From NCBI RefSeq assembly GCF_000226095.1, contig NC_016472.1, forward strand, positions 1,922,001 to 1,986,000: a stretch of 64,000 nt of DNA, in the 5' to 3' direction. Below are positions 1 through 64,000 of the stretch, piece by piece (position 1 is the stretch's first letter; every line of letters begins with the position of its first letter). The notes below the pieces were generated by a model. The model was given only the letters and a program-made list of their open reading frames with translations, searched no databases and was not told the origin of the DNA. The DNA is from Thermothelomyces thermophilus ATCC 42464 (Eukaryota > Ascomycota > Sordariomycetes > Sordariales > Chaetomiaceae). Made by a program: the position numbers and the translations under genes.

Positions 1-813
1 CGGCGCCGATCCCAAGCTTATCCGGTCAACTCGGGAGGGCGATTCCGGGTAGCCGTAATCTGCCTATTTTGCTCAGCAATCAGAGCCGCAACCCATCAGG
101 TGGGCGCCCTGCTCTCGGGTCCCGCTTATCTGGGAATCGACCGTATCACTCGGCGTTTTCGCGACGAGGAACGGGATTGGGCGTTTGGGTTTCCTAAAAA
201 GTTGGGGGTTTGGGGGTTCGGTCTTAACCGCCGCGGTGATGCGCTTTTCAGTGATCCATCCATCCGACCCCTGACCCCGGAACGCCGACCAAAAGCCCCG
301 GCAAGCGACTGTGAGAGAGTTGAGGGCGTCGGGAGATCATCCCGCATTGGACCTCCAGCGCAGCACCGTCCGGCCGCCCACAAGCGACTTGGAGCCGGGG
401 CGGCAGGATGATTGTTGCAGGATCCTTGATCCCATGCTTCCTTGCTGTGTACTATCAGCCTGCCGAGAGTTCACCATGTCCACGAGGCCGCGCGCTTTGC
501 CGTCTTGTGCCAGTCAGTGGAGAGGGGATCTCGGGATTCGACTTTGGCGCTCTCCCCTTGCGGCGATGCGCTTGTTCCTCAGCTTCCGTGGCCCAACATA
601 GAAGGACCTAGGGCGATCCGGGGGAAGAGCAACGAGCTCTCTCATCGTGACCCTCGTGAGCCGGAGGGCCATGATGTATAAAGGGAGCGGTCCCTTCCCG
701 CCGTCAGGATCTTGAGGAGAAGAGGAACCAGCGCAGTGCTGATCCCGTCCAGCTCAGTCCTCCCACTCAGCCCCTCCCTCCTCATCCACTACACCCAGTC
801 CAGTCTGCCCACC
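1..813 (+). promoter_or_regulatory. Upstream region of the GH7 cellulase gene
   Basis: No convincing coding frame is seen here; the short open frames have no recognisable motif. The stretch precedes the cellulase start codon and is best read as its promoter and 5' UTR. Five hexamers fit the CreA/CRE1 consensus SYGGRG on one strand or the other: 275-280, 296-301, 395-400, 618-623 and 661-666. That number is not clearly above chance in GC-rich DNA of this length, so carbon-catabolite control is only suggested. Confidence 0.5.
677..682 (+). promoter_or_regulatory. TATA box of the GH7 gene
   Basis: A TATAAA hexamer lies 132 bp upstream of the cellulase ATG and is followed by a pyrimidine-rich leader (about 740-805). 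This layout is common for strongly inducible secreted-enzyme genes of fungi. The transcription start itself cannot be read from the sequence. Confidence 0.6.
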
Positions 814-2693
814 ATGTACCGGCAGGTCGCGACCGCTCTCTCCTTCACCAGCCTCGTGCTCGGCCAGCAAGCGGGAACCCTCACCGAGGAGATCCACCCC
901 TCGCTTCCCATCGAGGTGTGCACAGCTCCCGGCTCGTGCACTAAGGAGGACACCACCGTGGTCCTGGACGTAAGTGGCCATCCCACAGACGGACTCCCAT
1001 GTGGCCTCGTCGTCTCTTTTGGAGGGGATACACGGCATAGCATAAGAAAAAAGTGGCTAACTGACGCCTCTTCCTCCTCTCCTCGACCTAGGCCAACTGG
1101 CGCTGGACACACGTCACCGACGGCTACACCAACTGCTACACGGGCAACGCCTGGAACGAGACGGCCTGCCCCGACGGCGTGACGTGCGCGGCCAACTGCG
1201 CCATCGACGGCGCCGACTACGAGGGCACGTACGGTATCACGACGCCGTCCGATGGCGCACTCAAGCTCAACTTTGTCACCAAGAACCAGAACGGCCAGAA
1301 CGTCGGCTCGCGCGTCTACCTGATGAAGGGTGACGACAAGTACCGCCTCTTCAACCTGCTCAACAAGGAGTTCACCTTTGACGTTGACGTGTCCAACCTG
1401 CCCTGCGGCCTGAACGGCGCTGTCTATTTCAGCGAGATGGACGAGGACGGCGGCATGTCCCGCTTCGAGGGCAACAAGGCCGGCGCCAAGTACGGCACCG
1501 GCTACTGCGACAGCCAGTGCCCGCAGGACATCAAGTTTATCAACGGCGAGGTACGGCCTTTTTTCTTCTTCTTTCCCTTGATGTTGAAAAAAAAAAAAAA
1601 AAAAAAAAAAAACATAAAGGGCCATGGTGGTGATCCGGGCGGCCAGCTGACACAAAGAAACAGGCCAACACCGAGGGCTGGGGCGGCACTGACGGAAACT
1701 CCGGCACCGGCAAGTACGGCACCTGCTGCGCCGAGATGGACATCTGGGAGGCCAACTCAGACGCCACCGCCTACACTCCGCACCCGTGCAAGGTTAACGA
1801 GCAGACCCGGTGCGAGAGTGAGGAGGAGTGCGGTGCGGGAGACAACCGGTACGCCGGCCTGTGCGACAAGGGTACGTGTCAGCTCTTAACTTTTCCCCTC
1901 AATTTGCAAAACGAAAAAAAAAAAAAAAAAACAATGGAAAGAATAGAATAGGATGAAGAAAGAATGGGAGTAGCAAGCGACAGGACTGACATCGCGGGCA
2001 GATGGCTGCGACTTCAACAGCTTCCGCCTGGGAAACAAGGAGTTCTACGGCCCAGGCATGACGGTCGACACGAGCAAGCCCTTCACGGTGGTAACGCAGT
2101 TCATCACTGACGACAACACCGACACGGGCGCCCTCAAGGAGATCCGCCGCTTCTACGTGCAGGACGGCACCGTGATCCCCAACTCGCAGACCGTCATCGA
2201 AGGCGTCGACCCCACCAACTCCATCACGGACGAGTTTTGCGAGCAGCAGAAGACGGCCTTTGGCGACACCAACTACTTCAAGACGGTCGGTGGCCTGTCC
2301 GCCATGGGCAAGTCGCTCGAGAAGATGGTGCTCGTCCTCAGCGTTTGGGATGATCAGTACGATTTCCCCCTTCCCTTTGCCCGTTTCCTTTTCCATTTAT
2401 CCCTTTCCCCTTCCTTCACCCACTTTCTCGCCCCATTCGTCCCGTGATGCCCAATCTTCGGGATAGAAAACATGGTTGACACCGCTCCCTTCTTTCTCAG
2501 TGCCGCCGCCATGAACTGGCTGGACAGCAACTACCCCACCGATGGCGACCCGTCCAAGCCCGGTGTTGCCCGTGGCCGTTGCGACGCCGAGGCCGGGCTG
2601 CCCGAGAATGTCGAGGCCGAGCACCCCGACGCCTCGGTCACTTACTCCAACATCAAGATCGGCGCCATCAACTCGACCTTCACCGCCGCTTAG
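814..2693 (+). CDS. GH7 cellobiohydrolase (CBH1/Cel7A type), catalytic module only
   Basis: This is a secreted glycoside hydrolase family 7 enzyme that cleaves cellulose, most likely releasing cellobiose from reducing ends. Exons are 814-969, 1092-1550, 1664-1871, 2002-2356 and 2501-2693, giving 456 aa. The start [11 protein letters not shown] begins a signal peptide that probably ends after Gly17, leaving N-terminal Gln-Gln as is usual in the family. The catalytic motif ExDxxE reads [10 protein letters not shown], with Glu229, Asp231 and Glu234. The wording DIWEANS, together with DANWRWTH and NVGSRVYLM, fits cellobiohydrolases better than endoglucanases, which usually have DILEGNS. The many paired cysteines and the C-terminal VTYSNIKIG strand are typical. 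There is no linker or cellulose-binding module after the catalytic core, so this is a single-domain Cel7. Introns 2 and 3 carry poly(A) runs of 26 and 18. The CBH-versus-endoglucanase call is by motif only. Confidence 0.95.
1587..1612 (+). repeat. Poly(A)26 inside GH7 intron 2
   Basis: An uninterrupted run of 26 A residues lies between the donor (1551) and the acceptor (1663) of intron 2. A second run, A18 at 1914-1931, lies in intron 3. Both are in introns and do not affect the reading frame. Run length may be unreliable in the assembly. Confidence 0.9.
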
Positions 2694-3893
2694 AGAGACG
2701 AGAGACTGATGCGAGAATGGCAGTTGATAGGAGAGGCCAAGGGGAAGAAAAGCCGGGGTTAAATAGATCCGGGAACATAGAACGCTAGATTCTTTCATGA
2801 CCGGGTGGGCTTTGTACTTTACATAGATGGGATTCAAGGGGCTCATTGCACGTAAATAAACCGGTTGGAGAGACCAACTCCTTTTTCTAGATTCCATTTC
2901 CTCCAATGTCGAGTCTGCGTCATGTGCCTAACGTAGGTACGGAGGCATCTTCCTTAGGATACAAACCTCACCTTCTAAGCACTCAACAAACAACAAATCA
3001 AACACACTTTCCTCCCCCCCTTCCCCGTGAGTCCACTAATATATACCCTCGGATCACCGCGATGCGCTTCCGCTAGACAACAGGAGCTGTGCATGCCATC
3101 GCGCTTGATCCAGCCTTATTACGACAGTTTTCGACTAAACGAACCCTCAATTTCAGCCCTGGAAGCGACTCTTGGTGCAACCTCTGAGGTGGGAGAAGAG
3201 CGATCTCAAGGCGCTACAAGTGCCCATTCGACAAGCCCTGCCTAACACGTCGGAAGTATTTGCGGGAAGAGTTTCAGTACGGTCAACCCGAAGCTCCCGA
3301 ACTAGCCCGAAGGGTGCCGGCTATCTATTTGCGATTATTGGAGGTTCACCTCAAAGGATCTCCTCGTGCACCAGAACCCTAGGGTTCCCTTGCGACGGTT
3401 CGCGGCTCAATCATCGAGGTGTTTTCCATCCTCAGCTCGGGGACTGATCCTCTTAAAGGATATTGGAATAGACGGTGGAATCCCGACAGCATCGTAATCA
3501 GCGACCCCCAAGTTCGAGTTAAGTTAAGCCTAGAGGTAATTAGACCGTCTGCCGCGATACCCGTATGTAATCTACGTTAAGAGACAGAGGCCCAACGTTC
3601 GGCGGCCATGGCAAGTCTACCCAAGTCAGAAGGATGGAGATGGGCCTTGACTTGGGTAGGGACTGTTTATGCCGTCATTCTCCGATAAGGTGGGCCAATC
3701 CGTAAAGAGCGAGCGGGTATCGACCTTGCTGCCGTCTGCTCGCAGAAAGCCGACGGCTTTGAACTGATACATCGAACCGGATTTTCGACCAAGTGCAGTG
3801 GTCGCGGCAATCAGATTCCAAGAACCAGAGAGTATCTAAGAAACCACAGGAACAACACAGACCCAGTCGCTCAGCCCCCCCCCCCCCCCCACC

Positions 3894-3924
<31 letters not shown>

Positions 3925-4821
3925 AAGAGGAAAAGGGTAAGGCGAGTAGTGCAGGTAACTATTGCAAGTAGGTAAAAGAGAGCAGTCGGCGTCTGCCGTC
4001 CTGCATGCAGGCGATCACAAGATGCGATAAATGGAGGGCGGCCAAATGACAAGATGACAAGCGATGGCCGAGCGGTGAGTTTTGCTTGCCGACCCGCAAG
4101 TCGGGCTGCTAAAGCGTTGCATGATTTGATCGCGGCCATCGAGATGCTGAAGGGACAAGAGGGCGGACCACTCTCGTTGGAGCAGCCCAAACACCTGCTG
4201 CACGTCCATAATTAAATCTGAGTTGTGGAGAGACCAACCCTGTCGAGGACCAACCAAGTTGCCGCTGATTCATCCAATGAGAAAACAACAACCTGCTTGT
4301 TTTGCAGCTCTCATCCCAGCTGAAAGTGGCCGTCAGGCTCGGCCCGGACGAGAAGGTCGGGTGGGGCTGGTCAGGAGCGCTTTGTTTAGTTGATCAGACG
4401 GGCTGTTGCCCAGCGGACATCGTTGCTACCCTGGGAGACCCCGGCAAACGAGGACCCTTGCTGATGCTAAACTCGGCAGGCAGAGCCGCTGGACCCAACA
4501 GTGAGGGGCGCCCCAAGGAGCACCTTCCCCCCCGTCGCGAGCACAGTGGATCGAGAGAGTGGGATTCCCCAGCTTCCCGCTAGGATTCGGTAACAAAACA
4601 ACAACAAAAAACATCATCATCAGACGGAACGCCAGAGACTGCGAATCAACGGCCCTTCACACGCATAACGCCGCGCGGGTGCGACGTAGCACGTTACCGA
4701 AACGATTGGCGCCCGATCGCAGGCCGCGAAAGCACACGAATTCCCATATTACCGCCCGAAATACCAAATGAGCGGTCCGTGAAGGAATATCCGAAGGTTG
4801 TCGTTGAGCCCGTCCAACATC
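2694..4821. other. Intergenic region between GH7 and lah (2.1 kb)
   Basis: No recognisable gene is seen. The first part must hold the cellulase 3' UTR and the last part the promoter and leader of the giant gene. Landmarks are a 14-bp perfect palindrome, GAACCCTAGGGTTC, at 3374-3387 and a poly(C) tract followed by a poly(A) tract at about 3876-3922. Two short frames at 3087-3447 have no family motif. An in-frame TGA at 4780-4782 blocks extension of the lah frame upstream of its ATG. Confidence 0.6.
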
Positions 4822-7800
4822 ATGCGGGAGCACCGTCGCCGCAGTCCGGAAAGCACCCGCAGGCGGCGCGCCGAGCGTCGGCGGTCGAGGGAGCAGCTCG
4901 CCGCCGCCGCCGCCGCCGCCCTTGCCGAACGCGCCCCGGTGTCTTCGCGTTCGCACCGGCGCGCCCGTGCCGATTCGAGCTCGTCGTCGACGTCGTCTAC
5001 CTCGTCGACCTCATCCTCGTTGATGAACATCTCGCGAAAGAGCCGCTTCGGCATCCGCTCCTTCTTTGCCTCCTCCTCGGTGAAGAAGGTTAAGAAGCGC
5101 CGCTCCTTCCGCAGGAAGAACACATCGTCGTCCTCGGTTGACAGCGACTTGGCCTATGGCACAGGCTACATCTCCAGATCCTCCTTCGAGAGGCAACAGG
5201 CCAAGTACCAGCAGCGCCTCCAAAACCAACACCAACACCAACATCAGCACCAGCACCAGCACCAACACCAACACCAGCCCCCTTACCATGCTCAGCAAGA
5301 CCCCCAGCCCTCCCAGCATTCGCATTCCCATCCCCCCCACCACTCGCAGCACCCCCAGCATGGCCCATACCCTTCGCAGCCCGGAGCATCACCATCCCAC
5401 CACCCCCCGGAGCAGGACCCGTTGTTCGGACCCGATGGCCGGCCGGCGCTGCACAGGGCCCAGACAGACGAGGAGATTCTCGCCTTGGGCCGCAGGCTCT
5501 CGGACCTGGCGCGCGCTCAGAACCTCCGGGATCTCGAACGCGCCGGCAAGAAGCGCCCGTCCCGCTTGGTAGCCGGGGCGGCGGCGCTGTCCGAGTTCAA
5601 CCGACAGGGTTCCCACGGCCATGCTTCCAGGGGCCTTAGCTCCTCCAAGCCGCACGCTCGCCACGAGGAATCCGACACAGAGTGGGAGTCCGCTTCCGAT
5701 TCCGACTCCGACTCGGAATCCTCGAGCGATGTCGATTCCAACCTGGTCTATGGGCCCACGCCCAAGTTCTCGGACCCCAGCCTGCCTATCGACGACCGGT
5801 CGCAAAGCCGGCCGACCAAGGCGCCAGTCATTATCTCCCAGCCGCCTCCCGAGTCCATCCGCCCCCCGCACCGCAAGAGCTCCGCTGTCGACCCAGCCAT
5901 GTTCGGCCCTGTCAACTCCCTTCGCGGCTACGTCGACACTCCGTGTGGTTTCCGTCCTGGGGATTACCCGCCTCCTTCGCACAGCCAGACGGACCTCCGA
6001 GCGCCCCCGTATGAGCCGATCCCTCAATCAGAGAGTGCATCCATCGAGGCCAGGCCGATGCGGAATGTGTACCCCGTCCCGACCACCGACGCTGCTCGCT
6101 TCGAAGCGGCCCCCAGCTCCTCGGGCGTGTCCGTCCCCTTGGCCGGTCCCGCGGCGCCCTCCACGCCGACTCGCCGGGACAAAACCGGGGAGCGAGATGA
6201 CGATGGCGCCCTGTACTCTAACCGCTCCGAACCTGTCCCGATCCAGGCGCCCAAGCCGAGGGTGCCCGTGTCACCCCGCGTGCTGGAGGATCGCCGAGCC
6301 GCGGTGGAGCGGGAGCAGCAGGCCCAGCAGGGCAGTCCCCGCGAGCGCCGGTCGAAGAGGGCGCGTGACTCGGACCGGAGGAGCGCCGTGGAGACTGTCG
6401 TTTCCGGCGCGCTGTCTGCTGTCGTCGGTGCCGCTGCCGGAGCGGCCCTGGCCGGCGTTGTTGAGGACAGGAGGGACAAGAGACGGGACGAGCGCGACTT
6501 TGACAGACGGGATGAGAGGCGCGGCTGTGACGATCGACATGCCCGCCCGGCTCCTGACTGGAGGAGTGTTGCCGATACGGCCCCCGTCGTCCCCCCATCG
6601 CCCGCTGCCTCCGCCACCTCGAATGCCATCGGTCAGCGCGAGCTCGATGAACTCCGCGCCAAGGAAGCCAGCTTGCGCGAAGAACGCCTGCGCTATGAGC
6701 GCGAAGCGCAGCGCCACCGCGAAGCCCGCGAGCGCCTCGAGGCCGAAGAGCGCCGCCGCCAGGAGGAGCTGGAGGGGCGTCGTCGACAGGAGGAGTTGGA
6801 CGCGCGCCGACTTCGCGATAATCCCGAGCTTGCCGACATGTATGAGCGCCGTGTGCGCGAAGCCCGCGAGATCCGCTACAAGGAGGAGCGCCGGAGCCGG
6901 GATGAGCAGCGCGCCGCCCGATCGGAGCATGAGCGGATGGCCAGGAGCGCCGAGAAGAAGCGCGACCGCGAGGAGAAGCGCAAGCTCGAGTCCGCCGACT
7001 ACCAGGAGGAGCGTAGCCGCGAGCGCGAGGAGCGTCGTCGCTTGAAGGGCAAAGACGTCGTTGCCGCGGTCGACGACGACGAACGTGGCCGCAGCCACGC
7101 GTCTAGCAAAGAGGTAGTGCCACCCCCCGGTCCTGAGGAGAGAAAGCCGGGAGGGCTGGAGCCTGAGGCGGCCAAGCCTAGCCGCGAACAGAGACGTGCG
7201 GAGCGCGAGAAGACCCGCCGCATGCTCGAGGAGATTCAGCGGCAAATCGAGCTCGAGAAGAAGCGGCTCGCCGAGCTGGACGCGGGCAGAGAGCCGCCCC
7301 CGGCGACTGAGCGTGCTGAACCTGGTCCTTCGACCAGCCGGAACGATGGGGTTGACCCATTCCAATACCAGGTGGCGGACGACGCCTTCCCAACTCCTGC
7401 ATACAGCCCCCCCCAGAGGTCCATCACTCCCGTCATCTACACCGTCGAACGCGAGCCCGAGTGGGCGCGCGAGGAGGCGACGAAGGACGACGAGCCTGAG
7501 GAGGAGCGACTGAGCCGGCGCTGTTCGTTTGAACGGGAGCAGAGGGAGGCCCAGGCCAGCGCCAGCGAGACCCGCCACTCCGCGATTCCGGACGAGGACG
7601 GCGCGGTGGAGCGCGCTCGGTCCCGCTCCCGTGAACCCCCGCGGCCCAGGGATCGAGAACCTGTCAGAGACCCCGTGCAGGAGGAGGCCAACCGACTCTA
7701 CCGCGAGAGCAGGATTTCCCAGAGAATGGCCGAGGAGGAGATGCGCTCTCACACGCCCTCGCCGACCAGCTCCGTCGTCGATAAGTACGAAGACACCGAG

Positions 7801-10800
7801 GACCTCGCCGAGGACCCCATCGGCCGCATCGTCACTCCGCCCGAGATGAAGCGTCCTCCGCCAAAGAGCAAGTATGACGGCCCAAATGCTGACGTCCGCA
7901 TCGACAACATCATCACGCCGCACGACCTGCACAAGTTCCTAGCCCCGCCTGCCGATGCGTCTGGGCTCGGGCCCGTGATGATGCCCGTTTTCAAATCCCG
8001 GGACCCGTCCTGCGAGCGCGAGCGGCCGATGCTCAACCTTGTTCTCCCCACCCCTAGGACCTCGCCATCGCTGGAGAAGATGAAGGCTAGGCAGGCGGCA
8101 GCCCAAGCCGCTGCCGACGACGCCCCGTCCGAGGACGAGAAGAGGACGGAGGAGCGCAAGCCCCACGTCATCATCGACCGCCATGGCCAGGTGGTGGAAG
8201 TCCCCGAGGACTACGCCACCGGGCGAGCCGTGGAGACCGACAGCCGCGATTCATCTCAGGAGCGCCCCGCGATCAGGTTCAAGTTCGCTGGCAGGAAGAA
8301 GAGCGCTTGGGGGAGCCTGATTGCTGCCGCCGTCGCGGCTGCCGCTGTCAAGTCGAAGGGGAAGAAGCCGGGTGATGCGGAAAAGGCCGTCGAGGACAAG
8401 GGCAGCGATGCCGCAGAAGCGGATAAAGATAAGCCGCGGGATGCGGAGCCCGTGTCCGAGCGAAAGCCCGAGGAGACCGCTGCTCCAGAGGCGCATCCGT
8501 CGGCCGAAGCGGTGCCGGAATCAGCAGCCCCGGCTGCGGTCCCGGAGCCGGCGCAGGTAGTACCCGACGAAGCCTTGCCGGACACGCAGCCCGAGCCAGC
8601 GGCCCCCAATGTCTCGCAGGAACCGTCCACCCCTCCTCGCTGGTCACGGGTCCCCTACGAATTTGACGACGAGCCCCCTCAGGTCGGCCCGAAACCCTCT
8701 AGCCCTCACTCTTCGTCCCAGATGCCGGGCTCCTTCGAAGAGGACATTGAATTTACCGCCACCCTCGCTGCCGGCCTACAGAGCTCGGGGTTTAACCCTG
8801 ACATCGTGATTCAGGATCCCACTTACCGCAGGCGAGACTCCCCTCCTGGGTCGGACGAGCCCCGGTATGTGCCTCCGTCCTGCGAGACGGTGACAGATCT
8901 CGGCATGGAGTCCTCGCACCAGGACGGTACCGCTGGGGGGCCTGACGCGCCCCTCCTCGAACGCGTGGCTCCTGTTGAGGGTTCTTCTGCCGCTGAACAG
9001 AGCGAGAAGCCCGGGGGCGAGGACGACGACACAGCGCCCGCGACCGAGGTTGTCGAGCCGAGTGCGGAGGCATTTGTGGCTGATGCCGACGACGAGTGGT
9101 CAACGAGGAGTCTCACAGAGTCGAAGAAGCCAGAGAGCGACCATCCCGGCTCTTTCGATTCGACGACGTACTCTGGCCCGTCCTCCGAGGTGTCGGTGGC
9201 GAGCTCGGGCAGCGGGAAAAAGAGGAAAAGCAGCCGCCGCAAGAGCACCAAGGACGCCTACGAAATACCGGAGCAAGGTGAGCCACCGGATCGACCCGGC
9301 GATTCTTTTCAGTGGATCGACCGAGAGGTGAGCTCGGTCGTCTCCGACCCGACCGGCAAGACCAACGGCGGCGGCGGCGGCCACCACGACACCAAATCCG
9401 TCGTGTCGCTCCCTACCAACGGGACCGGCGAGCACCGCGAACAGCCGACCAAGCACAACGGCCATGGCGAGGAGGAGGATTCTTTTTTAGGTAATGCCGG
9501 CACCTTTGGCGCAGGTGCCGGCTATGCGGGAGCCGTAGCAGTCGCCGCCGCTGCTCAGCTTTCCCGCCCAAATGCCACCCAGGACTCCGTTGAGGAGGAG
9601 GAGGTGCAGCCGTTTCGCCGCGCGCGTAGCATCAGCTACAGCTCGCAGACCGTCGACCCGGAAATCGTCCAGCGCGAAATCAAGCCCGCCATCGACCCCC
9701 AGTACGGGGATCTGCTCCCCTTGCCTCCCAGCGAGCCTGGTTCACCTAAGTTTCTCAACAACCTAAGTGCAGAAGAGCATTCCTTCCCTTCCCTCCCCGA
9801 CAGCGACGAGGAGTCGCCGCCGCCGCCGCATCTCCAGCAGACCCGGCCTCGTCGGGCCACCGTCGCCCACACCCACGCCCGCCGTCGCAGCGCCATTGAA
9901 ACGCCCAAAACCCCCAGCCGCACCGCCGTCCCTGTCCAGTTCCGCATCGGCCGCGGCTCGGTCCCTTCTTCCCCCGTCTTCTTCCGCTTCTCACCCATGC
10001 ATTCCCCCGTCGCACCTGGCAACCCCGATACTCCGGGTAGCGCCTCTCCCCGCAGGAGCCGCGTCAACCGGCCGACTTCGTGGGATAGCACGCGAGATTT
10101 CAAGCCTCTCTACCTGCTGGAGAAGACCGCAGCGGGCTCCGCCGCTCATGGCGCCGCCGGTCCCGCCCAGTCCGAGGAGTATCCCGAGCTGCCGCCTAGC
10201 GAGCCGTCTTCGAGGGAGAGCCCGGGGCCCGAGTTCGCGGAGCGTGAGGATGATCTGGATTACCTTGGTGTCGGGCTCAGGGTCGCCGCCGGTATGGGGG
10301 CGTCCGCGGAGCTGTTGCAGGCGTTGCGCATCGACACGACCGGAAAGGGCCTCGATGTCGGTGCCGGCGAGTCCGGGTTTGGGGAGCTGCTGGGTTCGGG
10401 GGACACGACGCCCAGGGCGGCCGTTCCGCCTCCGCATAAGTTTGACGCTCCTCCAAGGGAGTTGTCGACCGAGGGCGAGAACGTACACCCCACGGAGGAG
10501 CAGCAGCAGCAACAACAGCAACAACTTGTGAAGGAGCTGGAGACGTTGCCTCCGCTGCCAGATAGCCCCGCCGATTCGCCAACTTGGTCCCCACCATCCC
10601 CGGATGCCACCGCCCAGGCTCCGGCTGCTGCGCCCGTCTTTGAGAGCTTGGAGAGCTTACCCGCCCTTCCCGATAGCTCACCGGCATCGCCTCGTGTTCG
10701 GAGTTTGCCTCCGGCCCCTGCCCCTCCCGTGGATGATGACGGGGAACCGGAACATCTGCTCCCTCTTCCTGAGAGCTTTTTGCCGACCTCGCCTCCCCTG

Positions 10801-13800
10801 GCACCCTTGCCCCCGACATCTGCGCGGCTGCCGGCCAATGAAGACCTGGAGAAGCTGCCGGCCCTTCCTGAGAGCCGCTCCTCATCTCCGGTTATGGGTA
10901 GGTCTCCCCTTTATTCGAGTTAGGTAGGCTTTCCGTGAAGAAATACGTCTAACAGACATGCCAGCGCCCCGCGAAAGCAGCCCCGTGTCTCCGAACCTGC
11001 CGCCGTTTGGTCTTGCGACCGCAGAGTTCGTGACGGTTGTGGAGTCCGACAATAACCAGCTGCCGCCCCTCCCAGAGAGCGGTACCAGTTCTCCTCTTCG
11101 ACCGGCACTCGCCGCCCTTACGGGCTCCGAGCTTGCTGGCGCCGTTGAGCTGGGTGAGAGTCGCACGGCAGAACTCACTTCGGCGGCAACACAAGCAGTC
11201 AGTTGGGAGCTAGACGAATTGCCCCCCCTACCTGAGAGCCAAACTGCCTCCCCTGTTTCATCAAAAGCCTTTCGCACCCCCACCCAAGTATCAGCAGACG
11301 ATGGATTGGAGTCCCTACCGCCGCTTCCCCGGAGCCGCCCGCTCTCTCCTGTCCAGGAAGCGCCGACTCCGGTTGTCGAGCCTCTGATGCGTCCGGCAAC
11401 AACCCCTGAGCATGTAGAGGAGCTGCCTGCCGCCCAAGGACCTGGCTTTGGGCACGACCCCAAGAACCTGCCACCGCACCCGGAAAGCCGTCCCAGTTCA
11501 CCTACCGAGGTAGAGCTAGCACCCAATGACACCGTTGAGCCTTTGTACCTGCTTGCCCCTGCTGAATCTCCCATCGAGAACGCTGCATCTACACAAGAGC
11601 AAGGCCTCGTTGTGGACCTGGAAGGGCTACCTCCTCTTCCAGAGAGTCGACCCAGCTCACCAATTGAGGAAGAAACTGGTTCACGGGAAGTTGCCGACCT
11701 CCAGTCTGCCATTGAAGAGCCTGTTTCGACGCAAAATCCTGGCCTTGCGACAGATTTGGATGAGCTCCCTCCACTACCCGAAAACCGCCCCGAGTCCCCT
11801 GCTCAACGAGACGTGCCCGCCGTTGAAAATGTCACTTCTCAGCTTGCACCTGTGGCCAGTTCTGATGAGCGAAAGGCCGAACCAAACTTGGAGGACCTGC
11901 CTCCGCTGCCGGAACCCCGTCCTGGCACTCCCGAGCAACCGCCAGCTTCGCAAGCTGCCTTGGAGGAGGGGGCCTCAACGGCGCCGGCTACTACTCAAAC
12001 GGACAGAGCACCTATTGTTGAGGTCTTTAGACCCGGATTTAGCCAGGAATCTACAATTCAAGCACGTGATTTTGCCATAATGCCTTCACAGGATCTTCCC
12101 TCCAGCCAAGTCTACCAGCCTCCTTTGACCTACGAAGAACTCAAGGAGAAGGGGTTCCACAAGCGGATACCAAGTCCTCTTCCCACGGGCAGTAATGACA
12201 AACAGGAAGATTGGGACCCCGCCGAGAAGAGCAGATCCAACCTGCTGGGCCCTGCCGCTGCTGCAGTGGCTGCCGCCACGGCGAGCGGTCTGGTCGTGGC
12301 ACACATGCGCCACGACGATTCGACTCCCGGCCCGCAAGGTCTCGACTACGACAGGCTACAGACACCCGGTTACGACAAGGCGGAAAGCGTCTCCTCGTTC
12401 AATGAAGATGCTTCCACCGTTGCGGCATCGGAAGCGCCTACTTACTTGTCTGGTTCAACGTTCTACGACGCGCAGCATGACACCGGGAAACTCGAAGACT
12501 CGCCGCCGCGGCCCGGCACTCTCGCCTATCTCCTGAGCAAGAGAGGCCAGAAGTCTCAGGTGCAGGAGGATGACTGGTCTGCTGTGGGCTCCTCATCTCC
12601 TTCGAGGAAGGGCAAGACAAGGTCCTTGCTAGAACCCGAGCCCACGATCGGGGTACAAGACAAGCGGGCCCCGGGAGAGGCATCAGATGTGCGTAGTCAA
12701 GAGGGCCCAGGCCAAGGGTCATCAATCTCTGCTGTTGAAGCGGCCAAAGCGACAGGGCCGTCCGAATACGAGCCGTTTTCCGGCGCGCGCAAAAGGGGCA
12801 AGAAATTGGGAAGCAGAAAGGAGGTCTCGTGGACCGAGCCTGCGGGAGAAACTCAACAACCGAGCCATGCCGGTGAGTCTCTGTCCGAGCCCGTGACCTT
12901 CCGATCCACAGTTGAGCCCGGCATGACTGCGGGCGAACCAAAGCAGCACCCGACCTCCGAGAAGTCGGTCTCGGACCCAGCTGGTTTCACCTACAGGTCG
13001 GATGCTCGGGAGTCAACCCCCACGCTTGGCAAGAGAGGCAAGAAAAAGAAGAGAGACAACGGGCCAGATGCCAACTTGGAAGGACCCGGCAGCGCGGATC
13101 GCATTCCAGACCCAGTCCGGGAACCTCACCCGGCTGCAACTCTGCACGAGGTTGCCCGAGGCGCATCACCACCTCAGCACGTGGGGCCACGCGAGCTGTC
13201 GGGATCAGAAGGAGACTTACCTCGCAGCTGTGACGCTGTGGAAACAAGTCCGGCGGAGCCAGCGGCCGAGGAGGGCCCCGGTTCACGGCCCGCTTCATCT
13301 GCAGCCGCAGATGCCGAGGCCAAGGAGCAGGGGCAGCGCGATCGAGGCCTGCAGGAGGCTCACGCCGCACCGGCTGAACCAGCCAAGCCGAAGAAAAGCC
13401 TCTGGGGCCCCTCATTCTCGATGCTCCCCTCCATCGCTGGCGGCGTTGGCTCTCTCTTCGGCAGAGGAAAGCGCAATTCGGCCCAGGCGCAGGCGCAGAC
13501 TCGAGATGCCGAGAGGCGGGAAGTCCAGGGCCAGCTGAAGGCCGAGTTGCCTCGTGATACTGGGTTGCCCACGCAGGAGAATGACCAAAAGCAACAATAC
13601 AACACGGCCGTAGAGTCGATGGAGATGCCCAAGCCTCCACTTCGGCCGCCAAGTGTAGGCGAGTCCAACAGCCAGATTCCCGATGTGGGGCATGCAACAG
13701 GCGTGCATGAGCCCCCTGACAGCGACAAATCAGGGGCCGACACGGCAAGCTGCGCGCCAGACACCGCTGTTTGGATACCCAACGAGCATGGCCCATCCCC

Positions 13801-16800
13801 TGAGATCTCCACACCCGGGGCTGTCGACGGGGTGACGCCCTCGGATGCAGCACGCCTCGAGGCTGTTGTGGTGGACAGCGCCGACCGGCAACGCGGGGGG
13901 CCTGAAGGTGAGCAACCAGACAAAAGCGCACCTCGGTCGCCAGGCCAGTCCCAGACCTTTGCGACGTCAGACGAAACCCAGCATCCAACCGTCGACGACG
14001 CTGCCGTCGCCACTGACGCCGGTGACCAACCAACCGAGGCCATGGGAAAGAAGGGTAAGAAGCAGCAGCAGCAGCAGCGCAAGGACGCGCCCAAGGACAC
14101 GCCCAAGGGTGAAACAACAACAACAACAACAACACCCCCCCAGGAGTCGACACAGAAGGCGGCCACCCCACCAGCACCAGAGCCGCCAGCTGTCCACGAG
14201 GCTGGCCAACAAGATGTCGTTCCTGGACAACACACCAATCCGGAGCCTACGGCATCCACCGAGCCCGGTTCGGTGACTGCCCACCAAGCCGGTGATGACG
14301 ATACATCCGCCGAGGCTTCTGGCAAGAAGGGAAAGAAGTCCAAAAGCAAGAAAAAGAAGCAGGCTGCGGCTGAGCCCGAGGCCGATGCGACGGCGGCCCC
14401 GGAACCTGCCGTTGCCGAGGCAGCACCGGAGCCTTCCCCTTCCGAGAACCAGGCCCCAGCCGAGAGCAGCGAAGTGGTTGACAGTAGTAGTCCTTCTGTG
14501 GAAGCGCCGCAAGACGCTGCCCCGCCTGAACCAGCGCATGCTAGCAAAAAGAGCAAGAAGAAAAAGAAGAAGCAGGCTGGCCAAGACGGATCTGAGGCAC
14601 CCGCCGAAGCCGCCGCAGACCACCAGGGCACCCTTGCACCCGTAGAGGAGCCGGCTCTTGTTGTGGACTCGCCGCCAGTTGAGAATGCATCTGCTTCTGC
14701 TTCACAGGGAGATTCTGGCAGTCTTCCGCCCGAGGAAGTCGTGGAACCAAGCAGCACCGGCAGCAAGAAGTCGAAAAAGAAGAAGAAGCGCGGATCGCAG
14801 TCTCCAGAAGAAACAGAGACTCGAGAGAGCCCGGCGCAGGTGCCATCACCAGAGGCCGCGTCACCAACCACACCTGCAGATACCCCAGGGGAGCCGGACC
14901 TCCAGGCACCGGAGACGACGACTGAGCCTGCAGAGGCGGCCGTTGAGTCAACGGCAGCGGCCGCTGAGCCCGAAGTAGACACTCCAAAGGATTCAGAAGC
15001 GGAGAAGACTGTGTCATTCAACATTGACGAGCAACCGACTAGTCTCGGCGACAACACAATACAGGAGGATGCTCCATCGCCAATCCAGGACGCGAGTGAC
15101 CCGTCTACAACCGGGCAAGGCAAGAAGGAAAAGAAGAAAAAGCGGCAGAGCGTTAGCTTCGCGGAGCCTCTCGAGGAGCATCTGGGCTCTGCCAAGCCAA
15201 GAGGTGAGGACGACAGTAAGAATGACATCAACAACAACAACAACAGGAGCAGGAGCAGCAGCAGCAGCAACGAAAAGACCGAGGACTCGAAGGACTCCAT
15301 CTCCGAGCTTTCCACGGTTTCCCCGCAAAGCGGCGACTCTGTTGATGAGCGGCCCGCGCAACCAGAGACCCAGATTCCCAGCGCTCATGTTGGTGTCACT
15401 GTTCCCTTGCCTAACACGCGCGACGTGCCTGATGCCTGTGTTGACACGGAGTCGCTGCAGGAACCTACCGAGCCGCTCGGCTCTCGCTCCCCCGATCCGT
15501 CACCGGAAAATGAGGCGCTCAGTAATGTCGTTGGCCAGGATGCTCAGCAGTCGGCAACATCAGATGAGACCCAGGCTGATACTGAGGTTTCGGAAGAGAG
15601 TAAGTTTGTACATACACGGCCGGCCGGCAGTTGAGGTTAAGGTATTAGGTAGGCGGGCTTGTTTGCGCTGACTCTGCTGTTTGTTATAATAAAGAACTTC
15701 CAAGCGAGGAATCAGCCGCGGTCGGTGCCGAAACCAACCCTCCGGCTTCTTCTCCCAAGAAATCCAAGGAGAGCAAGAAAAAACGCAACAGCCTGTCGGA
15801 TCCGGAGACCGGGCCGGCAGCTATGCAGCAGCAGACCCAGCCGATTCCCGGTGAGCAAGGTGACAATGCGGAGCGCGCCCCTGAAGCTGCCGCCCCTGAA
15901 GCTGCCGCCCCACCGGAGGCTACCGAGAGCACCACTGAACCACTGCCAAGTGGTGCAGCGAGCGCCGAGCCCGCACCAATTACAGCCGCTCTAGCCGCCG
16001 AGCAGCAGCAACACGAACCACTCGTCGACCGGGAGCCTGACCTTGAGCCTATTGCGTCTCAATTACAGGACAACAAGAAAGACGGTAAGCAGAGGACAAT
16101 AACATTTTTTTTTTTTTTTTTTGGTTTTCACTCACGATATCTTCAACGTTGGGGGACTGTATGCTAACTGGCTTCAAGGACTTTCTACGTCTCGGTCCGC
16201 TGTTGATGAGACCCAATCATCCGTGCAACAGGACACCGCGGCCCAATCAAGCGAGGGTGAGCCCCCCCCCCCCCCGGCCCCCCTTCCCCTTCCCTTAGGG
16301 CCACACACACTATGAACTCACAACTCACATGAGGTCACAGCTTCTGGGGTAAACATCGCAGCACCACCATCTCCAATTGAGACATCGGATGAAGCTCAGC
16401 CAGGTCATACCGTGCATGAACAGCCCTCCTCTTCCTCGGACCCAGAGCCTCAACCCGACTCCGCATCCCAGGACATGGCTCGCGAAGAGGATCGGTCCCC
16501 TTACAGCCTCCTCAACAAGACCAAGAGGAAGAGGAAGAAGCCCAAGGCTGACGCAGAACCATGGCCCATGGGATCCCCGGAACTACCCGTGGCTCAGCCA
16601 CCCGAGATCCCCCCCTCCTTCGAGAGCCGCGAGTTCGACCGCGTCTTCGGCACACAGCTCAGTACTGTCGAAGAGGTGACCGAGCCGCCGTCCGAGTGTG
16701 CCGAGAGCGACGGCCGCTCGCTCATGTCCAACGATGACAACAGGTCCGTCCAGCGCCGCAGGTCGGTCGTCTCGGAGTCCTCGCGCACCATTTCCTCCCT

Positions 16801-19800
16801 TGGCGGCTCCGAAACCACTGCCGGCGCACTGGCCGATGATGAGAGCGGGGAGCCCCGTGCATATTCGCTCAAGAGGGCCGCTGCCAAGAGGGAGAAGAAG
16901 GACAAGACCGCCAAGAAGAAGCGAAAGAGCTCCGTCTGGGACGAACCCTGGCCGAGCAGTGAGGCGTCGGGTGCCGAGGAGTTCGCCGAGCCGCTTACTG
17001 AAGGTGAAGGCGAAGAGAAGGCCATTGACGAGGCCCAACCTGTGCCGCCCGAGGGCGAGGGCGAGGGCGAGGGCGTCGTCGACGAGGCACAGGTTCCTCC
17101 GGTTGAGGGGACCGAAGAGGTGCCGCCAGATGTGGTTCCTCCTGAGGAGACTCCGGTCGAGAAGGAGATGCCTCGGGAAGACGGTTCAACAGACGATGTC
17201 CCACCACCATCAGATTCAGCCGTGGCGCCCGAGTCCGAGACAGCAGCCGCACAGGAGGAGGCTGCCGAACAATTGGCTGCCGAACAACCAGAGAAGCCGC
17301 CCGCTGACAATGACGCCGTTCCCGCGGCCCTCACAGAGGAGCAGGAGCCGGCACTGAGAGCTGAAACCTCGCAGCCACCTCAGGAACCCGAGGCGCAAGC
17401 CGAGCCCGAAGTCGCTGTTGGCAAGAAGTCCAAGAAGGGCAAGAAGAAGAAGATGGCGTCTCAGACGCTAGAGTCTAAGCCTGAGCCGGAGTCCGAGTCT
17501 AAGCCTGAGCCTGAGCCTGAGCCTGAGCCTGCCATCCAAGCCGAGGAGGCTGCTGCTGCCAAGGCTGAACCTTCGCCAGCCGAGGACGCCCCGGCGGAGA
17601 CGAACACCCAGGAACCTTCGCCTATAAGTGCGGAACAACCCGCCGAACAAGCTGAGCAGGCGGCCGAGCAGCCGGCCGAGCAGGTGGCCGATGAACCCGC
17701 CGTTGAAGCTCCTCCACCCACGAAGAAGTCCAAGAAGGACAAGAAGAAGGCGAAGAAGGCAGCCAAGGAACAGATCGAGGCCGAAGCCCAGCCGTCAGCC
17801 GAGGTCCCTGTCCCCGAGGAGACTGCTCCTGTTCCTGAAGAGCCCGTCCCGGCTGAGGAGTCTGTTCCCGCTCCCGTCGAGGAACCTGCACCGGCTGAAG
17901 AGCCCCAAGTCGCTCAGGAGCCAGCACAGCTTGAAGAGCCGCTGCCCACCAACGAACCTGTTCCTACCGAGGAACCCCACGCCGCCGAGGAGCATGCAGC
18001 CGTTCCCCAACCGGAGCAAGAAGCGACTACTCAACCAGAGGAGGAGACCGCCAAGCCGTCTGACGCAGATGCGCAGGCAGAGGCTCCTGTCCAGCCCGCA
18101 GCCGAGCCCGAGGAGGCACCTCTTTCCCGCAAAAAGTCTAAGAAGGACAAGAAAAAGAAGAAGGGAGCAGCTGTGCAGCAGGATTCCCAGCCCACTTCCG
18201 AGGCTCCAGTGTCCGTTGCAGAGGAGCCGACGCCGTTCGCGGGCGAGGCAGCAGCTGCGGCGGAGGAGCCAGCACCGGCCGCCGAGGGGCCAACGCTGGC
18301 AGCCGAGGAGTCGCTACCTACTGTGGAGGAGCCAGCACCGAGCTCCGCAGAGCCCACCTCACCCTCACAAGCTGAGGTTCAGGAGCTTGCGCAAGAGGTC
18401 TCCGAGCCTGTTGTTGAGACAGCACGGGAAGCACAGCCCGTGGACGTGCCAACCGAAACCCTCGACGCTCCGGCCGAAGAGGCTTCGCCCGCACAGAGCA
18501 AGAAGTCGAAGAAGAGCAAGAAGAAAAAGAAGGGCGCGGCCCATCCAGAGCCAGAGCCGGAGCCTGCCCCAGAGGCTCCCGAAGCACCCGCCAGAGAGCC
18601 GGCTTCTCCTCCCTCAGCAGAACTTGAGCCCCCCGCAAAAGAGACACCCGAGGATACAGCCGAGACAGCTCAAGAAGGTTCCGAACGTACCGCCGAGCCT
18701 CCTGCCGAGGCCGCTCAGGAGACACCCGAGCCTGCCGTTGAGACAGCTCAGGAAGCTTCCGAACCTGCCTTGGAACCTATTGCCGGAGCTGTTCAGGAGA
18801 CACCCGAGCCTACCGTTGAGCCAGCTCAAGAACCCTCCGAACCCACCGAGGGGCATGCTGTCGAGGCCGCTGAGGAGACCTCCGCCGTTGGGCCAGCTCA
18901 AGAAGCCCCCGAACCTACCGCAGAGGGCCCCGCTGAGGCCGCCCAGGAGACTTCTCCGCCTGCCGCTGAGCCAGCTCAGAAGGATGATGCACAACCAGTG
19001 GTTGCTCCCGTCGAAGAAGCAGCCGCTGAGCAGGCGCCGACCAAGAAGGGAAAGAAAAAGAAGAAGGGCAAGGGATCCAAAAACGTGGAATCTGGGTCTG
19101 CCTCTGGTACCGCCACACCGGCTGTAGAAGAACCTGCCGCTGTCACAGAGCCCAAGCCAACAGTCGCTGATCCTAGTCAAGAGAACACGGAGCATGAGCC
19201 TGCTGCGCCAAAGTCCGTGCAGGAGGAGCCTACGGCAACATCTGACGTGGTTCAGGAGTCCACGGAGCCACAGGCCGTTGTGCACGAGCCTACTCAAGAG
19301 CCCGATGTGGCTGCCGTCGTCGAAGTGCCCGCACAACCAGTGGAAAAAGCCCAGCAGTCGCCCGAGCAGAGCCAACCGGAACCCGAGCCGGCACCGAAGG
19401 AGCCACCTACCGAAACCGTTTCGGGGGTTCCTGCCGGGGGGAAGAAGAACAAGAAGAAGAAGAAGGGCAAGGGCTCCAAGTCTCTAGACAATGAGCTGCC
19501 TTCTGGCACGGCAACTCCGCCTGCAGAAGAGACGACGACTCCTGCTGAGCCTACTTCTGCTGAGCCTACTACACCTGTGGAAGAACAACCTGCCCCTACT
19601 GCTGCACCGGAGACCACCTCTGCCGAGGAGCCTCAGCAGGCGCCTGAGCCCACGCAAGCATCCGAGACCGTCAATGTAGACGAGATTCCTGCTCAAATTC
19701 CGGAAGAGATCCCGCCTCGGCCTCAAGAGAGCCAGCCACAGCCCGAGTCAGTACAAGAAGAAGTGGCTGTAGCTGAGGAGGCGCAGGATACCCCGGCCAA

Positions 19801-22800
19801 AGGCAAGAAGAGCAAGAAGAAGAAAAAGGGCAAGGGCGCAAAGGCTGCTGCCGAATCCGAACCTGCCTCGCCGGCTGACACGACGCCAGCGCAAGAGACG
19901 CCCGCTGTTGTCGAAGAGCCCAGCGTTGCCGCTGGGGAGCCTGCTCCCGCTACCGAGGACTCGGCCACTGCCACTGTCGAAGAGCCCAGGGCTGCCGCCG
20001 AGGAAGCTGCTCCTGCTACGGACGAACCGGCCCCTGCTACGGACGAACCGGCCCCTGCTACGGATGAACCGGCCCCTGCTACGGATGAACCGGCCCCTGC
20101 TACGGATGAACCGGCCCCTGCTACGGACGAACCGGCCCCTGTTATTGAAGAAGCAGCCGTCGTCGTGGAGGAACATACCCCGGTTACCGAAGAATCTGGC
20201 CAGGGAGATCAGCCGGCCGTTCCTTCGGAAACCGAGGCCGCGCCTGTTGTCGAGGCCACTCCGCCCGTACCCGAGCCCGTGAGGCAGGAAACGCGACCCG
20301 AGGAACCCCAGGAGGCACCAGCCAGTAAGAAGTCTAAAAAGAAAAAGAAGGGCAAGGGATCTCAGGTCCTTGAACCCCAGCCTGAGCCTGAACCTGCCGC
20401 TTCTCCTGCGCCACTCGAGGAGCAGCCCGTTACCGTCGAGGAGTCTGCGCCCATTGCTGAAGAAGCAACGGCTGCCATTACCGAGTCAGCCGCCGGTGAA
20501 CCCGAGGTCCCGAATGTACCAAGCGCCCCTGTTCCTGATGTGCCCAGCTCTCCCGTCCCTGAGGTGCCCGGCGAGCCTCCCCCTGAAGTTCCGAGCGAAC
20601 CGGCACCTGAAGTTCCAAGCGAACCGACCCCTGAGCCGCCGAGTGATCCGGTCACTGAGAGACCAGCCTCCGTTCCCGAACAAGCGCCCGAGGAGACTTC
20701 TGCTCTGCCGACCAAGAAGAGCAAGAAGGACAAGAAAAAGAAGAAGGGCAAAGGCCCGCAGACACCCGAACCCGAGCCCCAGGCTGATACCACCTCCGCC
20801 GCTCCTTCAGAGGAACAGTCGCCTGTCGAGGAGGCTGCCCCGGCTGCCGAGGAACCCGTCCCTACCGCCGAAGAATCAACTCCCGTGGCTGGAGAGTCTG
20901 CCGCCGTGCTCGAAACGTCTGCTCCGCTTGTGGAAGCCCCCCCTCCTATCGTGGAAGAGCCGTCTTCCGCCGTTCAGGAACCTGAAGTGACGGTGCCCAT
21001 GTCCGCTGAAGAGGCTTCGCCAGTCACAGACGCGTCGCAGCAGCAGGAGTCCCAGCTCGCAGAGGGCACAGAGCCACAAACCAAGAAGTCCAAGAAGAAG
21101 AAGGGCAAGAAGGGAAAGGGCAAGGCTTCCGAACCCGAGGCTGAGCCTGTGAATGAGCCTAAATCCGAGCCAGCTGCTGAGATCAACCCGCCATCGTCCG
21201 AGGAGACCGTCAATGTTGCGGAAGATGCTGCCCCTGCACCTCCATCCGAGGAGCGTGTCGTTCCTACGGAAGAGAAGACCGCCCCTGCGGAAGGACCTAG
21301 CGCCCCTGCCGCTGCTCCTGAGGAAGTGGTGCCGGTGAGCGAGACTACGCAGCCAGAGGCCAAGGCCGAAGACGAACCGGTCGTCGTCGGGGGAAAAAAC
21401 AAGAAAACGAAAGCCAAGATTGCGGCGCTCATGTCTATCTTCGAGCCTGGACCAGCAGCCAAGCCTGCTCCTACTGTGAAGCCGCGGCCTGCTCTGCGTG
21501 ATTCCCTTCCTTCCGATAAGCCCGCTCCTGCCGATGAGCCAGTTCCTGCTGAGCAGCTTCCCCCCGTTGTCGAAGAGCCTGTCACTGCCGAACAGCCTGC
21601 TCCCGTAGCCGAAGGAGTCAAGCCCGATGTTCAGGAATCTGTTGCTATGGACACGCCAACTCCTGCACTGGAGGGAGTGCCCGCTGTCCACACCGACGAA
21701 TCGAGCGCGGCAATCCAGGAGCAACCCGAAGCAGTACCGGAACCAACCTCTACTCCTGAGGAGCCCAAGCCCGAACCTGCTCAGCAAGAGGTGCCAGCCG
21801 ATCAGGAAACGCCCGCGCCGACCAAGAAATCCAAGAAAGACAAGAAGAAGAAGGGCAAGGGCACAAAGGTCCCTGAATCGGAACCTTCCGCTCCTCAGGC
21901 CCCAACCTTTGCGGAAGAGTCCACCCCTACCGAGCAACCGACGACCTCCCAGGAACCAGAAACCGAGGGTCCAGCTGAACCATCGACTGAGCCGGTCGCT
22001 GCCGAGAAACCAGCCCCTCCTGTGGTTGAAGAGCCAGCACACGCAGTGGTTGAGGAGGTCAAGCCAGCCGAGCCTAGGTTGGCAGCCCAACCGGAGCCCG
22101 AACAGGCTCCGGATGTACCTTCTAAGAAGTCCAAGAAGAAGAAGAAGGGCAAGGGATCCAAGACTGTTGAACCCGAGACTTCTGGAGCAAGCACACCCGC
22201 CGTCGTTGAAGAGTCGGTTCCAGTTCCCGAGGAGCCGACGCCAGCAAAGCTCGAGGTTGAGACTCCGGCAGAGAAGCCTGCAGAGACTGCCGAACTCCTT
22301 CGTCCGGAGGCCACCGAGGCGGTTCCGTCACCCGACGCCGGCGAGACCATCGCAGCTTCCGAGGCTGCTGAGCAATCCACATCCACGGCAACGGATGAGC
22401 CTAGCTTTCCCTCCGAAACTTCTCGGGACCAACAAGATGGAGGTCTCGACCTCCCCACTAAGCCCGTTGAATCTGAGGCCGCCTCGGAGCCTGTCGCCCC
22501 CCCTCTCGAAGAACCAGTCGTTCCGGAGGAGCCGACGATTCAAGAACCTGTTCCGGAGCCTGCGCCCATCGAAGAGACGTCATCCGAGCAGCCTGCCCCA
22601 GTGACCGTTGAAGAGGTTGCTCCGACTCCCGAAGTAAGCCAGGACGTGCAGCATGAGCAAAGCTCTGAGTCCCAGACCAAGAAAAAGAAGGGGAAGAAGG
22701 GCAAGAAAGCTGCTGCCGAGCCCGAGACGGTTTCTCCTCCTGCGCCTTCCTCTGCTCCAGAGCCCTCTCCCATCGCAGTCGAGGAGCCAGTCCCTGCACA

Positions 22801-25800
22801 GGAATCACCACCTCTTGAGAGCCAGCAGCCGCCCGTCGATGAGCCAACAGTTGAGACTTCTCCCACTGTCCCTGCCGAAGCGCCAGCTCCTGGATCGTTG
22901 CAGAGCTCACAGCCTGAAGTGGTGTCTGATATCCCGGCCAAGAAAAAGAAGAAGAAGAAGGGAAAGACGGCCTCTCTTGAACCCGCGCCGGAGCCTGTTT
23001 CTGATCCTGCACCGCCAGCCACCGAGGAGGTGGTCGCTGTCGCGGAGGAGCCACCCACCTCAACTGGCGAGGACGCGAAGCCAGCTCCCGAACCGTCGCA
23101 GCCTTTGGACGAGCCAACAATTGAGCAGCCTACCTCCTCCGTCCCTGTCGAAGAACCTCACTCAACGCCGGAAGCTCCCCCCGAGTCCGCGGCTGGCGAA
23201 GAGCCCTCTCAACCTTCTAACGAGTCTGAGGCCCCAGCTTCGGAAGTTCCGGTCAGGGAACCACCAGCCAACGAGGAGCCCGTTGAGGACACAACTAGGG
23301 ACGCGGTGAGAACTTCAGCGGAAGCGCAGACAGAGCAAGTGTCGGACCAGCCAAGCAAGAAGTCCAAGAAAAAGAAGAAGAAAGGTTCCAAGGCCTCTGA
23401 CTCCGAACCCGCCTCCGGTACTCTCACCCCTGCACAAGAGCCCGAGGTACAAGAAGCGGCACCTGTTGTGGAGCAGCCAGCAAGCATTCAGGAGACGGTT
23501 GGGACTAGCGAAGAGGTGCAGACCACCAGCGGCGATATTGAGCAAGGCCCCGCGCCCGCTGAAACCGAACCCGTAAGTCGAAGTCGAACTCTCGTCGAAG
23601 ATATCTAACCGAAACTGATTTCAATGTTAACATATGCCCAGGCCCAAGCCGCTGAGCCTACTACCCTTGCCGAGGATCCGGCTCCCGTCGTGCCCGACGT
23701 CAACGAGGGGACAGAGTTTCAGAAGGCTGTCTCTGATTCCCTCGAGGCCACTCAGCCAGAAACCCCTGCCAACGAGTCCTCTGCTGTTTCAGCTAAGCAG
23801 AGCAAGAAGGCCAAGAAGAAAAAGAAGGGCAAAGGCAAAGATGCCGAGCCTGAGCCTGAAAAGCCCTCAGCCGAACAACTGAGCTCAAGCGTTCCTGAGC
23901 CTGAGACAACGGAACCGGCCAATACACCGGCTGCAGACCACGATGCCGGCGCTCCGGAACCCATCCTTGTCGAGGAGGCCCAAGGAGCCCAGGATCAGGA
24001 CACAACCAGGGATCTCCCGGAGAACAAGCAACCAGAAGGTCAGCCAGAGGTTCAGAAAGAGGTCCAACCGGAGGTCCAGTCAGAGGTTCAGCCAGAGGTA
24101 CAACTGGAAGCTCAACCAGAGGTTCAGCCAGAGGCTCAGCCAGAGGTACAACCGGAGGTTCAGTCAGAGGTTCAGCCAGAGGTGCAACCAGAGGTACAAC
24201 TGGAAGCTCAGCCAGAGGTTCAGCCAGAGGCTCAGCCAGAGGTACAACCGGAGGTTCAGTCAGAGGTTCAGCCAGAGGCTCAGCCAGAGGTACAACCGGA
24301 GGTTCAGTCAGAGGTTCAGCCAGAGGTGCAACCAGAAGTGCAACCTGGGGAGGCCCACGAAACCGTCTCGTCGGAAGCACAGCCGCAAGTAGCTCAAGGG
24401 GAGCCCATCACAAAGAGCAAGAAAGACAAGAAAAAGAAGAAGGGCAAGAACAAGATTGCCGAGCCCCAGCCTGAACTGGAGCCCACAAATCCCAGTGTCC
24501 CCGAAGAGCCCACTCCGGAGCCGACGGATGATGCAATACCTCTGGAACCCGCTGTTGCTCGTGAGGAACTTCCACCAGCCGACGCGCCGGAGACACCCCA
24601 GGAAGTACCCAGTGGTATTCCGCTCGAATCGCAGCCTGAAGAAGCCACAGAAACTGCTCAACCCGACATGCAGCCTGCAGAAGTAAATGAACCTGCTCAG
24701 GCGGATACGCAGCCCGAAGAGGCGCAAGTGAGCCCAGCTAAAAAGAGCAAGAAGGACAAGAAGAAGAAAGGCAAGAACAAGACGGCCGCGACGGAGCCTG
24801 AACCTCAACCTGAGTCCGAACCTCTCAGCAGCCCGCCTCCCGATGCACTGGACTCTCCTGATCCCAACGCGCCGGCCTCTGTTTCTGTGGAAGATACTAC
24901 TAGCGCTCAGGTTGAAGAGCATATTGAAGAGCCGGCCCCAGATGTCTCGGGCTCTCTCGAGCAACGGGCTCCTCAGGAAATGCCACAAGATGCCGCCGAA
25001 GATGCGCCGGTTGCGCCGACAAAGAAGAGCAAAAAGGACAAGAAAAAGAAGAAGGGCAAAGGTCCTGAGTCCACCCAGCCTGAGCCTGAGATGGAACTTG
25101 CGGTTGAACCAACACCTGAGACGTTGGCCGAACCCCTGCCGGAGCCCGCTCCCGAGACCGCTCCCGAGCCCGCATCCGAGTCGACCGTCATTCCCGAGGC
25201 AGAGGCTCCTCTTCCTACGACCGTCGAGGATCCGACCGTTGCGGCCGACAAAGATGCCGCCCCTAGTGCTCAAGAACCGCTTCAACAGCCCATAGCTGAG
25301 GCGTCTCATGTTCCGCAGCAACAACAGCCGGAGCAGATCCCCGAAGAGGAGTCCCAGGACCTCCTGGCAGCGCCTGCAAAGAAGAAGGGGAAGAAGGACA
25401 AGAAGAAGAACAAGGCTGCGGCCCTGGTGTCCATGCCTGAGTTCGAGACGACTTCTCAACCTTCCACTGACTCGTCTCGAGATGTCGTTCGAGATGTCGT
25501 TCCGAGCCCCGAGCCCGCCCCCGAGCCCGAGCCCACCTCCGCCCCTGAACCCGCCGTCGCGGAGCCGGCCGAGTCCCAGATTCCAGTCGCCGTCGAGTCC
25601 GAGGAGGTGCCTGCCAGCGAGGCCCAGCAACCCGCGCAAGAGTCTAGTTCAGGGGTTGCGGATGCTCAATCAAAGGAGCTCGATACCGCGGTGGAGCAAC
25701 AGCCGCAGCCTGAGGAAGCACAGGACGCACCGATCAAGAAAGGCAAAAAGGGGAAGAAGGGCAAGAAGAACAAGGCTGCTGAACGCGAACCTATCCCTGA

Positions 25801-28800
25801 GCCTGCTCCTGAGCTCGCTGCTGAGCCTACTCCTGAACCTGCTGCGGAGCTTGTTGCTGAGGCTACTCCTGAGACAGCTGCCGAGTCGGCTCCTGAGCCT
25901 GCTACCGAGCCCGCTGCAGAGCCTACTCCTGAGCCTGCCACCGAAACTGCTGCTGAGCCCGCTCCTGAGCCTGCTGCAGAGTCTGCTCCCGAACTCGCTA
26001 CCGAGCCTGCTGCCGAGCCCACTGTTGATGCTACCTCCGAGCCCACGTCGCAACACGAACCGGCTGCTGAACCTCCTCTTCCTGATTCCGCAGTTGAGCC
26101 AGAACAAGCGGGCACCGAGTCACAAGAGCTTGCGGTCTCTGTTCCCGCCGTGCAGGAGGAAGCTACCCAAGAACAAACCGGAGAGGCTATCACCGAGCCT
26201 AGTGGTGTCCAACCGCAAGATCTCGGCGCCACGCCTGCGGAGCAACCAGAGGAGGCATTGGGCGTGTCTGTCAAGAAGGGGAAGAAGAAAAAGAAGAGCA
26301 AGAACAAGACCGCTTCTCCCGAGTCGGAGCCTGACACGGCGCCTATGTCTGGGCCCGTATCGGCATCCGCCTCCGAATTCGTCCCAGACGCTAGCCCGAC
26401 TGGTGATGTTCAGGAACATATCAAGCCAGAGACCGACGCATCACTCGCCGCTGTCGCTCCTGATCAGGAACCAACCTCGCATGAGGTCAGTCAAGAGCCA
26501 ACCCCGGAGGGCACGGGTACTCATTCAGGGGAGGCTGACTCGTCATCTGTGCCACAGCAACAGGCGGAGGAGACCCAGGATGCTCCTGTCAAAAAGGGCA
26601 AGAAGGACAAGAAGAAGAAGAGCAAGAACAAGGTTGCTGTTCCGGAATCCGAACTGGAGGCCGTGGCCGCTCCCGCTCCCGCTCTCGAATCTACGCCTGA
26701 GGTGATGGCCGAGTCCGAACCTAAGGGCACCCCGGACCAGCCCATCTCTGGGGAAGATGCTCCGAATCCATCCGTCTCGGTGGAAGAAAACATCAGCGCC
26801 GATGGTCCAGCTCAGGAAACAACTACGGAGATCTTGGATGCTCAAACAAGAGATCTTGGTAGCGCAGCAGAGCCGCAGCCGCAGCCCGAGGAGACGGCGA
26901 GCGTCCCGGCCAAGAAGAGCAAGAAAGACAAGAAGAAGAAGGGCGGCAAAGGCAAGGCTACTGCGCCCGAGCCAGAACCCGCAGCCGAGGCATCCCCAAT
27001 CGTGGAGGCACCAGCAACCGAGACCTCTGCCCCCGTTGTTCCGGAGCCCGAGACCCTGACACTTAGGGGAGTTACCGACGAGCCTGCCGTTGAGGCTGCG
27101 ACTGAGGCTGCGCCCATGCCAGAACCTGAGTCTACCACTGAGCCGGTTGTCGAGGTCATTACGGAGCCTGGCACAGATACCGTCGTAGAAGTCGCAGCTC
27201 CCGCTTCCGAGGTTGTAATTGAGGTCCCTACTCCAACAGAGCCTGCTCCCGAAACCGTAGCAGAGGCCGCCCCGGAATCTAGCTCAGAACCCGTCGTGGA
27301 ATCTGTTGCCGGACCTCCTGCTGGACCCGTTCCTGAGCCCATCACCGAACCCGCCACAGAGCCTGTCACCGAGCCCATCGCTGAGGCCGGTCAAGAGGCA
27401 CAAGTAGAACCCGAGGTGGCGCCTGCAAAAAAGGCCAAGAAAGACAATAAACGCAAGGGTAGCAAGCAGCTTCTTTCCGAGCCTGCTCCCGAGGCCGAAG
27501 CACTCAGCACATGCCAAGACGAGATCGTTGAAGCGCCCACCGAAGAGGTCGAGGCCGTCCAAGAAACATGTATTCCGGATGCTCCAACCGAGGAAGCCAT
27601 CCAGGGGGAAAGCAAGGCCGACGACAACCTCTCGACCGAGTCCGCCAAGAAGTCAAAGAAGGGCAAGAAGAAGGGTAAGCAAGCAGGTCTAGAGCCGGAG
27701 ACCGAAGTTCCGGCAGCAGAAGCCGAGCCGGTCCTCGACGTTCACGAACCACGGGATGTCTCTCTCGACGACGAGGAAGCCGTCTACGGCGGACCGAGCC
27801 GTGAGGACGGGGAGACTTCACCCATCAAGGAGACCGAACTTGGGGACGTCGAACCCGGCGAGGCCTCTTCCGTGTTGCCCGGCAAGAAGCCAAAGAAGAA
27901 GAAGAAGAAGGGCAAGAAGGCGCTCGAGCCTCTGATGGGTTCCGAGGATGTTGCGGGGACGGCAGCCGAGGAGGCCTCCACTGCCCCGGGACCACTGCAA
28001 GACGAGGCGGCCCCCCTGGCTCAAGAGGCACCTGCGCAGGTTGACGAGGCTCGTGGCCCCGAAACTGTGCAGACCGAGGAAACGCCTGAGACGTCTGTGC
28101 AAGTTCGGAAGGGCCCTGCTCCTGAAGGTGTGCAAACTGAGGAGGCGCCTGTGGAGGAGGTTGAGGCGACGCCTGCGCAGGTGGAGAGCGACCCTGTTCC
28201 TGAAACTGTGCAAGTTGAGGAGACGCCTGTGCAGGTTGAGAAGGCCCCTATACCCGAGGCTGTCCAGGTCGAGGAGGCTCCCGGTCCTCAGGAAGAAGGT
28301 CAACAAATCAAGGAGATCCCTCCTTCGTCGGAGTCTGTCCAAGTGGACGACGAGTCCGCTCCTATGCCCGAGCCCGTCCAGACTGAGGAACCAACAGCTC
28401 GTGAGTTGGTGGTGGAAGAGTCCACTCCTGGTGCTGCCGATGGCGCTGCAGCAGCAGAGGCAGCGAAGGAGGAGGAAGTGGTCGAGTTCACTGGCAAGAA
28501 ATCCGAGAAAGACAAGAAGAAGAAGAAGAAGGGCAAGAAGACGGATTCGGCCATTACGTCTGGCTCAGAGACTCCGCAAAGTCAGGAGGAACCGTCCATT
28601 GCGGATGTCGGTCCGGCAGCAGCGCTTGGCACAGCCATTACTGCGGGTGTTGCTCTCGCTGGAGATGAGGCACCGACGCCAAAGGAGGCCGCCGAAGATG
28701 ACTCTGGGCTTGTCGGAAGGGAGAGCAGGAAGGACGAGAAGGAGGAGGAGGAGGAGGAGGAAGAGGAGGGCGGGAGCCCCGTCGCAACGACTGGGGACGA

Positions 28801-30891
28801 AGCTACGCCTGAGGCGAGCTGGAGCAAACAACAGGTTCAGACCGAAACAGAGAAGCAGGCAGAGGTCGCTGAAGGCGGGCCTACTGCAACTATCGAGGAG
28901 ACGGGCGCAGACATGCCGGTCGACAAGATGCCAAGCAGCCGACGGCAAACCCCAGGCGTCGAGAAGGTCGAGATGCAACCTGCAGTGTCGAGAGCCGGAC
29001 GGTCACCGAGTCTTGGCCCGGCAACCATCGGCCTGGGCCTCATCACCAACCCACCGGAGCCGTACCCCGAGGACGGGCCATCGCCGAAGCTCCTCAGCGG
29101 GGTTCATCAGGCTCCCTTCTCGCTCGACGCACAACTGGAAGCGGCGCAACAAGCGGACAGGGAGACGGGACCATCACGAGAGGGCCGCCGCATGACCCAT
29201 GAACCGCCGTTCGAGTACGATACGAAGCGGAAGAAGGTCAAGACAGAGGAGCTGGAGGCTACGGAGATCTCGGAGCCGGTCATCTCGGCTCGCGAGGTGG
29301 AGGCCTGTCTCGGGGAAGACAAGGGTTCGGGAGAGGAGGTCAAGAGGGACGTGGTGGTGGTGGAGGAGGTGGAGGACGAGGGTGGCGTCAGTGCGTTGCC
29401 GCCCGGCGCGCCGCTTCCTGAGGGTGGTGCTCCATTGCGCCCTGCGGAGAAGTATGGAGACGAGCAGGAGAGACAGGAAGGGGAGCAGGGCAGCACGGGA
29501 GTGGTTGTTACGGAACAGGAGAAGCAAGCAGGAGAGGAGGTCTTGGGTGTTGAGCACGCTACGATGGAAGTGGACCAGCGGGAGCAAAAGGAGATGGGGG
29601 TGGAACAAGAAGAGCACGGAGAGCCAGCAGAGCCTAAGGCTGAGAGGAGCACCGAGGAGCGGGCAGACGACGAGGAAGCGAGCATGGTCGTCGAGTCTCT
29701 CAGCGGCCCGGGCCTGGGTCGTATGGATTCCGAAACGATCCCGAGGTCACTCCGAGAGCCATCAGCCGCGGGGGAGCTGTACGAGGAGGAGGAGAAGAAG
29801 AAGGGGAAGGAGAGGCGGGAACGAACGGCATCACCAGAGCCGACGATGCAGCGAGCTTTCTCGTTCCCGGACGACATTGCGGACGAAGAGGTATTCAGGA
29901 CCAGAAAGATGGAGGAGGAGGAGGCGGAGGACAAGAAAGTGGACGAGGCGGAGGCGGCGGCGGCAGCAGCAGACGAGCCGGTCCGGCTCCCGCCGCCGTC
30001 GAGCTTCGCCGAGTTCATGCGGTCGCAGACTAGCCTGCCGCCGGTGCAAGAGGAGCTCTCAGACAGCGAGCCGAGGGAGAGGGAGACGGAGCAGGAGCAA
30101 CAACAAGGAGAGCGGACAAAGGCAAGGGCGACGACCTGGCAACACAAGCGAGGCAGTCTCGAGGTTCCGGATGCGCCCGAGCCCCAGCGGGACAGCGGGT
30201 TCTCGTCTGGGTCCGGGCACCTCTCGCAGCCGCTGGGAGGCGGCCACGAAGCTCTACGGGACAGCGGTGTGCAGGGGCGGTCAGCGTCGCCGAGAAATTC
30301 CGGGGAGCGAGAGATTGGAGACTGGGACGGAGAGACAAGAGAAGTAGGACGAAGAATTGCCGGGGGGTCATCGTCGTCACCGTCACCGTCACCGCCGACA
30401 CCGCCGCCGACGACGACACTGCCGACGACGACGATGACAACAATGACGACGACGACGACAATGACGACGATGAGCGGGCAGCGCGGCAGTGGACAGCGCG
30501 GCAGTGGACAGCGTGGTGGCCAGCGCGGGTTTGGCGCCGTCGTCGGGCCCGATACACCTACACCGCGCCTGCACGAGCCCTCACCGCCGCCGCAGACTCC
30601 CGAGCCAGAAAAATTGCTGGTCAGCAAAAAGCGGGCCTCGGTGGCGAGCCTGCGCAGCAGCCCGACCGACCACAACACAGGCCAATCGCCGCGGCCCGCC
30701 GACCCCGCCGCCCGCCGGGTGCCGTCCAATACCAGCGTGGCCCGCCTGCGCACCCCAGAGCTGCCTGCGTCGCGGCCTGACAGTCCAGGCAGCGCCATTG
30801 GCCTTGCCAGCCGCCGCGGAACCACCCCACCGCTGCAGCTCCGCCGAATGGACAAGCGTGCCAGCGGCGACCTGCGCGCCGTGTCGCTCAG

Positions 30892-30940
<49 letters not shown>

Positions 30941-33005
30941 CAGCGAGACTCGCGGGTCTGGGTCTTGGCGGCGGCCGACCAGCACCAGCAGCAGCAGCTT
31001 CAATCCTCGCCGCTGCCCACCACCACCGCAGCATCAGCAGCCGCAGCAGCAGCAGCCGCTTCTTCAACCACCTCTGCCTCTCGAGCTGCTGCGTACAGCA
31101 CGACGCCCGTCGCTAATGAGGGCCGTGTCCGCGCCAAGGACATGACCGATGTCTACGTAAGTTTAATCAATTCTGGTTTTTTTTTATTTCTTTTATTTCT
31201 TTTTGGGTATTCTTCGTCCCATGTTTATTCATCTTTCTCCCCTCATTTGCTTCGTCCGATGGATGGATTGAATCGATCGATTCAATCCATCCATCCATGG
31301 ATATCCATCCATCAATCCAATCATCCCATCAATCAATCTCCCTAACAATCGCATTTTTTTTAAAAAAAAAAAAAAACACAAAAACAAAGAACAAAAACAA
31401 AAAAATGCTAACCCGGCGCCCGCTTGCCCGCTTCAGGATGGCTACGGCGAGGGCCGCATCGGCTCGCCGCGCTCCCCGACCCGCCCGCACAGCATGCGGC
31501 GCCGCCAGAGCATGCAGGTGCTCGAGCTCGAGGCCCGCGTCGAGCAGCTGCTAGCCGAGAACCGCATGCTCGCCGAGGCCCGCGCCCAGGCCGAGTCGTC
31601 GCACTCGCACCGCACCGCCACCGCCCTGGCCGAGCGCGAGGCCGAGATCGAGTCGCTCAAGCGCATGCTCAAGGAGGCCAACGAGGTCATCGACCGCCTC
31701 AAGCAGACAAACGAGGGCCTGCGCAGCTCCACCTCGGCCATCGCCGTCAAGCATCGGGAGGACCTCCGCCGCGCCGAGGCCGACCACGCCCAGACCGCCC
31801 GCGAGCTCGACTCGGCCCGCGCCTCGGCCGCCCAGCTCGCCCGCGCCGCGCAGGAAAAGGACGCCGAGATCGCCCGTCTGCGCGCCCAGCTCGACGCCTC
31901 GACCGCCCAGATCCGCGAGCTCCAGCAGCAGATCCTCGACCAGGCCCGCCCCGTGGACGACCCGGACTTCCTCGACCCCCACGACATCGACTACTTCGAC
32001 CACCGCTGCCAGCAGCTCTTCGCCCACGTCCAGCAGTGGGTCCTGCGCTTCTCCAAGTTCAGCGACATGCGCGCCTGCCGCCTCACCTCGGAGCTCAGCG
32101 ACGAGAAGCTCATCGACCGCCTCGACAACGCCGTCCTCGACGGCTCCAACGTCGACACCTACCTCGCCGACCGCGTCCGCCGCCGCGACATCTTCATGAG
32201 CGTCACCATGGCCATGATCTGGGAGTTCGTCTTCACCCGCTACCTCTTCGGCATGGACCGCGAGCAGCGCCAGAAGCTCAAGCACCTCGAGAGGCAGCTC
32301 GTCGACGTCGGGCCCCCGCACGCCGTCCGCCAGTGGCGCGCCGTCACCCTCACCCTGCTCTCCCGCCGCCCCTCCTTCAAGAAGCAGCGGGACCAGGACA
32401 CCGAGGCGGTCGTCCAGGCCATCCTCGACACCCTCTCCAAGGTCCTGCCCCCGCCCTCCAACCTCGAGGACCAGATCCAGTCCCAGCTCCGCCGCGTCGT
32501 CCGCGAGGCCGTCGGCCTGGCCATCGAGATGCGCTGCCAGCGCGCCGAGTACATGATGCTGCCCCCGCTCCAGCCCGAGTACGACGACACGGGCGAGCTC
32601 ACCGAGACCCTCTCCTTCAACGCCGCCCTCATGAACGAGGCCTCGGGCACCCCCGGCCAGACCAACGAGGAGCTCGAGGCCGCCAACGCCACCGTCCGCA
32701 TCGTCCTCTTCCCCCTCGTCCTGCGCAAGGGCGACGACCTCGGCAAGGGAGAGGACGAGATCGTCGTCACCCCGGCCCAGGTCCTCGTCGCCACCTCCCA
32801 CACCAGCAGGAGGGGGTCCCCCGCCTCCTCCGCCGCCGCCGGCAAGGGCGTCGGCCGCATGCTGACCCCCGTCTCGGACGCCGGCGGCGCCAGCCTCGAG
32901 GCCAGGAGCCTTGCCGGCGACAAGAGCCCCAAGGGCAGCGTCAAGGGCGGCGCCGGCCTCCACAGCGACCTCAGCATGGAAGGCGGCCCCGGCGGTTATC
33001 TCTGA
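4822..33005 (+). CDS. lah: Giant leashin-like Woronin-body tether (involucrin-repeat protein), about 9,167 aa
   Basis: Seven exons join in frame: 4822-10897, 10956-15599, 15695-16084, 16179-16256, 16341-23572, 23642-31156 and 31437-33005, totalling 27,504 nt. ATG 4822 is the first possible start after an in-frame TGA at 4780. Layout by residue: basic/Ser-rich N terminus with SSSVDSDLAYGTGYISR (about 98-114); Gln/His run (135-152); Gly/Ala hydrophobic segment (521-547); charged coiled coil (605-823); LPPLPxSxxxSP motif array (about 1632-2350); about three dozen Lys-rich motifs separated by Glu/Pro/Ala-rich spacers (about 3054-7776); low-complexity tail; C-terminal coiled coil (8665-8813) and a conserved helical domain (about 8817-9053). 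The N- and C-terminal blocks match fungal proteins annotated as involucrin-repeat protein, the leashin family. In Neurospora, LAH-1 tethers Woronin bodies to the cell cortex and LAH-2 marks the septal pore and apex. The architecture and the nearby TERT gene support this identity. The unsplit state is inferred from frame continuity and needs transcripts. Confidence 0.85.
5224..5277 (+). repeat. Gln-His codon repeat in lah exon 1
   Basis: A CAA/CAG-CAC/CAT hexanucleotide-type repeat encodes alternating Gln and His, nine pairs, residues about 135-152. It sits just after the conserved N-terminal block in a disordered region. Codons are mixed (CAA and CAG), so it is not a pure microsatellite. Confidence 0.9.
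9715..11935 (+). repeat. Array of LPPLPxSxxxSP-type motifs in lah
   Basis: At least a dozen degenerate copies of a Leu-Pro-rich motif recur every 25-70 residues across the exon 1/exon 2 junction. Examples are LPPLPDSPADSP, LPALPDSSPASP, LPALPESRSSSP, LPPLPESGTSSP, LPPLPESQTASP, LPPHPESRPSSP, LPPLPESRPSSP, LPPLPENRPESP and LPPLPEPRPGTP. The LPxLP core and terminal Ser-Pro are kept while spacers diverge, which points to selection on the motif. Possible roles are SH3/EVH1-like docking or proline-directed phosphorylation; neither is shown by the sequence. Confidence 0.85.
20012..20140 (+). repeat. 21-bp tandem repeat, six copies, in lah exon 5
   Basis: Six nearly identical 21-bp units encode the heptad DEPAPAT. 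They differ only at a C/T third codon position (GAC versus GAT). The low divergence marks recent expansion, and copy number is likely to vary between strains. Confidence 0.95.
24050..24349 (+). repeat. 12-bp (VQPE) tandem array with higher-order structure in lah exon 6
   Basis: Twenty-five 12-bp units encode V/A-Q-P/S/L/K-E tetrapeptides. An eight-unit block (96 bp) of the pattern VQPE VQLE AQPE VQPE AQPE is present twice in succession, followed by a partial third copy. This shows duplication of blocks, not only of single units. Confidence 0.93.
30364..30943 (+). repeat. Low-complexity cluster near the 3' end of lah exon 6
   Basis: Several simple repeats lie close together. A GAC/ACG-type run at about 30395-30471 encodes Thr/Pro/Met. 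A 15-bp unit at 30473-30529 encodes SGQRG. Nine AGCCAG hexamers at 30890-30943 encode (SQ)9. All keep the frame. Such a stretch usually marks a disordered linker before a folded domain. Confidence 0.88.
31258..31295. repeat. Perfect 38-bp palindrome in the last lah intron
   Basis: Two 19-bp arms are exact reverse complements with no spacer (31258-31276 and 31277-31295), centred on TCGATCGA. The palindrome lies in intron 6 (31157-31436), which at 280 bp is by far the longest intron of the gene. It is followed by further (CCAT)n and CAAT-rich sequence and an A14 run. A transcript would fold it into a strong hairpin. Confidence 0.92.
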
Positions 33006-34604
33006 AAGAAAGTTTTCAACACCTGCGGTTTCTTACTGTCTGACAGTTCAAACCACCATCACCATCACGAGTGTGCGTATGTATGAAGAAGATGATGATG
33101 AAAAAAAGAAGAAGAAAAAGAAAAAGAACTAGGAATGGGTCGAAACCTCGATGAGACACGAAATGCAATGAGATTTGACGGGATGAATGGATGGATTGGG
33201 AAGGGCATGCATGATACATGATATATGTGTTATGGGGGGAGCGAAAGGGAGGTAGAAGGGGGAGGAAAAAAAGACGACAATGGTCAATGACTGGAGATTT
33301 GCGTTTCGAGCTTTGTTTTATGACGATTTTCTCTCTTTTTGTCCTTTCTTCTCCTCCTTTTTTTTTTCTTCTCTCTTTATTGCTGTCAACGAGGAGTTGG
33401 GGTCTGCTTTCTCCGGTCCTTCTCTTTTCTTTTCCTTTTTTTTTTTTTTTTTCCATCTTCGGGCTCGGTTTTGATTCATATATTTTATACATGGACGATG
33501 ATGACGATTGATCAGAGCGATGCACGTTACCGCTGCCATGATGTCAATCTTGTGCGCTATTTGTCACTCGAAATTCCCTTTGCTATTGTTTAGACCTAGT
33601 TGATACCTTGCAAGCAAGAAACGTCATTTGGTTCTACGGTATGCGCTCTTGGTTCGCTGCTCTTTGCCGCTCCTCTTGCGTGCCTATTTTATATATATAT
33701 ATATATTCAGATATACGCTCACAAGTAACGACAGATGAATGAACGGACGAATGCGTGGTTGCATCGCATGAATGGCATGAAGCTGTTGTTGAATTGGCAA
33801 TCACTGGTCTTCTCGACAACCGCACCGTTTAGTCATGGCTTCTCTGTACTTGGCTTCACTCTCAGACAGACAACAAGTAATTAAACAAACAACTCCTAAC
33901 AACTCCTAGGAATGGCCTCCGTTCTTATCATCCCTTACATCTCCAACCCTGCTCGAGCTTCCTGCTCGGCGCTGCTGCCCCGTTCATTCCATCATAACTG
34001 ATGCCCGCTTATAGATGATAGCAGTGCATCCTTTCTGAACCTCAGACTGCCATTTGTAATTACGCCGCCAGTGCCCGTGGTACACCGCCATCTGAACGAG
34101 TGGTAATTACGTGTGTACTGCACTGTACATACATACATACCTACGTAGATGCACCCTCACGTAGCCAGCAGATGGGATGAAAGACCTACTACACCCTGCC
34201 CTTCCCCCTTCCCCCTTCACCTCCGGTAGGTATGTACTTAATCCAGCTCATCGTGCCCGCCTTCCGGGTGACCGGTAGCGGGCATGGCGCATTGGGCCGT
34301 GTCTGTCTAACCCGCAGGCCGAACCGTCACCTGGATAGTTGCTGGAATATTGGACATCTTCTCTTATATATCTTAGTCGTTCACATCGACGGTTCGGTCC
34401 GCTATCGGGCATCCCTTTTTTTTTTTTATAAAACTGTCTTTTCTTTTTTTTGTTCTTTCCTTATTACATAGAATTATCCTCAACCTAACTAACTAACAAG
34501 TGCCTTTTCTACACTTCTGCGCTCTAACAATCGATGCACTGTCATTCTCTGACTAGACCGGCATCTCGCAAACTTATCAAAAAGCCGTCGCATCATCGAC
34601 AACT
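33006..34604. other. Convergent intergenic region between lah and tert (1.6 kb)
   Basis: No gene is recognised. The region should contain the 3' UTRs of both genes. It shows purine-rich AAG repeats at about 33098-33125, T-rich tracts at 33356-33367 and 33436-33452, an (AT)n run at 33690-33706, and CATA/TACC short repeats at about 34125-34145. Confidence 0.6.
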
Positions 34605-36994
34605 TCAATGGAGCACGAGCTGGCCCTTCGCCACGCCAACCAGCACCTTCACGTCCAGCTCCTTGGAGCCAGACAGCTTGCGAGTCTCCTCCTCCAGCCA
34701 CGCAATCACCTCGCGATAGACCGTCTGCTTCCTCACCAACACCTGTCTGCACGCCGCCATGGCCAGCCTGCCAAAGGTTGGATCAGCACATAATCAGGCT
34801 CCAGAACAAGCGCCGCCGTCTTCCGGCGAAAATAAGGAGAAACGTACCAAGTAACCTCCCCCTTGCTGACATGGCACACATATCCGGGATAGCGCTCCCT
34901 CCTCGACCTGCTCGTCAGGAGCACAAACGACACGTCGATCAAGGTCCGGATCGTATCTACGTGAACAGCAAAGTGAGCCTCGACTTTTCTTCCCTTCCCC
35001 TCCCCTTATTTGACAAGGCCGTGGTAGCAGCACACGTACCGATGACAATCGCCGTGCCAGGACGGCGGGTCATGCACCGGGCGTAGGCCCACATCTTGGT
35101 CGCTGTCTCGGCAAAAGCGGCATAGATGTTTGCGAGCACGCCGCGACGCGAGTTGTGCGACGTATCGAAAAACATAAGGTGAGACTGGATCTTGAAAGTG
35201 TCTAGGTCCAGTATCAGCCATCTAGGGGAAAATAAAAATAAAAATAAAAATTCCAGGTCCCTCTCAGGAATCTAGATACATTCCTGAAGGGAACTCCGAA
35301 CTTACTAATGACTTTGCGCTTGAAATTCCTCCCAGGACAACGTGAGTATTCCACTGTCAGCGAGTTGAAGATGCCTGCCCCATCCCCGTCAGTCATTCAG
35401 GAGTTCACTTTTATCTATACGTCCAAAGGAATCAGAACGAGGGAGGAAGCAAAAAAAAAAAAAAATTGGAGAAAGGAAGGAAGGCAAGAACAAAAAAAAT
35501 GACTTACTGTCTTTCCTGCCGGTGTCCCGGGCCTTCGTGACCGCCAGCGTCCTGCAATCAATCAGCAATCCGCAGTAGGGAAACGGTCTCCCTTCCTCCA
35601 GCCTCTGGACCTCGGCGCCCGCGACCGCCAGCTCAAAGTTGGCCAGGCTCTTGCTCGCGTTGACAGTCACCCCGTACTCCGGCACCCCGCGGTGCATCAC
35701 CTCGGCGAACCGGGTCGCCTTCGCCCGGTCGGTGGTGATGAGGATGAAGTCATCGATCAGCCGCATCAGCAGACAATCGCCGCCGCCGCCGCCGCCACCA
35801 CCCCCCGCGTCTCCTCCTCCCGCCCGCAGGAACGACAGGTGCTCGCGCTCCATGTCCGCGTAGAAGTAGTTGCACAGCGTCGCCGACAAGATCGAGCCCT
35901 GCGGGATGCCTTCCTTCTGGCGGTAGTACTTCTTGCCGATGCGCACGAGGTTCTGCTGGATGTGGGCGGCCGCGAGCGCCAGGAGGTCCCGCGTGGCATG
36001 GGTCTTCTGGATGGCGCCGCCGATGAAGACCGGGTGATTCTTCCTCGTCTCCGAAACCACCGAGGCCTCGAACCGCTCGGAGAAGCTTGTTTCTTCCTCG
36101 CTCGTTTCCGCCAGGGCGGTAGTGTGCCACCTCTTGATCGGCTTGTTGGCGGCGGCGGTAGCTGAGCCGGAGAAGGACGATGATTCGAGGAGGGCAACCT
36201 CGACGTGCCTGAGGAGTTTGTAGCACGCCTGGCGAGGGATGCGTTGAAGGACTCTGATCATGGCGTCCTGCGGAATCGTGTCGAAGGCCGCTTGGACGTC
36301 GACCTTGACAAAGTAAAGCTTGGGGCAAGTCTTTCCGAGTCCGAGTCTGAAGGCTTTGATGCGCTGGTAAATGTCTCCCACGCAGAAGAGCGAGGAGCCT
36401 AGGCGGTCCGGGTCTCGGGTCTATGACGGTCAGCAGGGCGCGCATCCAGCCAAAGAACGCGGGAGACAGCGGGGGCCGCACCTTTTCAAGTTTGAGCGCA
36501 GAGTTAACTGGGCTCAGTATGGAATTGATGCTGGGGCCAAGTATCTTGTTGCCCTGGAGAAGCGTACGCCGACGCAGGTTCATGATGGGGCGCATCTTGT
36601 TCTGCTTGGGGAGCAGCCGCACTTGGGAATACCCCAACCGACGAGACTGCAGGATGCGGAGAGCGTCCTCCGTCTTCACCTCCTCAAATATGGTAGTTCG
36701 CAAAACCGCCATGGCTGGCTCGGCCACATAGCGCCAGACGTCATGGCGGAAGAAGAAGAGGCGGTACCGGTCGAGATTGGACTCGGTGACGTAAAAGTTG
36801 CTGCGGATCAGGGGTATCAAAAATGAATCAAACAAGTAATACAAAAACTCGTAGAAAATTTCGGTCCGCTTCCGCGTGTCGGACTGGGAGCATTTCTGAC
36901 CGGCCAGCTTTGGGGGTGCGAGCCATTCTATGTTGCTGATCTGTAGCACTATCAGTATATGTATATCGATCGATCGATCGCGAGCGAGCGAGCG

Positions 36995-37040
<46 letters not shown>

Positions 37041-38903
37041 ATCCGGGCCTACCTTCATTCCTTGCATCACCTCGTGGAGACACATGCTCTCGAAGCGCCG
37101 AAGGTGGATAAAGTGATGAACCTTCTCCAGGAAACACGATTTGTTATGCTGCTGAACCGAGCCTTGGCCCCAAAACTCATCCGGTATCACTTTGGACAGC
37201 ACTGCACGGCAGAAGGCCGAAACATTGGCAGCGGGGGTGGCTAGGTCGGTGATGGAGGAATACTGGAGGTCTGGGATAGCCGAAAACGCAGGTCTTGATC
37301 TTTTGGAGCCCCTTGCAGACTTGGTTGGCGGCCTCGAAGACGACGGAAGCGTCCTAGTCAAAGCCATCTGTGCCGCTTCCCGGCCATCGTGTTGCAAGGG
37401 TATCTAGATGTATTTGTCAGTTCAGCTTTCGGGAGTCGATCGCATGGCGGAATGCATTTACCGGGCAATAATGGTGCAGCATCTCGGCATACGAGCAGCG
37501 AGAATGAAGCACACGCAGCTTTTGGACCAGCTGCACTGCTTTACCCCTGAGTCTCTTGGGGACATGTTTGGTAGGCGTCTTGTCGGCCTCTGACCTGGGG
37601 AACTTGGCCGCTATTTCCCCTTCACGGAGCGTATAGTCTTGAAACCTTTGGGCTGTTTCCTGCCGGTTTACGGTCGAAGTGAAAACGTTGTGGAGGCCGA
37701 ATTGACGCGGAAATATATACATCAAGATGTGGACGGCACTCTCATCGCCGCGGTCTGCTTTCTCTGCTGACGGCCCTCTGTAGGGCAGTCGGTTCAAGAC
37801 GTCTACTGGTGTGAGTGTGGCATCGTGTTGGGCAAAGGAGGGATTTTGACATACGAATATGTCGCAGACCAAAGTGTATGAGGCCTCGGGCATTGAGGGC
37901 GGCCCTAGCATACAGCATCCTACTCCTGACAAAGGCGATCTCGGATGGACGGAGCTCGGCACCGCCTTTGCCATTGCTTTTGGGCCCCGAGTCTTTACTA
38001 CCACGAACTTGAGTTATAGGTTCAAGTTCTGACAGTGGGATCCCGGACAGCTGGTAGAGGTTTCCTTTGCCGGCCGGCACGGCTTTGAATATGGCACAGT
38101 CGACTAGCATATCAAGCATGATGCGCTCCCCTTCCTTACCCAGCAGCATGAGCAGCTGGGGCCATGGTGACAGCTTCAAGGCCTGGACGTGGGGATTGGG
38201 ATAAACAACGTATAATCCCGGTACGGTTGACACGGTCCCGGGGTTGGGCCTGTTGCAAGGTCCGCCGGTCTGTCGGCGGAAGCCATCGCACAGGATGTGC
38301 TTCGGCCAGGAGCCGGTGCCCTCCCTAGAAAACAAGAGCCAGATGACAAAGTCCACAATCTTTGTGCACGCGGATGGGTAAGTGATGCACTCTAGCATGG
38401 CAATCTGTATCACTTCTTACCTCGGACTGCGAGTAGATGGATCCCTCAAGGCCTCCAGAGAGCGTCACGCTCGACTCATCGCCCCTTTGCGAGAAGCCGA
38501 CCCATTGTTGCCAGCGAAGGTCGCGGTCGACGTCGTCGCGGTGACGGCGTGCGACAATGGTTGAGTCAAGGAGATGAGCCAAAGCAAGCTCGTCTTCGGT
38601 TGGAGGGTTGTCGGAGGCGGCATTGCGCCGCCCTACCGATGCGATCTTCTTCCGTCGAAGTCGCGAAGACGAAGACAGTTTCGAGAGGGCGAACTGCCGC
38701 AGAGTCTGGATCTCGGAATAATACTGGGCAAGCAACGCGTGCTTGACGACACCATCGTGTGGAGCGGGCTCACGTTTGATGTGCTTTGCCGGACGGTGAA
38801 CGGAACTGTCGTGGGCGCGCGTTTCGGCTTCGCTCCGGCCCCTCTTCCGGGATCCCGGTCCCGGTCCAGGTCCTGGAACCGGGAGACAATTCGTCCCAGT
38901 CAT
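34605..38903 (-). CDS. tert: Telomerase reverse transcriptase, catalytic subunit (1,185 aa)
   Basis: This protein copies the telomerase RNA template onto chromosome ends. Ten exons on the minus strand are 38903-38421, 38359-37855, 37805-37462, 37403-37053, 36940-36482, 36420-35508, 35374-35306, 35201-35040, 34956-34848 and 34767-34605. Every junction keeps the frame. The TEN domain contains WPKHILCDGFRR and PSEIAFVRSRMLYARAA. The RNA-binding domain shows IFPRQFGLHNVF, RLRGKAVQLVQKL, the CP motif HHYCP, and the T-motif region QGMK/ISNIEWL across the exon 4/5 junction. Reverse-transcriptase motifs follow: motif 2 VRLLPKQNKMRPIMNLR, motif A FVKVDVQAAFDTIP (catalytic Asp about 755), motif B' EGIPQGSILSATLCNYFY, motif C LIDDFILIT (Asp937, Asp938) and motif E PYCGLLID. 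The thumb contains FFDTSHNS and RYPGYVCHVSKGEV. All three catalytic aspartates are present. A glycine-rich insertion (about 915-928) precedes motif C. ATG 38903 is the first Met of the open frame. Confidence 0.97.
36966..37037. repeat. Compound (GATC)n-(GAGC)n-(AG)n microsatellite in tert intron 4
   Basis: On the plus strand the tract runs from CGATCGATCGATCG through repeated GAGC to a long AG dinucleotide run. On the coding strand it is a CT-rich polypyrimidine tract just downstream of the donor of intron 4 (36941-37052, 112 bp). The intron ends normally at ...CTACAG. Confidence 0.93.
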
Positions 38904-41699
38904 GAATGCGGAGTCCGGCCGCACGACTCCAACTGCCTAACACCTCGGCAAACTCAACAAGTGCAACTTTTGGGTGGACCTCCAATGATATCGAGCCAAC
39001 CCAAAGTTCCCACCGATGCACGCGGTGCAAACGAGAGATATCGGTCTTCAGGAATGCGAGGAAGCAGGAGAGACCTATCAGCAGCCGGCAGGAACATGTG
39101 CTTCCAAGTGATTGGGCAGGGCGCAAGGGGCGGTCGCGGGATGAGATGAACTGGGCGTGGGAAAGCCTGACGGAAAATAACGGGATGCTTCCCACCCGCC
39201 AAAATTCCTCCCGCAAACGACACGGCAAAGCAACGGGCGCGTCCAGACCGTTCTGGCAATTGGATGGCGGGGTGCCGACGTGCCGACCCCTAACAAGAAG
39301 CCAAGCCCCAGGCTGAGGAGCGGCAACGTTTTAATAACGCCGCAATGCACCGGGTTGCGCGCTCCCCCCTCCCCTTCCGGCCCCGCCGCGACCGCTCGAG
39401 CGTGTGGCAGCGCGTCGGGGCGCGTCGAGGGCTGTGGGTGGGTGGCCGGGCGGCCAACAGTCTGCAACCTTTCACTGCCTGGCCAATCTGCGACAAAGCA
39501 CCATTGAGGAGTCAACGGCGTTTGAATGTTACTGTTTTGCGGATACCTGTTGACTTTTCGGTTGGCGAGTGCTGGCTGCAGCGCGTGTTCGGGAGAGTTC
39601 GCTGTGGAGGACGAGGCGGCCATCATTGGGCAGCCACGAAACCCCCAGGCGGCCGTTCATGCCTCCCCCAGATGGAAAAGCTGTGATTCGCTGACCTCAT
39701 CTGGTCGAAGGAATGATGGGAACGTGGAGAATCCGCTCCTGCCCTGCTTGCCCTGCCTGCCCCGCCTGCCCTGCCCTGCCTGCCCTGGCGTTACCCGATG
39801 AAAAAGCGGGCCTCCGAAAGACCACATCGGCACATTGTTGGCAACTCGAAGGCAAGCACAGCAAGGCAGGAAGCCTACTCCGTAGTGTATTCAGTGTACA
39901 CAACACGGTAGTAGCGTAGTACATACAATACTTGGTTCGATTCTGAAACAGCGAACTGCTGACATTTAAACGGGTCATTTACCGCTGCGACATGCACCTC
40001 CTTCGGTTCTTGCAAGGCACCCGATCGTAGCTGCCGGGGCACGTGTCCTGAATGCACGTCAAAAGACTTCTCACTGCAAAATGCAGAATGAGGTGATGTC
40101 TCAGTCTACAGATGTAAGCCTGCTCTCTTGAGACCAGCTGCCAGGCATGCCCTGGGATTCCAAACGTGGCAGACAAGGACACAAACCAAAACAATAAAAT
40201 AAGAAGATAGAGAGGCACCTATCTAGGCAAGTACCTCGTGTGTGCTATCTGCCTAAACGCTAGTAGAGGCAGATTCTGGCTGCTGAGCACTCAGTTGTTT
40301 CCAAAGCTGTGATGACCGGATTCTTTGGAGATGCAATTCTCCAACCTCCGGGTCCAATCTCAAGGTGCCTGTCCGCCTTTAACCCTGCCACGCGACTGAA
40401 TTGGGCAGTTGCAACCACTCGTGATCGAGTTTGGCTGCAGCTGCCCTTGCAAGCTGGATGGGTCGGGTGCTCGGACCGCTTACAGGATGAATCATAGTAC
40501 ACTGCACTTTGGATGCGGGCACAGGAAATTGCACTCAGAATTAACTGCCGGAATCACAGTTCGTCCGCGGCGGAAGCGTTGGTTCTTAGCACCTTATACC
40601 CGTCTCGGTACATATATATGCATGTATGGGCGGATACACACTTCATACACAAGGTACATACATACCTACTTGCCTAGGTATGTACATACCTAGGGTACAT
40701 TAGGTGGGTAAAGTATGAGCTGTGTGTACGGATTACATACATACACCGTAGGCAAGCTAAGTAAGTGCCTTAAATTTACAAACAGAACTGTCAGTTAGGA
40801 CGGACGATATTAGAACCCAACCACGTCATGGGCATAATTGCGTGCCCAAATGCAAAGGTCAATACATAGGGCAGTGAGAAACATTCTTCGCAAGTCATTG
40901 TACTACACCTCCTCCATGATTCTGAATCCTAGCGTGGTACGTGGGTCCTGCGCCAAAAAAGCCACTGGCGGCAAGTACCGCGCTAGGATTCAGAGCCCTG
41001 GAGGAAGTGTAGTTAGTTGGTTGGGATATCTGTGTAACGGCCGCTAAAGGCCTGGCGTGCAAACTGGAAGCGGGAGAGGCGGAGGCCAAGCGGGGAGGAG
41101 GGGCCCGTCGCTCCCAATTGAAATCCGTATGTGTGTTCGAACTTACGGGGTACTCCTTGCATAGTGCGTGTATGTGCGGAATACGTTTCTACGGACGTGT
41201 GTGTAGTGTACTGTACGGACTACTGTAATCCGTACATACCCAACTCATGTTTTTTGGTGCCCACACTAGGGCCTGGCCAAGCCCACACTAGGGCCTGGCT
41301 TGGCGGTCCGGGCTGATCCGCGGGCTGCACCAGGGGCGGCGGAAGTGGTAACTGGAGGAGTCGCTGTTTCTCATGAGGTCTCCCCAAGGCTGCCCCCGGT
41401 CGCTCCTCGCAGGAGGCCAATCGAGCCCAATCCAGCCAATCCTCGTGCTTGCCAGCGCATCAACGCCGGCAGGCCCCCGACATCCCGCCCACCAACCTGG
41501 AAAGCGCCCACAGCTCCCACACCCCCCCAGTTGCCCGCATGGACGTGCGACGATCGTTGGAACCCGCAAATCTCGGTGTCTCGTTCGCTCCCGGCCAAGT
41601 GTTTCCTAGGCGTGCGTGCAGCAAGGTAGCAGCAACCAGAAGCTGCCAAGGCCAAGAAGAGTGATGGGAGGAGGAGGAAGGGACGAGCCCGACGACACC
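38904..41699. other. Divergent intergenic region between tert and the DH-BAR-SH3 GEF (2.8 kb)
   Basis: No gene could be supported. The stretch should contain both promoters. It holds an imperfect CCTGC/CTGCC tandem tract at about 39737-39787, CATAC/ACCTA-type short repeats at 40600-40745, one large inverted repeat (listed separately), and a 20-bp direct repeat at 41259-41278 and 41281-41300. Confidence 0.6.
40903..41014. repeat. Imperfect inverted repeat, 39-bp arms, 34-bp loop
   Basis: Arms 40903-40941 and 40976-41014 are 34/39 identical as reverse complements. Three of the five differences are C/T. The loop (40942-40975) is GC-rich with an A6 run. There is no coding capacity. No clear target-site duplication is visible at the ends. 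It could be a small palindromic MITE remnant or a hairpin RNA element. Confidence 0.85.
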
Positions 41700-44600
41700 A
41701 TGGATCATGGCAGTCCCCAAGACGAGCCTCTTTCGCGCTTCGGCTCGTCTTCAGACTCCCTTGACCATCTCGGCAATTCCGACCGCCACGATCGCGATCA
41801 CAATCACGATCAATCGCACCACTCACCCCGTTCAACACGGAAACAGCAACAGCTTCAGTACTCCGACCGCCTCGCCGACCTGCGATTGCACTACGTCCCA
41901 GATCCGCACAGCTCCTCTGCTGATGTTGATGCCCCCGAACACGATCCACAAGCTCCCGACGACGTGGTAGACCCGGCCGATTTCTACCGCAGTTACCAAA
42001 GCGTGCAGCAGCGCGGAACTGCCGAAAGAGCTGGAAGTGCTGGGAATGTCTCCTCGCCGGTGAAGGACCCCATGGCTCCGGCCGTGATAAGCAGCCCCCG
42101 GCAACCGCCCTCTCTGCGTTCGAACGGGAACGGAACCACCCCGAAACACCCTGCCGTCCCCGTGTCGCACCGCAACGCCCTGCGACCGGGCCAGCGTTCG
42201 ATTTCGAACCCGGTAGACAGCCGATCCGGGAATCTTGGAACTGGAGGCACACGGCCTGCAGCCACAGCAGACGGTCGGCGTGGCATAGCCGGCAGCACTC
42301 CGCCCAGCGTGAAGGATCTCAAGAAGAAATTTGACCAGCCCGCATCCCAATCCGCTTCCGGCACCCGGAAGACCATCCCGAGGGCCTCAACGCGGGACAC
42401 AGCCTCGACGGGCGCCATTGGGAAGTCTCCCGGCGCCGGGAGTGGTGCAACCTCGCAGGGCGCACCGAGGACGTGGGCGACACGAGACACAGGACGCGAT
42501 CCCGGGAAGGGTTCTGGGACGCGGAGCGCACAGCGACCCAAGCCCGCTGCTGAAGACCAAGGCTCCGGCACTTCGCAATCGTTTGCTAGCAGGATATCTA
42601 GGCCGCGACCTGTCGGTTCCGCCACCGCGAAGCCATCCAAGTCCACGGCGCAATCCGCCCCGCATCGCCAGAACGGCCTCTTATTTGGCGAGATCCTCCC
42701 GGAGCAGCACGACTCGGTCACACCCGGGTTCGGCATCGAATCGGCCCGGCCCAGGACTTCCGAGTCCAGCATTTCCGACCCTGTGCGGCGACAAATGAGG
42801 ACCCTCTCGGATCCGGATATCGAACCGCCCTCGCCAACCGATTGGTACCGGGCAGTCTCTCCCCCGACTGCGCAGCAGACCACAGATCGCCATGCGTCGA
42901 ACACACCACGAACCCAACATTCTCGGGCCCACAGCGACCTTGCCGGATCCAAACTAACCTTGGCGCGTCCTGACTACGGCGCGGGCAGGCCTGACGCCGA
43001 ATTTCCCATATCACCTACCTCGCCGACCTCGCCGACCTCGCGCCTCCCGATACTTGCTAGGAGGGTGAACGACGCCTCGAGCCACGGCAGCCCCGTGTCG
43101 ACCCGGTCCAACTCTCCTTCCACCTTCGGCAAACACTCCGCATCAAGCGGGAGAACGTCCAGGCAACACGGGCCACTGGCTTCGCGCGCGAGGACGCCTA
43201 CGACGAGCTCCGCTCCCAGGTTGTCAAGCAGAACCTCCAGCTCCACTCGCAAGCCTCCTCCATCCAACCTCTCCACCACCCAGTCCAGCAGCCGGCTCAA
43301 TGCCTACGTCTCCATCCCACCTCCGAAGCTGTCCCCAACCCTGCGAAGCTCTCGGCCACGACAGTCGGTTGCCACTGCCACAACCGCCGCGTCGAGAATG
43401 CGAGCCGCGGAAAGGGGCAGCTCCCCCCTGAGGCAACCACAACGGCCTGCCTCCCGGACGGAAGATTTGACCTCCCGGAGGCCCAAGGTATCCGTTGGCG
43501 CGATCGACTTCGCACAACGGCGGGAAACCATCAAGCTAGCCTACAGCAAGTCCATTCGGGAGACCCAGGCAAGAGAAGCCAGGCAGGCCGCCGCAGAGAA
43601 GAGAAAGAGAGAACTGGCTGCCGTCGCCGAAGCCAAAGCAGAGGCTGAGGCGGCTACGTCTACGGCCACGGCGGCTGCCAATGCTGCGGCTGATGCTGCT
43701 CCGACGCCACCAAAGACAGCCGGCGGGCATCGTGAGGCGACGGCGGAACAGAAAGTACCCGAGATCGAACTGCAACAGGCCGAAAAAGGGACGTCATCTA
43801 CGGCCCAAGCACCAACAGAGGAATTCCATGCTCGGCCTGATTCCCTCAGGTTGGAAATTCCGGGCAGTTTTCCAGGTAGCGGGTCTCCATTGGGCGAACC
43901 GGACGGAGTTCCATTTTCTGCGGTTTCCATGACAAGTGCTGTTACCGAGTTTGATACAGAGGTGCAGACCGATCCGCCCAGGCAGGAGATTCCGAAATCG
44001 AGATCTACGGATGACGACGCACCGGAAGGGGCGGCCGCTCCGAGCCAGGCCGAGACCGCACCTCAACCTGGTACGACCGAGCAACTGCCGGAGCAAACGG
44101 TCGCCGCCCCTGCTTTGCACAGGAGAGCATCATACCGGTCCCCGTTCGATGACGAGGGCGACGAACAGGATAGCATCTCCATCAAGATCTCTCTGGACCC
44201 GTCATCGCTCACCAAACCGCAAGCCTCGCCCGAGGTCACGCCGACCCGCGCGACCTTTGAATCTCAACCGGAAACCCCTCCCGCCCCTCCTCCGGTCGAG
44301 GAAGAAGACGACGAATATGTGCCGCGGCCGTACACGTTCTCAGACAACTACAAGACCACTGTTACCATACTGGGCCCAGAGCCTGATTTCAGGCCGTCGC
44401 ACAAGGAGCCGCCTCGTGCAACCACATCCCAAACCGGCGTGTCTCAAGAAGATGAGCCTCCCACCACCAGCGCCCCTGATATTGTCGTCCCCGAGGCTTC
44501 GCGAATGGGGGGCGCTTGCTTTGGCGAGCCTCAAGTCGAGATTGAGAACCTGGATCGGATCGAGGATTTCTATACCGGGCCGCGCCTGCGTGACAATATC

Positions 44601-47600
44601 GCTGCCCTACGTGATCCGACTCTGGCATCGTCCGATCCTGGCACGCCTTTTGATGCACGGCCGCCCTCAGCCGAGTGTCGAAGGTTGTCGGACGCTTCGC
44701 ACACCCTGGCTGTTCCCGGACTGCTCGCCCCCGGGAACCGGTCTAGCCAGCACTCTGCATGGACTGATTTCTCGTTCGGTAGCGAAGATCGAGACGCTGG
44801 CCACCCTAGTTCTGCGTCACAATTGCATAGAGCAGGTCTCCATGACGACGGGACGTCGTTCCGAGCTGTCCCTTCCACGGGCGATCTCAGTACATGTGCG
44901 TCAAGCGTTGGAGAGCTCGTGCAAAGCCCGGAATCGCCGGCGCTGGAAAGACCTGGCACTTCATCGTTCTCCACGATTCCTGAGTTGGCCGGCGGCCAGC
45001 AGCGGCTCCCCGAACCCGCCAATGCAGGGACCTTCACGCCGCTTAGCAACGGGTCCGATACAGGGGGGGTAGCGCCACTTCCCGAGCGTGACCCTCCCCG
45101 ACCGCCCCCATCCGAGCGCGGGTATGAGCGGGATGGCGCTTTTGATCTCGCGCAGAGCCGACCAGGGAGCTACGCATACAGCCACGAAGGGAACCTTCCC
45201 GAACCCGTGTCGTCACCGCAATCCCTTTCACAGCTCCGCCTTGACCGAGATCCATCTCGGGTCTCGGTGGGTGAGGCGCCGTATGATGGACAGATCCCGC
45301 TGACGGAGAAAGAGAAAGAGGAGCAGCAACGGCTCCGGCAGAGGCAGCTGGTGATTCGGGAGCTCATCGATACGGAGGATGCTTTTGTTCGAGACATGAC
45401 CGTCGTCGAAGAGATCTACAGGGGCACGGCCGAGGCGTGTCCGAATCTGGACAGCAAGACAGTCAAACTGATCTTCAGGAATACGGATGAGATCATTGCG
45501 TTTCATACCGCTCTTCTCGCCGAGTTCAAGGAGGGCGCCGCGAGCGTGTACACTCCCAAGGGTAAGCGCTCGCCTCAGCCAATGCCAGATGGAAAGGAGT
45601 CCGACCCGACGGCCGCGAATTACTTCTCCTTCTCTGCCAACAGGCCGGAGAAGGACGACGAGAAGGACCGCCTCACCGCCATTGGCTCAGTTTTTATCAA
45701 GAACATCGAGCAACTCAAGGCGGTGCATGAGGTATATCTGAGATCCAGCGACAGCTCTTCGAAGCGTCTCGTGCAGATTCAGGAAGACGAGACTGTCATG
45801 CTCTGGCTTAACGAGTGCAACGAGGTGGCCAAGGAACTGACCAGCGCCTGGAACCTGGATTCGCTCCTCATCAAGCCGATGCAGCGCATCACAAAGTATC
45901 CCGACATCATCACCCACTTGCTCAAGTACACCCCGGAGGACCATCCGGACCGTGAATCGCTCATCAATGCGCGGGCACAAGTAATCGGGGCGATTGACGA
46001 GATCAACAAGACCAAGAAGAACTTTGAGCTGGTTGGGCAGATCGTCAGTAATCGGAAGCGCAAAGAGTCGGACGTGCGGACCGGGATAGCAAGAGCGTTC
46101 GGAAAGCGCGTCGACAAACTCCAGGTCTCCGCCGCCGCCAAGCCCGCCGAAGATAGCGAGTACCAAAGGCTCCAGCAGCAGTTTGGCGATGACTACTTGC
46201 GGCTCCAGGTTGTGCTACGAGACGTCGAGTACTACACCAGGAACGTTGCCACCTACGTGCATGAGTTTCTCCAGTACCTCTCCTCTATGGAGCTCGTCAT
46301 GCGCCTCCAGCCATCCAGGGATTATGCGCACCTGGAGAGCAAATGGGTGCAGTTCAACGTATCCATGAGGGACATCGAGAAGATCGCCTTGGAGAGACAT
46401 GTGAGTGCCGTCCATGATTCCACGATCTTGTATCTTATTTTTTTTTTTATTTGCTGATGCGGTCTTCCAGCTCGCCGATGTTCGGAAACATGTCATTGAG
46501 CCCTTTGAACAGGTCATCAGGTGTTATGGCAACCCCTCTCTGGCCATGAAGAAGCGAGCCAAACGACGTCTCGATTACGAAAAGTACGTGGCCCTGAAAG
46601 CCAACGGCAAGAAGGTGGATAAGCAGCTCGCCGAGCTGGTGGAGCAGTACGAGGCGCTCAATGACACGCTCAAGAAGGAGCTGCCCAAGCTCTCCGCCAT
46701 GACGGCCAAGATTGGCAACATCTGCCTCGGCAAGTTCATCAGCATACAGGCGTCCTGGTTCGCTATCTGGAAGGAGAAAGTCAAGGCGCCGCTCTCCGAT
46801 GTCACGCATGTTCCGGAGATCTCCGAGATCGTGTCCAGCTTCCAGCGGGAGTTTGCGCTGCAGGAGGAGAGGGCCAAGGCACTCGGTATCGTCAATCCCG
46901 CGCTCAAGGGCAGGGGATCCCAATCAACCACCGACGACTCCTCGTCCATCCGCTCCAAGACTCGCTCACGCCCCGGCGACATCGTCTCGCCCCGCAGCAG
47001 GGGCTTGTCCATCAACAGTGACCACGCGCCGGTCCTACCAACGCCCGACTTCGTGAAGCGCAACAGCGGACAGTTTAGTCTCTCTCCGGCCAGCAGCGCC
47101 CTTCCTAGCCCCGCCAACTACTACCGCGACTACTACTCGGGCATCAACAACAACAACAACAATAACAACAACGGCGGCAGCACGCGCGGCAGCTCCGGAT
47201 CGCCTGTCACGCCTGCCGAGTCTACAGGCACTTCTCGCCCCGGCGTGGGCGCCGGCTTCCCTCCCACGCGCCCCAGCACCGGCCGCAGCTATGATTCGAC
47301 CAGCCTGCCCCGGCAGAGCTCCGACTCGGCCGCCGCCATGTCGGTCAGCAATCGGCGCGATTCAAACTCAACCTTCAGCTCGAGCTACCCGGCCTATAGC
47401 GCCGCCGGCGAACAGCAGACGAGGCGTCTGTCGGGCCTGTTCAGCTCGGCGCTGCCGCTGCCCGACGCGTCTGAGGAGAGGAGCGCCAGATCGTCGCGGG
47501 CGTCGTCCCGGGACAGAGGGGCCACCGGCACCGGCGGCAGAGGTTATAACGTGCTCTGGCTGGCGGCGTCGCTGTTTGAGTTCAACATTGAAGAGACCAA

Positions 47601-47823
47601 ACATGAGGCCGGGTATCCTTATCTGACTTACCAAGCAGGGGAGGTGAGTCTTTTCTTTTTTTTTTTTTCTATGTGAGTCAGGCTAGCTGACTGGGAGGCG
47701 AAACAGATATTCGATGTGATTGCCGAAAAGGGCGAGCTCTGGCTCGCTAAAAACCAGGATGATCCGCGCGACGTGGTGGGGTGGATCTGGTCCAAACACT
47801 TTGCCAAGCTGGCTGATTCATGA
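41700..47823 (+). CDS. DH-BAR-SH3 Rho/Cdc42 guanine nucleotide exchange factor (1,996 aa)
   Basis: The protein should activate a Rho-family GTPase at membranes. Exons are 41700-46400, 46471-47643 and 47707-47823. The start at 41700 has the strong context CACCATGG; another in-frame ATG lies at 41664. The first 1,200 residues are Ser/Pro/Arg-rich and look disordered. A Dbl-homology domain spans about 1213-1454, with RELIDTEDAFVRDMTVVEE near its start and LLIKPMQRITKYPDIITHLL as the conserved helix. A BAR domain follows at about 1477-1720, and a poly-Asn/Ser-rich linker comes next. The C-terminal SH3 domain (about 1923-1996) contains SLFEFNIEE, YQAGEIFDVI, ELWLAKN and GWIWSKHF. It is completed only by splicing intron 2. 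The DH-BAR-SH3 order is that of animal Tuba and resembles fission yeast Gef1, both Cdc42 GEFs, so Cdc42 is the likely target. There is no PH domain between DH and BAR. Confidence 0.93.
47145..47171 (+). repeat. AAC trinucleotide repeat encoding poly-Asn in the GEF
   Basis: Nine AAC/AAT codons give a poly-Asn run in the disordered linker between the BAR and SH3 domains. The frame is preserved. Confidence 0.9.
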
Positions 47824-50800
47824 TCGATGGATGTTTTGCTTCGCGATACCGATACCCCTGACTCGCACCTGTTAGCCCTCACAGCCATCATCACAACCAG
47901 AGGGAGGCCGAACATGATACCCGCTACCAGCGAAGTTTGATTTGCCTTTTCCTGCTTGTTTAGTACTACTACCTGGATGGGTGGGGTGTCTGGTTTACAC
48001 GCGCATAGGGGAAAGAAAGACAGTTCACTCGATTGCAAAGTGACAAGAAAAGAGAGCTTGGGGGGCCTTTGTCACGATTTTCTATGGGAAGCATGGCGTT
48101 TCGGAGAGGTGTTACAGTACCCTGGGAAACGGCAAACGGAACGGAGAAACAAGAAGGGAACCGGGCTTCTCGGAGGTTTTTGAGGATGAACGGATTGAGA
48201 GTTGACTTGCTTTACTCCACTTTGTCTTGCTTCGACACGATACAGGCTTGTTACCACACACTATACTCACCTTGGTTGTTACTGATACGAACACTAGCTC
48301 TGACTGGTGTTAGTCTTTCTTTGCTTGATTTCTTGATTTTGCGTCTTCACTCTAAGTTCTCTTCCTTGGTCTATCTATACATGCGCTAGAGGGACAAGGC
48401 GTCAGCTGTTCTCTACCTTGTCGAGAGCTGGGGATTGTCTGTTTGCAGAAGAGCTTAGACACAGGTCGTGTTTGTTTGAAACATAACATGTTGTACTAGA
48501 ACCCTGTCTTGTACGATACCAAGGAGCATCAATCACTCCTGCGAAGCCGTTTTCCCTTCAACGTGTCTCGATCTTGATAAACTCTTGTATATACATACAC
48601 ACGTTTACACAAGAAGCAGTTTAGCGAGGGATGGGTGGGCCAACTGACCGTTGACTCGTGCCTAGTGGACTAGAGTAAGGTGCGGTGGCTAGGCTGAGGC
48701 GAGGGGTCACTTGAGACTTGAAGTGGGAGGGAACGCCGCTGGATATGTCACCGTTCTCACCGCTTGTAACAGTTCAGGAATCAAGTGGAAAGGAACCGAT
48801 GGTGTTGAGAGTGCCACACAGCAAGAAAGACAAGGCGTCCTTCAGCTACCTCGCAAGACATATATTTACTACGCTACTTTATCTGCCTGCGTTGTCAAAC
48901 CCCTGATGGGTAAAAGGTAAACAATACAATAATATTCGGCGGGGAGGAATGGAAGCATTGAGGGTTAGGGTTTGCCGGCAACAAACTGCCCTTTTTTGTT
49001 TAGTTTGCCCCTTTTTTTTTTTTTTTTTTTAATCAAGGGTAACGAGCTAGGTAGTGGTGAATATGGAAGGAAACCGGGAGAGAGCAAGACGCAACTCGAA
49101 GGGAACAGGGAAAAAGACATTATTACTAGTAGCAAGAATACTGGAATGTAATTGTGAGACAGGAACCTTTTTTTTATCCTCTATACATATCAATATTGTC
49201 AGATATACCTCTATAATCATCGCACTTGGCCATGTGCCTCCAAAGAGTACCTCTATACCAAACCAACCAAAAAAGGCAGAAAATGCTGATAAATTGTTTT
49301 CAAACTTTGTTATTTGTTCTATAGGGTTTTAGTTGGATGGCGAAGCCACCCGGTCAACCTATAGGACAGCCAGAGATCACGTACTGTACCGTGCAACCCT
49401 TGCTGCCGGCAACGCATGCGCCCTTCGTTTCTGGTCATAATACTGCTGCCCCCTACGTAGTATAGACCCTCAAGCTCCAGACAACACTCGGGATGATATT
49501 CGCGGTGAGCAGCTTGCCACGCGATGCGGCTACCCTTCTAAGACCGGCACTGGGCGTCTGCTCGAGCACTAGGTAGCCCGAATCATGACCTCGAGAACCG
49601 GTTGGGGCGGGCCGATCAGGGCTTTCGAGACAGCAACAACAGATCGGAGGCGCGCGGCATTCTCCCGTATTCCAAATCGCACAAGGAGGGGGCCCAAACA
49701 CGTATCGGCGTCTGATGGGATTGCTGCAGATCGGGACGGCAAACGGGAGGCCGGAGACAGATTAGCACCCTCAAATCCAGAACCCATCCGCGTAGGTACG
49801 ATGCTATTTGCCCTTTCCACCGCCCAGACCCAGCGACGTCTGATGCCGCTGCTCGATCTCGCGAGAGCGTCTGCGTATTCTGTATGTATGTATGTATCGG
49901 TATATATGTATGTATGTATCTAATCCGTACATAGCAGGCCGGCCAATGTGTGGGGGCAGTAGTCCTTCCTGTTCCTCGGGTTCTGCCTGTAGTGCTGTAT
50001 GCTGAAGGGCGAGGTGTGGGAAAGTCCTGGTGGTCTCGACATCTCGGTCCAGATACTGTGTACTATTAGTCGCTCCGTGTGCTCGCTGTGATCCCCGCAG
50101 CGTTGCAGCACTGCCTTGGTGTCGCATGAATCTGCACGGGATGGCAACCCCTGGACTGTCTTGAGTGCACGGATTTGCTGTGGAACACGTCGAATCCTTC
50201 CCTCAAAACGTAACGCCAAGCCGGGTGGTTCTGGCGACCCAGAAAAAAAAAGAAACCTCGGATGGCATGTTCCCGTTTTGGGATTTGCTCTCTGTCGAAT
50301 TGCACCTTTTTGGGTCTCCTCGCTCGCTGGTTTGGGGGGATCGTCGAAAAAAACCCATCTTGGCGCGGCAAGGGACTTGAGTTGCCAATACACTAAGGCA
50401 GAGTCCGTGCGAAGGGTGTGTATACTCCGCAGTATAATCCGTACACTTTCTGTAATCTGTACAATAGTTGTTCCGTACGCATGAAGTAGTAGTAAGCAGT
50501 ATACGGATTACAGTACATACCTTACATACATGCTTGCACAAACATACGCCGTACAAGTGCTCACTGATTCCGGTCGGGGCACATCTGTCGTTGCAGCGGG
50601 GAACTCAGGAGCTCCTTCCATCCCATGCTGCGAAGCCGGGTTCATGAATGGATGGCACCACTCGGCAACCTTGCACAGTAGGTTGTGCACTGTAACCATC
50701 GATTTTCAAATTCGTCACGGCGAAACTCTGAATCAAAGAGAATCCTAATAAGGCCGTTTCCGCGCCTGATTCCAGAAACTGTACGGATTGATCTGTACGA

Positions 50801-53800
50801 AGCTAATTAGTCCGTAGTGTACTCCGTATTCGACGATGCCGCCCCGAGTCTCGGCTTTGCGCCTGCCATCACGAATCGGGAAATCGTGGAGAACCCATGC
50901 CTCGCCCGGGCCATTGGACTCTCCGCAAGTTACTAGTACACTACAGGGGCGTTGGGTCCCATTTTTCGAGGCCGGCAAAGGCCACGAGGAAGCAGAATGA
51001 AATTAATAGACAATGGGAGGGGCAGCCGGGGTCACGCAGCTCCGCGATGCTATTCTTGGATGGCGACGTCGACCCGCCCGCTCGAGATCGGAAAAGCAAT
51101 AACTATCGGTGCTGAGGTCTAGCACATCCCTTCCCTGGCGCCCGAATTGGCTACTGTAGTATATAACACTACTAGTACACGCTACGAGGCTCTGTAGGCA
51201 TTCGAACTCCCCAGCAGGTGACGAGCACATTGGACCGGACGAGTCTGGCCGGAACTTTTCAAGCTCGCCCCCCTCCCCCGGGCGGGGCTGGCCGGTTTGT
51301 TAACACCTCGCGACCCGAGCTATAGCTTCACCCAGCAGGGATCTTGTCGTGAGGGGCGCAGAGGGCGTGGTGAACCTACTGGCGGTTCCCCTCACTCCGG
51401 GGGGCCGTGTGAACCTGGTGGCAGGTGAGACTCGAATGCAGCGTCTTGGAAGGGTCGAATAGGAACGCACCCAGCCCAGCTTCCCGCAACAAGCACGCCG
51501 CGCGCATGCAGGCCTGGTCTTCTTGTAAGTGAGACGCACCCGTCTTTTCGGTCTCGCGCGCTCACACATACTTATACACTAGCGGCATCCGGACTTAGGT
51601 AGGGGGCGAAGGCCGCCGCCATCGTTGCCACCTCAGAGACCTGGGGCCGATGGAGATCGCAATTCTAGACAGACCTCCCGGGCCATGCTTGCATACTTTG
51701 TTATGTACTGTACGCTCCCGACAGATCTGGGCACAATTAATTCAGGGGTTGCTTCGCCATAGCGCTGTCCGTTATAACACCAGGAGGCTGCGTCTGGTGA
51801 ACCACATGCCACATCTGGCTACCGCACGGGAACTAGATTGCAAATATACCAACCCGCAAGACTACACCATCTGCTGACTGGCTGCCGTTCGGGTGGGAGC
51901 ACCCACCTGCTTGTCGAGCCGCAGCAGCCGTGCCGCCGGGCCAATGAAACGATGCACTGGCTGTCATGCTGCTGTAGCGGTGTGGAAACAAGGTTCTTGG
52001 AGAAGGGGGGGGGGGGGGGTCGACGCGCGGGCATTTGCGGTAGCACAGTCCAAGCCCAGGCGTGGAAGTTCTGGATCAAAAACAAAGTTGGAGAGTTTTT
52101 GGAACCCGCGTGGGCCCGCTCGGCGATTCACCGTAACCCACGGGCCTCTCAATCTTTAACTATGTGTATGTCCCGAGGTATGTATGCGTGTATGTACAGA
52201 TTATGCGGTCCAAGACGGTGTCTCACTCCGCGGTCGTCTGACTGGTCCCCCTGCCCAATTCCCTTCCGAGACAGGCGACCCGGATCTGCGGTTGTATCCG
52301 TGCAGCCCGAACCCGGCTTCGGCTCCTGGTCGTCAAGGGCCCCCCGGGCGAGCAAAGAACTAACAAGAGTCTGGTAACGGATAGGTTGGATCGAGATATG
52401 TATCACAACCGCATAGCCCGCGCCACACCCCAGGTCGAGCGAGCCCAAGCGTCCAATACCGGAGTACACCTGCGCGTCGCAGACGAGGAGGATATATTTT
52501 GGGGGGGAGCTGACCGTCATTAAGCAGAGGCGTCTGCTCGGGAATCCATGTAACCTTGCCTCCTTCCGGGCTGGGTCGTGGTGTTTCCGATTGACCGGCA
52601 AGACGCGCCGCTCGAGCAACGGCAGTTTTTTTTTTTTATTACCGCCTTGTAACTCGTGGGCGCTCTATCCATTGTTCGAGAATCTGCAACATCTGTTTCC
52701 CCTGCCGGCCGTTCTTTTTTAGCATCCGACCGTGACTGCGGCTGAGCGACGCCATGTCGCGGCTTGCAGCGGTATGCATGTATGTAATCCGTACATACAT
52801 ACATACATACGTCCGTACTGTACGTACCAGAACTGCTCAGCATTAGCGGGCCCGTAGCAGACGGCCAGAGTGGAGGCTCAGGTTAGTTGAACAGTACATA
52901 AGTACTCCGAACCCACCTTACGTAGACCCGGCTAGCGGGGTGGCCGTACGGAATAGTGCGTTCCAAACTGCAAGTCCAAGTGGCATATTGGATATATGTA
53001 TGTACAGTACAGAACATACAGTAACTACCTGGCTACCTACCTACCCAGCTAGGCATGCACAGTCCTGTAGGTATGTTGTACCAGTGCTCCTTCCATACAA
53101 GATCAGGTACTATATACTGTTAGTGTACGGCCAGGTTCGCCTTAGCTCCTGCGTGCCTGCGTGCGTAGTGGGGTTCAGGCTCCCCGGCACAGTGCCGAAC
53201 ACTAGAACATTAAACTGTCCCCCCTCTTCCATTCCCAGAACAGGCGGCCCTTGGAATCTCTTAGCGTCCAAGTAAAACACACCCCAAAGCGGGCCAAGGC
53301 TCAGCCGGGTCCCCGAAATGGGGTTGCAGTTGACGGCCATGACCAAGCACCTCCCCACCAAGGCGGTCACCCTCAGCCTAATACGTCTGGCACTCGACCA
53401 GGGCACAATAACACAAGACGTTGAAGACAGTTTCATCGGCTTGCAGATTGCATTCGCCAGAGCATCCGGGGTATATATGCAGCACCGCGGGCTTCCTTCA
53501 CTCCAACGCCAAGCCCAAGCTTCCCAGTGTACAGTACGTACGTACTTAGCAGCTCCCACCTAGCTCCAATCTTCTCACGCTCCCGGGCCGTCCTGTCGCA
53601 AGCCAACGCCGCGTCTCCGCGTCGCCGCTTGCATCTTCCACCTTAAGCCTCAATCCACAGAGTGGGCAATCGGGCTCATCGACCGCCGACCTACCTCAGT
53701 CTCTCGAGTCCACGCCGACGCAGTCGCCTAAAGAAGGGGCGCCCGCCAACACCTGCCCGCTTTATCCCGGAGTTAATTCCCGACCGATCGGAACTCTGCT

Positions 53801-53908
53801 TTTGCCGCCGTCCAAAAAAGCACGCCCGCACCCTCGGAGGAACAGCCGACGACTGCCTCTGATCCCGCGACCGGCGCGGTCCCGAGGGACTCGACCGCAA
53901 CCTACAAC
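47824..53908. other. Gene-poor region between the GEF and velB (6.1 kb)
   Basis: I looked for coding on both strands and found no frame with a recognisable domain or a plausible exon chain. The longest open frames (up to 179 aa) are not supported. The region holds GTAT/CATA microsatellites (about 49885-49925, 52776-52805), a poly(T) tract at 49012-49030, a telomere-like GGGTTAGGG at 48962-48970, a G-run at about 52007-52018 and several copies of TAATCCGTAC. Presumably it includes the GEF 3' UTR and the velB promoter. A non-coding RNA cannot be excluded. Confidence 0.55.
50435..50510. repeat. Inverted pair of the dispersed TAATCCGTA motif
   Basis: TAATCCGTAC at 50435-50444 faces its reverse complement TACGGATTA at 50502-50510, about 57 bp apart. 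The same 9-10 bp motif recurs elsewhere in this window only in intergenic DNA: 40726-40736 (reverse), 41226-41235, 49921-49930 and 52785-52794. Shortened versions are seen near 50781, 57013 and 57626. Confidence 0.8.
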
Positions 53909-55645
53909 ATGCACCAACCGCCGTACCCGCCGAGCCAGGCGCAGCCGCTGCCTTCAGATATGCACTCGCGCTCTCACCAGCTGCCGTATCCCCCGCCCCA
54001 GGTGCCGCAGCTACCTTCAATGCCCCCACCGAACACGCAATACCAGGACAGCGTCCCCATGACGGGCCCCGGAGCGCTGCAGCCAGGGAAGCCCGGCGAC
54101 GCCCCCCAGCCGCCTTCCTCGCAATCCCAAGAACGCGCCCCGCTCACGCCTGAGCAGAGACGGCAGCAAGAGCTGAACCTCAAGCCGTACTCCTCCGAAG
54201 ATGATCAGGGCCGGGTATACTCGTAAGAACACTCTTCTTTTTCTTTTTCTTCTTCCTTGCCGAGGCGGCCCGCCCGCTTCTGGCTTCTGCGAACGGGCGG
54301 GGGGGGGGGGAGGGGAGGGGGCGCGCCTATGCATGTCATGTATATCCTCCGGTCGTGTGGAGAGGCGCTAATCCGGTGCCCGACAGCCTTGACGTTGTGC
54401 AACAGCCACAACGTGCGCGAATGTGTGGTTTTGGCGATAAGGTACGCTTGCCCTTTCTGGACTTGCTTTCTTCGGGATCGGACGGACAGGAGGCTTACAC
54501 CCCTTGGACAGGACCGCCGTCCCATCACGCCACCGCCTTGTGTGAGACTCATCGTTAGAGATGCAAAAACCGGGAAGGAAATCGATTGCAAGTAGGGCGA
54601 CCCCGTTCCCTCTGAAAGCCTTCTTCGCATTCCTCTCGGACATGGCTGATCAGGCGCGAACCCCCCGTTCGAACAGTGAGATTGAGCACACAATGTACGT
54701 TCTCAACGTTGATCTCTGGTCCGAGGACGCTCTCAAGGAGGTGAACCTCGTCCGCCATACCACGGCAACACCTTCGATATCGTCCACGTCGCCTGCATCC
54801 TACGCCCAAATCGAGCAGGCCTCGCCTGCCTATTCGCACATGGTGCCGCCCGGCCGGGATATGGCTTACTCGCAGCAAATGGCCTATCACCCTCCTCCGG
54901 GCCAACCCGTTAGCCCTTACGGCATGCAGCAATCATACGGCCAAGGTAGGTCTTTCATCTTGTGCGCTTTGTTCCAGGACGCTCCGGGATCTTTTCGGTT
55001 GACAAAGTTCGGGCAAACCAGGTTTCGTCTCGCCAAACGGGGCCAGCTACCAACCCCCTAATCAGTATTACCCGCAGGCCGACCTGCAAGGCCTGGGCCA
55101 GCTCGTAACGTCGCCTTACGGACCTCCACGTGTATACGATCCCCAGTATGGCGGCATGCCTCAGCGCATGTCCATCAGCGGTAATCCGCCCTCGGGCATG
55201 TTTACGCGGAACCTGATTGGGAGCCTAGCCGCCAGTGCTTTCCGCCTCCAGGACACCCAGGATAAGATTGGCATCTGGTTTATATTGCAAGATCTTAGCG
55301 TCCGCACCGAGGGATGCTTCCGGTATTTTCTCCCCTCCCCCCCTTTTTTTTTTCTCTTCTTCGAGTTCGCGGGCTAAGCTAACCCCACATTCAAGGCTAC
55401 GCTTCTCCTTTGTGAACGTTGGCGCTCCCGGTTCGTCGGGAAACGGGTCCATCAACGTCGGCAAAGCTCCTGTTCTTGCCTCCGTCTTCAGCGATGTCTT
55501 CCAAGTCTACTCAGCCAAAAAGTTTCCCGGAGTTTGCGAGAGTACCGCTCTGAGCAAATGCTTCGCAAGCCAGGGTATCAAGATCCCCATCCGCAAAGAC
55601 AACCCGAATAAGAACTCAAACCAGGACGACGACGATTACGATTAG
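53909..55645 (+). CDS. velB: Velvet-family regulator VelB (422 aa)
   Basis: VelB is a nuclear velvet-domain DNA-binding protein. In other fungi it pairs with VeA/LaeA and with VosA to coordinate development, spore maturation and secondary metabolism. Exons are 53909-54222, 54387-54441, 54512-54591, 54677-54945, 55022-55322 and 55396-55645. The N terminus is Pro/Gln-rich. The velvet domain opens with YSLDVVQQPQRARMCGFGDK and continues with DRRPITPPPCVRLIV, KEIDC and MYVLNVDLWSED. A Pro/Gln/Tyr-rich insertion of about 100 residues follows, as is typical of VelB. The second half then reads GMFTRNLIGSLAASAF, IGIWFILQDLSVRTEG and RLRFSFVNVG. The C terminus ends in a short acidic tail. The insertion distinguishes VelB from VeA and VosA. 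The equivalent gene in Neurospora is called ve-2. Confidence 0.96.
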
Positions 55646-58141
55646 CCTGCATGGACCAGTTGTTCATGTTTTGGTTCATTCCAGTAAGCATGGTCAAACT
55701 CACAGTCATAACAACCGGCGAGATTAATGAACGGCCATCCTGCCTTTCTTGGCCTGTCATCAAAGGGCATCGGGCAGCACCCGTGCCCTCTTTGCTCCTC
55801 CCCCAGTCCTGCACCTTCAGGGTGGAAATTTGGGTCCGGCCGAGACGTGCGATTACAAAGAATTTGAATGGGTTGCGGGCTGCTGCCGCCTCTGGTCCGC
55901 TGAAGATCACTCTCTATTTTCTCTGTTGGACAACACGACTATTGCTTGGAAAATGTCATGATTCAATCCCGAGGTGATACCATTGCCAGTTGAGCTGGGC
56001 TCAGCAAAAGAGGGGTAGAAGGCGAGCCGACAGGTTCATTGGCTGTTTCCCTTTTTTCTGTATCTCCCGTCATTTTTTGCTCTTCTCGACGTATGAACCC
56101 CATTTACAGCCTCACGAATAATAGCACAGTAGATTGGGTCGGTGGTGTCGTTGGGTAGATTGGGTACGTTGGTTCTAGATTCGATCTCGGTCTGCCTTTA
56201 CTACAATCCAACAAGCCAACGGTTGCTTCTTTCCCTGAAGTATGACGTGCAGACGGCATGGCCAGGTTGACACAGCCGCCATGTGGAAGTTTCCGCTCAC
56301 CTGCAGGTCAAAACCCCGGCCAAGATGGACACTGCTGTATTTTTAGGTTTCTGTTTCAAATTCATACTGCCAAAGACTGCATCAACATGGCATTGTTCCC
56401 ATGCACCTTACACTACAGGTCGTGGAGGGAAGATACTTGTGTGCAGAGTACATTGGGAGATACCTACACATCCTATGTTATGTTCATACACAACAATACA
56501 AAAAGTACTTTAGGTACCCTATCGGCGCTCTCCCATGCCATCGCTCTCCTATGTCATTTCAGGTACCGCGAAATTTCTTATATATATAAAAAAAAGCGTG
56601 CACGAATACGCAGGTGGCCGGGAGCGCACTTCGGTGTCGAGTCGATCAGTCTGAAATTTATTATTCAAAGCATGCCGGCGAAAGAGGAGACGAGGCACGA
56701 CATTCGCCGGGTCAGGTTGGTGACAACCCCCGCCCGGAAAGCCCAGTGGCGGAAGAGCTGTATCCGTACCTTAGCGACATTGGGGTTAAACGGTTACACA
56801 GCATCCGTTGTGAAAGAGTGTCTCAACCAGATTCCATCCCATTGGGGTAGCGTTTGCCGCGTTGCTTACGCGCTGTGTGTGACATGGAGGGGTTGTTTCA
56901 AGGTAAAAACTGCCATCAGCCCCCCTGCATTGTTTTTTCTTTTCTTATTTTCCTTGGTGTACTCCGTACAGTACGTATGTATGTATGTACATACAGTACA
57001 TACATGCAATATACGGATCGGTATATTTACAGGGTACGCAGCAAGCGTAGAGGACAAGGCCTAACTAACTCGAGAGCTGTCGGCTCGCGTCGGACAAAAT
57101 TTCCCTGGTTCCAGAGTATATGTTTGTAGGTGCCTACCTACTACATAGGTACATACCTAACAGTAACTATATGCAGAGCGTTCTGGCGCCACTCTGTCGG
57201 TACTGTAACATCCATGATCGAGCAAGAGAGACGAATGGGGACACAAGTAGGCGGACTACCGTATAAGGCGCTCTGAAGTGCGTTCTTGCTCTGCCAACCG
57301 TCGAAAGAGCAGGGATTGAGAGCGAATTCCAGTTGAGGGTTTCAGTTTGCACGATTATCTTCCCTTTTTCCCTTCTTGTTTGCCTTTTGTTCTTGTTTTC
57401 ACTCGAAGCTCACACAGACCTTTACCCTAGCCGCAAACGCATACGGCCCCGCTTACCACCTGAAATTACAGGCCAGAGTGGGCAAACTACTGTGTAGATG
57501 GCGCCATCGAGTGTCTGCGAAGCTTCAAATCCTGCTGCCATTAGCGAAGGAGACTCGTCCGACCCAACCCGCTGATCGGCCGATATAAGATGCGCGGTAG
57601 ACATAGTTAAGGTACCTCCACTACGTGATCCGTATATGTGAGGTACATACATACCCACCTCCTGTAACGCCGTGCCCCTCGTCTCGGCGTCAAGCAGGCC
57701 CCCCGAAAATGAGGGGCAATTGAGGGGCAGGCTGAAAATCCAGGGTGCCTAGGTGATGTCAGGCCAGGGCGGGCAGATCTTCCATCCTGGTGACCAAGCA
57801 CGAGAGAACGTGGTCTGGAAACGGAGAAAAAAAAAATCCTACAATCCTTGTGATCAGGTCTGTCTCTCTGCAAGCGCGCCAAACCAACTTTGTTTAGGCG
57901 TAGCCAAGCAATTAGGAAATAACCCACTTTCCGTCCGTCACTCAAAAAAGGCTTTTGTCTCTTGCGCGCCTTCCCAGGTAACATCAGGTAGTTAACAGCC
58001 CTCCCGCCTCTGGCCGCAGCTTTCGTGGTCGCGTCAGGCTCAGTTCTACCACGTCTGTTGGCAACATACATACGTCGGGCACTCAACCGCTACATTACCA
58101 TTACTCAACCCGCTCTTGTTTCTGACGACAAGCACAGAGAG
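55646..58141. other. Intergenic region between velB and the DUF3602 gene (2.5 kb)
   Basis: No gene could be supported. The 268-codon open frame at 56258-57064 has no recognisable domain, runs through CATA/GTAT repeats and includes low-complexity translation, so it is treated as chance. Short palindromic tracts of the GTACATAC and CCTACCTA kinds occur at about 56965-57015 and 57125-57160. Confidence 0.55.
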
Positions 58142-58845
58142 ATGGCATCGCATTTTCAATCATCGGGCCGCGGGGGCGCCGGCAACATCGTGGACAGCTC
58201 CAAGTCGCCGCAGCTCAAGCCCGAGGATCTCCAAACTCCAACTCTCAAGACCTCGATGGTGACGACGGGCCGCGGCGGGACAGGCAACTTCGCCGCCGGG
58301 CTCGACGCCGAGGAGAAGCGCCGCCGTCAGGACGTTGAGCCGTACGTCACCCCACTCTTTGATTGGTCTCTTCATTCTCGTCCTCTAGAGAAAAGGGGAG
58401 AAAGAAAAGGAAGAAGAAAAGGCAATAGGCAAAAAAGCGAGGGGAAGACAAAACCACAAAGAGACAATGAAGTCCAGACCAGCTGATCGTTGTTTATAAT
58501 TATTCTATACACAGCGTCGTCCGCCGCGACAGCCACGGCGCTATGCACATCGGCCGCGGAGGTACGGGCAACGTCGTCAAGACGGGCGGCGCCGAGGACG
58601 GGGCGCCCCTGGCCCGGATGAGGTCGCCCGCGCCCCCGGCCGCGGACAAAGACAAGGACAACAAGGACAAGGAGAAGACGGCGACCGGCCCCCCGGGCAG
58701 CACGAAAGAAAATGGCCGCGGAGACGATGACGACGACGACGACGACGATAAAGACGTGGCCGTGCCGGCGGCGGGCAGTCAACCGGCGTCGGAGGAAATT
58801 GGTTGGGCAGAGAAGGGCAAAAACTTCCTTCTCGGGAAGAAATGA
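58142..58845 (+). CDS. DUF3602/PAR32-like GRGGxGN-repeat protein (176 aa)
   Basis: Two exons, 58142-58341 and 58515-58845, encode a small hydrophilic protein. Three copies of the family motif are visible: SGRGGAGNIV, TGRGGTGNFA and IGRGGTGNVV. The intron lies between the second and third copies. The C-terminal half is Lys/Asp-rich with a run of nine Asp residues and ends GWAEKGKNFLLGKK. The family is widespread in fungi; yeast Par32 is a heavily phosphorylated member linked to TOR/ammonium-transport regulation. No enzymatic residues are apparent, and the function here is not known. Start choice: ATG 58142 immediately precedes the first motif. Confidence 0.9.
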
Positions 58846-59959
58846 TTCGGGAGCAAGGGGGGAGTCTGGGAAGGGCAGACAATGGGACCTGGGGGCGGGC
58901 GTTCTTTACTTTAGCGGCGTTTGGGCGAATGCTTGATTGTCTGGGGATATCCGTCTGCGTGTGTTTTATGTGTATGGTCGGAGATGGGGGTGTGGTATGT
59001 TGCTTTGGTGTTTTTCTTGAGTCATCAATGTTCATACCCCGGATTGGCGTTGGAAAATGAGTGACGGGTTGGGTTTGATGGGGTTATTTTTTCGGTATTC
59101 ATTCTCTCTTCTTTTCCCCCTTTCAAAGAGCAGTGCAGTACCAGCGGTACACTATCGAGTGGGAACAACTTGAAGTTTGTATATGGTGTTGAGCCACACT
59201 CGGGCGAGGGCCACAAACACCGATCCCCCGGCCATACGTATGCGGTCGGGGATCCTAATATCCGGTGTTCGCCACCATCTTACCGACAGTTTGATGTGGT
59301 TGTTGGTTTGCTGGTCTCGAACTAGAGGCTTTCGGCCTGGCGACAGGAAGCGCATGGGAGAGCATCTTGAACAGATGGATTGGCCATGGACCATTCTTTT
59401 CGGCCTTCAGGGCAGGGGGCGCGACTCTGTCATCTGCCTGCACATTCAGAACCTATACTTACTCAAGGGTTGCGTCGGTTTGCATCTCTGCTTCATTAAC
59501 TTTCGTATTTTGACCTCAGCTCTGGTCCCGAAGATTCCCAAATAGGTAGGTAAATAAGTTCCTACATACCTACCCAACTTAGGCATGGACGATAACGCAA
59601 CGAAGAGACGAAAAGAGACGAGAAGGACCCCTGCCCCACCTGGCCATACAGCGTGCACAGTTCAAGCACCTGGATTCCTTAACCGGCATCCGCTTCTCAG
59701 TACGTCCGTACTCCGTACAGCCAGCCCACACACCTCGAAGAGTCATACGGCGTGATTCAGCGTCTGTCCCGGCCGGCCCACGACTTGGTAGTTACTCGTG
59801 TAAATAACCAACCCTCCCAACGTCTGGGTTATCCATCTCCAGAAAAAATAAAAATAAAAATAAAAAATAAAAATAAAAAAAATTAAAGAAGGAGAAATGA
59901 TCCCCTCCTCGCTCTCGTAACTACCTAGGTTACCTGAAGGTGAAAGAAACAGATCAGAG
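58846..59959. other. Intergenic region between the DUF3602 and GNAT genes (1.1 kb)
   Basis: No gene is supported. A 122-codon frame at 59177-59545 has no motif. The stretch contains CCTA/GGTA short repeats near 59542-59575 and an AAAAT-rich tract just before the GNAT gene. Confidence 0.6.
59843..59883. repeat. (AAAAT)n tract upstream of the GNAT gene
   Basis: Repeated AAAAT/AAAAAT units lie 77-117 bp upstream of the GNAT start codon. A shorter copy of the same pentanucleotide repeat lies in tert intron 7 at about 35225-35250. Confidence 0.9.
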
Positions 59960-61359
59960 ATGCGAGCCATACAGATCCACGAGTCCCCGACGCCCTCCCC
60001 TTCTCTTCTCGAGCTCCTCAAAGCCCACCTCCCCCACTCCCTCCCGGTCCTCCGCCAGCTCCAGATCGTGCAAAACTTTCCCCAGTACGGCAAGACGCCG
60101 CACGGCCGTGTGCTGCACGCCCACTACGACTACGACTACGACTACGACTACGACGACAATTCCGAGGCGCTCGCGGACCACCACGTGGCCGTCGCGTACG
60201 TCGACCTCTCCGTCGCCCCGGACACGCAGGTGCTGGTGTACTCGTCGCTCGAGGACGGCGAGCGGCACGAGACGGAGCCCGAGGCCGCCATCGTCGCAGC
60301 GGCAGCGGCAGCGGCAGCACGTGGTGGTGGCAGTAGCGGGTATGCTCGGTGGGCGGGCAGGACGGAGCGGGACGAGGAGGCGCTGGACCTGGTGGTGGCG
60401 GTGCTGCGGCGCATCCGGGCCATCGCGGCGGCCCGGGCCGGGACTGGGGATGGGGATGGGGATGGGGATGGGGCCGAAGTCCTGGTCGGGTCTCTTAACG
60501 AGTCGGTCCGCCAGGGACTGCTGGCGCGCGGCGTGATAATGCGCAAGTCGCGCAACGAGCCGCCGGGCACGGCGTGGGAGTTTTGCGGCAAGTGGCTCTT
60601 TCGGATCGGGGACCTGCCGCTCTCTGCCGGTCATGATCCGCTGCCCGAGGGGATGCGGTGGGATCGGGTGAGAGAACAAGACGTGGACGTTGTGTTGAAG
60701 CGGACCGTCATCAAGCGGAAGCCGTACGTTCCGTCTTCTTTTTTTTTTCTTTTTCTTTTTTTTTTTTGTTTTATTCTTTTCTGAAGGACGCGGATGTGCG
60801 GCCGAGGAAAACAAACTGCTCACAGAGGGGTCCTTGACTTGCACAGGGAAACGCTGCTCAAGCTGCCTAGTTTGGCCATCAGACTTGATGACGGGACGGC
60901 GATCGCTTGGGGATTCATGGGTGAGCCGAAACCGAGATGCTAAGGCATCGCTAAGTAGGGCATGTGTCAGGTTTGGAGCTACTGACACGTCGCGCAATCA
61001 GGGTTTGACGGCTCGGTCAAAACACTCCACGTCGAGGTTCGTAAGGAGCACCAGCCGTAGGTTGTCCGTACGCCACTGACACGAGTCCAGGAAGCATACC
61101 GTAAAAAGGGCCTAGCCAGGGCTCTAACTTGCAAGTTGACCCGCGAGCGCGTACCGGACTATGGTGATGACGGCTGGGGGGCTGCTGACGTGTTTGTTTA
61201 CAACGACAAGAGCAAAGCTCTGTTCCGAAGCCTTGGCGGAAAGGTCCACTGGATCGTATCTTGGTAGGTTGGGACACGGACTTCGCAGGACAACCCGCCT
61301 TTACTGACACTTACCCCAGGGGAAGGGTTGATCTATCGAGCGTTGGAGAACCAATGTGA
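59960..61359 (+). CDS. GNAT-family N-acetyltransferase, FR47/glycine-N-acyltransferase-like (361 aa)
   Basis: The enzyme should transfer an acyl group from acyl-CoA to an amine; its substrate is unknown. Exons are 59960-60723, 60847-60920, 61002-61036, 61091-61263 and 61320-61359. The C-terminal half carries the GNAT core: AIAWGFMGFDGSVKTLHV (strand 4), then the CoA-binding motif A as YRKKGLARAL, then DVFVYNDKSKALFRSLGG and VHWIVSW. The N-terminal half (HLPHSLPVLRQLQ, then AVAYVDLSVAPDTQVLVYSS) fits the acyltransferase-like fold of the GLYAT/FR47 group. Three low-complexity inserts break it up: Asp-Tyr repeats (about 54-66), an Ala run (about 110-117) and Gly-Asp repeats (about 162-171). Exon 3 is only 35 nt and uses a weak GTTCGT donor. 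Exon 5 adds 13 residues; without that splice the protein stops after WIVSW. Confidence 0.85.
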
Positions 61360-61490
61360 AGAGTTGAGGAGGAACCGAATACACCAGCATCCCTCAGCAT
61401 CTAGCCCTATAATTGGTTTTTTTTTTTCCTCAAGCACAGTATAGGCAAGGGTATTACAGCAGCAAATTACACACAATCGTGCCTCCTTGG

Positions 61491-62479
61491 TCATTGGCCT
61501 TCTGTCTTGGTCAAACGGTGAATTTCCTCCAAGAAGAACCGCAGATCGTCCGGATTGACGAAAGGTGTGATCCCTGGGAGAAAGGAACAATACGTCAGCA
61601 ACAAGGGAGCCTAGAGAGGGAGGGGGAAAAAAAACCATGGAAAACTAACCATGCCCGAGGTTCACGATCCATCCCTTCCTCCGGTTAGCCCAGTCAAAGC
61701 CCTCCACCATCTCCTTCACCGCCTCGGTGATAGCGGCGTGCGAGCCGTACAAGACACCGGGGTCAGCATTTCCTTGGAGTACTATCGGTCGGTCGCCGAC
61801 GGTTTTGACAGCTTGAGCAGGGTCGTGGAGCCAGTCGAGACCGACGATATCGTACCCCATGTCGCACGCGGCATCGAGGGCGTACCATGCGCCTTTGGGA
61901 AAGACGACCATTGGGACGCGTTCCAACCCCATCTCCTTGAGCCTTGACGGGAGATGCCTGGCGATGTATTCCAGGTACGGCTGGGAGAACTTTTTGAACG
62001 ATGACGGCGACAGTTCACCGGCCCAAGAATCGAACACTTGAATGAGCTGCGGCAGGGGCGGTCAGTGAGATCTCATAAGCAGCAAAAAAAGGGTCCAATG
62101 GCGCTACCTGGGCTCCAGCCTTGACTTGAAGTGCGAGGTACTCGACGCAGAGCTTCGAGATCTTCTGGAGCAGGGCCTTGGTTTCTTCTGGATACTTGTA
62201 AATCCAAGACTTGGTTTCCTTGAAGATCTTGGATCCTCCGCCCTCGACCATGTAACAGAACAAGGTCCAGGGGGCTCCGCAGAACCCAAACAAAGGCACC
62301 CGGCCCTGGAGTTTTTTCCTGGTGAGGGTGATGGCCTTGTAGACGTAGTCGAGCTCCTTGGCCACGTCGACGTCGCGCTTCAAGAGTTCGGCATACTGTC
62401 CGTCGTCTGGGCTGCGCAGAGGGTTGGGGAAGTGGGGCCCTTTCTTATCGACCATCTCCACGACCATGCCCATGGCCTG

Positions 62480-62511
<32 letters not shown>

Positions 62512-63139
62512 ACGCATCGAGAAGGCCATCATAGCGATCGATAGGCTGCAGCGTCAGGGTGGAGGCGACCTCGGGGTCTCTGCAGCACTCGAAGAAGTCG
62601 CGGCCGCCCTTGGCTTCATGATATTCGGGAAGATACCGGCCAGCTGCGCCAAAGGTCAGCGCATCTCCCGAGTCAAAGCCGCCGTAGGAACGGTGCATGA
62701 GGACGGCTCACCCTGCCGCATCACCCATATGGGCGGCCGTTCGACTTTCTCGCCTATATCATGAGCGTCAGCTATCCGACCTTGTTTTCCCCTGCACTTG
62801 TCGAACAAGGTGATGGGAGCATATCAGAGAAGCGAGCATGAAGACGAAGAAATGAACGGAAACGGAAGAAAAGATATACAAAGAGAAAGAGGGCCAAAGA
62901 AAGATATGGGGTGGAAATGAGATGAGGAACGAGGAGGGGTAAAAAAGAGAAACTGGCCATGGAAGGGAAACTGAGATAGGTAAGAGGAGGGGCGGAAAAC
63001 ATTGAAAAAGGCAAGGGAACACTGGGAGAACAGGAGCGATAGGGGAGGGCAAAGGGGGGTATTTCAGATGTTTCTTTCACTCACCCCGTGCTGCCCGCAA
63101 GATCAAATCATTCTTGAGGGAAGGGAATTGGTCCGCCAT
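61491..63139 (-). CDS. hem12: Uroporphyrinogen decarboxylase (370 aa)
   Basis: This cytosolic haem-pathway enzyme removes four carboxyl groups from uroporphyrinogen III to give coproporphyrinogen III. Exons on the minus strand are 63139-63085, 62753-62712, 62643-62108, 62046-61650 and 61573-61491. The start reads [19 protein letters not shown]. Key family residues are visible: the substrate-binding Arg in [18 protein letters not shown] (split across exons 2 and 3), the catalytic Asp in [14 protein letters not shown], the Tyr in [11 protein letters not shown], the Ser in [13 protein letters not shown] and the His in [15 protein letters not shown]. Length matches eukaryotic homologues. Intron 1 is long (62754-63084, 331 bp). 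The gene converges on the GNAT gene, with 131 bp between the stop codons. Confidence 0.97.
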
Positions 63140-63577
63140 GGTTGCCGTTGTCGAATAAACCTCGGGGTTCTGGTGGTTTATTCTGGAACTTCCCCGCCGG
63201 GCAACCTTGCAAGTGCAATCGCGGGGTGGCCGGGGCGGCCGAGGTACTGTACGGGCTTGCGCCACACCTGCAGGTACCGGCACCCTTGCTGCTGAGGAGT
63301 GAGAGCTGGCGAGTCAGCCACAACCAGCCATCTCATAACTTAGCTGGCCAGAGCTTCCGCTGAAACGCCCGAAGCTTTGACGTCTACGCAAAAACTCCGG
63401 CAAAATAGCTCGACAAGCGACCGACGAGGAGGAGACCATATCCGGTCTCAAACGACCTACAAAGCCAATTCGCGTGCCGCTCCATCCATCCGCGAGTGCA
63501 GCGACTCGAGGCTTTTCTTGGATGGAGCTGGCAAAACCCGTCGAACTCGGCGCTCCTCTCGGATCCGACTCCCGGCA
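63140..63577. promoter_or_regulatory. Divergent promoter region between hem12 and the gene at the right edge
   Basis: About 440 bp separate two divergently oriented start codons, so this stretch probably carries both promoters. No TATA box or known operator is obvious. No gene is seen within it. Confidence 0.45.
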
Positions 63578-64000
63578 ATGACTCCGCCGGCCTCGCAGTG
63601 CCGTCGCGCCCTACAACGCCAGATTGTCCCCTCGAAAGACTCGGTCTGGATTACCGACGGACTGCTCGCCAGCGCGTTCGAACGGTACTGCCGCGTGTCG
63701 AGGACGTGGAACAGGAAGGCAAGCAATGTCCCCGGGCCGCTCGAGAGCCAGCGCCGACTCGGGCGTCGTCGCATGGGCGACGCCAGCACTTGGCACTGCC
63801 CGCCGACACCGCCGTCGTGGGCCTTCCTGGTGCCATTGAACCTGACGGAATGGACCTGGAAGCCGCCGACGTTGGCCTCCGCCCGAGAGAACAACCGACC
63901 TCGGCACGAATCCCCCGCTCCCGCTTCCGCTTCCGCTTCCGCTCGTGTCGATCCCGCCTCGCTGCTGCCCCAATGGCTACGAGGTCCGGTGCCTCGACAG
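63578..64000 (+). CDS. 5' part of an unrecognised protein, possibly mitochondrial (truncated by window edge)
   Basis: An open frame of 141 codons runs from ATG 63578 to the last base of the window without a stop. It begins MTPPASQCRRALQRQIV and continues with DSVWITDGLLASAFERY and SWAFLVPLNLTEWTWKPP. Residues 1-48 are rich in Arg and hydroxyl residues and nearly free of acidic residues, apart from two Asp and one Glu, which would suit a mitochondrial presequence. An Ala-Ser repeat encoded by CGCTTC hexamers lies near 63930-63953. I do not recognise the family. Antisense frames over the same bases are less plausible because they start in no better context. Coding status rests on frame length and protein-like composition. 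Confidence 0.55.
   Translation, partial: MTPPASQCRRALQRQIVPSKDSVWITDGLLASAFERYCRVSRTWNRKASNVPGPLESQRRLGRRRMGDASTWHCPPTPPSWAFLVPLNLTEWTWKPPTLASARENNRPRHESPAPASASASARVDPASLLPQWLRGPVPRQ

Follow-up and report, generated by a model that had tools for sequence, protein, structure and literature searches.

A probable giant leashin gene of Thermothelomyces thermophilus with a regular array of lysine clusters in its linker

A seven-exon giant gene and its neighbours

The window analysed here, a 64-kb stretch of Thermothelomyces thermophilus DNA, carries on its forward strand a gene of seven exons (4822..33005) with a predicted product of 9,164-9,167 amino acids, which very probably is the leashin (lah) gene of this fungus. 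Its neighbours were identified mainly by domain matches: upstream lies a glycosyl hydrolase family 7 (GH7) gene (1092-2444, plus strand), and downstream follow a telomerase reverse transcriptase gene (35392-37403, minus strand; RVT_1 and Telomerase_RBD matches), a RhoGEF frame of 1,615 amino acids followed by a BAR-domain frame (41610-47673), which to judge from the sequence are probably one gene, a VelB-type velvet gene (54546-55642), a DUF3602 frame (57992-58483) and a uroporphyrinogen decarboxylase gene (61648-62707, minus strand). The velvet gene, in which an insert divides the velvet domain, was assigned by domain and PDB matches, and a 124-aa piece of it found VelB alone (4n6r_B) among PDB sequences at E<=0.001. 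A search of the 64-kb window for tRNAs found none, and an Rfam search of the same window gave no match at gathering score.

About 25 kb upstream of lah lies a WW-domain gene, which is a candidate for so. In Neurospora, genes with close NCU numbers are neighbours. The numbers NCU02775, given for VelB (PMC10819945), NCU02794 for so and NCU02793 for lah are close in this way, and one 30-kb deletion is described as affecting both so and lah (PMC10580951).

The gene contains no N in its sequence, and its structure was read from its splice sites. When donor and acceptor sites in the vicinity were combined in 256 ways, two of the resulting models were open from the ATG at 4822 through to the stop codon that ends at 33005, one of 9,167 aa (27,504 nt) and one of 9,164 aa, differing solely in their intron 1 acceptor. 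The AG at 10955 nearly adjoins a CTAAC branch-like box, while the AG at 10964 stands at a normal distance from it, and for this reason we regard the 9,164-aa model as the likelier one; 10964 is also the only intron 1 acceptor that passed the consensus scan. Seven exons with six phase-matched junctions and 27,504 nt in a single frame had been claimed in the original prediction and were borne out by the splice combinations, as was a protein near one megadalton, for which we computed ~0.97 MDa with a net charge of -731 (9,167-aa model).

All exons lie on the plus strand. Exon 1 (4822..10897) encodes the N-terminal part and is followed by exon 2 (10965..15599, starting at 10956 in the 9,167-aa model), two small exons, namely exon 3 (15695-16084, 130 codons) and exon 4 (16179-16256, 26 codons), the long exons 5 (16341..23572) and 6 (23642..31156), and exon 7 (31437..33005), which encodes a coiled-coil-like stretch, a hydrophobic segment and a non-repetitive tail. 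The introns between them (1, 10898-10964; 2, 15600-15694; 3, 16085-16178; 4, 16257-16340; 5, 23573-23641; 6, 31157-31436) have phases 1, 1, 1, 1, 0 and 0. Introns 2-4 are packed, together with the two small exons, into 741 bases (15600..16340), and since exons 3 and 4 both lie between phase-1 introns, skipping of either would preserve the frame.

Codon usage, trained for each 300-nt window on the remainder of the same gene, gave the modelled frame the top score in 91 of 91 windows, so no non-coding gap is visible, the region of 15.6-16.4 kb included. GC3 alone is a poor coding marker here, with the modelled frame highest in just 32 of 92 windows; it is codon usage that discriminates. Hidden in-frame introns found no support either: a consensus scan of the spliced coding sequence returned two candidates, neither a multiple of three in length, against means of 9.5 candidates and 3.6 multiples of three in 60 global synonymous shuffles. 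On the genomic sequence the same scan recovered exactly three of the six model introns (1, 5 and 6), an insensitivity by which weaker introns could escape it.

Leashin motifs, linker composition and the C-terminal exon

Scanning the protein with the Neurospora R1 consensus LPVDEDLDLLPALPES gave LPANEDLEKLPALPES as its top match, scoring 62; the highest score in 200 block shuffles was 40. Eight non-overlapping matches scored at least 30, all between residues 1900 and 2302 (10519..11785, plus strand), and the 200 shuffles averaged 0.3 such positions. In an open scan the R2/R3 consensus PEEVELPASP did no better than chance, with a best score of 29 against a mean best of 31.6 in the shuffles. When anchored on the lysine clusters described below it was raised just before them, at 3/5000 for the best offset and at 11/5000 and 17/5000 for two further ones, a signal that is weak after correction for 80 offsets. 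The protein as a whole is giant and acidic, with complex ends and a repetitive P/E-rich linker, as is characteristic of leashins; leucine is low in this linker and alanine high.

Profile searches of exons 1, 2, 5, 6 and 7 against Pfam returned no family over the cut-off, and in exon 7 the ten families found, mostly of coiled-coil type, were every one below it. An involucrin-repeat C terminus, as originally proposed, did not hold up: the repeats are central, exon 7 consists of the coil-like stretch and the non-repetitive tail, and no involucrin match appeared in Pfam at E<=0.1 across the same five exons. Searching exon 7 against PDB sequences gave no convincing match (best E 0.81), and bacterial/archaeal and viral contigs, neither collection being fungal, held no relatives of it. 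The 363 C-terminal residues, modelled from the single sequence, gave no usable fold (pLDDT 38).

By hydropathy, exon 7 contains the segment IFMSVTMAMIWEFVFTRYL (32190..32246, plus strand), 252 aa before the C terminus. The anatomy resembles that described for Aspergillus fumigatus Lah, in which a coil and a membrane segment precede a 219-residue tail (PMC5345055), although, compared by description, the hydrophobic segment is weaker in T. thermophilus. With a mean hydropathy of 1.30 it is modest and ranks fifth in the protein; by analogy of position, IFMSVTMAMIWEFVFTRYL is a possible candidate for the equivalent of the A. fumigatus membrane segment.

Given R1 motifs well above chance, an acidic linker, a tail preceded by a coil-like stretch at the C terminus, and VelB nearby, the giant protein is very probably the T. 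thermophilus leashin, and the R1 repeats, the tail anatomy and the VelB neighbour support the original assignment of the locus. Homology here rests on motifs and anatomy, as compared with the repeat consensuses printed by Ng et al. (PMC2690989) and with published descriptions. A giant acidic repeat protein of another kind, only resembling leashin, would account for the weak R2/R3 motif and for five pieces free of any Pfam family over the cut-off, but it leaves the R1 match, the anatomy of the tail and the VelB neighbour to coincidence, and we consider it highly unlikely. HEX-1, the Woronin-body core protein, is present in the genome (88% identity over 155 residues).

Elsewhere in the genome, the leashin C-terminal region has a weak second match on contig C7 (2875252-2875731) with 29% identity over query residues 291-461 and one in-frame stop; it is perhaps a paralogue of the leashin tail domain. 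Another open reading frame outside the window agrees with residues 2-504 of the PDB chain 7zn6 at 501 of 503 aligned positions, both mismatches falling no more than two residues from an end, and PMC10306062 links this entry to a laccase-like oxidase of Thermothelomyces thermophila.

An array of lysine clusters in the acidic linker

The least expected part of the leashin locus is an array of lysine-rich clusters. The linker holds 36 clusters of the KKSKKDKKKKGKG type, whereas 100 block shuffles averaged 0.2 and reached a maximum of 2. Thirty-five of them form a continuous series from residue 3145 (14321..28556, plus strand) with a spacing of 136 +/- 44 residues (CV 0.32, against a random mean of 0.83), and none of 10,000 random placements was as regular. 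The remaining cluster lies apart at 13022, 433 residues distant; it was excluded from the regularity test after the positions had been seen, so that the control covers the 35-cluster set only, and its inclusion raises the CV to 0.46. The clusters carry about +7 each, and the spacers between them contain 1.4% lysine and have an average charge of -24. Ng et al. (PMC2690989) do not use the word lysine in their main text.

This alternation could make the linker a regular charge-alternating spring, with 35 lysine clusters, one per 136 residues, set between acidic spacers almost without lysine, a reading that we offer as tentative and on the whole doubtful. The lysine clusters may fold back onto these spacers, or they may bind partners at the septum or the membrane, and cluster number would then set the length and stiffness of the tether. 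If the spring reading is true, the array should be continuous in a one-gene leashin and broken in a split leashin.

The clusters fall in exons 2, 3, 5 and 6, so that the array stands on both sides of introns 2-5, which leans towards a single protein. It also bears on whether the frame joins two unrelated adjacent genes, or pieces of genes, by chance splicing. Composition can keep large low-complexity frames open, and the alternative and antisense frames of this gene are examples, but composition and chance would have to produce the codon preference in all of the windows, the phase agreement at six introns and an array that spans introns 2-5 as well, and we find this reading barely credible. 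The three clusters of the series that look least typical by eye are those beside introns 2-4, at residues 3592, 3786 and 3909.

One leashin protein or two

In Neurospora, lah was originally predicted as one 10,821-residue protein (Ng et al. 2009, PMC2690989). That work demonstrated two units by tags, HA-fusion sizes, promoter fragments and RT-PCR, and also by a stop codon placed upstream of a working 3' tag. It reports bands of ~400 kDa for LAH-1 and ~450 kDa for LAH-2, a lah-2 promoter, and a 2,607-bp exon in a different frame that becomes open when intron 10 is spliced and that ends lah-1. Among species of known Woronin-body position, Neurospora and Sordaria belong in its scheme to the dispersed class, and basal lineages to the pore class. 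A commentary (PMC2694278) adds that most filamentous ascomycetes have a single lah protein and that the locus of Sordaria fimicola is split too.

As Ng et al. describe it, the Neurospora locus has much in common with the present one: a giant acidic locus predicted as one frame, with R1 repeats (18 in Neurospora, beside R2/R3 repeats), complex ends and a poorly conserved linker. The two differ in that Neurospora makes two proteins from a predicted 10,821 residues with a charge of -1088, whereas the T. thermophilus model has 9,164 residues and a charge of -731, shows no such single exon and has the lysine array. The same source gives 5,936-7,480 aa for leashins other than that of Neurospora, a range that the 9,164 aa predicted here exceed. 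That the DNA comes from a relative of Neurospora, as first supposed, proved right at the level of the order, Sordariales, but the families are different, Chaetomiaceae here, to which Chaetomium globosum also belongs, and Sordariaceae there.

From the open frame the original prediction had concluded that the locus seems to show the ancestral, unsplit state. The open frame stands, but the conclusion does not follow from it, since the Neurospora locus, likewise predicted as one gene, proved to be two units; an open frame is thus uninformative on split versus unsplit. The one-gene model that was proved wrong in Neurospora is equally the precedent for the main alternative, a split or dual-output locus in which one DNA frame yields LAH-1-like and LAH-2-like proteins. 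The first could, for example, end at a stop in a retained intron 2, and the second restart near the ATG at 16475, which is in frame and stands beside a less repetitive, codon-biased stretch after intron 4 (16487..16711, plus strand; GC3 0.79). Other less repetitive stretches of the linker begin near residues 2351, 2876 and 7901; the one after intron 4 has the highest GC3 of those listed and is the sole one within the lysine array, and 16475-16711 is in our view a candidate internal start site by its sequence. The least typical lysine clusters fall together with introns 2-4 and the codon-biased stretch, and the position of these clusters lowers the odds of one protein and raises those of a split.

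By size, residues 1-3570 would amount to 384 kDa, near the ~400 kDa band of LAH-1, and the part from ATG 16475 to 568 kDa, above the ~450 kDa band of LAH-2. The truncations reported by Ng et al. place the Neurospora break nearer the middle of its locus. Across the region the coding signal is unbroken and the array resumes beyond the introns, and Chaetomiaceae lie outside the group with a divided leashin. The array nevertheless leaves room for internal ends, because related repeats, as the same paper describes, occur in both LAH-1 and LAH-2.

Among single alternative frames within the leashin gene, no exon of Neurospora size (2,607 bp, 869 codons) was present. The longest alternative forward frames have 499 and 535 codons; in 200 local synonymous shuffles, 162 reached the first of these lengths and 22 the second. 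The 535-codon frame, which lies over exon 7, was considered as a lah-1-type exon and rejected: none of 200 global shuffles matched it, yet the local ones did, the discrepancy arising because GC3 varies along the gene. Taken with the position of the species outside the Neurospora/Sordaria group and an array that spans the intron cluster, the lack of a single exon of that size makes the unsplit state likelier than the split one, and we hold a split locus to be unlikely.

The probable reading is therefore that the locus is a leashin gene whose product is one flexible tether of ~9,164 residues from the wound-plugging Woronin body to the septal pore rim. It builds on what is seen directly at the locus, namely the gene structure, the continuous coding, the R1 repeats, the linker composition and the array. 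The N-terminal part (exon 1) would bind the Woronin body, by analogy with LAH 1-344 (Ng et al. 2009) and, as expected of a leashin, through the receptor WSC; the long acidic linker would span the gap between Woronin body and pore, and at the C terminus the coil and the hydrophobic tail would anchor the protein to the pore rim. Published Neurospora and Aspergillus work is the source for the binding partners, the position at the pore and the single transcript assumed here. For an unsplit leashin the model of Ng et al. (PMC2690989) predicts Woronin bodies tethered at the pore. The nearest case in that paper is the leashin of Chaetomium, of the same family, Chaetomiaceae, whose Woronin-body position is known and falls outside the dispersed class; the reference cited there for this position concerns septa of C. 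brasiliense. Among the literature on Woronin bodies together with Thermothelomyces or Myceliophthora thermophila, no leashin-focused paper was apparent by title or abstract start.

The T. thermophilus leashin is a large addition to a known family, probably in the state expected for it, and the locus offers a cultivable outgroup from the same order for the leashin split of Neurospora. It also corrects a tempting argument, in that at the leashin locus an open frame gives no evidence of a single protein. The estimate of Ng et al. for leashins of 600-800 kDa is a span near 200 nm, and a tether of ~0.97 MDa, longer than these, is a testable figure.

Two antisense frames within the gene are a separate observation. 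The longer has 674 codons (13360-15384, minus strand) and was equalled in 3 of 200 local synonymous shuffles in that register; the other has 419 codons (12987-14246, minus strand) and was equalled in 4 of 200, likewise in its own register.
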